Shown here one piece after another: positions 1-64,000 of a stretch of DNA of 64,000 nucleotides. The translations under genes and the position numbers were made by a program. Origin of the DNA: Kushneria pakistanensis (GTDB taxonomy: Bacteria > Pseudomonadota > Gammaproteobacteria > Pseudomonadales > Halomonadaceae); the NCBI RefSeq assembly GCF_014652795.1, contig NZ_BMZM01000004.1:186001-250000 (forward strand), given 5' to 3'. The number at the start of each line of letters is the position of its first letter. Within the stretch, counting starts at the first letter, position 1. The notes under the pieces were generated by a model. The model was not told the DNA's origin, made no database searches, and saw only the letters and a list, made by a program, of their open reading frames with translations.

Positions 1-1616
1 ATCGCCCCGGCATCCTGCATGATCAGATGGCTCATGGCTGCAGAGATTGGCACCATTTCATAGATGCCCACGCGCCCTCGGTAGCCATGGGTACAGTGCT
101 CACAACCCACGGCCTGATAAAGCGTGGCGCGTTCGATCTCTTCATCATCAAGGCCCTGATGTTTGAGGACCTCATGGGGCAGGGCCACCGGCTGACGGCA
201 ATGCTCGCACAGTCGGCGTGCCAGTCGCTGGGCAATGATCAAACTAATGGAGGTGGCGATATTGAAACCTGCCACGCCCATGTTGCCCAGACGGGTCAGG
301 GTTTCGGCCGCCGAATTGGTGTGCAGGGTCGAGAGCACCAGATGGCCGGTCTGGGCTGCCTTGATGGCCACTTCTGCCGTTTCCAGATCGCGAATTTCAC
401 CGACCATGACCACGTCAGGGTCCTGACGCAGAAAGGCGCGCAGGGCAGCGGCAAAATCAAAGCCGATGCCGGGACGCACGTTGACCTGATTGATGCCCTC
501 CAGCTTGATCTCGACCGGGTCCTCGGCCGTGGCAATGTTGCGCGCCTCGGTGTTAAGCAGATTGAGCGCGGTATAAAGCGTGACGGTCTTGCCGCTACCG
601 GTGGGGCCGGTCACCAGAATCATGCCCTGCGGCCGGGCGATGGCCTGTTCAAAGATGCCGCGCTGTTCCTGCGTGAAACCCAGTGCATCAATGCCCATGC
701 GGGCGCTGTTCGGGTCCAGCAACCGCATGACGATCTTTTCGCCAAAGAGCGTCGGCAGCGTGTTGACGCGAAATTCGACATGGCGTTTTGTCGAGAGCTT
801 CAGGCGCACGCTACCATCCTGGGGCAGGCGCCGCTCGGAGATATCCAGCTTTGCCATCACCTTGATACGTGCCGCAATGCGCTGGCGAAGCTGCGCTGGC
901 GGACGCGATGCTTCCATGAGCATGCCGTCGATGCGAAAGCGAATGCGAAAGCTCTCCTCAAACGGCTCGAAATGAATATCAGAGGCGCCACGGCGAATGC
1001 CGTCCAGCAGGATCTGCTTGACGAAGCGCACCACCGGCGCGTCGTCACTGGACTGAAAGGAGGCGTCTTCGACCTGCTCCTCAATATCACCTTCTTCAAG
1101 CGCCAGTGTCTCGATGGCATGTTGCCCCTCCAGCAGTGCCAGCGCGCCTTCACCATGCACTTCCAGATACTGCTCGAGCCTTGAACTGAGCTGGTCGGCC
1201 GGCGCCAGAACACCTTCCACGTTCATGCCGATCACGAACTGAAGCTCATCCAGTACGGGCAGGCGGGAAGGGTCGTCCACCGCCACGATCAGACAACGCT
1301 CCTGACGCAGCAGGGGCAGAACACCCAGCCGACGAATCATGGACTCCGGCAAACCCTGCAGCGGTGGCAGCCGCGCCACGGGGATGGCGTCCAGATCAAC
1401 GCAGCCAAGCCCAAAGGCCCAGCCGGCACTCTGAATGGCATCGCGCTGTGACACACCGGTTTCTTCAATGATCAGTTTGAGCAGCGGGCGCTTTTCCCGG
1501 TGCGCCTGTTCTTCAAGCGCCAGCGCGCGCGTGGCCTCGAGCAGACCATCCTCGACCAGCTGGTGGGCGAGGCTGCGCAGTGGGTTGGCAGACAGCTGAG
1601 TGAGGGCATCCGACAT
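1..1616 (-). CDS. pilB: Type IV pilus assembly ATPase PilB (partial, C-terminus beyond the left edge)
   Basis: Hexameric cytoplasmic ATPase that powers type IV pilus extension. The frame stays open from an ATG at 1616 to the window edge, giving about 538 residues; the family is usually 565-580, so roughly the last 30 are missing. The translation shows an N-terminal MshEN-type domain, then the GspE/PilB ATPase core with Walker A GPTGSGKT (about residues 333-340), the Asp box and a Walker B region reading DPDVVMVGEIRD. Two CxxC pairs (CEHC, twice) near the end form the zinc-binding tetracysteine motif typical of PilB. It is transcribed away from the pilin gene at 1804, the classical pilA/pilBCD divergent layout, so pilC and pilD probably lie off the left edge. 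Confidence 0.95.
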   Translation of the reverse strand, partial: MSDALTQLSANPLRSLAHQLVEDGLLEATRALALEEQAHREKRPLLKLIIEETGVSQRDAIQSAGWAFGLGCVDLDAIPVARLPPLQGLPESMIRRLGVLPLLRQERCLIVAVDDPSRLPVLDELQFVIGMNVEGVLAPADQLSSRLEQYLEVHGEGALALLEGQHAIETLALEEGDIEEQVEDASFQSSDDAPVVRFVKQILLDGIRRGASDIHFEPFEESFRIRFRIDGMLMEASRPPAQLRQRIAARIKVMAKLDISERRLPQDGSVRLKLSTKRHVEFRVNTLPTLFGEKIVMRLLDPNSARMGIDALGFTQEQRGIFEQAIARPQGMILVTGPTGSGKTVTLYTALNLLNTEARNIATAEDPVEIKLEGINQVNVRPGIGFDFAAALRAFLRQDPDVVMVGEIRDLETAEVAIKAAQTGHLVLSTLHTNSAAETLTRLGNMGVAGFNIATSISLIIAQRLARRLCEHCRQPVALPHEVLKHQGLDDEEIERATLYQAVGCEHCTHGYRGRVGIYEMVPISAAMSHLIMQDAGA

Positions 1617-1803
1617 GCACGTGAGTCCATAGGGCAGAGGAAGTGGTGACTTGCCCCATGTTATCGGCGGGCGTTCGGTTCTCTAAAGTTCCCGGCGGTT
1701 TTGTCGTTAAGGGCTCTGCGTCGATCAATGATCAGGCGAAAAATATACCGTTATCTTGCCCGTCGGGCAGGAATACATGCATTCAATCGGGAAGGACACG
1801 GCA

Positions 1804-2265
1804 ATGGCAGGCAGGCAGGGTGGTTTTACGTTGATCGAGCTGATGATCGTGGTCGCCATCATCGGCGTGCTGGCGGCCATTGCCGTACCGCGCTATCAGG
1901 ACTATGTGGCAAGGTCCGAAGTGGCTTCTGGGTTGGCTTCAATTCGAGGCACGCAAACGGCAATTGAGGAAGCTGTGCTTCGTGGAGAGTCGATCAGTAT
2001 CACTCCTGATACCAAAGGTTTTATCGGTCTTACCAATAATGATGTGAAATTAGGTACCCTGAGCGTTCCAGATGCTAATTCAGGTAATACTGGAGTAGCT
2101 TCTGTCCAATTGGATTTTGACACCGGCGCAAACTCAACCTTGCGTAGCAAAAATATCAAGCTTGCAAGAACAAAAGACGGCGTCTGGAACTGCACTACGA
2201 ACGTTGCTCCCGAGTTCAAGCCACGTGGTTGTGAAGCCGCTGGAGGTACCACTACTACACAATAG
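1804..2265 (+). CDS. pilA: Type IV major pilin (prepilin)
   Basis: Structural subunit of the type IV pilus, inserted in the inner membrane and processed by prepilin peptidase. It is 153 residues. A short leader MAGRQGG precedes the cleavage site and the mature N-terminus [20 protein letters not shown], the canonical type III signal and hydrophobic helix, with Glu at mature position 5. Two cysteines near the C-terminus (NCTT and RGCE) would form the usual pilin disulfide loop. ATG 1804 is chosen because GGAAGGA lies a few bases upstream and the leader length then fits; an in-frame TTG at 1756 and ATG at 1777 are less likely. From about 1990 to the stop the DNA is visibly more AT-rich than its neighbours. 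Divergent from pilB. Confidence 0.93.
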
Positions 2266-2282
2266 TTAGTATTCGAACTCTC

Positions 2283-2310
2283 AAAGCCGGCCTCGCGCCG
2301 GCTTTTTCTT
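2283..2310 (+). terminator. Intrinsic terminator of pilA
   Basis: Seven-pair GC-rich stem (AGCCGGC at 2285-2291 with GCCGGCT at 2297-2303) and a five-base loop, followed by a T-rich run. It lies 17 bases after the pilin stop. Confidence 0.9.
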
Positions 2311-2380
2311 TTATCTGCCTTCGCGGCTGCGTCACCTTTCCCAAACCGCTATAGTAGCGCGCACCTGTTGATCATTCTGG

Positions 2381-3865
2381 ATGCAAGGCATGCTGCGTCT
2401 GCCGCTTTTTCGTAATCCGGCCGGAATGGGCCCCATTCTGCGTATTCTGGCCATGCTGCTGCTGGTCCTGTCGCTGTTCATGCTGATCCCACTGGCGCTG
2501 TTGGCGCTGGAAGGTGACGGGCAGATGTGGCCTTTCCTGTGGGCTTTCGCGGTAACCTTCGGCACGGCCGTGGTAGTGATATTGCTGACCTGGGGGGTGC
2601 ACATCGAACTGCGTCCCCGGCAGATGTTTATCCTGACCACTTCCAGCTGGATCGTGATGTCGGCCTTTTCCAGTCTGCCCATGCAGTTTGGAGCGCCACG
2701 CCTGTCGGTGGCCGATGCGGTGTTCGAGTCGGTCTCGGCCATTACCACCACCGGGGCGACCGTACTGGTGGGCATCGAGCATCTCTCCGATGGTCTCAAG
2801 CTCTGGCGCGGTCTGATGCAGTGGGTGGGCGGAGTGGGGATCATCGTGATGGCGATCGCTGTCCTGCCCTTTTTGCGGGTGGGTGGCATGCGACTTTTCC
2901 AGACCGAATCCTCCGACTGGTCAGACAAGGTGCTGCCCCGGGCCGGTACGGTCGCCAAGGCGATCGGGCTGGTGTATGTGGGCTTTACGATCGTCTCGAT
3001 CATCAGCTACTGGCTGGCCGGCATGCTGCCGCTGGACGCCGTGGTACACGGCATGACGTCCGTGGCCACCGGTGGCTTTGCCAACTACGACGCCTCCTTT
3101 GGACAATACGCTGATAACCCCGTCATCCTCTGGCTGAGCATTCTCTCGATGCTGACCGGTGCGCTGCCCTTTGTGCTCTACATTCGCATGGCGCGCGAAC
3201 GCTCCGGCGTGCTCTGGAGGGATCAGCAGGTGAGAGGGCTGCTGGCGCTGCTGGTGGTAGTCATTGCGCTACTGACCCTTTATCGCACGATGCGCGGCAT
3301 GGAGTTTTTCGATGCCTTGACACAGGTGGCCTTCAACGTGGTATCGGTGGTGACGACCACCGGCTATGCCACGGATGACTACACGGTATGGGGCCCGCTG
3401 TCGGCAGCAGCCTTTTTCTATCTGACCTTTGTAGGCGGTTGTTCGGGGTCGACCAGTGGCGGGATGAAGGTCTTTCGCTTTCAGGTGGGGCTGATCATGC
3501 TGGTCAATCAGCTGCGCTATCTGGTGCATGCCAATGGCGTGTTCGTGCAGCGCTATAACGGGCGTGTGCTGACCGACGATCAGATACGCGGTGTTATTGC
3601 CTTCTCCTTTTTCTTCTTCTTTACCGTGGCGGTGCTGGCGCTGGGGCTTTCCCTGATGGGACTGGATCTGGTGACGGCACTTTCCGGTGCGGCCACGGCA
3701 GTGGCCAATGTCGGCCCTGGCATCGGTGATGTGATCGGGCCTGCCGGTAACTTTGCGCCACTGCCGGATGCAGCCAAGTGGATGCTGAGTATCGGCATGC
3801 TGATGGGGCGTCTGGAAATCCTGACCGTACTGGTGCTGCTCACGCCGACCTTCTGGCGCAAGTAG
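2381..3865 (+). CDS. trkH: Trk-type potassium uptake channel, TrkH family
   Basis: Membrane subunit of the constitutive Trk K+ uptake system, which works with the cytoplasmic NAD-binding TrkA protein (not in this window). At 494 residues (491 if the ATG at 2390 is used) it matches the family length of about 485. The protein is almost wholly hydrophobic segments and carries four pore-loop signatures: TTTGATV, VATGGFA, TTGYAT and, in the fourth repeat, GPGIG. The C-terminus LEILTVLVLLTPTFWRK is typical of TrkH. Halophiles often carry several Trk paralogues (TrkH, TrkI) used in osmoadaptation; which one this is cannot be told from the sequence alone. It stands alone between the pilin terminator and convergent genes. 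An AAGG just before 2390 makes that ATG a good alternative start. Confidence 0.93.
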   Translation: MQGMLRLPLFRNPAGMGPILRILAMLLLVLSLFMLIPLALLALEGDGQMWPFLWAFAVTFGTAVVVILLTWGVHIELRPRQMFILTTSSWIVMSAFSSLPMQFGAPRLSVADAVFESVSAITTTGATVLVGIEHLSDGLKLWRGLMQWVGGVGIIVMAIAVLPFLRVGGMRLFQTESSDWSDKVLPRAGTVAKAIGLVYVGFTIVSIISYWLAGMLPLDAVVHGMTSVATGGFANYDASFGQYADNPVILWLSILSMLTGALPFVLYIRMARERSGVLWRDQQVRGLLALLVVVIALLTLYRTMRGMEFFDALTQVAFNVVSVVTTTGYATDDYTVWGPLSAAAFFYLTFVGGCSGSTSGGMKVFRFQVGLIMLVNQLRYLVHANGVFVQRYNGRVLTDDQIRGVIAFSFFFFFTVAVLALGLSLMGLDLVTALSGAATAVANVGPGIGDVIGPAGNFAPLPDAAKWMLSIGMLMGRLEILTVLVLLTPTFWRK

Positions 3866-3952
3866 TCAGCCTCTTCTGACGCCCTGATCATCAGGGCGCA
3901 GGCTCAGAACTCTCTGCAGGATTACTTGCCGGGCTGGAGATCCTGCAGGAGG

Positions 3953-5158
3953 CTAGAGGGGCTTGCGTCCGGCACGATTGAGGACAGGGTTGGCATATTG
4001 ACATAGCCACCAGGGACGAAGCTCCTCGGCCACCTGTTCAAGGCGCTTGTTGAAGGCCTGTCGATCTGCTGGCGTGATATGGCGGGTATCGACAAGCTCC
4101 GGCGCGTGGCCGGTGGCTTCCAGTGCCAGGTAATGACTGGGGAAAAGCGTGTAGTTGTTCAATACCTGAGTATCGATGTCCTGGGCGGCGCTGTCGTAGC
4201 TGTCATAACTGGCGTCAAGCGGCGTGCCAAAGACCAGCTTCACACGCCCCTTGTTGCCGGTAATGCCGGCAGCGATGGAGAGAATGTCCTCATAGGCGAT
4301 CTTTTCATACGCCACGCCATCGTTGCGTGCCTTGAGCTCGCGTGCCTTTTGCTGATCACAGGGGTCAAATTCGTAGCTGATGGACACCGGCACGATACGC
4401 AGCTCGGCAATGGTCTCGCTGACCGAGGCGTCCTTGTCCTTCATGCGTCGGGCCATGCCCAGCATCTTGATAATCGCGCTGTCAGTGCGATCCACGCCGT
4501 TTTTGGCCCGCCCTTCGCGCTGGGCCAGCCAGATCGAGTGATTATCGCTGACAATGGAGTGGCGAATGTAGTTGGAAAGCTGCTGATAGGCCGCCAGCAT
4601 CGCCCGCTTGCCGCGCGCCGAGCGTGGCACGATAAAGCTCTTGTTGAGCCGCATGAGATCGGTCACATAGGGCTTTTGCAGCAGGTTGTCGCCAATGGCG
4701 ATGCGCACGGTGCTGCGTCCACTATGGTAAAGCGCGTAATTGACGAAGGCCGGGTCCAGGGCGATATCGCGATGGTTGCCGATGAAGAGATAGGCCTTTT
4801 GATGATCCAGGTGTTCAAGACCTTCCACGCTGAACGTGTTGGTCGTGTTCTGAATCATGCGCGCCATGTAATGGGAGATGTGATTTTGAAAATCACTGAC
4901 CGTGTGGATGTTGCGCACGGCGCGTTTGAGCCCGTGGCGTACCAGCACGCGCGCCACGCGTGGGGCATGGCGGGCAAGCCTGGGCATCCGGTAACGCGTG
5001 ATAGTGTCGATGAACTCATCATTGCAGACCAGGCGTGCCAGCGTGTCGACCACTTCGTCATCGTGATAGGGACGTATGGCCTCGAAGTCGTCCACGCTCG
5101 GCATGGCATCCGTGGATGAGGTCATCTCGTTTCCTGATGCATCAGACGTTTGATTCAT
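3953..5158 (-). CDS. PlsC-like acyltransferase family protein
   Basis: Probable membrane-associated glycerolipid acyltransferase of 401 residues. The PlsC-type signatures are present: a histidine block FIGNHRDIALDPAF in the middle, where the motif has H and D separated by five rather than the usual four residues, and a downstream AQREGRAKNG that replaces the FPEGTRS block. These variants are shared by a conserved subgroup annotated as 1-acyl-sn-glycerol-3-phosphate acyltransferases, whose substrate I cannot define. Its ATG overlaps the TGA of rdgC by one base (ATGA-type junction), so the two are translationally coupled. The N-terminal 20 residues are rich in Ser, Thr and Asp. Confidence 0.75.
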   Translation of the reverse strand: MNQTSDASGNEMTSSTDAMPSVDDFEAIRPYHDDEVVDTLARLVCNDEFIDTITRYRMPRLARHAPRVARVLVRHGLKRAVRNIHTVSDFQNHISHYMARMIQNTTNTFSVEGLEHLDHQKAYLFIGNHRDIALDPAFVNYALYHSGRSTVRIAIGDNLLQKPYVTDLMRLNKSFIVPRSARGKRAMLAAYQQLSNYIRHSIVSDNHSIWLAQREGRAKNGVDRTDSAIIKMLGMARRMKDKDASVSETIAELRIVPVSISYEFDPCDQQKARELKARNDGVAYEKIAYEDILSIAAGITGNKGRVKLVFGTPLDASYDSYDSAAQDIDTQVLNNYTLFPSHYLALEATGHAPELVDTRHITPADRQAFNKRLEQVAEELRPWWLCQYANPVLNRAGRKPL

Positions 5159-6081
5159 GATGTTGCGGGAGCCGTTGTCGCTTCACCACCCAGCCACTGC
5201 ATCAGCCGCTCGGCAGTATCACCCAGCACATGGGCCATGAGGGCAAACTCGGTTTCCATCTGCAGGACGGGATTATCGTCGCTGTCGGTGTCATCGATCT
5301 CCTTGAGTACGGCATCGGCAAAGCGGATCGACTTGATTGACATGTCCTCCTGCAGCACCAGCGTCATCTGTTCTTCGATGTTCAGGGCCAGCTTGCTGGC
5401 CTGACGGCCCACGTCCAGTGACATGCGTACTTCCTCGCCATCCGGGTCGATACTGCGGGCACGAAGAATGCCATCATCGCCCTTGGCGCGAAGCTCGATC
5501 TGATCGCCCAGTACAACGCCTTCGGGACGGGTAGCCGGGTCGGTCAGCCAGGTCGTCATGGTGCGTCCGGCCGGCGTCTGCGGTGCCAGCGGAATCACCT
5601 TGAGCGAGCCCAGCGACTCACGTAGCACGTCGAGTATCTCCTCGGCACGTTTGGCACTTGAGGCGTTGATACCGATCAGGCGACGTTTCGTGTCCCACCA
5701 CAGATCCGTGCGTGTCGTACGGGTAAAGGCACGTGGCAGCAGCTCCTCAACGATACGCTCCTTGAGCGCCAGCTTGTCTCGGCGGCCGGGTGGGTAACCC
5801 TGCTGTGCGGTCAGGACCTCGACACGTTCCTCGAGCGTTTCCTTGACCACGGCACTCGGTAACAGCCGCTCCTGGCGCAAAAGTGTCATCAGGCGGTGTC
5901 CCTGAATCTCGTGCACCAGCTGGTCACCATGGCGTCCGGCAGGCGCAGCCCATCCCACACGGCGGGCCTGCGTCTCGGTGACCGGCGCAAAGCGATAGGT
6001 GTCGAGGGCTTGTGTGAGCTGATCCAGTGACCAGTCCTGCTCATCGAGCAGGCGGTAAAGTTGTAAATGCTTGAACCACAT
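5155..6081 (-). CDS. rdgC: Recombination-associated protein RdgC
   Basis: Ring-shaped dimer that binds double-stranded DNA without sequence specificity, limits RecA filament function and is needed when replication restart is impaired. The 308-residue product begins MWFKHLQLYRL, the hallmark start of the family, and keeps the conserved middle block DLWWDTKRRLIGINASS. The frame remains open to 6105, but ATG 6081 is chosen because the MWF start aligns with the family and an AGGA lies just upstream. First gene of a two-gene operon with the acyltransferase. It diverges from gyrA across a 348-base intergenic region. Confidence 0.95.
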   Translation of the reverse strand: MWFKHLQLYRLLDEQDWSLDQLTQALDTYRFAPVTETQARRVGWAAPAGRHGDQLVHEIQGHRLMTLLRQERLLPSAVVKETLEERVEVLTAQQGYPPGRRDKLALKERIVEELLPRAFTRTTRTDLWWDTKRRLIGINASSAKRAEEILDVLRESLGSLKVIPLAPQTPAGRTMTTWLTDPATRPEGVVLGDQIELRAKGDDGILRARSIDPDGEEVRMSLDVGRQASKLALNIEEQMTLVLQEDMSIKSIRFADAVLKEIDDTDSDDNPVLQMETEFALMAHVLGDTAERLMQWLGGEATTAPATS

Positions 6082-6340
6082 AGCGTCCTTTCCTTGAAGG
6101 CGCACATTATGTCGAATGGCAGGCGCGGGTGCCAGCGCTTGCGTGGCTTGATGTCATACTCCTGGACTATCCGATCATGACAGCCGTCGATGCAGGGCAT
6201 AACAGCGCCATTGCCAACAGGCCTCGAATCACCAGCAGATTGCATCACTGTCTGCCGGAGAGCGGTGGGGCTGTGGTACAATCGGTGCCAACCAATTGGA
6301 TCATTCGTGCGCGATCATGTGTGCGTCATGATTGCATTAC

Positions 6341-6390
6341 GGGTGTTCGCGCCTGAACGCCCCCTGGCCCCTGCGGCAGGGGTGTTCGGG
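6341..6390 (+). promoter_or_regulatory. Structured gyrA leader with two mutually exclusive hairpins
   Basis: The 348 bases between rdgC and gyrA contain no convincing gene. Just before gyrA, GAACGCCC (6355-6362) can pair with GGGTGTTC upstream (6341-6348) or, in a longer 12-pair stem with three G-U pairs (6352-6363 with 6379-6390), with a second copy of GGGTGTTCG downstream. The two folds cannot coexist. There is no U-run after either, so this is not a simple terminator. Whether the region is transcribed is unknown. Confidence 0.4.
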
Positions 6391-6429
6391 CAGCAGGGCT
6401 TCTTGAACAGGACCAGGATTTGACGACCC

Positions 6430-9132
6430 ATGGGTGAGATCGCCAGAGAGATTCTGCCAGTCAATATCGAGGACGAGCTGAAGCAGTCGTACCTTGATTA
6501 CGCGATGAGCGTCATCATCGGTCGAGCGCTTCCCGATGTCAGGGACGGACTCAAGCCGGTACACCGTCGCGTGCTTTATGCCATGCATGAACTGCGCAAC
6601 GACTGGAACAAGTCCTATCTGAAGTCGGCGCGTGTCGTGGGTGATGTCATCGGTAAGTATCACCCGCATGGTGACAGCGCCGTCTATGACACCATCGTGC
6701 GCATGGCCCAGAACTTTTCCATGCGCTACATGCTGGTGGATGGACAGGGCAACTTCGGCTCGATCGACGGTGATAGCGCTGCGGCCATGCGTTATACCGA
6801 AGTGCGCATGGCGCGTTTGTCGCACGAGCTGCTCTCGGATCTGGAAAAGGACACGGTCGACTGGGTCGACAACTATGACGGCACCGAGCGTATTCCCGAT
6901 GTGCTGCCAACGCGTGTTCCCAATCTGCTGATCAACGGTGCCTCCGGTATTGCAGTAGGCATGGCGACCAACGTGCCGCCGCATAACATGGGCGAGGTTA
7001 TCGACGGCTGTCTGGCGCTGATCGAAGACCATACCCTGAGCATTGATGAGCTGATGGAGTATATCCCCGGACCGGATTTCCCGACGGCGGGTATCATCAA
7101 TGGGCGTGCCGGCATTGTGGATGCCTACCGCACCGGTCGGGGACGCATTCACGTGCGTGCCCGTCATACCGTCGAGCACGATGAGCGCACCGGGCGTGAC
7201 CATATTGTCGTGACCGAGCTTCCCTATCAGGTCAATAAGGCGCGTCTGATCGAAAAGATCGCCGAGCTGGTCAAGGAAAAGCGCATCGAGGGGATTGCCG
7301 AGCTGCGTGACGAGTCCGACAAGGATGGCCTGCGAGTGGTCATTGAAACCCGTCGCGGCGAGTCCGGTGACGTGGTGGTCAATAATCTCTTTTCGCAGAC
7401 TCAGCTTGAAACCGTCTTCGGCATCAACGTGGTGGCACTGGAAAACGGCCAGCCCAGGACGCTCAATCTCAAGCAGCTTCTGGAAGCCTTCATTCGTCAC
7501 CGCCGCGAAGTGGTCACTCGTCGTACGCTGTTTGAGCTGAAAAAGGCAAAAGAGCGCGGTCATATTCTTGAAGGCCTGACGGTCGCCATCTCCAATATCG
7601 ACAAGGTCATCGAGCTGATCAAGGCCTCACCCAATGCGGCAGAGGCAAAAGAGAAGCTGATGTCGCGTGACTGGGCGCCGGGTCAGGTCATCGATATGCT
7701 GGACCGCGCCGGAGCGTATTCCTGCAAGCCCGACGATCTCGAGGAGAGCTGCGGGCTTTCGGAAGATCGCAGTCGCTATCAACTCTCCGCGGCGCAGGCC
7801 CAGGCCATTCTTGAACTGCGTCTGCACCGTCTGACCGGCCTTGAAACCGAGAAGCTGCTCGATGAGTACAAGGGCATTCTGGAGACCATTGCCGAGCTGA
7901 CGCGCATTCTGTCTTCAGCCGATCGACTGATGGAAGTGATTCGCGAAGAGCTGGAAGCCGTGCGTGATCAGTATCGCGATGAGCGTCGTACCGAGATTCA
8001 GAACAGCCGTCGTGACCTGACGATGGAAGATTTGATTGCGGCTGAAGACATGGTCGTGACCATCTCGCGCAGTGGCTATGCCAAGACCCAGCCGCTGTCT
8101 GACTATCAGGCGCAAAAGCGCGGTGGGCGTGGCAAGTCGGCGACCACCATGAAGGATGAGGATGTCATCGAGCATCTGCTGGTCGCCTCAACGCATGACA
8201 CCGTCCTGCTCTTTTCCGATCGTGGCAAGGTTTACTGGCTCAAGGTGTATGAAATGCCTCAGGCCTCGCGTGGCTCGCGCGGCCGGCCGCTGGTCAACCT
8301 GCTGTCTCTGGACGAAGGGGAGTGGATCACTGCCATTCTTCCGGTCAAGGAGTACAGCGAAGACAGCTACATCTTCTTTGCCACGGCCAATGGTACGGTC
8401 AAGCGCACCACGCTGGATCAGTTCTCGCGTCCGCGCAGTGCCGGTCTGATTGCGCTGGATCTGGATGAAGGTGATCGTCTGGTAGGAGCTGCCATCACCT
8501 CCGGCAATGATCATGCCATCCTGCTGTCCTCCAATGGCAAGGCGATCCGCTTTGACGAAAATGACGTGCGCGCCATGGGCCGTACGGCCCGCGGGGTCAG
8601 GGGCATGCGTCTGCTGAATGATGCTCGGGTTATCAGCCTGATCATCCCCAGCACGACGACCATTGATGAAGGCGCCGACGATGACAGCGAAGTCGAAGGA
8701 AGCCAGGTTAGCGAAGGGCAGTGCTATATCCTGACCGCGTCAATGAATGGCTATGGCAAGCGCACCCGACTTGAAGAGTTCCCGCTGCGCGGGCGTGGCG
8801 GGCAGGGCGTGATTGCCATGCAGACCACAGCGCGTAACGGTGCGCTGGTGGCGGCCATCCAGGTCGGTGAAAGTGACGAGATGATGATGATCTCCGATCG
8901 CGGCACGCTGGTACGTACCCGGGTCAGCGAGGTATCCATCAGCTCGCGCAACACCCAGGGCGTTACCCTGATTCGTACCGTCAAGGGCGAAAGCCTGGTG
9001 TCCGCCGTGCGACTTGATGAGCTGGACAAGGACGATGTGCTCGCCGAGGATGAGGACGGCTTGGTGGATGAGACCGGTCAGCCCATCGATGCTGCCGATG
9101 ACGGTGAGCCTCAGGTGACCAGCGAAGACTAG
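6430..9132 (+). CDS. gyrA: DNA gyrase subunit A
   Basis: Breakage-reunion subunit of DNA gyrase; with GyrB it introduces negative supercoils. It is 900 residues, somewhat longer than the E. coli protein (875). The N-terminal catalytic domain carries the tyrosine in [10 protein letters not shown] (equivalent to Tyr122). The quinolone-resistance region reads GDSAVYDTI, so Ser83 and Asp87 are the susceptible types. The GyrA box QKRGGRG opens the C-terminal DNA-wrapping beta-pinwheel, and the tail is acidic. It starts at ATG 6430. A terminator separates it from serC, although in many gammaproteobacteria the two are neighbours as here. Confidence 0.98.
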
Positions 9133-9138
9133 AACCAT

Positions 9139-9173
9139 CGGCGCCTTTCATGGAAAGGCGCCGTTATTTTTTC
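9139..9173 (+). terminator. Intrinsic terminator of gyrA
   Basis: Perfect ten-pair stem CGGCGCCTTT / AAAGGCGCCG (9139-9148 and 9154-9163) with loop CATGG, followed by TTATTTTTTC. It ends about 20 bases before the serC ATG, so serC transcription must start within or read through this element. Confidence 0.93.
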
Positions 9174-9192
9174 AAGCCCGTCGAGATCCGAC

Positions 9193-10272
9193 ATGACCCG
9201 ACATTTCAATTTCTGTTCCGGCCCCGCCACGCTGCCTACCGCCGTGCTTGAGCGCGCGCGCAACGAGATGCTCGATTTTGAAGGGCGTGGCCTCTCTGTC
9301 ATGGAAATGAGCCACCGCAGTGAGACCTTCATTGCCCTGGCAGAACGCGCCGAGGCCAATCTGCGCGAACTGATGCAGGTGCCGGACAATTACAGCGTGC
9401 TGTTCATGCAGGGCGGCGCCACACAGCAGTTTGGATGTGTACCGCTTAACCTGCTGGGCCAGGGCGGTAGCGGTAATTATCTGGATACCGGCATCTGGTC
9501 GCAGAAGGCCTTCAAGGAAGGCCGGCATCTGGGCGATGCCCATCTGGTCGCCTCGGCCGAGAGCAATGGATATACCGCCGCACCCGGGCAGGAAGCATTG
9601 AGCCTTTCAGGGGACGCTGCCTATCTGCATTACTGCGATAACGAGACCATCGGCGGGCTGCAGATGGATTACGTGCCACAGGTCGATGCACCGCTGGTCT
9701 GTGACATGTCCTCATCGATTCTGTCGCGCTCGGTAGATGTCTCGAAGTTCGGCGTGATCTATGCCGGTGCGCAGAAAAATATCGGGCCGGCCGGCATTGT
9801 CATCGTGATCGTACGCAATGACCTGCTGGATCGCGCTCGTCGCGAGACGCCCTCCATGCTGAACTGGAAGGCCTTTGCCGACAATGGCTCGATGCTCAAC
9901 ACACCGGCCACCTATGCCTGGTACCTGTCGGGTCTGGTGTTCGAGTGGCTCAAGGAGCAGGGGGGCGTCGAGGCGATCGAGAAAATCAATCGCCGCAAGG
10001 CGCGCAAGCTCTATGACGCCATCGATGCCAGCGGCTTCTATTCCAATCCGATTGCAGCCGCCAACCGTTCACTGACCAACGTGCCCTTCGTACTCAGTGA
10101 TGAGTCACTCAATCAGACGTTTCTTGAGGAGTCAGAGGCTGTCGGCCTTCTGACGCTCAAGGGGCATCGCAGTGTCGGCGGTATGCGTGCCAGCCTTTAT
10201 AACGCCATGCCGGAAGAGGGCGTTGATCGTCTGGTGGCCTTTATGCAGGATTTCGAGCGTCGCTACGGGTAG
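9193..10272 (+). CDS. serC: Phosphoserine aminotransferase
   Basis: PLP enzyme converting 3-phosphohydroxypyruvate to phosphoserine in serine synthesis; it also acts in pyridoxine synthesis. At 359 residues it is of normal length. The N-terminus FNFCSGPATLP is the family signature and the PLP lysine lies in YAGAQKNIGPAG. First gene of a tightly packed operon with pheA, tyrA/aroA and cmk; five bases separate its stop from pheA. The order serC-pheA-(hisC)-tyrA/aroA-cmk-rpsA is well known in pseudomonads and relatives. Confidence 0.97.
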   Translation: MTRHFNFCSGPATLPTAVLERARNEMLDFEGRGLSVMEMSHRSETFIALAERAEANLRELMQVPDNYSVLFMQGGATQQFGCVPLNLLGQGGSGNYLDTGIWSQKAFKEGRHLGDAHLVASAESNGYTAAPGQEALSLSGDAAYLHYCDNETIGGLQMDYVPQVDAPLVCDMSSSILSRSVDVSKFGVIYAGAQKNIGPAGIVIVIVRNDLLDRARRETPSMLNWKAFADNGSMLNTPATYAWYLSGLVFEWLKEQGGVEAIEKINRRKARKLYDAIDASGFYSNPIAAANRSLTNVPFVLSDESLNQTFLEESEAVGLLTLKGHRSVGGMRASLYNAMPEEGVDRLVAFMQDFERRYG

Positions 10273-10277
10273 AACAC

Positions 10278-11396
10278 ATGACGGATCATCCTTCATCCCA
10301 TGATAAAAACGATCAGGGCGTGGATCTTGGCGCCCTGCGTGATCGTATCGATACGCTGGACCAGGAGATTCTTGGTCTGATCAGCGAGCGTGCTTCCTGC
10401 GCCCAGCAGGTCGCGCATGTGAAGCTTGCCGAAGACCCCGAGGCGCTGTTTTATCGCCCAGAGCGTGAAGCTCAGGTGCTCAAGCGCATCATGGCTCTCA
10501 ATGAAGGGCCGTTGCCGGGTGAGGAGATGGCGCGCCTTTTCCGCGAGATCATGTCAGCCTGTCTGGCGCTGGAAAAGCCGGTACGTGCGGCCTATCTCGG
10601 TCCGGAAGGGACCTTCACCCAGCAGGCTGCGCTCAAGCACTTTGGCGATAGCGCGGTCTGTACGCCGCTGCCCGCCATTGATGAGGTCTTTCGCGAAGTC
10701 GAGGCGGGCGCTGCCAACTATGGTGTGGTTCCGGTCGAAAACTCGACGGAAGGCGTGGTCAACCATACGCTTGACTCCTTCATGGATACGTCGCTGCGTA
10801 TCTGCGGCGAAGTCGTGCTGCGCATCCATCACCATCTGCTGGTTGGCAGCAATACTCGAAGGGACAAGGTGTCGCGCATCTATTCCCATTCGCAGTCGCT
10901 GGCGCAGTGTCGCAAGTGGCTGGATGCGCACTACCCGCATGCCGAGCGTGTGGCCGTATCGTCCAATGCCGAAGCAGCCCGTCGGGTCAAGAGCGAGTGG
11001 CACACCGCCGCGATTGCCGGTGATATGGCTGCACGGCTTTACGGTCTTGAGCACCTCGAAGAAAAGATCGAGGACATGCCGGATAACTCAACGCGCTTTT
11101 TGATCATTGGCAATCATGATGTACCGCCCAGTGGTGAAGACAAGACGTCACTGGTGGCTTCGATGCGCAACCAGCCCGGCGCTCTGCATGATCTGCTGGA
11201 GCCTTTCCATCGTCATCATGTCGACATGACGCGTCTGGAAAGCCGGCCCTCGCGTCACGGTCTCTGGAACTATGTCTTCTTCATTGACTTCAAGGGTCAT
11301 CAGGAGGAGCCGCGGGTTCAGGCTGCACTGGAAGAAGTGCGACTGCGTGCCGCTGATGTCCGGGTGCTGGGGTCCTATCCGGTGGGTGTGCTTTGA
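10278..11396 (+). CDS. pheA: Bifunctional chorismate mutase / prephenate dehydratase (P-protein)
   Basis: Cytoplasmic enzyme that converts chorismate to prephenate and then to phenylpyruvate for phenylalanine synthesis. It has 372 residues in three parts: an AroQ-type chorismate mutase (about 18-100, with DQEILGLISER), a prephenate dehydratase domain starting RAAYLGPEGTFTQQAA and containing the catalytic NSTEG, and a C-terminal ACT domain. The ACT block ESRPSRHGLWNYVFF is the phenylalanine-binding feedback site. Its TGA overlaps the TTG start of the next gene. Confidence 0.96.
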   Translation: MTDHPSSHDKNDQGVDLGALRDRIDTLDQEILGLISERASCAQQVAHVKLAEDPEALFYRPEREAQVLKRIMALNEGPLPGEEMARLFREIMSACLALEKPVRAAYLGPEGTFTQQAALKHFGDSAVCTPLPAIDEVFREVEAGAANYGVVPVENSTEGVVNHTLDSFMDTSLRICGEVVLRIHHHLLVGSNTRRDKVSRIYSHSQSLAQCRKWLDAHYPHAERVAVSSNAEAARRVKSEWHTAAIAGDMAARLYGLEHLEEKIEDMPDNSTRFLIIGNHDVPPSGEDKTSLVASMRNQPGALHDLLEPFHRHHVDMTRLESRPSRHGLWNYVFFIDFKGHQEEPRVQAALEEVRLRAADVRVLGSYPVGVL

Positions 11397-13642
11397 GCGA
11401 GCAGGACATTTCGAATACACCGTCCGTGTTGTCAGATGAGTCCGGCATTCTGGTGATTGGTCTGGGACTGATCGGCGGTTCACTACTGGCGGCGCTGCGC
11501 GATGCCGGCTATGCGGGGCGCCGCTATGGCGTCGATCTCAACCCTCATGAGGTGACGCTGGGTCGGCGTATGGGGCTGATCGATGATGGTGGTTCGGATC
11601 TGGCGGCATTTTTACCCCATGTCTCGCTGGTGGTGCTGGCCGTGCCGGTTATGGCCATCGCACCGGTCATGGCGCAGCTAAGCCAGTTGCGCCGTCATGG
11701 GCAGGTCATGACCGATGTCGGCAGCACCAAATCGGCCATTCGCGATCAGATTCGGTCGGCTCTGGGTCGGGTGCCGAGCTGGCTGGTGCTGGGTCATCCC
11801 ATTGCCGGTGCGGAAAAAAGTGGCGTCGAGGCGGCCAACCCGACGCTTTATCAACATCATCGCGTCATTCTTACACCCGAAACTGATACCGACCCGCAGG
11901 CACTACAGCGGGTTGAAAGCCTGTGGTACACCTGTGGCGCGCATATCGAGTGCCTGACGGTTGAGCGTCACGATGAGGTGCTGGCACGTACCAGCCATCT
12001 GCCGCATCTGCTGGCCTTTTCGCTGGTCGATACGCTGGCACGTCAGGATGATCGGCTGGATATCTTTCGCTACGCCGCTGGCGGCTTTCGTGATTTTACC
12101 CGCATTGCCGGCAGTGACCCGGTCATGTGGCGGGATATCTATCTGGCCAATCGGGACGCCGTCCTTGAGGCGCTTTCAGAGTTCGAAGCCGGGGTCAGCG
12201 AGCTTCGTACTGCCGTGGCGGGTGGTGACGGGGATGCCATGCTGGGCATCTTTTCTCGCGCCAGCCACGCGCGACATTATTTCGACAGATTACTCAGCCA
12301 GAAGAGCTATCAGGTCATGGAAACCAGAAACGTTGTGTACCGCGCAAGCGCTGGCGGACAGGTCAGGGGCAACATCCGCGTGCCCGGCGACAAATCGATG
12401 TCGCATCGCTCCATCATGCTGGGCGCGCTGGCCGAGGGTGTGACCACCGTAGAGGGATTTCTCGAAGGTGAGGATAGTCTGGCCACACTGCAGGCCTTTC
12501 GTGAAATGGGCGTGGCGATCGAAGGCCCTCAGGCTGGCCGCGTGGTCATTCATGGCGTCGGTCTTCACGGACTCAAACAGCCGAAGGGACCACTTTATCT
12601 GGGCAATTCCGGTACCAGCATGCGCCTGTTTGCAGGTTTGATGGCTGGCCAGAACTTTGACGTTACCCTGACAGGGGACGCCTCACTCAATCGTCGTCCG
12701 ATGGGACGGGTGGCCGACCCGCTTCGCCTGATGGGCGCCGTCATTGATACCGGTGAAGGTGGCCGGCCGCCGTTGAGCGTGCGCGGCGGGCAAAAGCTTG
12801 CCGGGATTGATTATGACCTTCCCATGGCCAGTGCACAGGTCAAGTCGTGCCTGCTGCTGGCCGGCATGTATGCCGAAGGGGACACCCGGGTGCGCGAGCC
12901 TGCACCGACACGGGATCATACCGAGCGCATGCTGACCGCCTTTGGTTATCCGGTAAACCGTACCGAGGACGTCGCTCATATTCAGGGTGGCGGTGGCCTC
13001 AAGGGCGGCTTCGTTGATGTGCCGGCAGATATCTCTTCTGCGGCCTTCTTCCTGGTCGCTGCGTCCATTACGCCCGGCGCAAACCTGACCCTGCAGCATG
13101 TCGGTATTAACCCGACACGGATTGGCGTGATCAACATTCTTCGCGAAATGGGCGCTGATATCGAGCTGCTCAATGAGCGGGAAGTCAGCGGTGAGCCGGT
13201 CGCCGATCTGCGCGTGCGTCACGCCGAGCTGCACGGGATTGATATCCCGGTAGATCAGGTGCCGCTGGCCATTGATGAGTTTCCGGTACTCTTTATTGCA
13301 GCTGCCAATGCGCGCGGTACCACACGTCTGCGCGATGCGCTCGAACTGCGCGTCAAGGAGTCCGACCGCATCAAGGCCATGGCCGATGGGCTGGAGGTGC
13401 TGGGTGTGATCAACACCGTGGTAGAAGACGGTATCGACATCGTGGGTGGTCGCTACCAGGGTGGCGAGGTTGAAAGTCTCGGCGATCATCGTATTGCCAT
13501 GGCCTTTGCGGTCGCTGCGCTGCGCGCCGAGGGTGATATCACCATTCGTGACTGTGCCAACGTGGCAACATCATTTCCCAACTTTCCTGCGCTGGCCGGC
13601 GAGGTGGGTATGCAGATCGAGGTTGTTTCGGAGGGCGCATGA
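11393..13642 (+). CDS. tyrA/aroA: Fused prephenate dehydrogenase / 5-enolpyruvylshikimate-3-phosphate synthase
   Basis: One 749-residue polypeptide joins two aromatic-pathway enzymes. Residues about 15-300 are an NAD(P)-dependent prephenate dehydrogenase: Rossmann motif [15 protein letters not shown], then the conserved [14 protein letters not shown] block. From about residue 320 follows EPSP synthase, with [19 protein letters not shown] and the late catalytic block [10 protein letters not shown]. The start is TTG 11393, overlapping the pheA stop; no better ATG lies near. This fusion is known in Pseudomonas and Halomonadaceae. The hisC2 aminotransferase gene that sits between pheA and tyrA in Pseudomonas is absent. 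The final A of the stop region overlaps the cmk ATG. Confidence 0.95.
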
Positions 13643-14334
13643 GTCAGCAGACAGATACACCGGTAATCGCCATTGACGGGCCGGGTGGGGCAGGCAAGGG
13701 CACCATCAGCCGGCTGGTCGCACAGGACCTGGGCTGGCATCTGCTGGACTCGGGTGCGCTGTATCGTCTGACGGCGCTGGCCGCCATGCGTCGTGATATC
13801 GCCATGACCGATGAGGCGGCGCTTGAATCAGTGGCGCGCGAGCTGGATGTCACCTTCATCAGCGAGGGTGAGCATACGCGCATCATGCTGGAAGGCGAGG
13901 ATGTCAGCGCTGACATTCGCAATGAGCATGTGGGCGGTTGTGCCTCTCGGGTAGCGGCCATTGGCAGTGTGCGTGAGGCGCTGCTGGCACGTCAGCGTGA
14001 GTTCGCCAAAATGCCGGGGCTGGTAGCCGATGGCCGGGACATGGGCACCGTGGTATTTCCTGATGCGCCGCTCAAGATATTTCTGACCGCCAGTGCCGAG
14101 GAACGAGCAAGAAGACGACATGATCAGTTGCGAGAGGCCGGGCAACATGCTAGCCTTTCGAGCCTTTTAAAGGAGATAGAGGCTCGGGACGCGCGTGACA
14201 TGCAGAGAACGGTAGCGCCATTAAGGCCTGCCGAGGATGCCGTCACCATTGACACGACCGAGCTTTCGATCCCGGATGTCGTGGCACACATTGAAGCACT
14301 TCTCTCCCTGCGTGGTTTGAAAAGCCCGCAATGA
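13639..14334 (+). CDS. cmk: Cytidylate kinase
   Basis: Phosphorylates CMP and dCMP with ATP. It has 231 residues, within the family range. The P-loop is [13 protein letters not shown] at the N-terminus, and the NMP-binding and lid regions ([19 protein letters not shown] and the [10 protein letters not shown] segment) are intact. The start overlaps the stop of tyrA/aroA by four bases (ATGA), so translation is coupled. It precedes rpsA as in most gammaproteobacteria. Confidence 0.97.
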
Positions 14335-14473
14335 GCGCCTGAATTTCCGGAGGCCCCGGCAAGACGTCATGGGGTGGCAGCGGTCAACATCTGTAAACCC
14401 TGCCACGTCTAACCAGCGTTAACGTCCCCGGGGAGTTTGTCATTGGCCCGCGCTTGTTGGTGGCGTGGAGAAT

Positions 14474-14499
14474 GCAACCGTCCTGGTTGCTTTTTGTTG
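14474..14499 (+). terminator. Hairpin with T-run between cmk and rpsA
   Basis: GCAACC (14474-14479), loop GTCCT, GGTTGC (14485-14490), then TTTTTGTTG. It has the form of an intrinsic terminator or attenuator and ends only about 20 bases before the rpsA ATG. It could end the upstream operon or regulate rpsA. Confidence 0.6.
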
Positions 14500-14516
14500 A
14501 TCACTATAGGAATACC

Positions 14517-16193
14517 ATGAGCGAAAGCTTTGCAGAACTGTTTGAACAGTCTCTTCAGGACATCAACATGGAACCCGGTGCCATTGTCATGGCTACCGTG
14601 GTGGACATTGAAGGTGACTGGATCACTGTTAACGCCGGACTGAAATCCGAAGGGCAGATCCCTGCGGCACAGTTTCGTAGCGATAACGGTGAACTGACCA
14701 TCAGTGTCGGCGATGAAGTCAAGGTTGCGCTGGAAGCCGTTGAAGACGGTTTCGGTGAGACGCGCCTGTCTCGCGAAAAGGCCAAGCGTGCCGAAGCCTG
14801 GAAGGAACTGGAAGCAGCCTTCGAGGAAAACGAAGTCGTCAAGGGCGTGATCAACGGAAAGGTCAAGGGCGGTTTCACCGTCGATGTCAATTCCATCCGT
14901 GCCTTCCTCCCGGGCTCGCTCGTCGATGTCCGTCCGGTTCGCGACACTGCGCACCTGGAGAACAAGGAACTCGACTTCAAGGTCATCAAGCTTGATGCGA
15001 AGCGCAACAACGTTGTTGTTTCCCGTCGCGCCGTGCTTGAAGCCGAAAACAGTGCCGAGCGTGAAGCGCTGCTCGCGACACTGCAGGAAGGCCAGCAGAT
15101 CAACGGTATCGTCAAGAACCTGACTGACTACGGCGCCTTCGTTGATCTGGGCGGCGTTGATGGCCTGCTCCACATCACTGACATGGCCTGGAAGCGTATC
15201 AAGCATCCGAGCGAAATCGTGGCCGTGGGCGACGAGATCAATGTCAAGGTGCTGAAGTTTGACCGTGAGCGCAACCGCGTATCGCTGGGTCTGAAGCAGC
15301 TGGGCGAAGATCCGTGGGTCAACATCAAGAACCGTTACCCCGAAGGCACCAAGGTCAACGCTCGCGTGACCAACCTGACCGACTACGGCTGCTTTGCCGA
15401 GCTGGAAGAAGGTGTTGAAGGTCTGGTTCACGTTTCTGAAATGGACTGGACCAACAAGAACATTCATCCCTCCAAGGTTGTTCAGGTCGGTGATGATGTT
15501 GAAGTCATGGTGCTGGATATCGACGAAGAACGTCGTCGTATCTCGCTGGGCATCAAGCAGTGCACCTCCAATCCGTGGGAAGACTTCAGCTCGCGCTTTG
15601 CCAAGGGCGATCGTGTCTCCGGTACCATCAAGTCCATCACTGACTTTGGTATCTTCATCGGTCTGGACGGCAGCATCGACGGTCTGGTGCACCTCTCCGA
15701 CATCTCCTGGAACGAAACCGGTGAAGAAGCTGTTCGCCGCTATCGCAAGGGTGAAGAAGCAGAGGCTGTCATCCTGTCGATCGATCCGGAACGTGAGCGC
15801 ATCTCGCTGGGTATCAAGCAGCTTGAAAGCGATCCGATGTCCGAGTACCTGGCTGTCAATGACAAGGGCGCCCTCGTGTCCGGCCGTGTCACTGAAGTTG
15901 ATGCCCGTGAAGCCTATGTAGAACTGGCCACTGACGTTATCGCCGTACTCAAGGCTTCCGAGATCAGCGCTGATCGCGTTGAAGACGCCCGTACCGTGAT
16001 CAACGAAGGCGATAGCGTCGAAGCACGTATCGTGGGCGTTGACCGCAAGAATCGCGTCATCAACCTGTCCATCCGCGCCAAGGATCAGGACGAAACACGT
16101 CAGAACATGCGCAACATGCGTGAGCAGGAGGCCGATACTTCCGGCCCGACCACTATCGGTGACCTGATCAAGCAGCAGATGAATCAGGACTGA
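14517..16193 (+). CDS. rpsA: 30S ribosomal protein S1
   Basis: Largest small-subunit protein; it binds mRNA leaders and helps initiation on structured messages. The 558 residues match E. coli S1 (557). Six S1/OB-fold repeats can be followed, with repeated blocks such as [21 protein letters not shown] and [20 protein letters not shown], and the N-terminal ribosome-binding segment [10 protein letters not shown] is conserved. The frame is open back to 14454, but ATG 14517 with AGGA upstream gives the family start [12 protein letters not shown] 182-base gap separates it from cmk and holds a hairpin with a T-run. Confidence 0.98.
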
Positions 16194-16205
16194 TAGCACG
16201 CTGCT

Positions 16206-16327
16206 GGCCATCCATGGATGGCCGCTGATGTGTGTTCAGACACATGAATGACATTGTCGCCAGCAGGGCACATTCTGCTGGCGGCAACGTTGAAATCACG
16301 GATTTAATCGCCCCTGGTTACCCAGGG
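16206..16327 (+). other. Four consecutive hairpins between rpsA and the L36 paralogue
   Basis: Four stems follow one another: an 18-base perfect palindrome GGCCATCCATGGATGGCC (16206-16223); ATGTGT/ACACAT (16228-16245); GCCAGCAG/CTGCTGGC (16259-16282); and CCCTGG/CCAGGG (16312-16327), which abuts the ribosome binding site GGAGGT. None is followed by a T-run, so they look like mRNA structure rather than terminators. Confidence 0.5.
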
Positions 16328-16340
16328 AGACGGAGGTAGC

Positions 16341-16484
16341 ATGCAGGTCGTCAGCTCACTCAAGTCAGCCAAGACTCGCCACAAGGATTGTCAGGTCGTC
16401 AAGCGCCGCGGTCGCGTTTACGTTATCTGCAAGACCAACCCGCGTTTCAAGGCTGTTCAGGGCCGTCCGAAGCCCAAGCGTTAA
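16341..16484 (+). CDS. ykgO: Ribosomal protein L36 paralogue, zinc-independent type (YkgO-like)
   Basis: A 47-residue basic protein starting [18 protein letters not shown] and ending in [14 protein letters not shown]. It closely resembles the second form of L36 in E. coli (YkgO). The standard zinc-ribbon form has four ligands; here only two cysteines remain (Cys17 and Cys30), which is the C-minus form thought to replace the zinc form when zinc is scarce. A strong GGAGGT precedes ATG 16341. It is followed by an excellent terminator. No Zur-like palindrome was seen upstream. It lies downstream of rpsA rather than beside the usual L31 paralogue. Confidence 0.93.
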
Positions 16485-16522
16485 TGCCACAGGCATGATC
16501 GAATACCCCCGGGTATCGACGC

Positions 16523-16557
16523 AAAAGGACCCCAATGGTGCATTGGGGTCCTTTTTT
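16523..16557 (+). terminator. Intrinsic terminator of the L36 paralogue
   Basis: Perfect stem of 15 pairs, AAAAGGACCCCAATG (16523-16537) with its complement (16541-16555), loop GTG, then more T. The leading A-run would let it act on both strands. Confidence 0.95.
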
Positions 16558-16596
16558 ATGTTTGATGGATATGCTCAGCCATCATGAGCATCCATT

Positions 16597-16625
16597 AAAA
16601 GGCCCATCCTTTGGATGGGCCTTTT
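16597..16625 (-). terminator. Intrinsic terminator of the aldo/keto reductase gene
   Basis: Perfect 13-pair stem AAAAGGCCCATCC / GGATGGGCCTTTT (16597-16609 and 16613-16625) with a three-base loop. It lies just after the minus-strand stop at 16654 and has A and T runs on both sides. Confidence 0.9.
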
Positions 16626-16653
16626 CGCTTTCATGCAGCGTTCGTGCAAACCA

Positions 16654-17733
16654 TCAACGCTGATCGTCGCGATTTTCGATGGTCTTGCGATAGTTGTCGA
16701 TAAAGGGCTTTTCTGCCTTGTCGATACGATCCATGCCGGCCACGACCCGATGCCAGTACGGATACTGGGGCGCTGGACGCGTGGCTGCTTCAATACGATC
16801 GATATCTTCCTGATCCAGTGTCATCTCAGCGGCTGCCAGATCATCCTTGAGATGATCTTCATTGCGTGCGCCGATAATCAGGGAAGTCACGCCCGGGCGG
16901 TCCTTGAGCCATGCCAGGCAGGTGCGAGGAATCGAAGCATCATGCTTTTCGCCGATCTCGGCCAGAAGCTCGATGATGTCGTAGGCGCGCTCCATGTCAT
17001 GGATATAGGGCTCCGGCCAGCCATTACCCTGACGCGTACCTTCCGGCGCCTTCTGACCGCGACGCAGCTTGCCGTTGAAGACACCTTCTCCCAGTGGACC
17101 CCAGACCAGAGTGCCCACGTTCTGATCGATGGCAAGCGGCATCAATTCGTATTCCGCTTCTCGTGCTTCAGGCGTGTAGTAAATCTGCTGGCTGATCGGC
17201 TGCACAAGATTGTGCAGCTCGGCCTTGCCGATGGTTTTCATCATCTGCCAACCAGTAAAGTTGGACGTACCGTAGTAACGGATCTTGCCGCTTTGTACCA
17301 GATGATCCAGCGCGTAAAGCATCTCTTCGACGGGGGTCACCCCATCCCAGTTATGCATCTGATATAGGTCGATATGATCCGTACCCAACCGCTTGAGGCT
17401 TGCCTCGCAGGCATTGATCAGATGATAGCGCGAGAAACCGCTGTGATTGGGATTGTTGCCCATCGGGCTTCTTGCCTTGCTGGCAAGAATGATCTCGTTG
17501 CGCTTGTCGCCAAGAGCGCGGCCTACCAGCTCTTCGGCCTCACCCATGGAGTAGAGATCTGCCGTGTCGATCAGGTTGACGCCGGCATCGATGGCGATGT
17601 CGAACTGACGCCGTGCGCCTTCAACATCGACACTGGCTGCCTTTTCAAAGCCACCGCCGCCGCCAAAGGGAACGGTGCCCAGAACGATTTCGGATACCAG
17701 CAGGCCGGAGTTGCCAAGCGGACGATATTGCAT
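16654..17733 (-). CDS. Aldo/keto reductase
   Basis: NAD(P)H-dependent oxidoreductase of 359 residues with the aldo/keto reductase barrel. The substrate pocket and catalytic residues are visible: Asp and Tyr in LIDTADLYS, Lys in ILASKARS and His in LYQMHNWD. The C-terminal coenzyme region reads SLIIGARNEDHLKDDL. The Gly-rich stretch PFGGGGGFEKAA near the start is typical of the YajO/Tas-like subfamily. The physiological substrate cannot be inferred. Single gene, bounded by a terminator downstream. The 180 bases upstream hold no recognised element. Confidence 0.9.
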   Translation of the reverse strand: MQYRPLGNSGLLVSEIVLGTVPFGGGGGFEKAASVDVEGARRQFDIAIDAGVNLIDTADLYSMGEAEELVGRALGDKRNEIILASKARSPMGNNPNHSGFSRYHLINACEASLKRLGTDHIDLYQMHNWDGVTPVEEMLYALDHLVQSGKIRYYGTSNFTGWQMMKTIGKAELHNLVQPISQQIYYTPEAREAEYELMPLAIDQNVGTLVWGPLGEGVFNGKLRRGQKAPEGTRQGNGWPEPYIHDMERAYDIIELLAEIGEKHDASIPRTCLAWLKDRPGVTSLIIGARNEDHLKDDLAAAEMTLDQEDIDRIEAATRPAPQYPYWHRVVAGMDRIDKAEKPFIDNYRKTIENRDDQR

Positions 17734-17913
17734 GGTGAAAGCTTCCCTGTTTTCTAAACAAGATCATCAGGTGATTGATCAGGCTATAAGCCTGGCAGAT
17801 CAGATTGGCGCGACAAGCCTGGAATGATTAACCCAGGAGAAACCCTTGAGATAAAGGCGCGCCGCTGGAGAAAGCTGGCAGTTGCGCCTGGCGGGCGTCT
17901 GGAGGCTGTCTCA

Positions 17914-18147
17914 TTATCTGCTGCGGCGCTCGCGTAGCTCGTCAAGCACCAGCGCAAAAAAGCCCCGAATCTCCTGAAGTTTAGGCCTTGCCTCATGGAT
18001 GAGGATATCCATTGATTCGAGTTCGCGCGCCTGGGCCTCTCTTGAAGCAAGCTCGGCTCTGATTTCTTCTATTAAATCAGCAGATTCATTCAACATGGCC
18101 CTGAGCTCGGCCGTTGACATGGTCTCAATGCGATGTTCGATACTCAT
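17914..18147 (-). CDS. Small coiled-coil protein of unknown function
   Basis: A 77-residue, highly charged protein (MSIEHRIETMSTAELRAML at the start) predicted by eye to be largely alpha-helical, with heptad-like spacing of Leu and Ile. No signal peptide or membrane segment. It starts four bases after the stop of the Na/Pi cotransporter gene and has AGGAT upstream of the ATG, so it is very likely the second gene of that operon. The cotransporter lacks the PhoU-like helical tail seen in many relatives. This small helical protein could fill a similar role, but that is speculation. Confidence 0.6.
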   Translation of the reverse strand: MSIEHRIETMSTAELRAMLNESADLIEEIRAELASREAQARELESMDILIHEARPKLQEIRGFFALVLDELRERRSR

Positions 18148-18151
18148 GGCA

Positions 18152-19333
18152 TCATCCTGTCACAGCAGTAATGGCGATTAGCGTCGCAGGCAGCGCAATG
18201 AAAGCGCCCAGCACCCAGGCGGCCGCCAGTGTTTTTCGTTCAGCAGCCAATTGGCCCAGCCGCTGGGCGCCCTTTACAGGCAGCTGCCGTAAAAATGGCA
18301 GACTGCCAATAATGAGCATGGCAAAAAGATTGAAAAACAGATGCACCAGCGCAATTTCCAGCGCCAATATGGCATTTGCACCGCTAATCGCTGTGGCAGC
18401 CAGCAGCGCGGTGAAGGTGGTGCCTATATTGCTGCCTATCGTAAAGGGGTAGATCTGCTTCAGGGTAAAGGTTCCCGAGCCCGCCAGTGGCACCATCAGG
18501 CTGGTGGTGGTCGATGATGATTGCACCAGAAGGGTGACAAGCGCACCCGATGTCACGCCAGTGATTGGCCCGCGCCCTATGGCGTTGTTCATGATGCGTC
18601 TGGCACGTCCGACCATCAGCCCCTTCAGGAGTTTGCCGATATAGCGGATGGCCAGAAAGATCGCCGCTATGCCAAGCGCGATCATTACGATGCCGCCCAG
18701 CACGGTCGGCAGCGTTGATGCCAAGCGCTCCACTGAATCAGTGACGGGGTCTGTCGCCAGACCGATCAGGTTCGCGTTATCGATGGACAGGTCGGCATCG
18801 CCGTAAAACACCACGGCTGCCAGCTCGGCCAGGCGTTCCAGGGGGCTAAAGAGTATCTCCAGTGGGAGGAGAATAACGACCGCCAGGAAGTTGAAAAAGT
18901 CGTGCACGGTAGCCGCAGCAAACGCGCGACGAAATTCGTCCTTGTTGCGTACGTGTCCAAGACTTACCAGCGTATTGGTCATCGTGGTGCCGATATTGGC
19001 GCCCATGACCATGGGCACTGCGATCGACACCGGCAAGCCTCCTGCCACCATGGCAACGATAATGGAAGTCACCGTCGAGGAAGACTGAATCAGTGAGGTG
19101 GCAATAATGCCTACCATCAATCCTACAAAGGGATTGGTGGCAAAGGTGAAAAGCTGTTCTGCATGATCGCCCGTGGCCGTACTAAAGCCGTCGCCGATCA
19201 CCGATACCGCACAAATGAGGCAATAAATCAGCAGAACAAGTGTTAGCCACCGCCTTGAGCGTCCGCCTTGCTGAATATTTTCGTCATCATGATCAGTGGC
19301 CTGGTCGGCCATGCCCTTGGTCGCTTCGGTCAT
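18152..19333 (-). CDS. Na+/phosphate cotransporter family protein (NptA/PNaS type)
   Basis: Inner-membrane symporter of 393 residues. The two inverted half-repeats each carry the diagnostic QSSS motif: ATSLIQSSSTVTSIIVAMV in the first half and TLLVQSSSTTTSLMVPLAG in the second, each followed by a GANIGTT or GSNIGTT block. About eight to ten hydrophobic segments are evident. It ends soon after the last helix, so no C-terminal PhoU domain is present. Phosphate is the usual substrate in the family, but other anions cannot be excluded. It leads a two-gene operon with the small coiled-coil protein. Confidence 0.9.
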   Translation of the reverse strand: MTEATKGMADQATDHDDENIQQGGRSRRWLTLVLLIYCLICAVSVIGDGFSTATGDHAEQLFTFATNPFVGLMVGIIATSLIQSSSTVTSIIVAMVAGGLPVSIAVPMVMGANIGTTMTNTLVSLGHVRNKDEFRRAFAAATVHDFFNFLAVVILLPLEILFSPLERLAELAAVVFYGDADLSIDNANLIGLATDPVTDSVERLASTLPTVLGGIVMIALGIAAIFLAIRYIGKLLKGLMVGRARRIMNNAIGRGPITGVTSGALVTLLVQSSSTTTSLMVPLAGSGTFTLKQIYPFTIGSNIGTTFTALLAATAISGANAILALEIALVHLFFNLFAMLIIGSLPFLRQLPVKGAQRLGQLAAERKTLAAAWVLGAFIALPATLIAITAVTG

Positions 19334-19639
19334 TATCTTTCCCTCGCCAGGAAGTCAGGTATCCTCGTATTTCGATTCAGCCTGATCAGCATGACCGACA
19401 ACCGATGACAGTGGCGTGACGCGCCGGGGTTTTAAACACCTGACCGGCTGACCACTGAATAGCGGTTAGCCGATGAACACCACGGATCATCGCCCGTATC
19501 GAGCGGTACAAACGATTTTTGGATAGCTATCGAATCAACCGCCGACGGGCAGGCAGAAACAACAAGGCGAAAGTGTTCCGGGAGGGATCGCCAGCCCGGG
19601 CATTCAGGCCGGCGATCGTCAGGCAGGCATTGTCAGGGG
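19334..19639. other. Intergenic region between purN and the Na/Pi cotransporter gene
   Basis: About 306 bases with no supported gene. It must hold the promoter for the cotransporter operon and the 3' end of the purMN transcript. One inverted repeat, GATCGCC (19586-19592) with GGCGATC (19611-19617), lies just after purN but lacks a T-run. I see nothing else. Confidence 0.5.
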
Positions 19640-20356
19640 TTAAAGATCTTCTTCGGTCACATCATCAGGGGCCAGTCTTAACCCGCCTGCCGGCAGCGGG
19701 TGGCTATCAAGCCTTGGGCCATCCTGGGTCAGTTTGAGGCGCCCCTGCATGAACCAGCGCACTGTCATCGGGTAGATCACATGTTCTCGCGTGAGTACCC
19801 GTTCTGCCAGCGCTGCTTCATCATCGTCAGGCGTCACACTGACGGCAGCCTGTACCACGACAGGCCCGCCATCGAGTTCGTCGGTGACGAAATGAACGCT
19901 GGCACCATGCTCCTGCACGCCATCGGCAAGGGCGCGCGCATGCGTGTTCAGGCCGCGATAGTCCGGCAGCAGCGAGGGGTGAATGTTGAGCATGCGCCCG
20001 TGATAGCGTTGTACAAACGCAGGCGTCAGGATGCGCATGAAGCCGGCCAGCACGATCAGATCTGGCGCATGTCGATCGATGACCTTGACCAGCGCTGCAT
20101 CGAAGGCTTCACGGGATTCATACTCGTGATGGGGCAGCACCACGGCCGGAATTCCGGCTTCACGCGCGCGCACCAGCCCGTAGGCATCCCCGCGATTGGA
20201 AATGACGGCGGCAATTTCGCCGCCCAGCTCATCATGGGCTTCAGCATCGATCAACGCCTGCAGATTGCTGCCGCTTCCCGAGATCAGTACGACCAGCCGC
20301 TGGCGATCCGGCTGTTCGAACTGGCTTTCCTGCTCGGCTGTTTCAGTGTCGGACAT
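19640..20356 (-). CDS. purN: Phosphoribosylglycinamide formyltransferase
   Basis: Transfers a formyl group from 10-formyltetrahydrofolate to glycinamide ribonucleotide in purine synthesis. The product is 238 residues, longer than E. coli PurN (212) through a Gln/Glu-rich N-terminal extension of about 18 residues and a C-terminal tail. The phosphate-binding ISGSGSNLQA, the catalytic Asn-His in LNIHPSLLP and the Asp in VTDELDGGPVV are all present. It follows purM by 16 bases, the common purMN operon. Confidence 0.95.
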   Translation of the reverse strand: MSDTETAEQESQFEQPDRQRLVVLISGSGSNLQALIDAEAHDELGGEIAAVISNRGDAYGLVRAREAGIPAVVLPHHEYESREAFDAALVKVIDRHAPDLIVLAGFMRILTPAFVQRYHGRMLNIHPSLLPDYRGLNTHARALADGVQEHGASVHFVTDELDGGPVVVQAAVSVTPDDDEAALAERVLTREHVIYPMTVRWFMQGRLKLTQDGPRLDSHPLPAGGLRLAPDDVTEEDL

Positions 20357-20372
20357 GAGAGTACCTGTTCAA

Positions 20373-21440
20373 TTACTGGCGAGCGTTTTCAAGCACAACG
20401 CCTGGCTGGGCGTCGTCCGATTGGCTGACATGCCCCAGTCGATACACGGTTTCGCCCATGCTCTCCAGAAAGGTCTCGGCCTGCTCGGCCTGTGTTGCAG
20501 GCACCACCACGACCATGCCGATGCCGCAGTTGAGCACGCGATGCATTTCGGTCTCATCGATGTTGCCTTCACGCTGCAGCCAGTCAAAGACCGCCGGACG
20601 CGGCCAGGCCTGCGCATCAATATGAACGCTGGTGTGCTCCGGCAGCACGCGAGGAATGTTCTCGAGCAGCCCGCCACCGGTGATATGGGAAAGCGCATGC
20701 ACAGCGATATCGCTGTCATGCAGCATGGCCAGCAGCGACTTGACGTAAATGCGGGTCGGCGCCATCAGTGCGTCGCGCAGGGTCTGGCCATCATCAAGGT
20801 GAGTGTCAGGCGTAGCGTCGCTGCGCTCGAGCACGCGACGAATCAGCGAATAGCCATTGGAGTGCGGTCCGCTGGAGGCCAGACCCAGCACAACATCGCC
20901 TTCGCCGACCCGGGAACCGTCGAGGATTTTCGACTTTTCAACGACGCCGACACAAAACCCGGCCAGATCGTAATCGCTGCCCTCATACATGCCCGGCATC
21001 TCGGCCGTTTCGCCGCCGACCAGCGCACATCCAGCCTGACGACATCCCTCACCAATACCTGTCACCACGTCTGCGGCCATCTCGACGTCCAGTTTGCCGG
21101 TGGCGTAGTAGTCGAGAAAGAACAGGGGCTCGGCACCTGCTACCACCAGGTCGTTGACGCACATGGCGACCAGATCGATACCGATGGTGTCATGACGGCC
21201 CAGATCCATGGCCAGCTTGAGCTTGGTGCCTACGCCATCGGTGCCGGAGACCAGTACCGGCTCATGGTAGCCGCTGGGCAGCTGACAGAGCGCGCCAAAA
21301 CCGCCAAGCCCGCCCATCACTTCCGGCCGCGTTGTGCTTTTGGCGACATGCTTGATGCGTTCGACCAGCGCATTACCGGCGTCGATATCAACACCGGCAT
21401 CCTTGTAGGAGAGGGATTCACGAGACGAAGGCTCGGTCAT
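20373..21440 (-). CDS. purM: Phosphoribosylformylglycinamidine cyclo-ligase (AIR synthetase)
   Basis: ATP-dependent ring closure forming aminoimidazole ribonucleotide. The 355 residues match the family. The N-terminus [20 protein letters not shown] is the conserved start; further signatures are [14 protein letters not shown] (nucleotide-binding), [11 protein letters not shown] and, near the end, [16 protein letters not shown]. First gene of purMN; it is divergent from hda, with about 200 bases between them that must hold both promoters. Confidence 0.97.
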
Positions 21441-21644
21441 GTTGGGGTCCTGTCACTGAAAATGAGACGGGGTTCCGGCCGGGGCCAGAGCGATAATCAA
21501 GAAGGCCGGCATTGTACCATTGGCCATGAGCGATCGCATCGCAACGCCCGCGCCTGATTGCCCGGTTATGGATAGGCTGCCCCGAATCATCGGGTTCATG
21601 ATAATGTGGCCGTCATTCCCCTTGTTTTGAGCATGGACGCCGTA

Positions 21645-22346
21645 ATGAGTCCGGATACCCTACAGCTTCCGCTAGGTGTTGGTGCGCGCGATGACGCCAC
21701 GTTTGCCAGTTTCTGGCCCGGTGCCAATGCAGGCCTTGTTACCCATCTGCGTCATCAGCTTGACGAGGGCGGCGAGCAGTTTATCTATCTCTGGGGACCT
21801 TCCGGCAGCGGACGCAGCCATCTGCTTCAGGCCGCCTGTCTTGAAGCGAGCGACCGCGGCGCCCGAGCGCTTTATCTGCCACTCGATGATCTGGGGCACT
21901 TTCCGCCGCACATGCTGGAAGATCTTGAAGCGCTGGATCTGATCGCCATTGATGACCTTGAACGTGTCATCGGGCGAAAGCGCTGGGAAGAGGCGCTTTT
22001 TCACTGTTTCAACCGCTTGAGAGATGCCAACTGCCGGCTGGTGATCTCCGCGCAGGCGGCACCCCGGGCACTGCCTGTAATCCTGCCGGATCTGGCCTCA
22101 CGGCTGGGGTGGGGCATGACCTTCCATCTGCAGCCACTGAGTGACCAGGATCGCATGGAAGTATTGCGTCTGCGAGCACATCAGCGTGGTATGCAGCTCC
22201 CCGATGAAGTTGCCCGCTATATGCTGCATCGTGGTCCGCGCCGGCTGGGCGATATGCTGGCACTGTTGACGCGCCTGGATAGCGCCTCTCTTTCAGCGCA
22301 GCGCAGATTGACCATTCCCTTTGTCAAGCAGGCCCTCGACTGGTAA
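21645..22346 (+). CDS. hda: DnaA regulatory inactivator Hda
   Basis: DnaA-related AAA+ protein that, bound to the DNA-loaded beta clamp, stimulates hydrolysis of DnaA-ATP and so prevents re-initiation. With ATG 21645 the product is 233 residues, the same as E. coli Hda, and the N-terminal clamp-binding motif LQLPL falls at residues 5-9. The Walker A is GPSGSGRSH and Walker B LIAIDDLE; the C-terminus RRLTIPFVKQAL is strongly conserved. Alternative in-frame starts are ATG 21633 and GTG 21606. The usual position beside purMN is kept. Confidence 0.94.
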   Translation: MSPDTLQLPLGVGARDDATFASFWPGANAGLVTHLRHQLDEGGEQFIYLWGPSGSGRSHLLQAACLEASDRGARALYLPLDDLGHFPPHMLEDLEALDLIAIDDLERVIGRKRWEEALFHCFNRLRDANCRLVISAQAAPRALPVILPDLASRLGWGMTFHLQPLSDQDRMEVLRLRAHQRGMQLPDEVARYMLHRGPRRLGDMLALLTRLDSASLSAQRRLTIPFVKQALDW

Positions 22347-22432
22347 ATGATCAATCCCGGCGAACATCAGGAAAACTGGCAGGTCTGGTGAAGCAATCTA
22401 TACTTCAGGACAAGACTTCTGGTTTCCTGTTC

Positions 22433-22459
22433 ACCGCCCACTTCCCCGGGCGGTTTTTT
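22433..22459 (+). terminator. Intrinsic terminator downstream of hda
   Basis: Seven-pair stem ACCGCCC / GGGCGGT (22433-22439 and 22448-22454), loop of eight, then TTTTT. It lies about 90 bases after the hda stop. Confidence 0.85.
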
Positions 22460-22517
22460 ATTGCCTGAGATCTGCCTGCTGCCAGAAAGCGTGATGGGAT
22501 ATTCAGCCTCGAGACAC

Positions 22518-22550
22518 AAAAAAACCGGCGCCCTGAGGCGCCGGTTTTTT
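22518..22550. terminator. Bidirectional terminator between hda and the csbD-like gene
   Basis: Eight-pair GC stem CCGGCGCC / GGCGCCGG with loop CTGA, flanked by an A-run on the left and a T-run on the right. It can end both the plus-strand hda transcript and the minus-strand csbD-like transcript, whose stop is at 22575. Confidence 0.92.
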
Positions 22551-22574
22551 GATACCTGTCGTACTGATCGGTAA

Positions 22575-22826
22575 TTAACGACGTGTGATCAGCGCGCCCA
22601 GTACAAACCCAACGGTAGCTGCTACAGCCAGTGCGCCTACCGGCTGCTTGACCGTGAACTCACGAGCACTGTCGACGACTTCGCCATACTGCGACTGTAC
22701 CTGACCTGCGGCACTGCGCAGCTTGCCTTCGGTACGGTGCTCATTGTCATCGGTAAAGTCACCATAGGCTTCCTGCGCCTTGCCTACTGCGTTTTTGGTT
22801 TCGCCTTCGATCTGATTCTTGAACAT
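22575..22826 (-). CDS. CsbD-like stress protein with a C-terminal membrane anchor
   Basis: An 83-residue protein. The first 45 residues (MFKNQIEGETKNAVGKAQEA onward) match the CsbD family, hydrophilic helical proteins associated with general stress. The last 25 residues form a small-residue-rich membrane helix, PVGALAVAATVGFVLGALI, ending in TRR. This resembles the tail of ElaB/YqjD (DUF883) ribosome-associated membrane proteins. It therefore looks like a CsbD head joined to a DUF883-type anchor. Exact function unknown. Monocistronic, with a bidirectional terminator at its 3' end. Confidence 0.85.
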   Translation of the reverse strand: MFKNQIEGETKNAVGKAQEAYGDFTDDNEHRTEGKLRSAAGQVQSQYGEVVDSAREFTVKQPVGALAVAATVGFVLGALITRR

Positions 22827-22986
22827 GGTGTCCTGACTCCGATGGGTGAATAAATCCTTGTACTTTCTTAAATCTATCTCATGTTAGCGGTTACGCCAGG
22901 ATTATCTTCATTTCGGCACAACAAAACTGTCACATGACGACAGGGTAATCAGGGCGACTCCCGACGTCCTGGGTTAAACCGCAGTA

Positions 22987-24180
22987 TCACGGCGCCAGCA
23001 GATAGCCGCTGCGCCGGCTGTCATGCCCGGCGAGGTCCGCCACGATCATGCCGGCCGTCGCCATGCGCCGCTGACTTCTGGCATAGATCATGCCGTCCTG
23101 CGTGGCGCGCACGTCATGTACCACATCATGGATGGGATCGATGACCTCGGCAATGAGCTGGCCGCTGACCACCTGCTCACCGGGCCGGGCATGAAACACC
23201 AGTAGTCCACCTTCGGGAGCGACGAGAAATTCCATGGCCGCCAGCGGCGTGGGCGGGAAGGGGAGGGCCGGCAGTGCCGGCGCCTCACCCTGGACAAGAC
23301 CGAGCTGCATCATCCAGTGAATGATGGCGCTGCTGTCGTGATCGGCCAGGTCATGATCAACATCATCCTGCCCGCGCAGCTCCAGCGTAATGGACTGCGT
23401 GCCGTAACCGATCGGAAAGCGCTCGCCCAGGCGCTCACGCAACTGTTCCCAGACCAGCGTGAAGCACTCATCAAAGGACTGGCCGCCCGAATCGGTAGCC
23501 AGCATGCTGGCCCGAGAGCCGAAATAACGCGCCAGCGGCTCGAACGTCGGCCAGGCCGCCGGCGTGGTGTAAAGATGTTCGACGGCGTTGAAGTCACAGT
23601 GCAGGTCCAGCACGTAGTCAGCCTGGCAGGCCAGGCGTTGCAGGGTCAGCTGCAGGGACTCAAGTGCGTTGGCCGGTGTCCTGTCTTCGAGCGCTGTCAG
23701 AAAGCGCGTCCGAATGATGTCGATGTTGTCGGTTTCGCTATCACCCAGCGCTGTCTCGAGTCCCTCGGCAATGGCGGCGGTCATGTCCGCGTAGTGGCGA
23801 TTGAAGTTCTTCAGGGTTTCCAGCTCATAGCGCCCCAGCGGAACATCCATCAGCTGCTGGGTCAGCCCGATCGGGTTGGCAATCGGCACGATACACACGC
23901 GCGCATTCAGAAGACCGGCCGCTTCAAGCTCGGCCAGGCGCTGTTTGAGCTTGAAGGCCACCAGCATGCCCGGCAGCTCATCGGCATGCAGCGAGCTCTG
24001 GATATAGACACTGCGCTCGCTGTCCGGCGGGCCGTAATGAAAGCTATGCAGTTGAGAGACCGTGCCGGGCACAGCCGACATCAGCTCATGAATACGATGT
24101 TCCACGAAATTTTCCCGGGCCTTTTGTTCATGAGGATGGCGCCAGGCGCCACCCGGTGCAGAGGATGGATGCCGCGACAA
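22987..24180 (-). CDS. Succinylglutamate desuccinylase/aspartoacylase family zinc hydrolase
   Basis: Zinc-dependent deacylase of the M14-like AspA/AstE family, 397 residues. The zinc ligands are visible as His and Glu in SSLHADELPG and the later His in LDLHCD; the catalytic Glu is probably in the ITLELRG block. A C-terminal beta-barrel region (from FLVAPEGGLLVFHARPGEQV) is the biotinyl-like domain seen in this family. The substrate is probably an N-acylated amino acid or similar amide, undefined. It lies eight bases after the stop of a solute-binding protein gene, so the pair is probably an uptake-and-deacylation unit. Confidence 0.85.
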   Translation of the reverse strand: MSRHPSSAPGGAWRHPHEQKARENFVEHRIHELMSAVPGTVSQLHSFHYGPPDSERSVYIQSSLHADELPGMLVAFKLKQRLAELEAAGLLNARVCIVPIANPIGLTQQLMDVPLGRYELETLKNFNRHYADMTAAIAEGLETALGDSETDNIDIIRTRFLTALEDRTPANALESLQLTLQRLACQADYVLDLHCDFNAVEHLYTTPAAWPTFEPLARYFGSRASMLATDSGGQSFDECFTLVWEQLRERLGERFPIGYGTQSITLELRGQDDVDHDLADHDSSAIIHWMMQLGLVQGEAPALPALPFPPTPLAAMEFLVAPEGGLLVFHARPGEQVVSGQLIAEVIDPIHDVVHDVRATQDGMIYARSQRRMATAGMIVADLAGHDSRRSGYLLAP

Positions 24181-24188
24181 CGGCGTGC

Positions 24189-25001
24189 TTATGGCTGAGC
24201 GCTGTCCGGCTCGTTGTCCGATTGAATGGACAGGTCATAGTCAAAATACTGGTGCATCAGCTTGTCGACGGTACCATCGGCGTAAACCTCGCGAATGGCC
24301 TCGTTGAATTTCTCTGCCAGTGCCTTGTCACGCGTGCGAAAGGCCATGGCGGCGCCGCTGCCGAAAATGCGTTTGGGCGTACTGATCTCGGTGCCGATCT
24401 GTTTGAAGGGGCTGTCGTCATTGCGAAAGTCGATGCTCTCGATGGCCAGCGGATAGTCTTCAAAGGCCAGATCCAGCCGGCCGGACTCAAGATCGTTTTT
24501 AACGTCCTGAGAAGAGCCATAGCGGCGAATGTCGAGCACGTCTGCGTACATTTCGGTGACATAAACGTCGCGAATGGAGCCACGCTGCACGCCGACACTC
24601 AACCCCTTGAGGCTGTCGCGGTCGTCGATATCGATGTCGCGATCACGCGATGTGATCCAGATACTGGGCGTGTTGTAGTAGGGAATCGAAAAGAGCACCT
24701 GACGCTCGCGCTCCGGGGTGATCGCCATGGACGACAAAATGGCGTCATACTTGCGCGCGATCAGGCCAGGGATAATGCCGTCCCAGGGCTGCTCGACCCA
24801 GCTGCACTCCAGCGATGCGCGTTTGCACAGCTCGTTGCCCAGATCAATCTCGAAACCTTCGAGCTGCCCGTTGGGTGCGCGATAAACGAAGGGCTCATAG
24901 GGCACGTCGATGGCCAGTCTGACGTTGTCCGGCACGCGGGCCATGGCGCCGCCCGATATCAGCAGCGTGGCAATGCAGGTCGCACTCAATAGTCTTTTCA
25001 T
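24189..25001 (-). CDS. Periplasmic amino-acid-type solute-binding protein (SBP family 3)
   Basis: A 270-residue secreted protein with a Sec signal peptide (MKRLLSATCIATLLISGGAMA) and the family-3 binding-protein fold: GFEIDLGNELCKR near the start, followed by WDGIIPGLIARKYDAILSSM. Members serve polar amino-acid ABC transporters. No permease or ATPase gene is adjacent, so the transporter partner is elsewhere or the protein is an orphan sensor-like binder. It is upstream of, and probably cotranscribed with, the zinc deacylase. Two cysteines (CKRASLEC) may form a disulfide. Divergent from the FAN1-type nuclease gene. Confidence 0.88.
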   Translation of the reverse strand: MKRLLSATCIATLLISGGAMARVPDNVRLAIDVPYEPFVYRAPNGQLEGFEIDLGNELCKRASLECSWVEQPWDGIIPGLIARKYDAILSSMAITPERERQVLFSIPYYNTPSIWITSRDRDIDIDDRDSLKGLSVGVQRGSIRDVYVTEMYADVLDIRRYGSSQDVKNDLESGRLDLAFEDYPLAIESIDFRNDDSPFKQIGTEISTPKRIFGSGAAMAFRTRDKALAEKFNEAIREVYADGTVDKLMHQYFDYDLSIQSDNEPDSAQP

Positions 25002-25133
25002 TGTCGTTTCCCTTGTTCTGAAGCCGGTGCCATTACCGGTTTGATCGCCGAGTGTATACCCGCCGTGACAGGTGGCAAGCGCACGCAGTCACTTCTCTCG
25101 CCAGTGGCCTTTGACCGCTGATATCATGGATGC

Positions 25134-26855
25134 ATGAACAGTACCCCTGCCTCTTTAGCGCCTCATGGCGTGCCACTCTTGCGCGTTGCAGATTCCCTGC
25201 GCGATCCGCGTTATTACCTGGTCAATTTTGACAATGTGCTGACCTGGGTCAGCGAGCGCTACGATGATCTGCTCGATGATGATGAGCGCGACTTCATCAC
25301 GCGCTTTCAGGCTCTGCCAGTGCCCTCAAGAGCGCTGCTGGTACGCATGGTGATGCGAAAGGGTGAACATTTCCGCCTCGATCGTCTCATTTATGACGAG
25401 ATCGGCGATGCTCGGGCGGCACTGGCGCCGCTGGTCGAACAGGGGCTGGTGGATGACAGTCCCTGTCTGACGCTGGATCATCTTTTTGATCTTTTCACTC
25501 GTGACGAGCTGGTGGGCATGTTTCGTGACCACCTGCCCCGGCCCCGTGATCGCAAGGCATTGCTGAAAGAGGCGCTGGCGCCGATGTTTGAGCAGGCATT
25601 TCAGCCGGATGACTGGCGCACGGCGGCAGGGCAGCCCATCGCGGCGAGCGTTGTTCGTCTGACCGTCATGCCGGTGTGTGAGCGCCTGCGCCTGATGTTT
25701 TTTGGCAATCTGCGCCAGCAGTTTTCCGAATTCGTGCTGGCGGATCAGGGCATCTACCGCTTTGAAGTGGTTCCCTTCACCCCTGACTCGCGAGCGTTTC
25801 AGTCCCGTGAGGATATCGAGCGCTACTGGCAGATTCATGCGTGTCGGGAGCGCTTCGAGACCGGCGGCGACATGGAGGAAGTGCTGGCGGCGCTGCCCGA
25901 ATGCATCGGTGACAGTGTCTGGCTGGAGGCGCGCCGGGGCCGGGTGATCTACGCCATTGCTCGCCACTGCGAGCGTCAGGGTGAACTTGTGCGGGCCGCT
26001 GAGCTTTACGGACGCAGCGGCCACGGTGAGGCGCGCATTCGCCGTATTCGGGTGCTGGAGCGTCTCGGTGAGCATCAGCAGGCACTGGCCCTGTGTGTCG
26101 CGGTGCAAGAGGCACCGACCAGTGAGGCCGAGCGCCAGCAGGCCGCACGTATTCAGCCGCGATTGCATCGCGCGCTGGGCATGGAAAAACCCTCGAGCGT
26201 GGCGGACGCACCGGTCAGGCGCTGTGATCTGACCCTGCCCCGAAGTGGCTGTGTGGAGCGCGCCGTGCGCGAGCATCTCGAAACGCCGGAAGCACCGGTG
26301 TTCTACGTTGAAAATACCCTGATCAATGCGCTGTTTGGTCTGTTGTGCTGGGAGGCCATCTTTGCACCGCTGCCCGGTGCCTTCTTTCATCCGTTCCAGA
26401 GCGGTCCTGCCGATCTGATGCGCCCGGAGTTCTATCCGCAGCGCGAGCAGCACTTTCAGCGCTGTCTGGCCCGGCTGGAAACGGACGCCTGGCGTGACAC
26501 CATCCAGCAGCGCTACCGGGAAAAGCAGGGCATCCAGTCTCCCTTTGTACACTGGGGCGCGCTCAGTGATGAGCTGCTGACGCTGGCGCTTGAATGTCTG
26601 CCACCGACGCATCTGCGCGCCTGGTTCGAGCGGCTGTTGACCGATATCCGCGCCAATCGTGCCGGGATGCCGGATCTCATTCGCTTTTATCCGCATGCCC
26701 CGGAAGGCACACCCCGCTATGAGATGATCGAGGTCAAGGGGCCAGGCGATCGACTGCAGGACAACCAGAAGCGCTGGATTGCCTTTTGTGCCTGCCACGA
26801 CATGCCGGTCACGGTCTGCCATGTGCGCTGGTGTGACGATGAGGATGCACCGTGA
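25134..26855 (+). CDS. FAN1-type VRR-NUC domain nuclease
   Basis: Structure-specific nuclease related to eukaryotic FAN1 (interstrand crosslink repair), 573 residues. The C-terminal VRR-NUC domain shows the metal-binding PD-(D/E)xK core: GMPDLIRF, then EVKGPGDRLQDNQKRW. The N-terminal half contains a SAP/winged-helix-like region and the middle helical repeats with several Arg/Glu-rich segments, as in bacterial FAN1 homologues. Its TGA overlaps the GTG start of a helicase gene, so the two proteins are translationally coupled and probably cooperate. Confidence 0.92.
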   Translation: MNSTPASLAPHGVPLLRVADSLRDPRYYLVNFDNVLTWVSERYDDLLDDDERDFITRFQALPVPSRALLVRMVMRKGEHFRLDRLIYDEIGDARAALAPLVEQGLVDDSPCLTLDHLFDLFTRDELVGMFRDHLPRPRDRKALLKEALAPMFEQAFQPDDWRTAAGQPIAASVVRLTVMPVCERLRLMFFGNLRQQFSEFVLADQGIYRFEVVPFTPDSRAFQSREDIERYWQIHACRERFETGGDMEEVLAALPECIGDSVWLEARRGRVIYAIARHCERQGELVRAAELYGRSGHGEARIRRIRVLERLGEHQQALALCVAVQEAPTSEAERQQAARIQPRLHRALGMEKPSSVADAPVRRCDLTLPRSGCVERAVREHLETPEAPVFYVENTLINALFGLLCWEAIFAPLPGAFFHPFQSGPADLMRPEFYPQREQHFQRCLARLETDAWRDTIQQRYREKQGIQSPFVHWGALSDELLTLALECLPPTHLRAWFERLLTDIRANRAGMPDLIRFYPHAPEGTPRYEMIEVKGPGDRLQDNQKRWIAFCACHDMPVTVCHVRWCDDEDAP

Positions 26856-29194
26856 GTACTGATCACGCGATCATGGCGCCAGCGGATGCCGAGTCACCAC
26901 GCTATCGGGTGGCGGTACGCGCGCTGTGCGAGTTTACTGCGCGATCAGGCGATCTGGATCTTCGCTTTACGCCGGCGCCCACCGCGCAGCAGGGTATTGC
27001 CGGCCATCAGGTAGTGGCCTCGCGTCGGGGTGAGCATTACGAGCATGAAGTCACGCTCGAAGGCCGTTATGGCGCACTCATCGTGCGGGGGCGGGCCGAT
27101 GGCTATGACCCGGTGCGCCAGCGGCTGGAGGAGGTCAAGACCCGGCGGGGCGACATTGATGCCATGCCGGATAATCAACGCGCGTTGCACTGGGCGCAGG
27201 CGAAGGTCTATGCCGCGCTGATGTGTCGCGAGCGGGAACTCGAGGCCATCGAGGTCGCGCTGGTCTATTTCGATATCGAACAGCAGCGCGAAACCGTGCT
27301 CGTCGAGACCATGGATCGCCACACGCTGGAGGCCTTTTTTATCGCCCAGTGTGAGCGTTTCATTGACTGGGCCGAGCAGGAGCTCGCCCATGAAACGGCG
27401 CGCGCGCAGGCGCTGGGGCAACTGGCGTTCCCTCACGCTGATTTTCGCCCCGGTCAGCGCGCGCTGGCCGAAAGTGTATTCAAGGCCATCAGTACCCGAC
27501 GCGATCTGATGCTGCAGGCGCCCACCGGCATCGGCAAGACACTGGGCACGCTGTTTCCTGCACTCAAGGCGATGCCGGGGCAACAGCTGGATCGTCTGTT
27601 CTTTCTCACCGCACGCACTACCGGGCGCCGGCTGGCGCTGGAGGCGCTCACCACCCTGGGCATGGCGAATTCCTGTGAAGAGGCTGGCGAGCCGGGGGTT
27701 CGCACGCTGGAACTGATCGCGCGCGACAAGGCCTGCGAGCATCCGGAGCTTGCCTGTCACGGCGACAGCTGCCCGCTGGCCAGCGGCTTTTATGATCGGC
27801 TCCCCGGGGCCCGTCAGGCGGCGGTGCAGCAGGGCTTTCTGGATCACGACAGCCTTCGCAGCGTTGCACTGGCCCATCGCGTTTGTCCCTATTACCTCGG
27901 TCAGGAGATGGCGCACTGGTGTGACGTGGTAATCGGCGACGTCAATTACTGGTTCGATACCAGCGCCATGCTCTACGCCCTGACGCGACAGCACCAGTGG
28001 CGGGTCAGCGTGCTCATTGATGAGGCGCACAATCTCGTCGAACGCGGGCGTGCCATGTATGGCGCCGAGTTTGACCAGAACCGTTTTGCCGCGGCCCGGC
28101 GTGAGGCCCCGGCTGCGCTCAAGCGGGTGCTGGATCGGCTCTGGCGCCAGTGGAAGGCGCTGCTGCGAGAGCACGACGGCGATTACATCTGCCTTGATGC
28201 GCCGCCGCGCAAGCTCTTCAACGCACTGTCGCAGTTCGTCACCAGTGTGGGGGATTTGATGGTCGAGACGCCCATCGCCCTGGAGAGTGCGCTGCTGGAG
28301 GCCTGGTTTGACGCCATGCAGATCGTGCGGATTGCCGAGCTTGCCGGTGAATGCGATGCCAGCCATTACCTGTTTGATATTGAGCGCCGCGGACGCAGCG
28401 CGACGCTGTCGTTGCGTAACGTGGTGCCGGCACCGCTGCTGGCGGCGCGGTTTGAGGGCGCGCACGCGGCCATTTTGTTTTCCGCCACGCTCTCGCCGGG
28501 CCATTACTACCGTGATCAGCTGGGGCTTGGGTCATCGACGCCCTGGCTTGAGATGGCCTCGCCTTTCACTGCCGGGCAGCTCGAGGTGCATCTGGCCGGG
28601 CATATCTCGACGCGCTATCGCGATCGCCGCGCCTCCCTTGCGCCCATTGCCGAACTGATGGCACACCAGTTTCACCAGCGCCCCGGCAACTATCTGGCCT
28701 TTTTCAGCAGCTTTGACTATCTCGAACAGGTCAGTGAAGCGCTCGCCGAGCACGCCCCCGATGTGCCGCAATGGTCACAGGCAAGACGCATGTCGGAGCC
28801 CGAGCGTGATGCCTTTCTGGCACGCTTTACGCCCAAGGGGCAGGGCATCGGCTTTGCGGTGCTGGGCGGCATTTTCGGTGAAGGCATCGATCTGCCCGGT
28901 GAGCGGTTGATCGGTGCCTTTGTCGCAACGCTGGGCCTTGCGCAGTTCAATCCGGTCAACGAGCAGATGAAGACTCGCATGGAGGCGCTGTTCGGTGATG
29001 GCTACCGCTATGCCTATCTGTATCCGGGTATTACGCGCGTGGTACAGGCCGCCGGTCGCGTGATTCGCTCGCCAGAGGATCAGGGCGTTATCCATCTCAT
29101 TGATGATCGTTTCCGGCGTGGCGAGATTCAGGCGCTGCTGCCGCGCTGGTGGACGCTACCGCCTGGCGCTCGCCACAATGTTGACATTCGATAG
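26852..29194 (+). CDS. ATP-dependent DNA helicase, iron-sulfur XPD/DinG family
   Basis: Superfamily 2 helicase of 780 residues. An N-terminal PD-(D/E)xK-like segment (about 50-180, including VRGRADGYD and EEVKTRRGD) resembles a RecB-type nuclease domain. The helicase motor has motif I QAPTGIGKTLGTLFPAL, the DEAH box LIDEAHNLVERG, and four cysteines between them (in ACEHPELACHGDSC and HRVCPYY) that fit the iron-sulfur cluster of XPD and DinG. Motif VI is VVQAAGRVIRS. It starts at GTG 26852, overlapping the nuclease stop. The N-terminal nuclease-like region and coupling to a FAN1-type nuclease point to DNA repair. Confidence 0.92.
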   Translation: MSTDHAIMAPADAESPRYRVAVRALCEFTARSGDLDLRFTPAPTAQQGIAGHQVVASRRGEHYEHEVTLEGRYGALIVRGRADGYDPVRQRLEEVKTRRGDIDAMPDNQRALHWAQAKVYAALMCRERELEAIEVALVYFDIEQQRETVLVETMDRHTLEAFFIAQCERFIDWAEQELAHETARAQALGQLAFPHADFRPGQRALAESVFKAISTRRDLMLQAPTGIGKTLGTLFPALKAMPGQQLDRLFFLTARTTGRRLALEALTTLGMANSCEEAGEPGVRTLELIARDKACEHPELACHGDSCPLASGFYDRLPGARQAAVQQGFLDHDSLRSVALAHRVCPYYLGQEMAHWCDVVIGDVNYWFDTSAMLYALTRQHQWRVSVLIDEAHNLVERGRAMYGAEFDQNRFAAARREAPAALKRVLDRLWRQWKALLREHDGDYICLDAPPRKLFNALSQFVTSVGDLMVETPIALESALLEAWFDAMQIVRIAELAGECDASHYLFDIERRGRSATLSLRNVVPAPLLAARFEGAHAAILFSATLSPGHYYRDQLGLGSSTPWLEMASPFTAGQLEVHLAGHISTRYRDRRASLAPIAELMAHQFHQRPGNYLAFFSSFDYLEQVSEALAEHAPDVPQWSQARRMSEPERDAFLARFTPKGQGIGFAVLGGIFGEGIDLPGERLIGAFVATLGLAQFNPVNEQMKTRMEALFGDGYRYAYLYPGITRVVQAAGRVIRSPEDQGVIHLIDDRFRRGEIQALLPRWWTLPPGARHNVDIR

Positions 29195-29400
29195 CATGCG
29201 TCTTCGTTGAAAAGGGCGATCTCAAGGCCCACTTAAGAGCATTCTGGCTTTTCCTGATTCGCCACGCGCCTGTCCCTGTAAGGTCTTCGGGGCCAACTCA
29301 CGGGTCGTGCCGGGTCGACTGCGCTACGCTCAACAGCATATTTATTCATGACACATCGCAGGTCGGTCTGCGGTGTCGTCCGGCACTCCGGGATACTCAC

Positions 29401-30339
29401 ATGGCACGGTTAAATCATTACAGCAAGGCGGATCACGCCATCGACTGGCAGCTCGATAGCGTGGTGAATGAACTCAGGGGCGCCCGCGAGCAGTGGCGCG
29501 CCGATCACGGGCGCACCAATGAGTCGGGCGGGCGCAGCCTGCCGTCACGCGAAATCATCAACGAGGTGGTCGAAGCCGTGATCGGAGCCGTCTTCCCCAT
29601 GCGGCTGGGCCCCTCCAATCTGCGCCATCACAGTGAAGACTACTTCGTTGGCTATACGCTGGACGCCGCGCTCAATGCGCTGCTCGATCAGGTGCTGCTC
29701 GAACTGGATCACACGGCCATGCGTCGCGGTGAGGCGCCGCAGGATCACTCCGATCAGGCCATTGCCATCGTGCGCGATTTCGGCGCCATGCTACCGACCA
29801 TTCGCCACTGGCTGGATATCGACATCATGGCCGCCTATCGCGGCGACCCGGCAGCGCGCAGTGTTGATGAAGTGCTTTTATGCTACCCGGGCATCACCGC
29901 GATCATCTATCACCGCCTGGCGCACCAGCTCTACTCGACCGGGGCACCGCTGCTGGCCCGCATGGTGTCGGAGGCGGCACATTCGGCCACGGGCATCGAC
30001 ATCCATCCCGGCGCCAGCATCGGCTCGGGCTTTTTCATCGATCACGGTACCGGTGTGGTCATTGGTGAAACCGCCATTATCGGCGATCGGGTGCGGATCT
30101 ATCAGGCGGTTACCCTGGGTGCCAAGCGCTTTCCGGCCGATGAGACCGGCCAGCTGGAGAAGGGCCATGCCCGCCATCCGATCGTGGAAAACGATGTGGT
30201 CATCTATGCCGGTGCGACCATTCTGGGACGCGTGACGATCGGTCATGACTCGATTATCGGTGGTAATGTCTGGCTGACCCGAAGCGTTGAGCCGCACAGC
30301 AATGTCTCTCAGGCCAGCCTGCAGAAATCGCCCTGCTAG
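29401..30339 (+). CDS. Serine O-acetyltransferase (EpsC/SrpH type)
   Basis: Makes O-acetylserine from serine and acetyl-CoA, the first step of cysteine synthesis. It has 312 residues, with a long helical N-terminal domain (about 1-190) and a C-terminal left-handed beta helix of hexapeptide repeats: DIHPGASIGSGFFIDHGTG, VIGETAIIG and later ATILGRVTIG. The long form matches the SrpH/EpsC group rather than E. coli CysE (273). Catalytic His are in DIHPGA and IDHGTG. Monocistronic. The 206 bases upstream hold no recognised element. Confidence 0.93.
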   Translation: MARLNHYSKADHAIDWQLDSVVNELRGAREQWRADHGRTNESGGRSLPSREIINEVVEAVIGAVFPMRLGPSNLRHHSEDYFVGYTLDAALNALLDQVLLELDHTAMRRGEAPQDHSDQAIAIVRDFGAMLPTIRHWLDIDIMAAYRGDPAARSVDEVLLCYPGITAIIYHRLAHQLYSTGAPLLARMVSEAAHSATGIDIHPGASIGSGFFIDHGTGVVIGETAIIGDRVRIYQAVTLGAKRFPADETGQLEKGHARHPIVENDVVIYAGATILGRVTIGHDSIIGGNVWLTRSVEPHSNVSQASLQKSPC

Positions 30340-30625
30340 GGCGTCTGTGCAACGCGGCTTGCGGGCGCCAGTGGGAAGCCTCGCCAGGCCTGATCGCGCA
30401 ATCGATTCGTGGCGTCTACACTGTCGCTTTTCCGGTACGGCCATGAAGACAGGCTATCCTGAGGACGTGACGTCAATTTGATCAGGTGCCGGCCTTGGTT
30501 TTGAGACCGATGGCCCTCATATCCGTACTGGCCACGGCAGCAGGACGCAGCGCTGGTGGAACATTTGGTCGCCAGCATGGCTGGCGTCGTAATAACACTT
30601 TCTGGAAATGAAGTGAGGTTGGGAT
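30340..30625. other. Intergenic region before the Pmp3-type gene
   Basis: 286 bases with no supported gene and no recognisable terminator for the acetyltransferase gene. A ribosome binding site (GAGG) for the small gene at 30626 lies at its end. I see nothing else. Confidence 0.5.
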
Positions 30626-30784
30626 ATGGATATCGTCAGAATTATTTTTGCCATTTTGCTGCCGCCGGTAGGCGTGTTTCTGCAGGTGGGTCTGGGACTG
30701 CAGTTCTGGGTCAATATCCTGCTGACGTTGTTGGGCTATATTCCCGGGATTATCCACGCCATCTGGATTATCGCGCGTCGTTAA
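30626..30784 (+). CDS. Pmp3/YqaE family small membrane protein
   Basis: A 52-residue, two-helix inner-membrane peptide: MDIVRIIFAILLPPVGVFLQ, then GLGLQFWVNILLTLLGYIPG and a terminal HAIWIIARR. The PPVGVFLQ and GYIPGIIHA blocks are diagnostic of the UPF0057/Pmp3 family, which in yeast and plants influences membrane potential and salt tolerance; bacterial members are stress-linked. GAGG lies about eight bases before the ATG. It is followed by a hairpin and a strong terminator. Confidence 0.93.
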   Translation: MDIVRIIFAILLPPVGVFLQVGLGLQFWVNILLTLLGYIPGIIHAIWIIARR

Positions 30785-30820
30785 TGCCTGCTCACCTCCG
30801 GGTGAGATACTGATTGTTGA

Positions 30821-30851
30821 AAGGGAAGGCCCACCGGGCCTTCCCTTTTTT
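30821..30851 (+). terminator. Intrinsic terminator of the Pmp3-type gene
   Basis: Twelve-pair stem AAGGGAAGGCCC / GGGCCTTCCCTT (30821-30832 and 30836-30847), loop ACC, then T. A smaller hairpin, CTCACC/GGGTGAG, precedes it at 30791-30806. Confidence 0.93.
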
Positions 30852-30956
30852 GTGCGTAATCTCAAAAGACGTTAATGCCTGCAGCAGGCAGGAACCGGCG
30901 GCATCGTATGTCCTACATATAAAGTTCAATGACACATTGTATAGTGGTAGGTCAGA

Positions 30957-30970
30957 TATGATGTATGACA
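30957..30970 (+). promoter_or_regulatory. Operator site A of the acidic-sugar regulon
   Basis: TATGATGTATGACA, 172 bases before the dctP start at 31142. The first 13 bases are identical to four other sites in front of island operons. A TATAGT that could be a -10 box begins 17 bases upstream. AAAGTTCAATG begins exactly 36 bases upstream, as at site C. Confidence 0.75.
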
Positions 30971-31141
30971 AATTTAACCCCAGCCATGCCGTTCCCGTTC
31001 GTGCGGCTTCTCCTATTCGGCAGGCGGCAAATCTCTGATAACCCGCTGCAACCCCCTGACATGGCTACCTTTCTGCCCAGCGTGATGGGAACAACGCTGC
31101 CCGGCGAAATGCTTGATTACTCACCGTTAGGAGAGCATGTC

Positions 31142-32140
31142 ATGTCGATTGGATATTCCCTGAATCCTGTTCATTGTCTGCAGGCTGCTGCCGTTGTCGG
31201 CATGCTGGCTGCCATGACGATGCCGGCACAGGCTGATAACTGGCGCGGCTGGAACGTGCATCCGCAGGGTTACCCCAACAGTGAGGCGCTTGACAGCTTC
31301 GTCAAGGAGGTCACCGACAAGACCGACGGGCGCGTCAAGGCGAAGATCTTTCACAACGGTGTACTGGGAGATCAGCCCGATGCCATCGAACAGACCCGTA
31401 GCGGTGCCCTGAATTTCGCCAACTTCAACATGGGGCCGATGGGGCCGATCGTGCCGGAAACCAACGTGCTGTCGCTGCCGTTTCTGTTCAAGGACATTGA
31501 CGCCATGCACAAGGTCATGGATGGCGAGATCGGCCAGCGTTTTGCTGACGCGCTGGAAAGGAAAAACCTGATCGCCCTGTCCTGGTTCGATTCGGGCGCA
31601 CGCAGCGTCTACAACACCAAAAGGGCCATCAATGAGCCCGAGGACATGCAGGGGCTCAAGGTTCGGGTCATGAACAATGACCTCTACGTGGAGATGATCG
31701 ACGCGCTGGGTGGCAATGCCACGCCCATGGCCTATGGTGAGGTGTATCAGTCGCTCAAGACCGGCGTACTCGATGGCGCTGAAAACAACTTTCCCTCCTT
31801 TGAGTCCAGCGGTCATGACGAGATTGCCAAATATTTCTCCGAGACCGAGCACCTGATCCTGCCCGAGTGTCTGTGTATCGCCAAGCGTAGCTGGGACAAG
31901 CTGTCCGATCAGGATCAAAGGATCGTGCGTCAGGCAGCACTTGATGCCGCTACCCTGCAGCGCCAGCTCTGGCAGGAAAGCTCGAAGCAGAGTCGCGAGG
32001 ACGTCATTGCCGCCGGTGTAGAAATCAATGAAGTGGACAAGCCGGCCTTCCAGGCAAAAATGGAGCCGATCTACGCCGCCTTTGTCAAAAAACATCCCGA
32101 TCTTGAGCCCCTGCTCAACGATATTCGCAACGCACAGTAA
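31142..32140 (+). CDS. TRAP transporter solute-binding protein (DctP type), system 1
   Basis: Periplasmic receptor, 332 residues with signal peptide (cleavage probably after MPAQA). The family core is present, including the conserved arginine block GLKVRVMNND that salt-bridges a substrate carboxylate and the GVLDGAENN segment shared with uronate-type receptors. ATG 31142 is chosen for the TTAGGAG upstream; the frame is open further back but without a signal sequence. With the DctQ and DctM genes that follow it makes a complete TRAP importer. The operator upstream ties it to the uronate/aldarate regulon. Substrate inferred to be a uronate or similar sugar acid, not proven. Confidence 0.9.
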   Translation: MSIGYSLNPVHCLQAAAVVGMLAAMTMPAQADNWRGWNVHPQGYPNSEALDSFVKEVTDKTDGRVKAKIFHNGVLGDQPDAIEQTRSGALNFANFNMGPMGPIVPETNVLSLPFLFKDIDAMHKVMDGEIGQRFADALERKNLIALSWFDSGARSVYNTKRAINEPEDMQGLKVRVMNNDLYVEMIDALGGNATPMAYGEVYQSLKTGVLDGAENNFPSFESSGHDEIAKYFSETEHLILPECLCIAKRSWDKLSDQDQRIVRQAALDAATLQRQLWQESSKQSREDVIAAGVEINEVDKPAFQAKMEPIYAAFVKKHPDLEPLLNDIRNAQ

Positions 32141-32213
32141 AACAACAACAGCGAAGGGCGCGCGTTACTCCCGAAGATGACAGGGGTAATGCGTGCCCGG
32201 GAGTCTCCCCACC

Positions 32214-32747
32214 ATGAATCGTTCTACCGACCAGATCGAAGACATACCCCAAAAGCGATCGAGCACAGGCGTTGCAGGACGCATTCTCGATGGACTGGCC
32301 CATCTGTGCATCATGATCTCCGGTGCGCTGCTGGTGTTTCTGATCGTCTCGTTTGGCTGGCTGGTCTACGGCCGCTATGTACTCAACAACACGCCGACCT
32401 GGGTCGAGCAGTCCGCGCTGCTCATCGTGGTGTATATCACCTGCCTGGGCGCTGCCGCGGGAGTGCGTCACAACACGCACCTGAGCATCGACATGGTGCG
32501 TGAGGCGCTGCCGGCAGTGCCGCGGGCCATCATGTGTCATGTCGCCGATCTTTTCGTACTCGTCTTTGGCGTCTTCATGGCATGGCAGGGCACCAATCTG
32601 GTGCTGGATAACATGACCCGCGCGATTCCAATGATCGGGCTGTCGGAAAGCTGGCGGGCCGCACCGCTGGCCATCTGCGGGGTGCTGATGGTGCTGTTCG
32701 CCGGCGCCAATATCGTTGAGCGCCTTACCCATACCACAAGGGTGTAA
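32214..32747 (+). CDS. TRAP transporter small permease (DctQ type), system 1
   Basis: Four-helix membrane subunit of 177 residues that links receptor and large permease. The hydrophobic segments and the family block FGWLVYGRYVLNNTPTWVEQ, with the later GAAAGVRHNTHLSID, are clear. ATG 32214 is preferred to an in-frame GTG at 32193; GGGAG lies upstream. It lies 73 bases after dctP and five bases before dctM. Confidence 0.9.
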   Translation: MNRSTDQIEDIPQKRSSTGVAGRILDGLAHLCIMISGALLVFLIVSFGWLVYGRYVLNNTPTWVEQSALLIVVYITCLGAAAGVRHNTHLSIDMVREALPAVPRAIMCHVADLFVLVFGVFMAWQGTNLVLDNMTRAIPMIGLSESWRAAPLAICGVLMVLFAGANIVERLTHTTRV

Positions 32748-32752
32748 ACAGC

Positions 32753-34033
32753 ATGGGCCTGATGATCCTGTTTGGTGTTTTCTTTATCGGTCTGGTGGTT
32801 GGCGCGCCGGTAGCCTTTGCCGTGGGGCTGGCCGCCGTGGTGACCTTCCTGTATGAGGGGTTGCCACTCTTTGTCGGCTTTCAGCGCATTCTCTCCGGCA
32901 TCTCGGTGTTTTCACTGCTGGCGATCCCGTTTTTCATCTTTGCCGGCGAGCTGATGCTCCACGGCGGTATCTCCGACCGGCTGGTGCGGCTGGCCTCGGC
33001 CGCCGTCGGGCGCGTCCGCGGTGGCCTGGGGCTGGTCAACGTCAGCTCCTCGATGTTGTTCGGCGGGATTTCCGGCTCGGCCGTGGCCGACACTTCAGCA
33101 CTGGGTTCGATTCTGATTCCGGTCATGAAGGAGAAGGGCTACGACGCCGATTACGCCGTCAACGTGACGGTGACGTCCTCGATTGCTGGCGTCGTCATTC
33201 CTCCCAGCCACAACATGATTCTCTACGCCGTCGCGGCGGGCGGCGGTATTTCGGTGACCCAGCTGTTCATCGCCGGCGTGGTGCCGGGCATCCTGATGTG
33301 CGTGGCGCTGGCCGTGGCCGCCTACGTGGTGGCGGTCAAGCGGGGCTATCCGGCCGAGACCTTCCCGGGCTGGCGCGCCCTGTTGATCAGTCTGGTGGCC
33401 GCGCTACCAGGGCTGATGACAGCGATCATCATTGTCGGCGGGGTACTCTCGGGCATTCTGACCGTGACTGAATCGGGCGCCTTTGGTGCCATCTACGCCA
33501 TCGTGGTGACGGCACTGGTGTATCGCGAGCTGCGCTGGGACAACTTCAAGAAAGCGGTCTATCAATCAGTGCGCACCACCTCGCTGGTCATGATTCTGGT
33601 CGGCTGCGCCTCGGCGTTCTCCTATCTGCTGGCGCTCTACAGTGTGCCGGAGCTTTTGACCGATCTGCTGATGGGGATCTCCGATAATCCGCTTGTGATC
33701 CTCCTGTTGCTCAACGTGACCCTGTTGGCGCTGGGCATGATCATGGACATGGCGGCGCTGATCCTGATCTGCACGCCGATCTTTCTGCCGATCGCGATGC
33801 AGTTCGGCATGGACCCCATCCAGTTTGGCGTCGTCATGATGATCAACCTGGGCATGGGACTTTGCACGCCACCGGTCGGGGCCTGTCTGTTCGTGGGCAG
33901 CGTCATCGGCAAGATCAAGATGGAGCACGCCGTGCGCACCATCTGGCCGTTCTATCTGGCGCTCTTTGCCGTGCTGATGCTGGTGACCTACGTCCCCATG
34001 GTCTCCATGTGGTTGCCCGGGCTGATCGAATAG
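32753..34033 (+). CDS. TRAP transporter large permease (DctM type), system 1
   Basis: Ion-coupled transport subunit of 426 residues with about twelve hydrophobic segments. Typical DctM blocks are AIPFFIFAGELMLHGGISDRL, SGSAVADTSALGSI and, near the end, NLGMGLCTPPVGACLFVG. Sodium-driven in characterised members, which suits a halophile. Last gene of the operon, followed by a bidirectional terminator. Confidence 0.94.
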   Translation: MGLMILFGVFFIGLVVGAPVAFAVGLAAVVTFLYEGLPLFVGFQRILSGISVFSLLAIPFFIFAGELMLHGGISDRLVRLASAAVGRVRGGLGLVNVSSSMLFGGISGSAVADTSALGSILIPVMKEKGYDADYAVNVTVTSSIAGVVIPPSHNMILYAVAAGGGISVTQLFIAGVVPGILMCVALAVAAYVVAVKRGYPAETFPGWRALLISLVAALPGLMTAIIIVGGVLSGILTVTESGAFGAIYAIVVTALVYRELRWDNFKKAVYQSVRTTSLVMILVGCASAFSYLLALYSVPELLTDLLMGISDNPLVILLLLNVTLLALGMIMDMAALILICTPIFLPIAMQFGMDPIQFGVVMMINLGMGLCTPPVGACLFVGSVIGKIKMEHAVRTIWPFYLALFAVLMLVTYVPMVSMWLPGLIE

Positions 34034-34067
34034 CCCCCTGACATCTTGATGACAGTACTTCGACGAC

Positions 34068-34099
34068 AAAAAAGAGGCTTTTCAAAAGCCTCTTTTTTT
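34068..34099. terminator. Bidirectional terminator between dctM and the GH31 gene
   Basis: AAAAAAGAGGCTTT (34068-34081) pairs with AAAGCCTCTTTTTT (34085-34098) around loop TCA, with a T-run on each strand. It can end the plus-strand TRAP operon and the minus-strand GH31 operon. Confidence 0.93.
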
Positions 34100-34155
34100 A
34101 TGCCGGGTTTATGGCGGGAATTTATGACGAGAACCTGCCCTGTGAGCGAACGTTA

Positions 34156-36531
34156 TCAGGGCAAAAGCGGCACCGACGCATCGGCAGCGATCTGCTGACC
34201 ATTGACGATCAGCGTACGCCGGTCACCGGTGGGCACCTCGATGCGAAGCTCGTGATAGGCCGGACGATAGTGGCCCCGGGTCTGCCAGTCGAGATGAATG
34301 CTGTCATCGTCGCAGACCAGCTCCAGCGTCATGACCAGTGCGCCCGGCCCCTGATCGAGATGACTTTCGCCATCGTCATCGAAAACCGTGACAGTGCGCT
34401 GGCCCTGTTGGGCAAAGGGGTACACGCGCAGGGCGCGAACATCGTCGCGCTCGGCATCGACATGGGCGATACGCTCGGAGGTGGGAATGACAGTGCCGGC
34501 ACGGACAAAAAGCGGCAGGTGCTCAAGCGGGGCATCCACCGTAATGGTCGTGCCGGGGGCGAAGTGCTGATCTCCCCCGAAGGTGTACCAGCCATCATGA
34601 TTGTCCGGCAGATAGAGCGTACGTTCGCGCGCGTCCTGTTCCATGACCGTGGCGACCAGCAGATCACGACCGAGCAGAAACTCATCGTTTTCCTCAAACG
34701 TCTGCGCGTCATGTTCATGATCCAGCAGGGTCGGGCGGATCATTGGTTCATGCGCCTCATGAGCCTGCCATAGCAGGGTGTAGAGATAGGGCAGCAGGCG
34801 ATAGCGCAGCTCGATGGCCTGGCGCACGGCGTCTACGGCTTCCGGGTACATCCAGGGCTCGTTGACCGTGCCGTCATCGTTCCATGAATGAATGGTGAAG
34901 CGCGGATGCATGACGCCATTTTGCACCCAGCGAATGAAGAGTTCGGCATCCGGGCGGGGGCCGGCAAAGCCGCCCACATCGTGACCGATATTGGAGATGC
35001 CGCTCAGCGAAAGCCCCAGCCCCATGCGCTGGTTGTAGCGCAGCGTGCGCCATTCGGTGCGGTTGTCTCCCGTCCATGTCTGGGCATAGCGCTGAAGTCC
35101 CGGCCCACCCGAGCGCGTGATCAGAAAAGGGCGCTTGTCCGGCGCATGCCGGGCCTGGGCGTCATGAGATGCACGCACCATCAAAAGCGACAGTACCGGC
35201 TTGGCGACCGAGGCGGTCAGCGGGGTGCCAAACCCTGCCAGTCGCGCCTGCTGGTCGATGATCTGAAACTCGTTGTTGTCGTTCCAGCTGCTGTCGATGC
35301 CCAGCTCCAGCAGCTGCTTTTGCAGGTTGTCCTGCCACCACTGCTGGGTCGCCGGATTGGTGAAATCCAGATGCGAGCCATCAGCGTCCCAGAACGGCGA
35401 GATTTCCGGCGTGCCGGTGTCGGAATCGGCAACGAACAGCCCCTTGTCGGCAACCTCGTTATAGGCCGGATGATCCGTCAGCAGACAGGGCTTGATATTG
35501 GCGATCACCCGCATGCCGGCATCATGAAAGCGCTTTACCATGGCTTCGGGCGAGGGGACCTTGTCACGGTTCCAGGTGAAGACATAGCGCTTGGCACCGA
35601 TCGACGAGTAGCCCGAGGAGAGCTGGAACGAGTCGCAGGGGATGGCGTGCTGCTGACACAGGTCAACGAATTCGCCGAGCCGCTCCTGGGCGTTGGGGGC
35701 GTCAGTGTAGTGCATGGTCGAACCCGAATAGCCCAGTGACCATTTCGGGCCGAAGGCGACCCCGCCGGTGAGTCGGGTAAACTCCTTGACCACATCCAGC
35801 ATGGCCGGGCCGAGCAGAAACCACATGTCGAGATCGCCGTCCTCGGCGCGAAACGCACGATAGGGCGGGTGATAGTTGTCGAGCTCGTTGCCCAGATCAA
35901 AACGCGAGGTCGAGAGGTTGTCGTAGAAAATGCCGTAGGAAAGGCCCTCGGCTGTGCGGGTAATCGTAAAGGGAATGTGCTTGTACAGTGGGTCGGTACG
36001 GTCGGCGCGATAGCCCATGGCATCGAGCGTTCGCATTTCAAAACGTCGGCCGGAACGCTCCAGATCGCCGCTTTTTTCGCCCAGTCCGTAGTAGCGCTCC
36101 TCATTATTGCGGGCCATGTAGTGCTCGACGCCTGAGCCATGACGCGCTACGGCAATGCCGCCGGTGGATCGATCCCGGGCCAGGGTGATCCACTGGCCCT
36201 GATGGCGCACCGCCCACTCCAGTCGCAGGGGGCGGCGGACGGTCAGGCGCAGGTTCTCCATTTCAACGACGAGGCCATCGGCGGTCTCTTCCCAGCGCCA
36301 CGGCGGCGTATCGAATCCTTCAGTGGAGAGACGATTGCGCCCCTCGCGAGCGAGATCACCGTGCGGGTCGATCGACCAGGTGTTGGCGGGGTTGGGATGT
36401 TCAGGGCGATAAAGGAAGACACGGACGATATTCGAGGCCATTGGGAAAAGCACCATATGGTGCTTGCCGGTCTCGAGCACGAGGCGATCTTCCATGACGT
36501 CGTGAAGTGACCAGTCGGATAGAAAGCGCAT
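34156..36531 (-). CDS. Glycoside hydrolase family 31 (alpha-glycosidase), cytoplasmic
   Basis: Retaining alpha-glycosidase, 791 residues. The nucleophile is Asp418 in SSWNDNNEF and the acid/base Asp489 in TWTGDNRTEW; the RPFLITRSG and GHDVGGFAGP blocks are also family-typical. There is no signal peptide, so it works on something already imported. It starts ten bases after the stop of a TRAP DctM gene, in one operon with dctQM. A TRAP porter normally carries organic or sugar acids, so the substrate may be an alpha-linked glycoside bearing a carboxylate. Exact specificity (glucosidase, xylosidase, galactosidase or uronide-related) cannot be read from sequence. Confidence 0.9.
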   Translation of the reverse strand: MRFLSDWSLHDVMEDRLVLETGKHHMVLFPMASNIVRVFLYRPEHPNPANTWSIDPHGDLAREGRNRLSTEGFDTPPWRWEETADGLVVEMENLRLTVRRPLRLEWAVRHQGQWITLARDRSTGGIAVARHGSGVEHYMARNNEERYYGLGEKSGDLERSGRRFEMRTLDAMGYRADRTDPLYKHIPFTITRTAEGLSYGIFYDNLSTSRFDLGNELDNYHPPYRAFRAEDGDLDMWFLLGPAMLDVVKEFTRLTGGVAFGPKWSLGYSGSTMHYTDAPNAQERLGEFVDLCQQHAIPCDSFQLSSGYSSIGAKRYVFTWNRDKVPSPEAMVKRFHDAGMRVIANIKPCLLTDHPAYNEVADKGLFVADSDTGTPEISPFWDADGSHLDFTNPATQQWWQDNLQKQLLELGIDSSWNDNNEFQIIDQQARLAGFGTPLTASVAKPVLSLLMVRASHDAQARHAPDKRPFLITRSGGPGLQRYAQTWTGDNRTEWRTLRYNQRMGLGLSLSGISNIGHDVGGFAGPRPDAELFIRWVQNGVMHPRFTIHSWNDDGTVNEPWMYPEAVDAVRQAIELRYRLLPYLYTLLWQAHEAHEPMIRPTLLDHEHDAQTFEENDEFLLGRDLLVATVMEQDARERTLYLPDNHDGWYTFGGDQHFAPGTTITVDAPLEHLPLFVRAGTVIPTSERIAHVDAERDDVRALRVYPFAQQGQRTVTVFDDDGESHLDQGPGALVMTLELVCDDDSIHLDWQTRGHYRPAYHELRIEVPTGDRRTLIVNGQQIAADASVPLLP

Positions 36532-36541
36532 GTTGACCTCG

Positions 36542-37837
36542 TTAATTCAAAAGCAGGTTGGGCAGCGCAAGGCTGATCTGGGGGATATAGGTAATCAGAA
36601 GCAGCATCGCCAACAGTACAAAAAACATCGGAATCAGCGGTCGCACGACGCTGCTGATCGGCACGCCGGCAATGGAGCTGCCCACAAAAAGCGCACTCCC
36701 TACGGGCGGGGTGCAGATACCGATACACAGATTGAACGTCAGCACCACGCCGAAATGGACGGGGTCCATGCCGAACTGGGTAACAATTGGCAAGAAGATC
36801 GGGGTGAAAATCAAAAGCGCCGGGGTGATGTCCATGAACATGCCGATACACAGAATCACCAGGTTGATCAAAAGCAGAATCACCAGTGGATTATCGGAAA
36901 GACCCAGCAACAAATCGGAAAGTTGCTGGGGAATGCTTTCAAGCGACATCGACCAGGACATGGCACCGGAGACCGCAATCAACGGCAGCACGATGGCCGT
37001 GGTCATGGCTGCATCCAGCACAATGGTCGGCAGGGTGCGAAAGGTGACGGTGCGATAGATGGCCATGGTCAGCACCAGCGTATACACCACCGCAATGGCC
37101 GAGGCCTCGGTCGCGGTAAAGACGCCCGTGATGATGCCGCCAATCACGATGATCATCAGCAGCACCGAGGGAATGGCGTGTAACAGTGTGGTCACGACGT
37201 CCTTGCCGGTAGGGCGTGAAGAGGTCGGATAGCCGCGGCGTTTGGCAATCACACCGGCCACCACCATGAGCCCCAGACCCATCAGAAGACCAGGCAGATA
37301 GCCGGCCACAAACAGCGCCGCAATGGAGGTGCCGCCGGACACCAGCGAGTAGACGATAAAGGTAGAGCTTGGGGGAATGAGAAGCCCTGCCGGGCTGGAG
37401 GCAATATTGACGGCTGCAGCGTAGCCGGGCTCGTAGCCCTCGCGCTTTTGCAGCGGGGTCATGACGCTGCCAACAGCGGCGCAGGAAGCCACGGCCGAGC
37501 CCGAGATGGAACCAAACAGCATGTTGGCGACCACGTTGCAATGCGCCAGGCCGCCCGGCAGGCGCCCCACGATCAGTCTGGCCAGGTCGATCAGGCGGAT
37601 GGCAATACCGCCGTGGTTCATCAGACTGCCGGCCAGAATGAAAAAGGGAATCGCCAGCAGCGTAAAGCTGTCCAGCCCTGCCAGCATGCGCTGAGCCACG
37701 ACATAAGCACTGGTATCCAGCGAGAAGGCAGTGCACAGCGTGGCAAGCGATGCCAGGCCAATGGCATAGATAATGGGCAGGCCCAGCATCATTAAAAGAA
37801 AAAACGTCCCGAACAGGAGGGCGGCTTCGATCACCAT
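36542..37837 (-). CDS. TRAP transporter large permease (DctM type), system 2
   Basis: Membrane subunit of 431 residues with the DctM signatures AIPFFILAGSLMNHGGIAIRL, SGSAVASCAAVGSVM and LCIGICTPPVGSALFVG. Its ATG overlaps the stop of dctQ by a few bases. Downstream it is followed closely by the GH31 gene. The matching receptor gene is transcribed in the opposite direction at 38527. Confidence 0.93.
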   Translation of the reverse strand: MVIEAALLFGTFFLLMMLGLPIIYAIGLASLATLCTAFSLDTSAYVVAQRMLAGLDSFTLLAIPFFILAGSLMNHGGIAIRLIDLARLIVGRLPGGLAHCNVVANMLFGSISGSAVASCAAVGSVMTPLQKREGYEPGYAAAVNIASSPAGLLIPPSSTFIVYSLVSGGTSIAALFVAGYLPGLLMGLGLMVVAGVIAKRRGYPTSSRPTGKDVVTTLLHAIPSVLLMIIVIGGIITGVFTATEASAIAVVYTLVLTMAIYRTVTFRTLPTIVLDAAMTTAIVLPLIAVSGAMSWSMSLESIPQQLSDLLLGLSDNPLVILLLINLVILCIGMFMDITPALLIFTPIFLPIVTQFGMDPVHFGVVLTFNLCIGICTPPVGSALFVGSSIAGVPISSVVRPLIPMFFVLLAMLLLITYIPQISLALPNLLLN

Positions 37838-38373
37838 GATGTGTCACCTTCCTTTGGGGTTGGCATATCCCTTGACCCGGCAAGCCGCAGCATCTGCAGA
37901 CAGGCATGAAAAGCGATAAAGGTACCGGATAACGGCAGTGCCAGATAAATCCAGCCCATGTACCAGCCCAGAACGGGCGTGGTCTGCGCGGTTGAAAGCG
38001 TCGTCACGACCAGGCTTCCACCGCCATAGACCATGATGTAGCCGGCAAAAAACAACACCAGCAGCTGAAGAAAGCACAGAAGCCATCGCCTGGCGGGCCA
38101 GGCAAGTGCTTCAGGAAGCAGGTCAATGGAAAGGTGGCGCATTCTGCCCGAGGCGTAGGCCGCACCCAAAAGCCCCAGCCAGATCAGGGCAAAGCGGGCC
38201 ATTTCATCAGTGGCAGTGGTCGGGGTATCGGTAAGATAGCGACTACCGACTTGGACGGTCACCACTACCACCAGCAGGAAGAAAAGAACGATCAGCATTG
38301 CGCCCAGAAGACGGTCAAGAAAGGATGACACCCTGTTCAATGCGAGAAGAAATCCCTGAGAAGAGGGCATCAA
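37831..38373 (-). CDS. TRAP transporter small permease (DctQ type), system 2
   Basis: Four-helix membrane subunit of 180 residues with the block VQVGSRYLTDTPTTATDEMA and a basic N-terminal stretch. A strong GGAGGAG precedes the ATG, and operator site B starts 13 bases upstream of the ATG, next to this ribosome binding site. First gene of the dctQ-dctM-GH31 operon. Confidence 0.9.
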   Translation of the reverse strand: MMPSSQGFLLALNRVSSFLDRLLGAMLIVLFFLLVVVVTVQVGSRYLTDTPTTATDEMARFALIWLGLLGAAYASGRMRHLSIDLLPEALAWPARRWLLCFLQLLVLFFAGYIMVYGGGSLVVTTLSTAQTTPVLGWYMGWIYLALPLSGTFIAFHACLQMLRLAGSRDMPTPKEGDTSW

Positions 38374-38385
38374 ATCTCCTCCTTG

Positions 38386-38398
38386 TATGATGTATGAC
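38386..38398 (+). promoter_or_regulatory. Operator site B, shared by the divergent TRAP system 2 promoters
   Basis: TATGATGTATGAC in the 153-base gap between dctQ (minus) and dctP (plus). It is close enough to the dctQ start to overlap its promoter or 5' leader and lies 129 bases before dctP. Confidence 0.72.
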
Positions 38399-38526
38399 CT
38401 TGACGGTTAAAGTCAGCATGTCGCTATCTTATTCCTTCAGCAACCTGGACATTGGTCGCTTTGACGCCAGTCGTTGCGCCTGATTAGCTTTCGAAAAATG
38501 GTGGCAATGTTCAGGAGTTCGGCCGC

Positions 38527-39525
38527 GTGATTAATCGTCGTAAATTTTGCACGCTGACGGCCGGCACCCTTCTTTTAGGGCCAATGACATCTTCATGGGC
38601 AGCGCGATCCGACTCGCATGAATTACGGTTGAGTCATAACCTGACCACCGATCATTCCGTGCACAAGGCCATGGCCATGATGGGGGAGCGCCTTTCTGAA
38701 CTGACCAACGGGGCGGTGACGCTGCGTATTTACCCCGGCGCGCAGCTGGGCACACAGCGTGAATCCGTCGAGCTGGTACAGCGTGGCATTCTGGACATGG
38801 CCAAGACCAATGCCAGCGAGCTGGAAGCCTTTGACCCGGTCTTTTCGGTATTAAATGTTCCCTATCTGTTCACGAGCCGGGATCATTTCTACCAGGCGCT
38901 GACCGGCGAGATCGGTCGCGAACTCTTTCAGGCCTCGCGTAACCGGGGCTTTGAAGGAGTAACCTTTTATGATTCCGGGGCGCGCAGTTTTTACGCCACG
39001 CGTCCAATCCATACCCCTGATGATCTTTACAACATGAAGATCCGGGTCCAGCCCAGTGCCACCGCGATTGCCATGACGCAATTGCTGGGCGCGAGTCCGA
39101 CACCGCTGGATTTCGGCGATCTTTATACTGCACTGCAGCAGGGCGTCGTGGATGGCGCCGAGAACAATCCCACGGCACTGGTAACGGCCAATCATGGGGA
39201 AGTTTCCAAATTCTTTACCCTTGATGAGCACACGCGGGTGCCCGACATGCTTGTCATTTCATCAAAAGCGCTGGAGCGATTGTCGAGTGCACAGCGCGAG
39301 GCGCTCTATCAGGCGGCGCATGAATCAATGATGTTTCAAAAGGATGCCTGGGAAAGTGCCAGCGAGCAGGCAATCGCCACGGCCAAGGCTGACATGGGGG
39401 TTGAATTCATTCAGGTCGATCAGGCCTTGTTTGCCGACAGGACCCGGCCGCTTCGTAATGACATTGCCGCACAATCGGCGCAATCTAAAAAAATGATTCA
39501 AAAAATCGAGCGTCTGTCGGCATGA
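38527..39525 (+). CDS. TRAP transporter solute-binding protein (DctP type), system 2
   Basis: Periplasmic receptor of 332 residues. The N-terminus MINRRKFCTLTAG has a twin-arginine-like RRKF motif before a short hydrophobic stretch ending SSWAA, so export may be by Tat rather than Sec. The core includes MKIRVQPSATAIAM (conserved carboxylate-binding Arg) and QGVVDGAENN. It starts at GTG 38527 with AGGAG about ten bases upstream. It is separated from its own dctQM and oriented away from them; uronate dehydrogenase follows on the same strand. Likely a uronate receptor (inference). Confidence 0.9.
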   Translation: MINRRKFCTLTAGTLLLGPMTSSWAARSDSHELRLSHNLTTDHSVHKAMAMMGERLSELTNGAVTLRIYPGAQLGTQRESVELVQRGILDMAKTNASELEAFDPVFSVLNVPYLFTSRDHFYQALTGEIGRELFQASRNRGFEGVTFYDSGARSFYATRPIHTPDDLYNMKIRVQPSATAIAMTQLLGASPTPLDFGDLYTALQQGVVDGAENNPTALVTANHGEVSKFFTLDEHTRVPDMLVISSKALERLSSAQREALYQAAHESMMFQKDAWESASEQAIATAKADMGVEFIQVDQALFADRTRPLRNDIAAQSAQSKKMIQKIERLSA

Positions 39526-39549
39526 ATCATGCGGTGTCCAGCCCCGAAG

Positions 39550-39579
39550 GTTGATATCTCAAAAAGTTGATATCTCAAA
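39550..39579 (+). repeat. Tandem repeat in front of udh
   Basis: GTTGATATCTCAAA occurs twice in a row, at 39550-39563 and 39566-39579, with a period of 16 bases. The second copy runs into the AAAGGAG ribosome binding site of udh. Confidence 0.9.
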
Positions 39580-39589
39580 GGAGAATGTC

Positions 39590-40387
39590 GTGCTCAATCG
39601 TCTGTTGGTGACCGGCGCTGCCGGTGGGCTGGGTCAGGCCCTTCGCCCGTATCTGTCGCGTCTGGCTCGCCATGTGCGGCTGTCCGATATCGTGGCGCTG
39701 GAAGGAGCGCAGGATCACGAGGAGATCGTGCGCTGTGATCTGGCCGATGCCGACAGTGTCAGCGCGCTGGTGCGCGACTGTGACGGCATCGTTCATCTGG
39801 GCGGTATCTCGGTAGAAAGCCCCTGGCAGAGCATCCTGCAGGCCAATATCATTGGTACCTATAACCTGTATGAAGCGGCCAGACACTATGGTCGCCCGCG
39901 GGTCGTCTTTGCCAGCTCCAACCACACCATCGGTTATTACCCGCGTACGACGCACATCGATACTGACTCACCCCGTCGGCCCGATTCCCTTTACGGGGTC
40001 TCCAAATGCTTTGGAGAGGATCTCGCCAGCCTCTACTACCACAAGTTCAATATCGAAACCCTCAACGTGCGAATTGGCTCGTGCTTCCCCAAACCGGCCG
40101 ACACCCGAATGATGGCCACCTGGATGAGCGTGGAAGATTTCGTGGCACTGCTGGAGCGGGCGTTCGTGGCACCGAAGCTGGGCTGTACGGTGATCTACGG
40201 CGTCTCGAACAACAGCGAACGCTGGTGGGACAACCGCAAGTCCTCGTTTCTGGGCTGGGTGCCCAGGGACAGTTCCGAACCCTGGCGTGCCGAAACCGAA
40301 GCCGCGGCAGGGGAGATTGACCCGGATGATCCGGCCGTCGTCTACCAGGGGGGCAAGTTTGCCAGTACCGGCCATCCCGACGATTGA
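39590..40387 (+). CDS. udh: Uronate dehydrogenase (NAD-dependent)
   Basis: Oxidises D-galacturonate or D-glucuronate at C1 to the aldarolactone, the first step of oxidative uronate breakdown. The 265 residues form a short-chain dehydrogenase/epimerase-like fold: NAD motif VTGAAGGLGQAL, the block ASSNHTIGYYPR, and the catalytic Tyr-x3-Lys in SLYGVSKCFGEDLA. Blocks such as LNVRIGSCFPKP and CTVIYGVSNNSERWWDN are specific to the bacterial Udh group. GTG 39590, six bases after AAAGGAGA, is preferred to the upstream in-frame ATG at 39551. It probably shares the dctP transcript. No aldarolactonase gene is adjacent. Confidence 0.93.
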   Translation: MLNRLLVTGAAGGLGQALRPYLSRLARHVRLSDIVALEGAQDHEEIVRCDLADADSVSALVRDCDGIVHLGGISVESPWQSILQANIIGTYNLYEAARHYGRPRVVFASSNHTIGYYPRTTHIDTDSPRRPDSLYGVSKCFGEDLASLYYHKFNIETLNVRIGSCFPKPADTRMMATWMSVEDFVALLERAFVAPKLGCTVIYGVSNNSERWWDNRKSSFLGWVPRDSSEPWRAETEAAAGEIDPDDPAVVYQGGKFASTGHPDD

Positions 40388-40415
40388 AAGCACGCCCACC
40401 CAATAGTATCTGACA

Positions 40416-40447
40416 CCGTCGGCGCCTCAAAAGGGCGTCGGCGGTTT
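40416..40447 (+). terminator. Possible weak terminator after udh
   Basis: Eleven-pair stem with two G-T pairs (40416-40426 and 40434-40444), loop TCAAAAG, followed by only three T. The rest of the 360-base gap to the next gene holds operator site C. Confidence 0.55.
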
Positions 40448-40591
40448 GCGTCTGGCCTGAGCCATTGGGCAGGCTTTTCCCCGTCAGCCTTTTGTCCTGC
40501 TGCCTGATGCGCGGCGACAGGACGCCAGAGACTTCCTCTCACGGGGCATGTGTCCAAAGTTCAATGTACCAAGGTCGCGTAGTCGTAAATG

Positions 40592-40605
40592 TATGATGTA
40601 TGACA
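40592..40605 (+). promoter_or_regulatory. Operator site C, upstream of glucarate dehydratase
   Basis: TATGATGTATGACA, 143 bases before the gudD ATG at 40748. AAAGTTCAATG occurs exactly 36 bases upstream (40556-40566), the same arrangement as at site A. Confidence 0.75.
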
Positions 40606-40747
40606 CCTTCGCAGTTCCATCCGTTGATTGACGCCGCCTGAAACCGACACTGCATCGACGTATTGCCAGACACGCAGCACCGGGTAAATCGCAGCATGCA
40701 GTGACGGGCTGACATTCAGCGAGACCTCCATTCATCAAGGGACTGCC

Positions 40748-42091
40748 ATGGCGCAACATACCGATACACCAACCATTGTGGCCATGCGGGTCATCCCCGT
40801 GGCCGGGCGCGACAGCATGCTGCTCAACGTGGGTGGCGCGCATTCCCCCTTCTTCACGCGCAACATTCTGATTCTGGAAGACAGCGCCGGGCGAGTGGGC
40901 GTGGGGGAAGCCCCCGGCGGCGAGACCATCCAGCGCTCGCTGGAACAGGCCCGCCAGGTCGTGGAAGGCCAGTCACTGGGCAGATTGCGCTCGATGGTGT
41001 CAAGGCTTTCGGCCAGCGGTCAGCGCGCGGACTTCAACGATTTCGGCAAGGGTGCCTGGACCTTTGAGCTGCGCGTCAATGCCGTGGCCGCGCTGGAGGC
41101 CGCGCTGCTGGATCTGATGGGCCAGCATCTGGGCGTGCCGGTGGCCGAGCTTCTGGGCGAGGGCAAGCGACGCGACAGTGTCGAGGTGCTGGGGTATCTC
41201 TTTTTCATCGGCGACGGTGAGAAAACGCCGCTGGGCTATCGTCAGTCAACGCCGCATCAGACGCACGACTGGTATCGCCAGCGTGACATGGCCGCCATGA
41301 CGCCCGAGCGTATCGTGGAACTCGCCGGCGCGGCGCAGGATCGCTACGGCTTTCGCGATTTCAAGCTCAAGGGCGGCGTGCTGGCCGGCGAGCGCGAAAT
41401 AGAGGCCGTGACGGCACTGTCAAAAGCCTTTCCCGAAGCGCGCACCACCATCGACCCCAACGGCGCCTGGTCCCTGCCGGAGGCGATCAGCCTGTGCAAG
41501 GACCTTCACGGCGTGCTTGCCTACGCCGAAGACCCCTGCGGCGCGGAAGAGGGCTTCTCGGGTCGCGAGATTCTCGCAGAGTTTCGTCATGCCACCGGTC
41601 TGCCGGTGGCCACCAACATGGTGGCCACCAACTGGCGTGAAATGGCCCACGCCCTGATGCTGCGCTCGGTCGATATCCCGCTGGCCGATCCTCATTTCTG
41701 GACGCTTTCCGGCGCCGTGCGGGTGTCACAGCTGTGTGCCGACCATGGCATGACCTGGGGCTCGCACTCCAACAACCATTTCGATATTTCGCTGGCCATG
41801 TTCGCCCAGGTCGGCGCTGCCGCCGTGGGGAACATGACCGCACTGGATACCCACTGGATCTGGCAGGAGGGCGATGCGCGTCTGACCCGCGAGTCTCCCG
41901 AAATCATTGATGGGCGTGTCGCGGTCACCGATGCGCCCGGCCTTGGCATCGAGCCCGACATGGAGGCCATCGAGAAGGCGAACGCGCTGTATCGCACCCT
42001 GCCGGCCGGTGCGCGAAACGATGCCACTGCCATGCAGTATCTGATTGATGGCTGGACGTTTGATCCCAAGCGCCCGGCGCTGGTGCGTTGA
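40748..42091 (+). CDS. gudD: Glucarate dehydratase
   Basis: Enolase-superfamily dehydratase converting D-glucarate to 5-dehydro-4-deoxyglucarate. It has 447 residues against 446 in E. coli GudD and aligns throughout. Active-site blocks are present: FKLKGGV (base Lys), TIDPNGAW and [16 protein letters not shown] (metal ligands), ATNMVATNW and [14 protein letters not shown] (base His). In the ATNM block the E. coli protein has Asp where this one has Asn (ATN instead of ATD). First gene of an operon with TTT transporter 1 and a DlgD-type reductase. Confidence 0.95.
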
Positions 42092-42128
42092 TCCTGGCTG
42101 CAGGGCCACATGACGACTGGAGAACAAC

Positions 42129-43076
42129 ATGAAAAAACTACTGGGCACACTGGGTCTTGCGACCACGCTGATGTTTGGCGGCCAGGCCGCACTGGCGGCG
42201 GAGTATCCCACCAAAAGCGTTGACATGATCGTGCCGTTTTCCGCCGGTGGCGGTAACGACACCTTCGTGCGCGCCATGCAGCCCATGCTGGAAAAGCGGC
42301 TGGGGCAGAGTCTGGTGATTCGCAATATTGCCGGTGGTGGCGGGGCGGTCGGCATGTCGCGTGCCGTGGCATCAAGACCCGATGGCTATACCCTGCTGGC
42401 GGCCAGCAACGCCATGCTGACGCTTGAAGCCATGGGCAACGTCGCCTTTACGCATAACGATTTTGACTTCATCGCCAAGGTGGTCGAAGAGCCCTATGTC
42501 ATTGCTGCACGCGGCGACGGCCCCTATCAGGATCTGGATGCCCTGCTGGAAGCTGCCCGCGCGGGCAAGGCCATCAAGGTCGGTGTATCGGGTGTCGGAT
42601 CATCGGCGCATATCGCGGCGGTAGCGATGGCCAATACCACCGGGGTCAAGTTCAACATCATTCCTTACCCCGGCGGGGCAGAAACCATCTCTGCCGCCAT
42701 GGGCGGTCACATTGACGCCGTTGTGCTGGGCGGTTCGGAGCTGCGTTCCGTGCTGCAGTCCGAGCGCTTGAAGGCGCTGGCCATGACCTATGACGAGCGC
42801 AGTGATTCCTTGCCCGGCGTACCGACCTTCAAGGAAGAGGGCCATGATCTCTCCCTGACGGTATGGCGTGCCATTGCAGCGCCGAAAGGACTGCCGGAAG
42901 ACGTCAAGCAGACCTGGGTTGCTGCCATCAAGGACATTCTCGACAGCGGCGAATATGACCAGACCGCGGCCAATCTGGGGACCGATGTGGCGCCCCTGTA
43001 TGGCGAGGCGCTGGATGAGTTTATCGAAAACTCGGCCGTCACCATGAACGAGGCGGCCGGCGAGCTGGCCCGATAA
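42129..43076 (+). CDS. TTT transporter periplasmic receptor (TctC family), system 1
   Basis: Secreted receptor of 315 residues with a Sec signal (MKKLLGTLGLATTLMFGGQA, cleavage about ALAA). TctC signatures: YPTKSVDMIVPFSAGGGNDT near the start, GGGGAVGMSRAVASRPDGYT, and the WRAIAAPKGLPEDV block in the second lobe. It sits between glucarate dehydratase and the two TTT membrane subunits, so aldarates are the likely ligand (inference). A hairpin follows at 43100-43125. Confidence 0.92.
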   Translation: MKKLLGTLGLATTLMFGGQAALAAEYPTKSVDMIVPFSAGGGNDTFVRAMQPMLEKRLGQSLVIRNIAGGGGAVGMSRAVASRPDGYTLLAASNAMLTLEAMGNVAFTHNDFDFIAKVVEEPYVIAARGDGPYQDLDALLEAARAGKAIKVGVSGVGSSAHIAAVAMANTTGVKFNIIPYPGGAETISAAMGGHIDAVVLGGSELRSVLQSERLKALAMTYDERSDSLPGVPTFKEEGHDLSLTVWRAIAAPKGLPEDVKQTWVAAIKDILDSGEYDQTAANLGTDVAPLYGEALDEFIENSAVTMNEAAGELAR

Positions 43077-43099
43077 CGTTCGACATCCCTGTCGCTCAA

Positions 43100-43125
43100 C
43101 GCCGGCGCTGCCAGCAGCGTCGGCG
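43100..43125 (+). other. Intercistronic hairpin between tctC and tctB, system 1
   Basis: Eleven-pair stem with one G-T pair (43100-43110 and 43115-43125) and a four-base loop. A short GTTCTT follows. It could attenuate transcription into the membrane subunits or protect the receptor mRNA, giving more receptor than permease. Confidence 0.55.
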
Positions 43126-43148
43126 GTTCTTGTGGAGACGGTATTACA

Positions 43149-43736
43149 ATGGCACAGGATATTGGCAAGCCAGTCTTTGACCTGATACTGCTGGTGGCGT
43201 CAGCCACCGGCTTTGTCATGGCCTCCCAGCTGCCCGACGTGGTGGTATTGGGTGATCTTTCCCCGGCCTTTTTTCCCCAGCTGATTTCGGCACTGGTCTT
43301 TATCTGCGCCGTGCCCTGTCTCATCCGTGATACGCGCCAATGGCTGGCAGCGCGTCACACCAGCGCATCAACTACCGCGCCACTGTCCACGGATACATCG
43401 GCCTCGCCATCCGCACCTCAAAAGGCGTCATCCGCACCTCAAGAGGCCCCGGCCACGCCATCACGCGGGCGTCGCAATACTCTTCAGTGGCTGTTTGTAG
43501 TGGCGGTATCACTGGCCTACATCGTGATGTTTGAACCGCTGGGCTATGTCATCAGCACCACGCTTTTCTGCCTTGCCTGCGTGATCGGGCTGTGGTGTAT
43601 CGGTGGCAGTCACAAGGGCATGACGGGTGCTGCAATGCTCAAAAACATTGCCGGTTATGCGGTGTATGCCCTGGTGCTGGCCATGGCGATTTACATCGTT
43701 TTCACCCGCGTGTTTCAGATTCCCCTACCCAATTGA
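43149..43736 (+). CDS. TTT transporter small membrane subunit (TctB family), system 1
   Basis: Four-helix subunit of 195 residues. After the second helix comes a low-complexity hydrophilic loop rich in Ala, Ser, Pro and Thr (about 65-100), longer than in the paralogues at 52073 and 58208. The block FEPLGYVISTTLFCLACV is typical. It is preceded by a GGAGAC-like site and lies 49 bases before tctA. Confidence 0.88.
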   Translation: MAQDIGKPVFDLILLVASATGFVMASQLPDVVVLGDLSPAFFPQLISALVFICAVPCLIRDTRQWLAARHTSASTTAPLSTDTSASPSAPQKASSAPQEAPATPSRGRRNTLQWLFVVAVSLAYIVMFEPLGYVISTTLFCLACVIGLWCIGGSHKGMTGAAMLKNIAGYAVYALVLAMAIYIVFTRVFQIPLPN

Positions 43737-43785
43737 GCCGGAGTCGCAAGGCCCGGATGCCTGATAACAGGGCAAGGAGTGCAGG

Positions 43786-45294
43786 ATGATTTCCGGATAT
43801 CTGGAAGGGCTGGGCATGGTGCTGCAGCTTGGTACGCTGCTGGCCATTGCCGGCGGCACATTTCTGGGCATTCTCATGGGAGCACTGCCGGGGCTGACAT
43901 CGGCCATGGCCGTGGCACTGCTGCTGCCGGTGACCTTTGGCATGCCGCCCGTCATGGGAATCGGCATGATGCTGGGCGCGCTGTGTGGTGCCGGCGCCAG
44001 CGGCTCGATTCCGGCCATTTTGCTCAATATTCCGGGCACGCCGTCATCGGTGGCGACCACCTTTGATGGCTATCCCATGGCGCAGAAGGGTGAAGCCGGG
44101 CGTGCGCTGGGGCTGGCCATTGTTGCCTCGTTTGTCGGCGGGGTGGCCAGCATGATCATTCTGAGCCTGCTGGCACCGCCCATTGCCGATTTTGCCCTGC
44201 GCTTTGGTGCTGCCGAGTACTTTTCGCTGAGCATCTTTGGCCTGGTCATCATCGCCTCGGTGGCCGGCAAGTCACTGCTCAAGGGCATGATCGCCGGGCT
44301 GCTGGGCTTTTTTGCCGCCACGGTCGGTACCGACCCGATCACAGGCGTTGGTCGATTTACCTTCAATGAGCTCTCGCTGCTGACCGGCATCAATCTGCTG
44401 CCGGCCCTGATCGGTCTTTTTGCGGTCTCTCAGGTGTTAAAGGATGCCTTTGAATATGACCCGAATGAGCGCCTTCAGGCCAGCACGCATCGTATCGAAG
44501 GCGCACGTCCGCGCTTTGTGGAAACGTTGCAGAACTGGCGGGCACTGCTGGCAGGCATTTTGTCGGGGTCCGTGGTCGGGCCGGTACCCGGGGCGGGCGG
44601 CAGCATCGCCTCGCTGGTGGCCTATGACCAGACCCGGCGGTTTTCAAAACATCCTGAAAAATTCGGTACCGGACACGGTGCCGGCATTGTCTCGGTGGAA
44701 AGCGCCAATAACGCGCTGCTGGGTGGTGCATTGATCCCCACCCTGGCACTGGGGATCCCCGGCGAGGCGGCCACGGCCGTGCTGCTGGGCGGGCTTTTGA
44801 TCCAGGGGATTACGCCGGGGCCGATGCTGTTCGCGGATCAAGGCGGCACGATCTACGGCATTTTCCTGGCCTATCTGGTCGCCAACGTGTTCATGCTGTT
44901 GATCATGTGTCTGGGCATCAAGCTGTTCATTCGCGTCCTGATGGTGCCGCGCAAGCAGCTTTTGTCCGCCATCCTGGTGTTCTGCTTTATCGGGGTGTAT
45001 GGCGTTGACGGCGATGTCTTCAATCTCTATCTGATGCTGGGATTCGGCATTCTGGGTTACTTCCTCAATCGCTACGACTTTGGCACGGCGCCGGTCATTC
45101 TGGGATTGATACTGGGCCCGATTGCCGAATCCAATCTACGCCGCGGGCTTCAGACCTTTGAAGGCGACTGGACGCCATTTTTTACCCGGCCCATCAGTCT
45201 GGCCTTTCTGGTCGTGGCGCTGGGCCTGCTGGTGCTGACGCTCTGGCAGAACTACCGCGCCAATCGTTCTGCGCCGCCCGGGGGCGCTACCTGA
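43786..45294 (+). CDS. TTT transporter large permease (TctA family), system 1
   Basis: Cation-coupled permease of 502 residues with about twelve hydrophobic segments. Its hallmark blocks are GALPGLTSAMAVALLLPVTF and AILLNIPGTPSSVATTFDG in the first half, and GPVPGAGGSIASLVAYDQT and PTLALGIPGEAATAVLLGG in the second. The ending FNRY-type block (FLNRYDFGTAPVILGLILGP) is conserved in all three TctA proteins here. It completes system 1. Confidence 0.94.
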   Translation: MISGYLEGLGMVLQLGTLLAIAGGTFLGILMGALPGLTSAMAVALLLPVTFGMPPVMGIGMMLGALCGAGASGSIPAILLNIPGTPSSVATTFDGYPMAQKGEAGRALGLAIVASFVGGVASMIILSLLAPPIADFALRFGAAEYFSLSIFGLVIIASVAGKSLLKGMIAGLLGFFAATVGTDPITGVGRFTFNELSLLTGINLLPALIGLFAVSQVLKDAFEYDPNERLQASTHRIEGARPRFVETLQNWRALLAGILSGSVVGPVPGAGGSIASLVAYDQTRRFSKHPEKFGTGHGAGIVSVESANNALLGGALIPTLALGIPGEAATAVLLGGLLIQGITPGPMLFADQGGTIYGIFLAYLVANVFMLLIMCLGIKLFIRVLMVPRKQLLSAILVFCFIGVYGVDGDVFNLYLMLGFGILGYFLNRYDFGTAPVILGLILGPIAESNLRRGLQTFEGDWTPFFTRPISLAFLVVALGLLVLTLWQNYRANRSAPPGGAT

Positions 45295-45309
45295 CCGCTG
45301 GAGTCCACC

Positions 45310-46329
45310 ATGACACGCGTTACCTTCGAGCAGTTGTTTAGCGTGATCGAGCGCGCCCTGCGGTGCGCCGGGCTGACGCCGGATGACGCGGCGTTATGCG
45401 CCCGCATCCATGCCGAGAGTACCCGCGACGGGGTGAATTCCCACGGCCTTGATCGCATTCCCAGGCTGGTGGACTACCTTGCACGCGGCTGGGTCGATCC
45501 TCAGGGGCTGCTCGAGCCGGTTCAGGCGCTGGGAGCGCTGGAAGTCTACGACGGGAACCAGGGGCTGGGCGTGCGTCATGCCCTGCAGGCAACCGAGCGG
45601 GCCATTGCCCTGGCCCGGGAGCACGGCATGGGGCTGGTGGCAGTGCGCAATACGACCCACTGGATGCGTGGTGGCACCTATGGCTGGCATGCCGTGGAAC
45701 AGGGCATGGCCGCCATCATGTGGACCAATACGGAATCCTGCATGCCGGCCTGGGGCGCAAGCAGCGAGAGCATCGGCAACAATCCGCTGGTCATGGCCGT
45801 ACCCGGCGGCCGGGCACCGCTGGTGCTGGATATGGCCATGTCACAGTTCTCCTACGGCCGGCTGGGCGTGTTGAAGGAACGCGGCGAGCAGCTGCCGGTA
45901 GCGGGCGGTTTTGATGAGCATGGGCAGCTCACCCGTGACCCCGGAGTCATTCAGGCGACGCGACGCATTCTGCCCACCGGCTACTGGAAAGGCTCAGGGC
46001 TGGCCATTCTGCTCGATGCCATGGCGGCGCTCCTGTCGCAGGGACGGGCAACGCATGAGATCGACGGGGTCGAGCGCGGCAGTGGCACCGGCAGCTCTCA
46101 GGTATTTCTGGTGTTTGATCCGCAGCAGCTGGGCGGCCTTGATGCCTGTCACGCCATGGTGGATGACATGACCGCGCATTTGTCACAGGCGACACCGGAT
46201 GAGTCTGGCCGCGCAGTACGATGGCCCGGCGCATCCACCTTTCATCGTCGCCACGACACTGCCGATATCGAGGTCAATCCCGACATCTGGGAGGCGGTGC
46301 AGCGGCTGGCGGGGCCGGGAGACGTTTGA
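45310..46329 (+). CDS. dlgD: DlgD-type 2,3-diketo-L-gulonate reductase (3-dehydro-L-gulonate 2-dehydrogenase)
   Basis: NAD(P)H oxidoreductase of the malate/L-sulfolactate (YlbC/YiaK) family, 339 residues. It aligns closely with E. coli YiaK (DlgD): VTFEQLFSVIERAL, NTTHWMRGGTYGWHA and the catalytic His (shared with E. coli NANHWMRGG), MAMSQFSYGRLGVL and RRILPTGYWKGSG. In E. coli it reduces 2,3-diketo-L-gulonate in ascorbate and rare pentose use. Its presence in a glucarate operon suggests a related C6 keto acid as substrate. Fifteen bases after tctA. Last gene of the operon. Confidence 0.87.
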   Translation: MTRVTFEQLFSVIERALRCAGLTPDDAALCARIHAESTRDGVNSHGLDRIPRLVDYLARGWVDPQGLLEPVQALGALEVYDGNQGLGVRHALQATERAIALAREHGMGLVAVRNTTHWMRGGTYGWHAVEQGMAAIMWTNTESCMPAWGASSESIGNNPLVMAVPGGRAPLVLDMAMSQFSYGRLGVLKERGEQLPVAGGFDEHGQLTRDPGVIQATRRILPTGYWKGSGLAILLDAMAALLSQGRATHEIDGVERGSGTGSSQVFLVFDPQQLGGLDACHAMVDDMTAHLSQATPDESGRAVRWPGASTFHRRHDTADIEVNPDIWEAVQRLAGPGDV

Positions 46330-46391
46330 AAAGAAGAGCGTCAGGGGAGGAGAGAAGGGCGCCGCCCGGTCAGGCAGCGCGCCGATCGGGG

Positions 46392-47345
46392 TTATTGGTT
46401 GCTGTCTTCGGCAACCTTGCGTGAGGCCGGAATCATGACCTCGGCCATGTCGGTCACGTAGGTATCAAGTTCTTCACCAAAAAGCGGGCTGACCTCCACT
46501 CCGGTGCTCTCGGCAAAGCGCTTGAACTCGGGTGCCTCGATCGCCTTTTTGACGGCCTCGACCCAAGCCTTTTCCACGTTCTCGTCAACGCCTGTGGGGG
46601 CGGCAATGCCGCGCCACTGGCTGACGGCCAGATCAAAGCCCTGCTCCTTCATGGTCATGACATCCGGCAGCAGTTCACTGCGCTGACCGCCGGTGGAGAG
46701 CACTGCCTGCAGGCGATTGCCACGAATCTGTGAAAGCACCTCGGAAGGATTGACCACCACGGCATCCACATGACGGCCCATCAGCGCCGAAATGGCCGGT
46801 GAGCCTCCATCAAAGGGGACAACCTGAACCGGAATGCCCAGCTGGCTGCCCAGCATGGAGGCTACCACATAGGTGGAAGAGCCCACGCCGGAGGTGCCGA
46901 CCTGCAGCGGCTTGCCGCTTTTTTTCAGATCGGCCACCAGCGCCCTGGCGTCCTGCCACTGGTCATTGTTGTTGCTGACCAGCAGATAGGGCTCCTCGGT
47001 AATGCGCGCCAGATAATCGAAGTCCTGATACTTGAAGCCGACGTTGCCCAGACCTTCCAGCGTAAAGTTCTGATTGTTGGCCAGCGTGAAGGTATAGCCA
47101 TCGGGTTTGGCGGTCACGGTACGGGTCAGCGCCAGCGCACCGCCGCCGGCACCCATGTTGCGCACCACGATGGTACGCCCCAGTGATGATTCAAGCCCCG
47201 GCTGGAGGGCGCGCATCAGCGTATCGGCCGCGCCGCCCGGTGAGGCCGGAATGATCATGTCGATATTTTTGGTCGGATAGTCTGCCGCCCAGGCGGCTGC
47301 CGGCATGGCAGTGGCCATGATCAGTACGGATAGTGTCTTTTTCAT
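46392..47345 (-). CDS. Orphan TTT periplasmic receptor (TctC family)
   Basis: Secreted receptor of 317 residues; signal peptide MKKTLSVLIMATAMPAAAWA. Family blocks YPTKNIDMIIPASPGGAADT and GGGALALTRTVTAKPDGYT are present. No tctA or tctB is adjacent; it faces the LacI-type regulator gene across a shared promoter region containing a LacI-type palindrome. It may feed one of the three permeases nearby. The frame runs back to 47408, but the signal peptide and a GAGAGG fix the start near 47345. Confidence 0.9.
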   Translation of the reverse strand: MKKTLSVLIMATAMPAAAWAADYPTKNIDMIIPASPGGAADTLMRALQPGLESSLGRTIVVRNMGAGGGALALTRTVTAKPDGYTFTLANNQNFTLEGLGNVGFKYQDFDYLARITEEPYLLVSNNNDQWQDARALVADLKKSGKPLQVGTSGVGSSTYVVASMLGSQLGIPVQVVPFDGGSPAISALMGRHVDAVVVNPSEVLSQIRGNRLQAVLSTGGQRSELLPDVMTMKEQGFDLAVSQWRGIAAPTGVDENVEKAWVEAVKKAIEAPEFKRFAESTGVEVSPLFGEELDTYVTDMAEVMIPASRKVAEDSNQ

Positions 47346-47447
47346 GCGTGGCAATTCCCTCTCGGGGTAAAGACATGACGACCGCCAGGCAGTGTCATCC
47401 TCGCCCACGGTTGTCTTCGGACAACAGGGGTTATCTTACGCAGGTTT

Positions 47448-47462
47448 TGTTAGCGCTATCAT
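47448..47462. promoter_or_regulatory. LacI-type operator between the orphan tctC and the LacI regulator
   Basis: TGTTAGCGCTATCAT, a near-palindrome with the CG centre typical of LacI-family operators. It lies 103 bases upstream of the tctC start and about 147 before the regulator start. The same sequence recurs in reverse orientation at 48819-48833. Confidence 0.75.
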
Positions 47463-47608
47463 TTCGACTATCGTTGCACGCACATATTCAGCACAGGAAA
47501 AGCGGGGCAGGGCCCGACAGGTGCTTTTAGAAGACAGTATTATCCGGGCTGATGCCTTGCCTGTGACATGATGTTCGCTGTATTCCCGATGTTTTGCTGG
47601 AGAGATGC

Positions 47609-48703
47609 ATGGGAGATTCATCCGATTCCCGCCCTGAAAAATCTGCTGGTGGCAGCCGCGACAACCCGCGTGCCACCGGGGCCGTGCGCCTGAGCGATGT
47701 GGCCGCCGCCGCCGGTGTGGCGGCCATGACCGTATCACGGGCGCTCAATCAGCCGGAGCTGGTCAGTGAGCGTACGCGTGAACGGGTACAGCGCGCCGTG
47801 ATCGAGACCGGCTATGTACCCAATCGTGTGGCCGGCGCGCTGGCATCCAGTCGCAGCCGGATGGTGGCCGTACTGGTGCCGACCGTGGCGCATTCGCTCT
47901 TTGCCGATGTGGTGCAGTCGATGACGGACACGCTGGCCTGTGAGGGGTATCAGGTGCTGCTGGGGCTGACCGGTTACCAGCGTGAGCAGGAGGAGGCGGT
48001 CGTGGAGACCGTGCTGAGTCGGCGCCCGGATGCGCTGGTCGTGGCCGGTACCCGTCACTCCAGTGCCACGCGTCAGCGTCTTGAGGCGGCGCGTATTCCG
48101 GTGGTCGAGATCTGGGACATGAGTGATGACCCGCTGGATATGCTGATCGGGTTTTCCCATCACGCGGTGGGGGCAGCGGTCGCCGAACATCTGCTGGGAT
48201 GTGGTTATCAGCGCTTTGGGCAGGTCATGGCCGATGATCCGCGCTCTCATCAGCGCGCCGAAGGCTTCAACGCCCGCATCAAGGCCGAGCAGGCGACCCG
48301 TCCGCAGGCGGGTATCAAGGTCACCACCCACTGGGCGGATATCCCGGCCAGCCTTGCCGGCGGACGCTCGGGTGGAGCGGCACTGCTGGCGCGCATGCCT
48401 GATTGCGAGGCGATTGTCTGCGGCTCGGACACGCTGGCGATGGGGGTGATTGCCGAAGCACAAAGTCGGGCCATGGCCATTCCGGACGCTCTGGCGGTGA
48501 TGGGCTTTGGTGACATGGGCTTTGCCGCCGCGACATGGCCTGCCCTGAGTACGGTGCGTATCGATGGCGCCGGGATCGGGCGGCTGACGGCCGATCATCT
48601 GTTAAAGCGTTTTGAAACGCGCCATCACGAGCCCCTTCATGATGTCCTTGATATCGGTTTTGAGATCGTGGCGCGTCAGACCACCCGGGCGCACCGGTCG
48701 TGA
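47609..48703 (+). CDS. LacI-family transcriptional regulator
   Basis: Repressor of 364 residues. After a short polar N-terminus the helix-turn-helix reads VRLSDVAAAAGVAAMTVSRA, followed by the LacI hinge block PNRVAGALASSRSRMVAVLVP and a periplasmic-binding-protein-like effector domain. Overall it resembles GntR-type gluconate repressors of the LacI family. ATG 47609, with GGAGAG six bases upstream, is preferred to an upstream in-frame start. A matching palindrome upstream suggests autoregulation, and a second copy before the galactarate dehydratase names the likely target. Effector presumably an aldarate or its breakdown product (inference). Confidence 0.92.
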   Translation: MGDSSDSRPEKSAGGSRDNPRATGAVRLSDVAAAAGVAAMTVSRALNQPELVSERTRERVQRAVIETGYVPNRVAGALASSRSRMVAVLVPTVAHSLFADVVQSMTDTLACEGYQVLLGLTGYQREQEEAVVETVLSRRPDALVVAGTRHSSATRQRLEAARIPVVEIWDMSDDPLDMLIGFSHHAVGAAVAEHLLGCGYQRFGQVMADDPRSHQRAEGFNARIKAEQATRPQAGIKVTTHWADIPASLAGGRSGGAALLARMPDCEAIVCGSDTLAMGVIAEAQSRAMAIPDALAVMGFGDMGFAAATWPALSTVRIDGAGIGRLTADHLLKRFETRHHEPLHDVLDIGFEIVARQTTRAHRS

Positions 48704-48818
48704 GTGGAAACTGACAGCTTCCTTCGGACCATGCCGCCACCTGTGAGCATGAGACTGCCAGAAGCGCCATGGCATTAGGCTTTGGTCTTGGTTGACACCG
48801 AAGGCTGTGTGAAGCGCA

Positions 48819-48833
48819 ATGATAGCGCTAACA
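48819..48833. promoter_or_regulatory. LacI-type operator before the galactarate dehydratase gene
   Basis: ATGATAGCGCTAACA, the exact reverse complement of the site at 47448-47462. It lies 52 bases before the gene start. A TTGACA (48792-48797) sits just upstream as a possible -35 box, so binding here would block the promoter. Confidence 0.78.
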
Positions 48834-48885
48834 TCAACAGGCCGATACCTTATCCCGGGTTGGCCCATGCGCCTTCGGAGTCCTC

Positions 48886-50010
48886 ATGTCCTTTGATGCC
48901 ATTTCCTCGATTACCTTCTCTCATGTCCTGCTGCCGCTGGCCACGCCGATCAGCGATGCCAAGGTACTGACCGGGCGGCAGAAGCCGATGACCGAAGTCT
49001 CTTTCCTGTTTGCCGAGATCACTACGCGTGACGGCCATACCGGGATTGGCTTCAGCTATTCCAAACGGGCCGGTGGCTACGCCCAGTACGCCCATGCCTG
49101 TGAAATTGCACCGGCCATCATCGGTGAAGACCCCAACGATATCGACAAGCTGTGGCAGAAGCTGGTGTGGGCGGGGGCGTCGGTCGGGCGGGGCGGAGTG
49201 TCAACCCAGGCAATTGCCGCCGTGGATATCGGCCTGTGGGATCTCAAGGCCAAACGTGCCGGCCTGCCACTGGCCAAGCTCATCGGTGCGCATCGCGACT
49301 CGGTACAGTGCTACAACACCTCCGGCGGCTTTTTGCATACGCCGATCGAGGAAGTGCTCAAGAACGCCACGCACTCGCTGGAAAGCGGTATCAAGGGCAT
49401 CAAGATCAAGGTCGGTCAGCCCGACATGCGCATCGACCTGGAGCGTGTAGCTGCCGTGCGCGCCCACATCGGTGACCACGTGCCATTGATGGTGGATGCC
49501 AATCAGCAGTGGGACCGTGCCAGCGCCCTGCGCTTTGGTCGTGCGATGGAAAAATACGAGCTGGTCTGGATCGAGGAGCCGCTGGATGCCCACGACGCCG
49601 AAGGCCATGCCGCGCTGGCGGCAGCGCTGGATACGCCGATCGCCACCGGCGAGATGCTCTCAAGCGTTGCCGAGCACATGAAGCTCATCGAGCATCGCAG
49701 CGCCGACATCATTCAGCCCGATGCCCCGCGCATTGGCGGTATCACCCAGTTTTTGAAGCTGGCCACGCTCGCCTCCCAGGCCGGACTTCAGCTGGCGCCC
49801 CATTTCGCCATGGAAATCCACCTGCACCTGGCAGCGGCCTATCCCACCGAGCCATGGGTCGAGCATTTCGACTGGTTGGCACCGCTGTTCAATGAAGTTC
49901 TTGAAACCCGCGATGGCCGCATGATTGTGCCGGATCGCCCGGGCCTGGGGATTACCCTGACCGAGCAGGCGCGCCAGTGGACCATTGCCCATCAGACCTT
50001 TAGCGCCTGA
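48886..50010 (+). CDS. L-talarate/galactarate dehydratase (enolase superfamily)
   Basis: Converts galactarate or L-talarate to 5-dehydro-4-deoxy-aldarate. It has 374 residues and aligns closely with the characterised Salmonella enzyme (398 residues, with a longer N-terminus): PLATPISDAKVLTGRQKP, GFSYSKRAGGYAQ, CYNTSGGFLHTPIEEVLKN. Active-site residues are in KIKVGQPD (Lys), LMVDANQQWD and WIEEPLDAHD (metal ligands), ATGEML and APHFAMEIHLHL (His). It is unrelated to GarD. It appears monocistronic and controlled by the LacI-type operator, not by the TATGATG sites. Confidence 0.93.
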   Translation: MSFDAISSITFSHVLLPLATPISDAKVLTGRQKPMTEVSFLFAEITTRDGHTGIGFSYSKRAGGYAQYAHACEIAPAIIGEDPNDIDKLWQKLVWAGASVGRGGVSTQAIAAVDIGLWDLKAKRAGLPLAKLIGAHRDSVQCYNTSGGFLHTPIEEVLKNATHSLESGIKGIKIKVGQPDMRIDLERVAAVRAHIGDHVPLMVDANQQWDRASALRFGRAMEKYELVWIEEPLDAHDAEGHAALAAALDTPIATGEMLSSVAEHMKLIEHRSADIIQPDAPRIGGITQFLKLATLASQAGLQLAPHFAMEIHLHLAAAYPTEPWVEHFDWLAPLFNEVLETRDGRMIVPDRPGLGITLTEQARQWTIAHQTFSA

Positions 50011-50059
50011 GAGGTTATTCGAGGGGCGGACCAGGCCCTTCGTATAATGGCTTTAAAAG

Positions 50060-50073
50060 TATGATGTATGACA
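50060..50073 (+). promoter_or_regulatory. Operator site D, upstream of kdgD
   Basis: TATGATGTATGACA, 57 bases before the kdgD ATG. A perfect TATAAT begins 17 bases upstream (50043-50048), so the operator would lie just downstream of the transcription start. No good -35 box was found. Confidence 0.78.
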
Positions 50074-50129
50074 AAGTAGCTGACATCGCTTCACCACGCG
50101 GTGGGGCAGGCCAATCCAGAGGACCCAAC

Positions 50130-51041
50130 ATGACGTTTTCACGAGCTGACGTTACGCGTGCCGCAGGCGATGGCCTGCTCTCCTTCCCGGTTACGGACTT
50201 TGATGATGCCGGCCGATTTGATGGCGAAAGCTACCGCAAGCGTATTGCATGGCTGCTTGAGTACGACATTTCCACACTGTTTGTGGCCGGCGGTACGGGG
50301 GAATTTTTCAACCTGGGCCTTGAAGAGTTCGGTGAGATCGTCCGTATTGCCGTAGAAGAGACAAGGGGCCGTGTTCCCGTCATCGCCAGTGCCGGACAGA
50401 GCATCACCATGGCAAAGGCCCATGCAGCCGCCGCCGAAGCCGCCGGTGCTGACGGCATCCTGCTGATGCCGCCTTACCTGACCGAGTGCTCGCAGGAAGG
50501 CATCGTTGAATACGCCGCCCAGATCTGTGAGTCCACCTCGCTCAATGTCATCTACTACAACCGTGCCAACGGCGCGCTGGAAGCTCAGGCCGTCAAGGCG
50601 CTGGCCGAGCGTTGCCCCAACCTGATCGGTCTCAAGGATGGGCGCGGCGACATTCAATCGCTCAACACCATTATCAAGACCGTGGGCGATCGCCTGATCT
50701 ACATCGGTGGCGTCCCCACTGCCGAAATCTTTGCAGAAGCCTATCTCTCCATCGGCGTGAACACCTACTCCTCGGCAGTGTTCAACTTCGTGCCGGAGAT
50801 GGCCGTGCACTTTTACAAGTCCCTGCGCGCCGGCGATCACGACACCGTGGCCCGTCTGACCAATGACTTTTTCATTCCCTTCGTTGCCCTGCGCGATACG
50901 TGCCGTGGCTATGCCGTCAGCCTGGTGAAGGCCGGTGCCGCCCAGGTGGGATATCCGGCAGGTAACGTTCGTGCCCCGTTGACCATGCCCAATGCTGAAG
51001 AAGTCGAGCAGCTCAAGACACTGATCGAGCGCGTACGTTAA
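50130..51041 (+). CDS. kdgD: 5-dehydro-4-deoxyglucarate dehydratase
   Basis: Class I aldolase-superfamily enzyme (DapA-like) that dehydrates and decarboxylates 5-keto-4-deoxyglucarate to 2-oxoglutarate semialdehyde. The 303 residues include GDGLLSFPVTDFDDAGRFD at the start, the VAGGTGEFFNL block, the catalytic Tyr in VIYYNRAN and the Schiff-base Lys in LIGLKDGRGD. The frame extends back to 50061 through the operator, but ATG 50130 with AGAGGA upstream is the family start. First gene of a five-gene operon ending with the next enzyme of the pathway. Confidence 0.95.
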   Translation: MTFSRADVTRAAGDGLLSFPVTDFDDAGRFDGESYRKRIAWLLEYDISTLFVAGGTGEFFNLGLEEFGEIVRIAVEETRGRVPVIASAGQSITMAKAHAAAAEAAGADGILLMPPYLTECSQEGIVEYAAQICESTSLNVIYYNRANGALEAQAVKALAERCPNLIGLKDGRGDIQSLNTIIKTVGDRLIYIGGVPTAEIFAEAYLSIGVNTYSSAVFNFVPEMAVHFYKSLRAGDHDTVARLTNDFFIPFVALRDTCRGYAVSLVKAGAAQVGYPAGNVRAPLTMPNAEEVEQLKTLIERVR

Positions 51042-51056
51042 TCATTCACGACGGTT

Positions 51057-51086
51057 TGCCCGCATGGACCACGACCCATGCGGGCA
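51057..51086 (+). other. Intercistronic hairpin between kdgD and tctC, system 2
   Basis: Eleven-pair perfect stem TGCCCGCATGG / CCATGCGGGCA (51057-51067 and 51076-51086) with an eight-base loop and no T-run. It is probably an mRNA-stabilising or attenuating structure within the operon. Confidence 0.6.
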
Positions 51087-51106
51087 GGCGACAAGGAGCC
51101 GATGGC

Positions 51107-52051
51107 ATGAAAAAGATACTGAGCGTACTGGGCGCTGCCACCATGCTGGCCAGCAGCATGGCCATGGCCGCCGATTATCCTTCCAAGAATATTCAGTTCA
51201 TCGTGCCCTGGTCCGCCGGTGGCGGCGCGGATACGGCCGTGCGCGCCATGCAGCCCGGTCTTGAAAAGGCGCTGGGCACGACCATCGTGGTGCGCAACAT
51301 TGGCGGCGGCGGTGGGGCAGTCGGTTTCTCACGTGCTGTAGCCTCAAAGCCGGATGGTTATACCGTTACCATCCCGACCAATGCCACCTTTACTCTGGAA
51401 GGGCTGGGCAACGTGGCCTTTACACGGGATGACTTCGAGTTTATCGCCCGCGTACTGGTAGAGCCCTACGTCATGGCCGTGCGTCCCAACGACGACTGGT
51501 CGGACCTGGAAAGCCTGGTCAATGAGCGCAAGGCATCAGGCGAGCCGCTTCGCATGGGGGCCTCCGGTGTGGGCTCTTCCACACATATCGTGTCACTGAT
51601 GCTGGCCCGCGAGCTGGGCATCAAGATGGAAGTCATCCCGTTTGATAGCGGCTCGGCGGCAGTATCCGCGGCCATGGGTGGTCATATCGATGGTGTGGTA
51701 CTCAACCCGTCGGAAGTGATTTCGGCCATTGACGGCAACCGCCTCAAGGCGATCGTCACCACCGGTGAAGAGCGCAGTGGCGTACTGCCAGATGCGCCAA
51801 CCATGCATGAGGCCGGCTACGACTTCGAACTGGCGCAGTGGCGCGGTATCGCAGCACCCAAGGGTCTTGATCCGGCCATCGAGGAGCAATGGGTCGAAGC
51901 CGTCAAGCAGATGGTCGAGGATCCGCAGTTCCAGAAAACCGCCCGCAGTATCGGCACCGATGTCAGTCCTCTGTATGGCGAAGAGCTGGACCAGTTTGTC
52001 GAAAGAACTTCCAAACCGTTGATCGAAGAAGCCGGCGCGATTCGCCAGTAA
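51107..52051 (+). CDS. TTT transporter periplasmic receptor (TctC family), system 2
   Basis: Secreted receptor of 314 residues with signal MKKILSVLGAATMLASSMAM. It shares the blocks YPSKNIQFIVPWSAGGGADT and GGGGAVGFSRAVASKPDGYT with the other receptors, and WRGIAAPKGLDPAI in lobe two. The in-frame start at 51056 would precede the signal peptide, so 51107, after AAGGAG, is used. It lies between kdgD and its membrane subunits, so the cargo is probably an aldarate. Confidence 0.92.
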   Translation: MKKILSVLGAATMLASSMAMAADYPSKNIQFIVPWSAGGGADTAVRAMQPGLEKALGTTIVVRNIGGGGGAVGFSRAVASKPDGYTVTIPTNATFTLEGLGNVAFTRDDFEFIARVLVEPYVMAVRPNDDWSDLESLVNERKASGEPLRMGASGVGSSTHIVSLMLARELGIKMEVIPFDSGSAAVSAAMGGHIDGVVLNPSEVISAIDGNRLKAIVTTGEERSGVLPDAPTMHEAGYDFELAQWRGIAAPKGLDPAIEEQWVEAVKQMVEDPQFQKTARSIGTDVSPLYGEELDQFVERTSKPLIEEAGAIRQ

Positions 52052-52072
52052 AACGGCCGGGGAGTATTGAAC

Positions 52073-52591
52073 ATGGTCAGAACACGCAGTGATGCACTGT
52101 TTCATCTGGTACTGCTGGCGCTGGCGGGGTGGTTTCTGCAGGAAGCCTGGAACCTGCCGGCCAATGCCGCGGGGGGAAGTCTTTCCCCCGCGTTTTTCCC
52201 CCGCGCCATATCCTCAGCCATCGCTATTTTGCTGTTGATCTCAATGGTTCGTGGCCTGGTTGCAGGCACGTTGCTGGCGCGCGATACCTCCGACGAGGCG
52301 GCCACTTCGCCAGCCTGGGTGCCGGTACTGGCCTGGGGTGCGGTGGCGCTTTTGCTGGTGCTGTATGCCGTACTGCTGGAGCCACTGGGTTATGTGGTGT
52401 CCACGGCGCTGTTTCTCTTTTTGTGCGTGGCCATCATCAGCGTGTTGTCACGACAGCGTGGCGACGGTATCCCGATGGTGCGCGTGCTCATGCTGGCGCT
52501 GTTTTCTGCCGTCGTGTCAGTGGCCATCTTTTTGATCTTCTCGGTGGGGTTCGAAATCGTGCTGCCCACCATCGGCGTGATGGGGGTATGA
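52073..52591 (+). CDS. TTT transporter small membrane subunit (TctB family), system 2
   Basis: Four-helix subunit of 172 residues with the block LEPLGYVVSTALFLFLCVAI. ATG 52073, eight bases after GGGGAG, is preferred to an in-frame TTG at 52067. It ends one base before the tctA ATG, so the two are translationally coupled. Confidence 0.9.
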   Translation: MVRTRSDALFHLVLLALAGWFLQEAWNLPANAAGGSLSPAFFPRAISSAIAILLLISMVRGLVAGTLLARDTSDEAATSPAWVPVLAWGAVALLLVLYAVLLEPLGYVVSTALFLFLCVAIISVLSRQRGDGIPMVRVLMLALFSAVVSVAIFLIFSVGFEIVLPTIGVMGV

Positions 52592-52592
52592 C

Positions 52593-54083
52593 ATGGGAGA
52601 TTATGTAGAAGCGCTCGGACTGGTCTTTCAATGGCACGTGCTGCTGGTCATCGGCGGCGGTACGCTGCTGGGTCTGATCATGGGCGCACTGCCGGGGCTG
52701 ACGGCCGCGATGGCGATCGCGCTGCTGCTGCCGCTGACGTTTGGCATGCCGCCGGTCATGGGCATGGGCATGCTGCTGGGCACACTGTGCGGGGCCATTG
52801 CCGGCGGGTCGGTGTCGGCCACCCTTCTGAATATTCCCGGTACGCCGTCATCGGTGGCCACCACGCTTGATGCCTTCCCCATGGCGCGTCGGGGTGAGGC
52901 CGGTCGGGCGCTGGGTATCTGTATCGTGGCTTCGTTCGTCGGCGGTGTCTTCAGTGCCGTGGTGCTGAGTCTGCTGGCACCGCCCATTGCCGATTTTGCG
53001 CTGCGCTTTGGCCCGGCCGAATATTTCGCCCTGAGCGTCTTCGGGCTGGTAATCATTGCGTCTGTCTCCAGCAAGTCGCTGATCAAGGGGCTGGTGGCGG
53101 GTCTGATCGGCCTGCTGATCGCCACGGTTGGCACCGATCCGGTCGCCGGGGTACAGCGCTATACATTCAATAACCTGTCACTGCTGACCGGCGTCAATCT
53201 ACTGCCGGCGCTGATTGGTCTGTTTGCCGTCTCCCAGGTGCTCAAGGATGTGGTCGACTACTTCGGTGGCGGGCCTGTCGAGCACAGCAAGAACAAAATG
53301 GACCACGCCCGGCCGCGCTGGCTGGAAACCCTGCGCTACTGGAAGGTGCTGCTGTCGAGCTCGGTGATCGGCACGATCGTGGGCGCCATCCCGGGCGCGG
53401 GCGGCAGTATCGGCTCGTTTCTCTCCTACGATCAGGCCAAGAAGATGTCGAAAACGCCGGAGAAATTCGGCACCGGACATCCCGAAGGGATCGTGGCCTC
53501 GGAGTCTTCCAACAATGCGCTGGTGGGCGGGGCGCTGATTCCGATGCTGACACTGGGCATTCCGGGGGAGGCCGCCACGGCGGTACTGATGGGCGGTCTG
53601 ATGATCCAGGGCATCAGTCCCGGACCGACGCTTTTTACCGATAATGGCTCGATCATCTACGGCATCTTCATTGCCTTCTTTGTTGCCAACATCTTCATGC
53701 TGCTGATCCAGTGGTTCGGGATCCGGATGTTCGTCAAGGTGCTGCAGGTACCGCGCAAGCTGCTGATGGCGCTGATTCTGATGTTCTGCGTGATCGGGGT
53801 GTATGCCGTGGATGCCGACATCTTCAACGTCTATCTGATGCTGGGCTTCGGGGGGCTGGGCTATTTCCTCAACCGCTATGACTTTGGGACTGCGCCGGTC
53901 ATTCTGGGCCTGATTCTGGGGCCGATCGCCGAGTCCAATATTCGTCGTGCCCTCATGCTCTCCGGCGGTGACTGGAGCGTGCTGGTCACGCGTCCGATCA
54001 GCCTGGTGTTTCTGCTGGTCGCGGCGGCCTTTCTCTTTTTCACCCTGTGGCAGAACCGTCGCCAAACGACCCCCCATTCATAG
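52593..54083 (+). CDS. TTT transporter large permease (TctA family), system 2
   Basis: Permease of 496 residues. Hallmarks are GALPGLTAAMAIALLLPLTF, LLNIPGTPSSVATTLDAFPM and GAIPGAGGSIGSFLSYDQA. It is closely similar to the system 1 permease throughout, including the FLNRYDFGTAPVILGLILGP block, which suggests duplication. Followed after 12 bases by a second glucarate dehydratase. Confidence 0.94.
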   Translation: MGDYVEALGLVFQWHVLLVIGGGTLLGLIMGALPGLTAAMAIALLLPLTFGMPPVMGMGMLLGTLCGAIAGGSVSATLLNIPGTPSSVATTLDAFPMARRGEAGRALGICIVASFVGGVFSAVVLSLLAPPIADFALRFGPAEYFALSVFGLVIIASVSSKSLIKGLVAGLIGLLIATVGTDPVAGVQRYTFNNLSLLTGVNLLPALIGLFAVSQVLKDVVDYFGGGPVEHSKNKMDHARPRWLETLRYWKVLLSSSVIGTIVGAIPGAGGSIGSFLSYDQAKKMSKTPEKFGTGHPEGIVASESSNNALVGGALIPMLTLGIPGEAATAVLMGGLMIQGISPGPTLFTDNGSIIYGIFIAFFVANIFMLLIQWFGIRMFVKVLQVPRKLLMALILMFCVIGVYAVDADIFNVYLMLGFGGLGYFLNRYDFGTAPVILGLILGPIAESNIRRALMLSGGDWSVLVTRPISLVFLLVAAAFLFFTLWQNRRQTTPHS

Positions 54084-54095
54084 GAGAAGACCTGT

Positions 54096-55424
54096 ATGTC
54101 ACTGCCTACCATTACACGCATGACGATTGTGCCGGTCGCAGGCCATGACAGCTTTCTGCTCAATCTGAGCGGTGGTCATGCTCCCTGGTTCGTGCGCTGT
54201 GTCCTGATCCTTGAAGACAACGCCGGCAATCGCGGCGTGGGCGAAATCCCCTCCAGTGAGGGCATTTTGAAAGGGCTCGAGAAGTGCCGTTCGCTGGTAG
54301 AAGGCACCAATCTCAACGCCTGGCGCGGCACCCTCAACAATGCCAGAAACCTGCTGGCCCAGGCGGGGCCGGAAGAGCGCGGCCGTCAGACCTTTGACCT
54401 GCGGGTCGCGGTGCATGTATTGACGGCGATCGAATCGGCGCTGCTGGATCTTTATGGTCAGGCTGTCGACATGCCGGTGGCTGATCTGCTGGGGCGCATG
54501 GGGCGCCAGCGTGACGAGGTCGAAGCCCTGGGCTATCTCTTCCTGCTCGGAGACCCGAACAAGACAAATCTGCCCTATCCGAAGGCCGACAACCCGCGGG
54601 ACGACTGGGATCGGCTACGCTGTCAGGAAGCCCTGACGCCCGAGGCCGTGGCAGAGCTTGCTCGCGCCGCGCATGAGCGTTATGGCTTTCGCGACTTCAA
54701 GCTCAAGGGCGGGGTACTCCCCGGTGAGCAGGAGGCCGACTGCATTCGTGCCATGCACGAAATCTTCCCCGAGGCGCGTCTGACGCTCGACCCCAACGGG
54801 GCCTGGTCACTGGAGGAAGCTGTAAGGGTGCTGTCACCCATTCGTGACATCCTGAGCTATGCCGAAGACCCCTGTGGTCAGGAGGGCAGCTGGTCCGGTC
54901 GTGAAACCATGGCCGAGTTCAAGCGCCGCACCGGCCTTCGTACGGCTACCAACATGATCGCCACCGACTTCAAGCAGCTGCAGTACGCCGCGCAAATGAA
55001 CGCAGTCGACATTCCGCTGGCGGACTGTCACTTCTGGACCATGCAGGGCGCGGTCATGGTCGGTGAGCTCTGCCATGAGTGGGGCATGACATGGGGCTCG
55101 CACTCAAACAACCACTTTGATATTTCACTGGCCATGATGACGCACGTGGCAGCCGCCTGCCCGGGTGAAATTACCGCCATTGATACCCACTGGATCTGGC
55201 AGGACGGTCAGCGCCTGACCGAGGCACCCTTTGAAATTCGCGACGGCAAGCTGACCGTGCCGAAAACGCCCGGACTGGGTGTCACGCTGGACCAGGACAA
55301 GCTTGATGAGGCGCATGCGCTTTATCGCTCGCTGGATGTTCGGGCCCGCAACGATGCCACGGCCATGCAGTATCTGATCGACGGCTGGGCTTTCGACCCC
55401 AAGCGCCCCGCGCTGGTGCGCTGA
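54096..55424 (+). CDS. gudD: Glucarate dehydratase, second copy
   Basis: Enolase-superfamily enzyme of 442 residues, related to the first copy at 40748 and to E. coli GudD. Key blocks are [44 protein letters not shown] and [15 protein letters not shown], so the catalytic residues are intact and the ATD form of E. coli is kept. It differs from copy 1 in the substrate-facing N-terminal domain ([18 protein letters not shown]), so specificity may be shifted. It could be the GudX-like type or act on a different aldarate. Within the kdgD operon. Confidence 0.9.
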
Positions 55425-55461
55425 ACTCGGCAAGATGCAACGCAACCATCAGGAGAGAAAG

Positions 55462-57039
55462 ATGCAACTGACAGGCGAACTTCTTATTGGACAGCACGCC
55501 ATCAAGGGCACGCGTGACCCGATTCAGGCCATCAACCCGGCGACCGGCGAAAAACTGGAGCCGGCCTATAACGGTGGCAGCAGCAATGAGGTCGAACAGG
55601 CCTGTGCGCTGGCCTGGCAGGCCTTTGACCAGTACCGGGAGACAACGCTTGAAGATCGTGCGGTCTTTCTGGAAACCGTTGCCGAAGAGATCGAGGCGAT
55701 CGGTGATGCGCTGGTCGAGCGCGCGGTTGCAGAAACCGGCCTGCCTGAAGGACGTATTCAGGGCGAGCGCGCGCGTACCTGCGGTCAGCTGAGGCTGTTC
55801 GCACGCGTGGTGCGTGATGGCGAATGGCTTGACGTGCGTGTTGATCCTGCCATGCCGGACCGTCAGCCGATGCCGCGTACCGACCTGCGCCAGCGTCATA
55901 TTGGCCTGGGCCCGGTGGTCGTGTTCGGCGCCAGCAACTTCCCGCTGGCCTTCTCGGTCGCCGGTGGTGATACGGCCTCGGCATTCGCGGCTGGTTGCCC
56001 GGTCATCGTCAAGGCCCACGGTGCACACCCGGGGACTTCCGAGCTGGTCGGCCGTGCCATTCAGAAGGCCGTTGCCCGCTGCAACCTGCCCGAAGGGGTC
56101 TTTTCCCTGCTGTATGGTTCGGGCCGTGACGTGGGTACCGCACTGGTCAACGACAAGCGCATCAAGGCCGCCGGCTTTACCGGTTCACGCAGCGGTGGGA
56201 TGGCGCTCTGGAAGGTGGCACAGTCACGTTCCGAGCCGATTCCCTTCTACGCCGAGATGAGCAGCATCAACCCGGTCTTCCCGCTGCCGGAAGCGCTCAA
56301 GGCGCGCGGTCGCGATATGGGCAAGGCGTTTGTCGGCTCATTGAACATGGGTGCCGGCCAGTTCTGTACCAATCCGGGGCTGGTGATTGCCATCAAGGGC
56401 GAGACGCTGGAGACCTTCAAGCAGGCAGCCACGGAAGCGCTGGCAGATGCCAACGCCCAGACCATGCTCACGCCCGGGATCAGCGATGCCTATCAGGAAG
56501 GTGTCAAGCGGCTCTCGCAGCATAACGGCGTAACCGAGCTGGGCCGCGGGCCGACAGGTGAGGGCGCCTACATGTGTCAGGCGGGGCTCTACACGACCTC
56601 GGCGCAGACTTTCCTGGCCGATACCGAGCTGCAGGATGAAGTGTTCGGTGCCACATCGCTGATCATCGAGTGTGTTGACCAGCAGGAGCTGCTGGCAGTG
56701 ACCGAGCATCTGGAAGGCCAGCTGACCGCCACGCTGCAGATGGATGATGCCGACCTGGACAGCGCCCGTGCGCTGGTACCGATTCTGGAGCGCAAGGCGG
56801 GCCGTATTCTGGTCAACGGCTGGCCGACCGGTGTTGAAGTCAGTGATGCCATGGTACACGGCGGACCCTTCCCGGCGACGTCCGACGGTCGTGCCACTTC
56901 GGTCGGTACTGCAGCCATCAAGCGCTTTTTGCGCCCGGTCTGCTATCAGAACCTGCCGGACGCGCTGCGTCCCGAAGCCCTGCGTGATGCCAACCCCTAT
57001 CAGCTCAATCGGCTGGTCGATGGCAAGCGCGAAGGCTGA
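55462..57039 (+). CDS. 2-oxoglutarate semialdehyde dehydrogenase (2,5-dioxovalerate dehydrogenase)
   Basis: NAD(P)-dependent aldehyde dehydrogenase of 525 residues that completes the pathway to 2-oxoglutarate. Blocks typical of this group are [36 protein letters not shown] (cofactor Lys), [11 protein letters not shown] (general base Glu) and [11 protein letters not shown] (catalytic Cys). The N-terminus [11 protein letters not shown] is also typical. ATG 55462 follows AGGAGAG; an earlier in-frame ATG at 55435 is less likely. Last gene of the kdgD operon, followed by a terminator. Confidence 0.93.
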
Positions 57040-57073
57040 TTTTCCGGCCTGACAATCCATCTGGATTGAATCG

Positions 57074-57103
57074 AAAGGGTCTGCCGCAGGGCAGGCCCTT
57101 TTT
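57074..57103 (+). terminator. Intrinsic terminator of the kdgD operon
   Basis: Ten-pair stem AAGGGTCTGCC region / GGCAGGCCCTT region (57074-57085 with 57090-57101), one G-T pair, loop GCAG, then TTTTT. It lies 35 bases after the aldehyde dehydrogenase stop. Confidence 0.9.
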
Positions 57104-57177
57104 GTGTTTATACGATGGTCGATGCATGAACTAAAGGAGCACAGGCAAGCGCATAAAAAAGCGTATTATCGCTTATG

Positions 57178-57190
57178 TATGATGTATGAC
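57178..57190 (+). promoter_or_regulatory. Operator site E, upstream of TTT system 3
   Basis: TATGATGTATGAC, 35 bases before the tctC ATG. A possible -10 box TATTAT lies 14 bases upstream (57164-57169). The operon it controls runs toward the GntR gene at 61270. Confidence 0.75.
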
Positions 57191-57224
57191 TTTTGGAAAT
57201 AAAAAGACATCGATGAGGTCAGCC

Positions 57225-58196
57225 ATGAAAAAGTTTGCTTTGAAGAAAGGGTATGTTGCCATCGCCATGGCCATGAGCATGGCCACAATGTCTTCGACGG
57301 TCATGGCTGCCGATTTTCCCGATGACGACATTACCTTTATTTCCCCTGCCTCTCCCGGCGGCGGTTCCGATTATCTGATCCGCTCGCTGCAGGAAGGACT
57401 TCAAAAGGATCTGGGCGTCAACATCATTCCCCAGTATCTGACCGGTGGCGGCGGTGCGATCGGGTTCATGAAGACCATCCAGTCACGCCCGGATGGCTAT
57501 ACGATCGTGGCCATCGACAACAAGGTGTTTACCCAGCAGGGCATGGGCAATGTCAACTTCAAGTATGAAGACTTTGACTATCTGGCCAGCTTCTATTCCG
57601 TGCCCTATGTACTGGCGGTCAACAGCAAGCTGGGGATCGACAGCGTCGAGGATATCCTCCCGGGGGGTGAGCATAACCGCCGCCTGAAGATCGGCTTTGC
57701 CGGCATTGGCTCCTCGACCCACATCATGAGCGTGCTGGTCGGCAAGGAGCTTGGCGCCAACTTTGACACCATCTCCTATCAGGGCGCACCTGATGCCACG
57801 GCGGCCGTCATGGGCGGACACATCGATGGTGTCGTCATGGATCCGATGGATCTTCGCGGTGCGCTTGAATCCGGTCAGATGACACCGCTTGTGGTGACCA
57901 GCGGTGAGCGCAGTGACTCCCTGCCGGACGTGCCCACCATGAAAGAGCTGGGCCACGATATTGATATCTCGAACTGGCGCGGTGTTGCCGCACCGAAGGG
58001 CATGGACGAACAGACACGTGATCGCTGGCTGAGTGCACTTGAAAAAGCGTCCAAAGACCCGGTCTTCGTCAAGCGTATCGAACAGTTGGGTCTGCATGTC
58101 GACTTCCGCTCCGGCGAGGAATTCAACCAGTATGTTGATGATCTGGCGCAGGAACTGATTCCGGTGGCACAAGAGGTTGCCAGCGAGAACAGCTAA
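57225..58196 (+). CDS. TTT transporter periplasmic receptor (TctC family), system 3
   Basis: Secreted receptor of 323 residues with a lysine-rich signal peptide (MKKFALKKGYVAIAMAMS, cleavage near VMAA). The family blocks are diverged: FPDDDITFISPASPGGGSDY and GGGGAIGFMKTIQSRPDGYT. ATG 57225 is chosen because GAGGT lies five bases upstream; other in-frame starts at 57186 and 57213 precede the signal peptide. This receptor and its permease are the most divergent of the three systems, so it probably carries a different acid. Confidence 0.9.
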   Translation: MKKFALKKGYVAIAMAMSMATMSSTVMAADFPDDDITFISPASPGGGSDYLIRSLQEGLQKDLGVNIIPQYLTGGGGAIGFMKTIQSRPDGYTIVAIDNKVFTQQGMGNVNFKYEDFDYLASFYSVPYVLAVNSKLGIDSVEDILPGGEHNRRLKIGFAGIGSSTHIMSVLVGKELGANFDTISYQGAPDATAAVMGGHIDGVVMDPMDLRGALESGQMTPLVVTSGERSDSLPDVPTMKELGHDIDISNWRGVAAPKGMDEQTRDRWLSALEKASKDPVFVKRIEQLGLHVDFRSGEEFNQYVDDLAQELIPVAQEVASENS

Positions 58197-58207
58197 GGAG
58201 CAATGCC

Positions 58208-58684
58208 ATGAAGGGTCATCTTCAGGAAGCCGTTTTCAGTCTGTTGCTGGCACTGGTAGCTGCCTTTCTCTGCGTGTCGGCCATGGATATTCCAGGCGGC
58301 GCGCATGGCTCCATTGCGCCGGCCACCTTTCCCAGTGTCATTACCTTCATTATCGCCCTGCTGGCAATATTGAATGTCATTGCCTGCATTTTGAAAGGAA
58401 AAAAGGCCAATAACCTGCCGGCCATATCGCGGCAGGGGTTTTTGAATCTCGCGCTTTTTATCGTGCTCAGTACCGCTTATGTCTGGGTCATCAGCATGGC
58501 GGGATTTCTGGTATCCACGTTCTTGTACCTGCTTTTGATGCCTCCCTTCATATGTCTTATTTCCACCGACAGGAAAGGGCATGTGGCAAAACCGGCCTTC
58601 TGGGCGCGGGTAACGGTTTTTGCCCTGCTCGGCACGGGCATTATTTATGGCGTGTTTGTCGAGTTGCTCAAGGTCAGATTCTGA
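58208..58684 (+). CDS. TTT transporter small membrane subunit (TctB family), system 3
   Basis: Four-helix subunit of 158 residues, shorter than its paralogues. Helices fall at about 5-25, 38-60, 76-118 (two) and 133-153. It follows tctC by 11 bases and precedes tctA by 20. Similarity to the other TctB proteins is weak, as usual in this family; the assignment rests on size, topology and position. Confidence 0.85.
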   Translation: MKGHLQEAVFSLLLALVAAFLCVSAMDIPGGAHGSIAPATFPSVITFIIALLAILNVIACILKGKKANNLPAISRQGFLNLALFIVLSTAYVWVISMAGFLVSTFLYLLLMPPFICLISTDRKGHVAKPAFWARVTVFALLGTGIIYGVFVELLKVRF

Positions 58685-58704
58685 GCTGAACATCGGGAGG
58701 TTTT

Positions 58705-60201
58705 ATGCAAACGCTGACAGATACCATTCAGCTCTTTGGTCCGCTGACGCTTTTGGCCATATTGGCCGGTACCTTTCTGGGCATCATCCTGGGGGCGCTG
58801 CCCGGGCTTTCGGCCGCCATGGCCGTGGCACTGCTGCTACCCCTGACCTATGGGCTGGATACCATCGCCGGTATCGGGCTTTTGCTGGGCGCCTTTTGCG
58901 GTGCCATTGCCGGTGGTTCGGTACCGGCCATACTGCTGAACATGCCGGGCACGCCGGGCTCCATTGCGACCACCTTTGACGCCGCCCCCATGGCGGCCAA
59001 CGGTCGAGCGGGCAAGGCGCTGGGCCTGTCGGTGGCGGCTTCGTTCCTGGGCGGCACCATCAGCGCCCTGATCCTGATGCTGGTGTCTCCCCTGATCGCC
59101 TCCGTGGCGCTGCAGTTCGGCGCTGCCGAGTACTTCTCCCTGAGTATTCTGGGCCTGATGATCATTGTGTCGATCTCCGGCGGCTCGCTCATCAAGGGGC
59201 TGATCGTGGGCCTGATCGGCATGCTGATGTCGACGGTCGGTGCCGATCAGGTCACCGGTGCCATGCGTCTGACCTTTGGCCAGATGTCGCTTTTGACCGG
59301 TATCAGCCTGCTGGCCGTGATCGTGGGTATCTTTGCAGTCTCCCAGTTGCTGCTGGACATGGAAAAAATGCACGAGAAGCGGCCTTCCATGAAGGTCGAG
59401 AATGCGCTTGAGGGCGCCTTTCCGCGGATGCGGGAGGTACTGCGCAACTGGAAGCTTCTGTTGATGAGCTCTTTCATCGGTGCCGGCGTGGGCGCCGTAC
59501 CGGGGGCCGGTGGCAGCATCGCCTCGATCATGGCCTACGATCAGGCCAAGCGGTTTTCCAAAAACTCGAAGGAGTTCGGCAAGGGGGCGCCGGAGGGCGT
59601 AGTGGCCTCCGAGTCGTCCAACAATGCCATGGTCGGCGGGGCGCTGATCCCGATGCTGACACTGGGTATCCCCGGTGAAGGCGCCACGGCCGTGCTGATC
59701 GGCGGTCTGATGATTCAGGGCATCCAGCCCGGTCCCATGCTCTTTGATACCCAGGCAACTCTGGTGTACGGCATTTTCGTGGCCTTTTTGCTGGCCAATA
59801 TCATGATGCTGTTCGTGCAGTGGTGGGGGATTCGCCTGTTCGTGCGCATCCTGCGCGTTCCCCAGCATTTCCTGCTGCCCCTGATCTTCATCTTCTGCGC
59901 CATCGGTGTTTTCAGTATCAACAGTGATTACTTCGATGTGTATCTGATGATGGCCCTGGGGGTGCTCGGTTTCTTCCTCGCCCGTTTTGGTTTCGGCGTG
60001 GCCCCCGTCGTGATCGGCCTGATCCTGGGTGGTGTGGCCGAGACCAATCTGCGCCGCGGGCTGCAGACCTTCGATGGTAGCTGGGAGCCTTTCTTCACAC
60101 GTCCCATCAGCGTGACCTTTCTGATACTGGCGCTGGTGTTTGTCGTCTTCTCCCTGCGTGCTTCCTGGCGGGAAAGAAAAGCAAATGCCGTCTCAAACTG
60201 A
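58705..60201 (+). CDS. TTT transporter large permease (TctA family), system 3
   Basis: Permease of 498 residues with the TctA signatures GALPGLSAAMAVALLLPLTY, LLNMPGTPGSIATTFDAAPM, GAVPGAGGSIASIMAYDQA and MLTLGIPGEGATAVLIGG. The GTPGS variant and FLARFGFGVAPVVIGLILGG near the end separate it from systems 1 and 2. Twelve bases before the hydroxyacid dehydrogenase gene. Confidence 0.94.
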   Translation: MQTLTDTIQLFGPLTLLAILAGTFLGIILGALPGLSAAMAVALLLPLTYGLDTIAGIGLLLGAFCGAIAGGSVPAILLNMPGTPGSIATTFDAAPMAANGRAGKALGLSVAASFLGGTISALILMLVSPLIASVALQFGAAEYFSLSILGLMIIVSISGGSLIKGLIVGLIGMLMSTVGADQVTGAMRLTFGQMSLLTGISLLAVIVGIFAVSQLLLDMEKMHEKRPSMKVENALEGAFPRMREVLRNWKLLLMSSFIGAGVGAVPGAGGSIASIMAYDQAKRFSKNSKEFGKGAPEGVVASESSNNAMVGGALIPMLTLGIPGEGATAVLIGGLMIQGIQPGPMLFDTQATLVYGIFVAFLLANIMMLFVQWWGIRLFVRILRVPQHFLLPLIFIFCAIGVFSINSDYFDVYLMMALGVLGFFLARFGFGVAPVVIGLILGGVAETNLRRGLQTFDGSWEPFFTRPISVTFLILALVFVVFSLRASWRERKANAVSN

Positions 60202-60213
60202 CAGGACAATGAC

Positions 60214-61173
60214 ATGACACATAATGTTGTAGTGGTACATGAGCTTTACCCCGAACTGCTGGCGCAGCTGCAGGCCGATTATCACGTCACGCACTTTCAG
60301 CGTCTGGCCAGTGACGAGGACAGGCAGGCCTTTCGGGAGGCGATGCGTGATGCCGATGCCTTTATCGGCTCCAACGTCAAATTCGATGAGGCCCTGCTCG
60401 ATGGCGCGCCGCGCCTGAAGGTGATCGCCAGCGTATCGGTGGGCGTGGATGCCTACCCGAAGGAGGCCATTGAGGCCCGCGGTATCGTGCTGACCAATAC
60501 GCCTGAAGTGCTCACCGATGCCACGGCGGATACCGGGTTCTTGCTGTTGATGATGGCGGCCCGACGCGCCGGCGAGATGGAGCGCAAGGTGCGCTCCGGG
60601 CAGTGGCAGGCCTCGCTGGGCCGCACGGATTTTGGCATCGACATCACCGGCAAGACGCTCGGTGTTGTGGGCATGGGGCGTATCGGACAGGCAGTGGCCC
60701 AGCGCGGCCATCACGGCTTCAACATGCCGGTTGTTTTCTACAACCGCAGCGACAGGCCGGAGTTTGAAAAGGCGTTTGATGCGCGCCAGGTATCGCTTGA
60801 AACGCTGTTCAGCGAATCCGACTTCATTGTGGTGACCGTGGCGCTGTCAGAAGGCACGCAGGGGCTGATTGATCGAAAACTGCTGGCCGCCACGCGCGAA
60901 AAGGCTATTTTGATCAATATTTCCCGCGGTCAGGTGGTCAGGGAAGAGGACCTGATCAGTTGTCTGCAGGATGGCACGCTCTACTATGCAGGCCTTGATG
61001 TCTATGAGCGCGAGCCGCTGGCGCAGGATTCCGCGTTGCTGGCCCTCGATAATGCCGTATTGCTGCCCCATATTGGTTCGTCAACGTTTGAAACGCGCAG
61101 CGCCATGTGTGATCTGGCTGCCGACAATCTGAAGCGGGTGCTGGCAGGCTCACCGGCGTTGACGCCCGCCTGA
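60214..61173 (+). CDS. D-2-hydroxyacid dehydrogenase (GhrB-like)
   Basis: NAD(P)H-dependent reductase of 319 residues acting on 2-keto acids such as glyoxylate, hydroxypyruvate or 2-ketogluconate. The Rossmann motif is VVGMGRIGQAVAQRG and the catalytic residues are Arg in INISRGQVV, Glu in YEREPL and His in LLPHIGSS. The Asn-Arg-Ser after the second beta strand (FYNRSDR) suggests NADP preference. It follows TTT system 3 in one operon, so the imported acid or its product is probably a 2-keto acid. AGGA precedes the ATG. Confidence 0.88.
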   Translation: MTHNVVVVHELYPELLAQLQADYHVTHFQRLASDEDRQAFREAMRDADAFIGSNVKFDEALLDGAPRLKVIASVSVGVDAYPKEAIEARGIVLTNTPEVLTDATADTGFLLLMMAARRAGEMERKVRSGQWQASLGRTDFGIDITGKTLGVVGMGRIGQAVAQRGHHGFNMPVVFYNRSDRPEFEKAFDARQVSLETLFSESDFIVVTVALSEGTQGLIDRKLLAATREKAILINISRGQVVREEDLISCLQDGTLYYAGLDVYEREPLAQDSALLALDNAVLLPHIGSSTFETRSAMCDLAADNLKRVLAGSPALTPA

Positions 61174-61269
61174 TACAGGCAAGGCTATCGCAGAGGCGAG
61201 CGCATCCGTGGTCCGGCAACAGCAGTACGGCTTGTACGGTATGATTGGCGCGTGTAATCGATACCTGGC

Positions 61270-62022
61270 ATGACACAACAGCAGATGGTCAATATGAAAA
61301 CGCTCAAGCTTGAACGCATTACCCAGCAGGGCAGCCTGTCGGGACAAATTGCCCGTCAGCTGGAAACCTCGATTGCCAACGGGCAGATTGCCGTGGGTGA
61401 CAAGCTGCCCACGGAAAGCGCGCTGTGTGACATGTTTGGCGTCAGCCGTACTGCCGTACGCGAGGCGATTGCGCATCTGCGCTCGTCAGGGCTGATCGAG
61501 ACCCGGCGGGGGATCGGCACGCGCGTCATCCAGACGCGCCAGTCGGCCCCTTCGCCAGCCCGGCGCATCAGTGCCAATACGGTGGAAGATATCCTGCATG
61601 TGCTGGAGCTTCGCCTGACCCTGGAGCCGCGTGCGGCGGCGCTTGCAGCCGAGCGCCATGATGATGACGATGCGCGCCGTCTTGAGACTACCCATGCCGC
61701 CTTCCTGGAGGCCATGAAACATGACCGCCAGGCGCGGCACGAGGATTATCAGTTCCATCACGCCATTATCGAGGCGACCCACAATCCCTTCTTTTTGTCC
61801 TTTTACGAACCGCTGAGCCAGGAAGCCATTCCGCGTGCCCGGCTGGTCGACAACGAGCTGGATACCGGGGTCGCGCGGCGCTATCTGGAGATGGTGGCGG
61901 GAGAGCATCAGGCCATTCTGGATGCGGTGCTTGCACGTGATCCGCAGCGCGCCGAACAGGCGGTCAGACAGCACTTTTCCCGCGCCCGACAGACCTATAC
62001 GGCCTATCGAGAGGATCACTGA
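61270..62022 (+). CDS. GntR-family regulator, FadR subfamily (FCD domain)
   Basis: Transcription factor of 250 residues. The N-terminal winged helix is GQIARQLETSIANGQIAVGD through DMFGVSRTAVREAIAHLRSS, and the C-terminal all-helical FCD domain has the metal-binding His residues (in FHHAIIE and GEHQAIL). FCD regulators commonly sense sugar acids. It follows the TTT system 3 and dehydrogenase genes by 96 bases without a visible terminator and is probably partly cotranscribed with them. This makes it the best candidate to bind the five TATGATGTATGAC sites, including site E of its own operon; that link is inference. Confidence 0.9.
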   Translation: MTQQQMVNMKTLKLERITQQGSLSGQIARQLETSIANGQIAVGDKLPTESALCDMFGVSRTAVREAIAHLRSSGLIETRRGIGTRVIQTRQSAPSPARRISANTVEDILHVLELRLTLEPRAAALAAERHDDDDARRLETTHAAFLEAMKHDRQARHEDYQFHHAIIEATHNPFFLSFYEPLSQEAIPRARLVDNELDTGVARRYLEMVAGEHQAILDAVLARDPQRAEQAVRQHFSRARQTYTAYREDH

Positions 62023-62023
62023 C

Positions 62024-62051
62024 GCTGATGCCACACATCGTCGGCGTCAGC
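62024..62051. other. Hairpin between the two convergent GntR genes
   Basis: GCTGATGCC / GGCGTCAGC (62024-62032 and 62043-62051), nine pairs with one G-T. No T-run follows, so its role as a shared terminator is doubtful. Confidence 0.4.
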
Positions 62052-62061
62052 ATTGGTGCTA

Positions 62062-62760
62062 TCAGGCGTGCGCCTGGCCCAGCCGCTGCATCGAGGCCAC
62101 CAGGTCGTTGAAGCGCTCCCCCTGAAGCAGGACATGTCCCCTTAGTTCGCACTGCGCCGTCTCGGCATCACCTGCCATCAGGGCCGCAACGATGCGCTCA
62201 TGCTCGCACCAGGAACTTTCCAGCCGGTGTCTTGCGTGTAGCTGCAGGCGTCGATAGGGCTTTAGCATGGCGTGCAGGCGTCTGGCTTCCTGGGCCAGAA
62301 AAGCGTTGTGACTGCCTTCATAGATCAGGCGATGAAACTCGCCGTTTTCATAGTAATACCCGTTGATATCCCCTTCGAGCATGCACTGGCGACAGGCGGC
62401 CTGCGCCTTTTGCAGCGTGGCCAGGGCGTCGTCGTTCATGCGTCTTGCGGCCAGCCGACCGCACATGCCCTCAAGCTCTGCCATGACTTCAAAGCGCTCG
62501 ACCAGTTCGGTCACGCTCAGACGTGCCACAAAGGTGCCGCGCTTGGGCGCCACCTTCACCATGCCGGAGGCGGCCAACTGGGTCAGTGCCTCGCGGATGG
62601 GCGTGCGTGAACACTGATACTGACGGGCCAGTGCTTCGGGGTCGAGGCGGTCGCCCGGGGCGTAATGGCCTTCGACAATGGCATCTTCCAGCAGATCACG
62701 AAGCCGCTGCGCCTGGGGAATACGCCTTCCTGGACTTTCATTCAATAGACTTTCTCCCAT
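62062..62760 (-). CDS. GntR-family regulator (FCD domain), divergent from malonyl-CoA decarboxylase
   Basis: Transcription factor of 232 residues: winged helix ALARQYQCSRTPIREALTQL, then an FCD domain with FHRLIYEGSH. ATG 62760 gives the family start; the frame continues upstream across the operator region. It faces the malonyl-CoA decarboxylase gene across a region with a palindrome (TGTTATATATAACA) and a tandem repeat. This is the arrangement of MatR, the malonate-responsive GntR repressor of Rhizobium, whose decarboxylase it controls. Regulation of the decarboxylase is inferred from position only. Confidence 0.9.
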   Translation of the reverse strand: MGESLLNESPGRRIPQAQRLRDLLEDAIVEGHYAPGDRLDPEALARQYQCSRTPIREALTQLAASGMVKVAPKRGTFVARLSVTELVERFEVMAELEGMCGRLAARRMNDDALATLQKAQAACRQCMLEGDINGYYYENGEFHRLIYEGSHNAFLAQEARRLHAMLKPYRRLQLHARHRLESSWCEHERIVAALMAGDAETAQCELRGHVLLQGERFNDLVASMQRLGQAHA

Positions 62761-62787
62761 GTTGACACCCTCGGGCAGCGCGCGGAT

Positions 62788-62801
62788 TGTTATATATAAC
62801 A
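62788..62801. promoter_or_regulatory. Palindromic operator candidate in the gntR / decarboxylase region
   Basis: TGTTATATATAACA, a perfect 14-base inverted repeat 28 bases upstream of the GntR gene start. Its form (TGT, AT-rich centre, ACA) is typical of GntR-family operators. Confidence 0.7.
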
Positions 62802-62811
62802 GTGCGGTGAC

Positions 62812-62839
62812 ATGTATATGAAAAGATGTATATGAAAAG
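62812..62839 (+). repeat. Perfect 14-base tandem repeat before malonyl-CoA decarboxylase
   Basis: ATGTATATGAAAAG occurs twice without a gap (62812-62825 and 62826-62839). It sits beside the palindrome, about 78 bases before the decarboxylase ATG, so it may carry half-sites for the regulator or overlap the promoter. Confidence 0.92.
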
Positions 62840-62916
62840 TAACTTTCGCCTCGATGACAAGCAATAGCCATCGCCGGGCGTCGGGATCTCCGTTCACGCC
62901 ACCGAAGAGGGCTGCC

Positions 62917-64000
62917 ATGAACGTCAACATGAATTTTCTCCAGGAGCTGCTGTCCGGGCTTGAACGCCGCACCCGTGAGCGTTTTCGCAGCACCGGTGGT
63001 GAGAGTAACGACAGGACCGCAAGTCTGGCGCAGCTGGCCTCAAGCTGTGAAACGCTCATGCAGCGCGGTGGGGAAGCCTCCCAGATCCTGATCGCCCAGC
63101 AGGCCCTGATGCGCTATCGAAGCCTGGATGACGCTGACAGGCTGGCCTTTTTCGAAATGCTCGCCGAGCACTACGCCGCTGACGCCGACGATATCCACAA
63201 GGCCTACCGTGACTGGAGCGAGAAGGAAGACAACGCCACGCTTCAAAAGCTTTTTGCCGCCTGCGAGCCGCGCCGCCAGCACCTTTTGCGCCGACTCAAT
63301 CTGTGCCCGGGCGGCACCTATGAGCTGGTGGCCATGCGCGCCGATCTGCTGCGCTTTTTGAAAACGAATCCCGAACTTGCCCCGCTGGATGATGACTTTG
63401 CCCACCTGTTCGCTTCCTGGTTCAACCGCGGCTTTTTAATGCTGGAAAGCATCGGCTGGAATACCCCGGCGGCGGTGCTGGAAAAGATCATTCGCTATGA
63501 AGCGGTCCACGCCATTCAGGACTGGTCGGACCTGCGCCGCCGGCTCGATCCCGGTGATCGGCGCTGCTACGCCTTCTTCCACCCGGCGACCGGTGATGAA
63601 CCGCTGATCTTTGTCGAAGTGGCGCTGTGCAAGGGCATTCCCGACAACATTCAGACCATTCTGGCTGGCGGTGAGGAGATTGCGCCGGGCGAGGCGGATA
63701 CGGCAGCGTTTTACAGCATCAGCAACTGTCAGAGCGGGCTCAAGGGCATCTCGTTTGGCAACTTCCTGATCAAGCAGGTGGTGCAGGAGCTCAAGAAGGA
63801 CCTGCCGGGACTGGTCAATTTCGTCACGCTCTCGCCGGTCCCGGGTTTTGCCCGCTGGCTGTCCACGCAGCGTGAGGAGGGCGAACTGCCGGAAGACGAT
63901 GAGGTCTGCGTCGCGCTTGATCGGGCCAGCTGGACCCTCGATCAAAAGGAGCGCCAGCGCCTGGCCCCCGAGCTTCGTGCACTGGCCGCGCACTATCTGC
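62917..64000 (+). CDS. Malonyl-CoA decarboxylase (partial, runs off the right edge)
   Basis: Converts malonyl-CoA to acetyl-CoA and CO2. The open frame from ATG 62917 (GAAGAGGG upstream) gives 361 residues and continues past the window; the family is about 450, so roughly the last fifth is missing, including the catalytic Ser/His region. Family blocks present are RGFLMLESIGWNTPA, EAVHAIQDWSDLRRRLDP, CYAFFHPATGDEPLIFVEVA, FYSISNCQSGLKGISFGNFL and the adjoining VVQELKKDLPGLVNFVTLSP. No other malonate-use gene is visible. Confidence 0.94.
   Translation, partial: MNVNMNFLQELLSGLERRTRERFRSTGGESNDRTASLAQLASSCETLMQRGGEASQILIAQQALMRYRSLDDADRLAFFEMLAEHYAADADDIHKAYRDWSEKEDNATLQKLFAACEPRRQHLLRRLNLCPGGTYELVAMRADLLRFLKTNPELAPLDDDFAHLFASWFNRGFLMLESIGWNTPAAVLEKIIRYEAVHAIQDWSDLRRRLDPGDRRCYAFFHPATGDEPLIFVEVALCKGIPDNIQTILAGGEEIAPGEADTAAFYSISNCQSGLKGISFGNFLIKQVVQELKKDLPGLVNFVTLSPVPGFARWLSTQREEGELPEDDEVCVALDRASWTLDQKERQRLAPELRALAAHYL

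Follow-up and report, generated by a model that had tools for sequence, protein, structure and literature searches.

The five copies of a short conserved sequence that lie among sugar acid genes of Kushneria pakistanensis are very probably operators of one GntR-family protein, R1 (encoded at 61270), and together would represent in Kushneria the GguR regulon predicted for Halomonas. The sites, their conservation, their co-occurrence with R1, and their presence ahead of R1 genes can be read directly from sequence. An earlier interpretation made from this DNA alone, the sequence-only reading, had proposed a single regulon uniting uptake and breakdown, and that idea is supported; the candidate operators front both transporter and enzyme genes.

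The 13-mer TATGATGTATGAC has five exact copies in the window, the whole 64,000-nucleotide stretch that was analyzed. All are on the plus strand (30957, 38386, 40592, 50060, and 57178) and ahead of the units named in the sequence-only reading, the downstream genes having been checked with Pfam/NCBIfam (Table 1). The 3,519,858-base genome (G000, 10 contigs) contains the same five and none outside the window; rather than many copies genome-wide, there are only these five exact ones in 3.52 Mb. An independent-base model predicts 0.03 copies in the genome, and the reversed pattern has no exact copy. With up to two mismatches, no further site was found in the window; none of 100 window shuffles reached five, the shuffle mean being 0.63 at this tolerance. 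Genome-wide, the same tolerance gave 42 matches (5 exact, 1 with one mismatch, and 36 with two) and 5 for the reversed pattern. The host is a salt-loving bacterium of the genus Kushneria, family Halomonadaceae.

Table 1. Candidate operators and neighboring genes, in window positions
Feature	Positions	Strand	Context
Operator 1, ATATGATGTATGAC	30956..30969	+	Upstream of dctP1-dctQ1-dctM1
TRAP transporter 1 (dctP1, dctQ1, dctM1)	31139..34033	+	Behind operator 1
dctQ2, dctM2, glycoside hydrolase family 31 (GH31) gene	34156..38370	-	Divergent from operator 2
Operator 2, GTATGATGTATGAC	38385..38398	+	Between divergent dctQ2-dctM2-GH31 (-) and dctP2-udh (+)
dctP2, uronate dehydrogenase (udh)	38527..40387	+	Behind operator 2
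Operator 3	40591..40604	+	Upstream of gudD1-tctC1B1A1-3-dehydro-L-gulonate 2-dehydrogenase
gudD1, tripartite tricarboxylate transporter (TTT) 1, 3-dehydro-L-gulonate 2-dehydrogenase	40748..46329	+	Behind operator 3
Operator 4	50059..50072	+	Upstream of kdgD-tctC2B2A2-gudD2-aldehyde dehydrogenase
kdgD, TTT transporter 2, gudD2, aldehyde dehydrogenase	50130..57039	+	Behind operator 4
Operator 5	57177..57190	+	Upstream of tctC3B3A3-2-hydroxyacid dehydrogenase-gntR (R1)
TTT transporter 3, 2-hydroxyacid dehydrogenase	57222..61173	+	Behind operator 5
R1, FCD/FadR-subfamily GntR regulator, proposed GguR	61270..62022	+	Last gene of unit 5

The genes behind the sites are consistent with sugar acid use. 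KdgD (5-dehydro-4-deoxyglucarate dehydratase) and 3-dehydro-L-gulonate 2-dehydrogenase (353.2 bits; cutoff, 316) score above their cutoffs, and gudD1 (702.8 bits) and gudD2 (685.3 bits) are glucarate dehydratase-like but under the NCBIfam cutoff of 828.7. The closest solved chain to DctP1 is 4p1l (E 1.2e-148), and the closest structures to Udh are 3ay3, 6mfh, and 3rft. The first base of operator 1 is A, as is the corresponding base in the six other Kushneria dctP1 promoters shown. Operator 2, in the intergenic region between two divergent units, adjoins the Shine-Dalgarno-like AAGGAGGAG of minus-strand dctQ2; therefore, it probably serves dctQ2-dctM2-GH31 as well as dctP2-udh. A terminator-like stem (57073-57102) sets operator 5 apart from the preceding unit. 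Two other promoter sequences were set aside: AAAGTTCAATG, common to the dctP1 and gudD1 promoters and largely retained in Kushneria, for which 13 of 100 shuffles equalled the window matches at up to one mismatch; and a palindrome, TATGTCCTACATA, before dctP1, for which a single genomic copy of TATGTNNTACATA was found.

What does the regulator recognize? The conserved site exceeds 13 bases, reading TTGTATGATGTAT[G/T]ACA[A/T], and conservation spans 18 bases, TGT-N3-ACA included. Across relatives it takes the form GTATGAT plus GT-N3-AC, with N3 being ATG, ATT, or the reverse complements CAT and AAT in 77 of 78 sites under a search pattern that fixed GT and AC. An unfixed motif search also recovers the right box, with 1 of 38 kdgD sites ending in AT, not AC. 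On the gene strand, the site was the best motif of 60 random starts and was present in all 38 nonredundant kdgD upstream regions (43 before removal of near duplicates, which also reduced a second conservation set from 80 to 69). The 112 sequences behind the N3 comparison and the other compared loci were fetched around R1 or known sites, and partly chosen for having no exact 13-mer, so the share of each variant among them should not be read as its frequency in the population. The site reads best as the usual palindrome of FCD-type GntR proteins plus a strongly conserved extra half-site, an arrangement already described.

It is unlikely, in comparison, that R1 reads a true direct repeat (TATGA-N2-TATGA), with one dimer per copy, as NanR does on GGTATA repeats. 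The heptads GTATGAT and GTATGAC are indeed alike at 6 of 7 positions; most sites keep one orientation with respect to the gene, which also speaks for operators of R1 in general (57 of 64 point to a known target start on their own strand, 2 point away, and 5 are undecided); and NanR ranks second among the solved relatives of R1 and first among its NCBIfam models, though below cutoff. A third heptad might be sought further upstream, where TGT recurs at -7 in 9 of 38 kdgD promoters, but it is found at -3 in 8 of 38 too. The sequence-only reading had inferred a direct-repeat recognition mode; however, many genomes have GTATTAC as the right copy and some have GTCATAC, so that GT-N3-AC persists where the repeat does not. 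The GTATTAC type (12th base T) accounts for 17 of the 38 kdgD sites, a set in which such genomes are overrepresented. Six other sites, from the N3 comparison, have GTCATAC or GTAATAC, again with the repeat broken and GT-N3-AC intact; the natural forms GTATGATGTATTAC and GTATGATGTCATAC are the T and CAT forms, compared to GTATGATGTATGAC at operator 2. N3 = CAT turns the site into an inverted repeat, and the site before R1 in two genomes (G024 and G066) is of this kind. As an essential feature, then, the direct repeat is rejected in view of the ATT, CAT, and AAT variants.

Starting from the palindrome with its extra half-site, we can imagine, while stopping somewhat short of believing it, that the GguR operator fuses two modules, the half-site GTATGAT, which is fixed, and a dimer box of the form GT-N3-AC. 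Since the core of that box can face either way, one regulator could read both direct-repeat-like and inverted-repeat sites. If so, sites at catabolic genes would look like direct repeats (N3 = ATG), the regulator's own gene would carry inverted repeats (N3 = CAT) in some genomes, and the half-site would be needed almost as much as the palindrome, perhaps to seat another dimer over the start of transcription.

The distribution of the site supports the proposal that the 61270 protein is the regulator. Among 275 Halomonadaceae genomes, the exact site occurs in 127 and a G-to-T variant in 45. Operator and R1 are both present in 141 genomes, R1 alone in 6, the operator alone in 10, and neither in 118 (Fisher p 3.7e-57; odds ratio, 277; statistics that ignore relatedness), with R1 counted at E<1e-60 and five weak matches excluded (E 1e-44 to 1e-48; G117, G118, G124, G126, and G223). 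Five of the six R1-only genomes carry a one-mismatch site, whose position relative to genes was not placed in G082. Ten genomes have the exact site without R1 at this threshold; two of them (G124 and G126) have a 40 to 41% relative beside gudD-kdgD, and in the other eight such a relative is absent or only 32% identical. A class-wide search found nothing in 257 other genomes. R1 (147 of 275 genomes) and kdgD (152) are nearly coextensive, with 146 genomes common to both; thus, co-occurrence by itself does not distinguish R1 from some other linked factor. One genome (G119) has R1 (70%), with a contig end some 240 bases away, but neither kdgD nor a site within one mismatch.

Sites in front of R1 itself add to this. 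Of 89 distinct regions upstream of R1-type genes, 16 carry a site within one mismatch (about 0.4 by chance, calculated by hand). The 89 regions were defined by matches of at least 110 bits to R1 and can therefore include second copies and 40 to 46% relatives. Of four Kushneria genomes without the TTT3 unit here, three (G122, G123, and G127) have the site directly before R1; in the fourth (G120), none was found there within one mismatch. In a genome of another family (G555), the arrangement is operator-kdgD-gudD-R1, with an R1 orthologue at 46%. Covariation between the G/T site position and the DNA-binding residues of R1 was not found, these key residues hardly varying; none of the 15 top mutual-information columns falls within the DNA-binding domain, and both variants occur together in 21 genomes that have R1. 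Taking co-occurrence, the sites before R1, and the G555 locus together, R1 is well supported by genome comparison as the predicted cognate, autoregulating repressor.

Could another regulator, R2 (62062), the LacI-family protein (47594), or one encoded elsewhere, read these sites? We consider this very improbable. R2 adjoins R1 and is of the same GntR family, and its distribution is itself associated with that of the operator (both in 124 of 275 genomes, R2 only in 54, operator only in 27, and neither in 70), but the odds ratio of 6 is far below that of R1. R2 is present in operator-less genomes (e.g., G003, G004, and G017-G021) and missing (E <= 1e-40) from operator-bearing ones (e.g., G002, G006, G008, G009, G011, and G015); this much looser distribution is the ground for its rejection. 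The lacI gene, next to galD, sits inside the cluster, but LacI relatives of at least 57% occur at only 5 of 59 loci and, in a second locus set, are confined to Kushneria and Salinicola. In the window, lacI, galD, and R2 have no exact site directly before them. Less credible still is a promoter element, with TATGAT as the -10: TATGAT matches TATAAT at 5 of 6 positions and is the top-scoring offset in a hexamer scan, but conservation extends over all 18 bases, TATGAT has a best -35 match of 2.29/6 on average (under the offset mean of 2.49), a -10 wholly upstream scores 5.64/12 at its best offset of -13 (mean, 4.03; SD, 0.43), and operator 4 is preceded, at a distance of 10 bases, by the end of a perfect TATAAT that is identical in the seven Kushneria kdgD promoters shown.

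Given R1 as the regulator, we propose that it would bind the 18-base site with one dimer on the ordinary palindrome (TGT-N3-ACA) and probably a second on the extra half-site 7 bases upstream, TTGTATGA. As the site is just downstream of the -10 element, bound R1 would block initiation. A uronate, an aldarate, or a pathway intermediate would release R1, and the transporters, Udh, GudD, KdgD, semialdehyde dehydrogenase, and R1 itself would be induced together.

These findings fix an operator sequence and a likely regulator for sugar acid use across much of the Halomonadaceae, so that transporter and enzyme function becomes assignable by co-regulation. The pair suggests an inducible switch for halophiles, and the natural ATG, ATT, CAT, and AAT variants provide a built-in test of extra half-site use by FCD-GntR proteins. 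Among the open papers listed for literal motif strings was one, unrelated, on human cells.

R1 has a winged helix-turn-helix and an FCD domain, both over cutoff (PF00392, 71.6 bits; PF07729, 88.9 bits). Its AlphaFold model (mean pLDDT, 78; pTM, 0.58; first 20 residues averaging below 50) matched FCD-type GntR structures, at only modest TM-scores. The DhdR-DNA complex 9jpj, whose chain record names a pyruvate dehydrogenase complex repressor, is closest both by sequence (E 1.4e-28) and by Foldseek E-value, with TM-scores of only 0.48 to 0.58 and about one-third identity. Escherichia coli NanR (PMC8012715) acts on (GGTATA)3 and shows that true direct repeats have a precedent among GntR proteins. 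Like the role proposed for R1, it is a GntR-type acidic-sugar repressor whose operator lies downstream of the polymerase site, and it has repeated half-sites and cooperative dimers. Its repeat is a different one, in three copies, and at the R1 site a direct repeat is not kept across relatives. R1 reaches 111.8 bits against NCBIfam NanR (PRK03837; cutoff, 260), and in alignment its residue 20 falls at position 29 of NanR, NanR cooperativity using a 32-residue N-terminal extension.

Direct-repeat operators are, moreover, already known in the family: Suvorova et al. 2015 (PMC4494728) list them for NanR, NagQ, and FarR. They also describe GntR palindromes with additional half-sites; FadR-subfamily sites likewise combine a GT..AC palindrome with an extra box 7 to 12 nt from the center. 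There the extra box is weaker, and its function is left to further experiment, whereas in Kushneria and relatives its conservation roughly equals that of the palindrome.

The regulon is also not new. In Leyn et al. 2017 (PMC5507952), GguR is a novel GntR-family factor in a galactarate/glucarate cluster that controls an operon with a TctABC transporter; its regulon was predicted in Halomonas HL-48 and HL-93, and in HL-93 it also controls a Udh/Gli/Gci/UxuPQM operon. We infer that GguR is the orthologue of R1. The likeness is by gene content: an R1 gene beside kdgD and gudD units, aldarate enzymes with TctABC (operators 3 and 4), and a uronate branch (udh behind operator 2 and dctP1 behind operator 1). 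Udh lies beside dctP1QM in many relatives, and DctP1 would correspond to UxuP. In Kushneria, unlike the Halomonas regulon as presented there, five sites fall within 26 kb, three TTT systems accompany two TRAP systems, and there is a TRAP-GH31 unit that is divergent.

The 13-mer operator set is real and well conserved. The sequence-only reading had placed the 13-mer at five positions and noticed it nowhere else in the window; an exact search returned only those five, allowing up to 2 mismatches added none, and a whole-genome count found the same five exact copies and no others in 3.52 Mb (0.03 expected per genome under an independent-base model). At ≤2 mismatches, the genome held 42 matches, the five plus 37 outside, one of the latter with a single mismatch; a reversed-pattern control gave 5. 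Among 275 family genomes, the exact 13-mer occurred in 127 (control, 1) and the variant GTATGATGTATTAC in 45 (control, 0). The 16-mer TGTATGATGTATKACA was present in 7 family members and 2 other genomes of an order sample of 293, 12 of them family members (control, 1), and only in the window's own genome among the 258 searched for the class.

Features of the acidic-sugar cluster, in window coordinates
Feature	Position	Strand	Associated genes or remark
Palindrome TATGTCCTACATA	30907-30919		36 bases ahead of operator 1
AAAGTTCAATG	30921-30931; 40556-40566		25 bases ahead of TATGATG of operators 1 and 3
Operator 1	30957		upstream of TRAP dctP1QM
GH31 glycoside hydrolase gene	34156-36531	-	downstream of dctQ2-dctM2
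Likely dctQ2 ATG	38370	-
Operator 2	38386		upstream of dctP2-udh; divergently dctQ2-dctM2-GH31
Operator 3	40592		upstream of gudD1-tctC1B1A1-3-dehydro-L-gulonate 2-dehydrogenase
LacI-family regulator, L-talarate/galactarate dehydratase gene, orphan TctC	46392-50010		within the cluster
Operator 4	50060		upstream of kdgD-tctC2B2A2-gudD2-aldehyde dehydrogenase
Operator 5	57178		upstream of tctC3B3A3-2-hydroxyacid dehydrogenase-R1
Degenerate TTGTACGGTATGATT	61232-61246		shortly ahead of R1
R1	61270-62022	+	GntR-FCD protein
R2	62062-62871	-	second FCD GntR gene, convergent with R1

The operator travels with R1. R1 (E < 1e-60) was found in 147/275 family genomes; both were present in 141, R1 only in 6, the operator only in 10, and neither in 118. 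A site with 1 mismatch occurs in five of the R1-only six (counted irrespective of gene position in G082); the sixth, G119, has no operator within 1 mismatch and no kdgD. In this same-genus genome, R1 is 70% identical, with the end of its contig some 240 bases away. The association with R2 is looser: a relative at E ≤ 1e-40 occurs in 178/275 genomes, 124 with the operator and 54 without it; of the remaining genomes, 27 have the operator and 70 have neither. Six of the 152 family genomes with kdgD have no R1 at E < 1e-60, and in five of these (G117, G118, G124, G126, and G223) a 40-41% relative of R1 sits beside gudD and kdgD. In Kushneria-genus G124 and G126, where this relative replaces R1, the gudD-kdgD promoter has the inverted form GTATGATGTCATAC (L265, ~7483; L266, ~6981), and both genomes hold the direct form elsewhere; at this locus in G117, G118, and G223, no site with fewer than 2 mismatches was found, only ones with at least 2. 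Outside the family, G555 has TGTATGATGTATKACA ahead of kdgD-gudD with a 46% R1 adjoining, and G396 has it with no close R1.

Named proteins closest to R1 (88-91% identical) come from K. phyllosphaerae, K. indalinina, uncultured Kushneria, and K. avicenniae, which places the window in Kushneria. The closest solved chains are 9jpj and NanR 6on4; by fold, DhdR (9jpj) is closest, with VanR and NanR lower in the ranking. S59 R60 T61, R64 E65, and R79 R80 G81 are invariant in the 115 R1 proteins counted. Sites lie near R1-type genes in 16/89 distinct upstream regions, 7 of them with a reverse-sense site ~33-42 bases ahead of R1 (exact GTATGATGTCATAC in G024 and G066). Three genomes without the TTT3 unit here (G122, G123, and G127) have a 1-mismatch site 180-197 bases ahead of R1; none was found ahead of R1 in G120, which also lacks the unit. 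The window's TTGTACGGTATGATT is possibly a decayed site.

A gene-strand motif search (60 random starts, 38 non-redundant kdgD upstream regions) gave TTTTAGTTGTATGATGTATGACAA as the best motif, one site per region. In 69 non-redundant sites, taken at ≤1 mismatch so that internal variation is capped, a single base reached a frequency of 0.90 or more at every GTATGATGTAT-AC position, position 12 was G (0.62) or T (0.38), and TT and A[A/T] predominated in the flanks. When the pattern fixed no more than GTATGATGT and AC, the N3 triplets in 1.79 Mb of fetched sequence were ATG (46), ATT (25), CAT (4), AAT (2), and CTT (1). Read on the opposite strand, CAT is ATG and AAT is ATT, so that these sites have the right box turned round with the left half unchanged; therefore, we prefer a palindrome GT-N3-AC plus a half-site over the direct repeat proposed earlier. 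The chance that 6 of the 7 hits with triplets other than ATG and ATT would be CAT/AAT is ~1e-8 (equal triplets, by hand), a figure that overstates the case because two of the six represent one promoter in two Kushneria genomes. Suvorova et al. 2015 (PMC4494728) described FadR-type palindromes accompanied by an additional half-site at a distance of 7-12 nt, and listed direct-repeat exceptions.

In a scan for promoter hexamers, the operator's own TATGAT as -10 had the top score overall (69 sites), but its -35 partner scored 2.29, below the average of 2.49. For a -10 wholly upstream, the best offset was -13 (combined 5.64/12 versus a mean of 4.03, sd 0.43). T, T, and G are enriched at -36 to -34 of the 69 non-redundant sites, and TATAATGG[CT]TTTAAAA precedes the site in 7/7 Kushneria kdgD loci shown. 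With the -10 upstream, the site would start at about the transcription start, fitting a repressor operator; the NanR operator also lies downstream of the polymerase site (PMC8012715). The palindrome TATGTCCTACATA has one copy in the genome and is kept as TATGT[C/T]CTA[C/T]ATA in 6 other Kushneria dctP1 promoters shown; AAAGTTCAATG is largely conserved in other Kushneria.

Site 38386 adjoins AAGGAGGAG, ahead of dctQ2. The GH31 gene probably shares operator 2, and given this the regulon may be fed by a glycoside. The encoded route is the oxidative uronate/aldarate pathway to 2-oxoglutarate. The uronate dehydrogenase assignment is supported by 3ay3 (E 1.1e-145) and 3rft (E 3.2e-98); glucarate is a candidate substrate of the two gudD proteins, both of which fall short of the NCBIfam glucarate dehydratase cut-off. 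No GguR site lies directly ahead of the LacI/dehydratase/orphan TctC genes.

Among the open-literature titles listed, none was about an experiment on an R1/GguR-type regulator. The regulon, first taken to be new, has a precedent: Leyn et al. 2017 (PMC5507952) named a novel GntR-family regulator, GguR, in Halomonas, with regulon content as here. On the basis of gene content, we propose that R1 is GguR.
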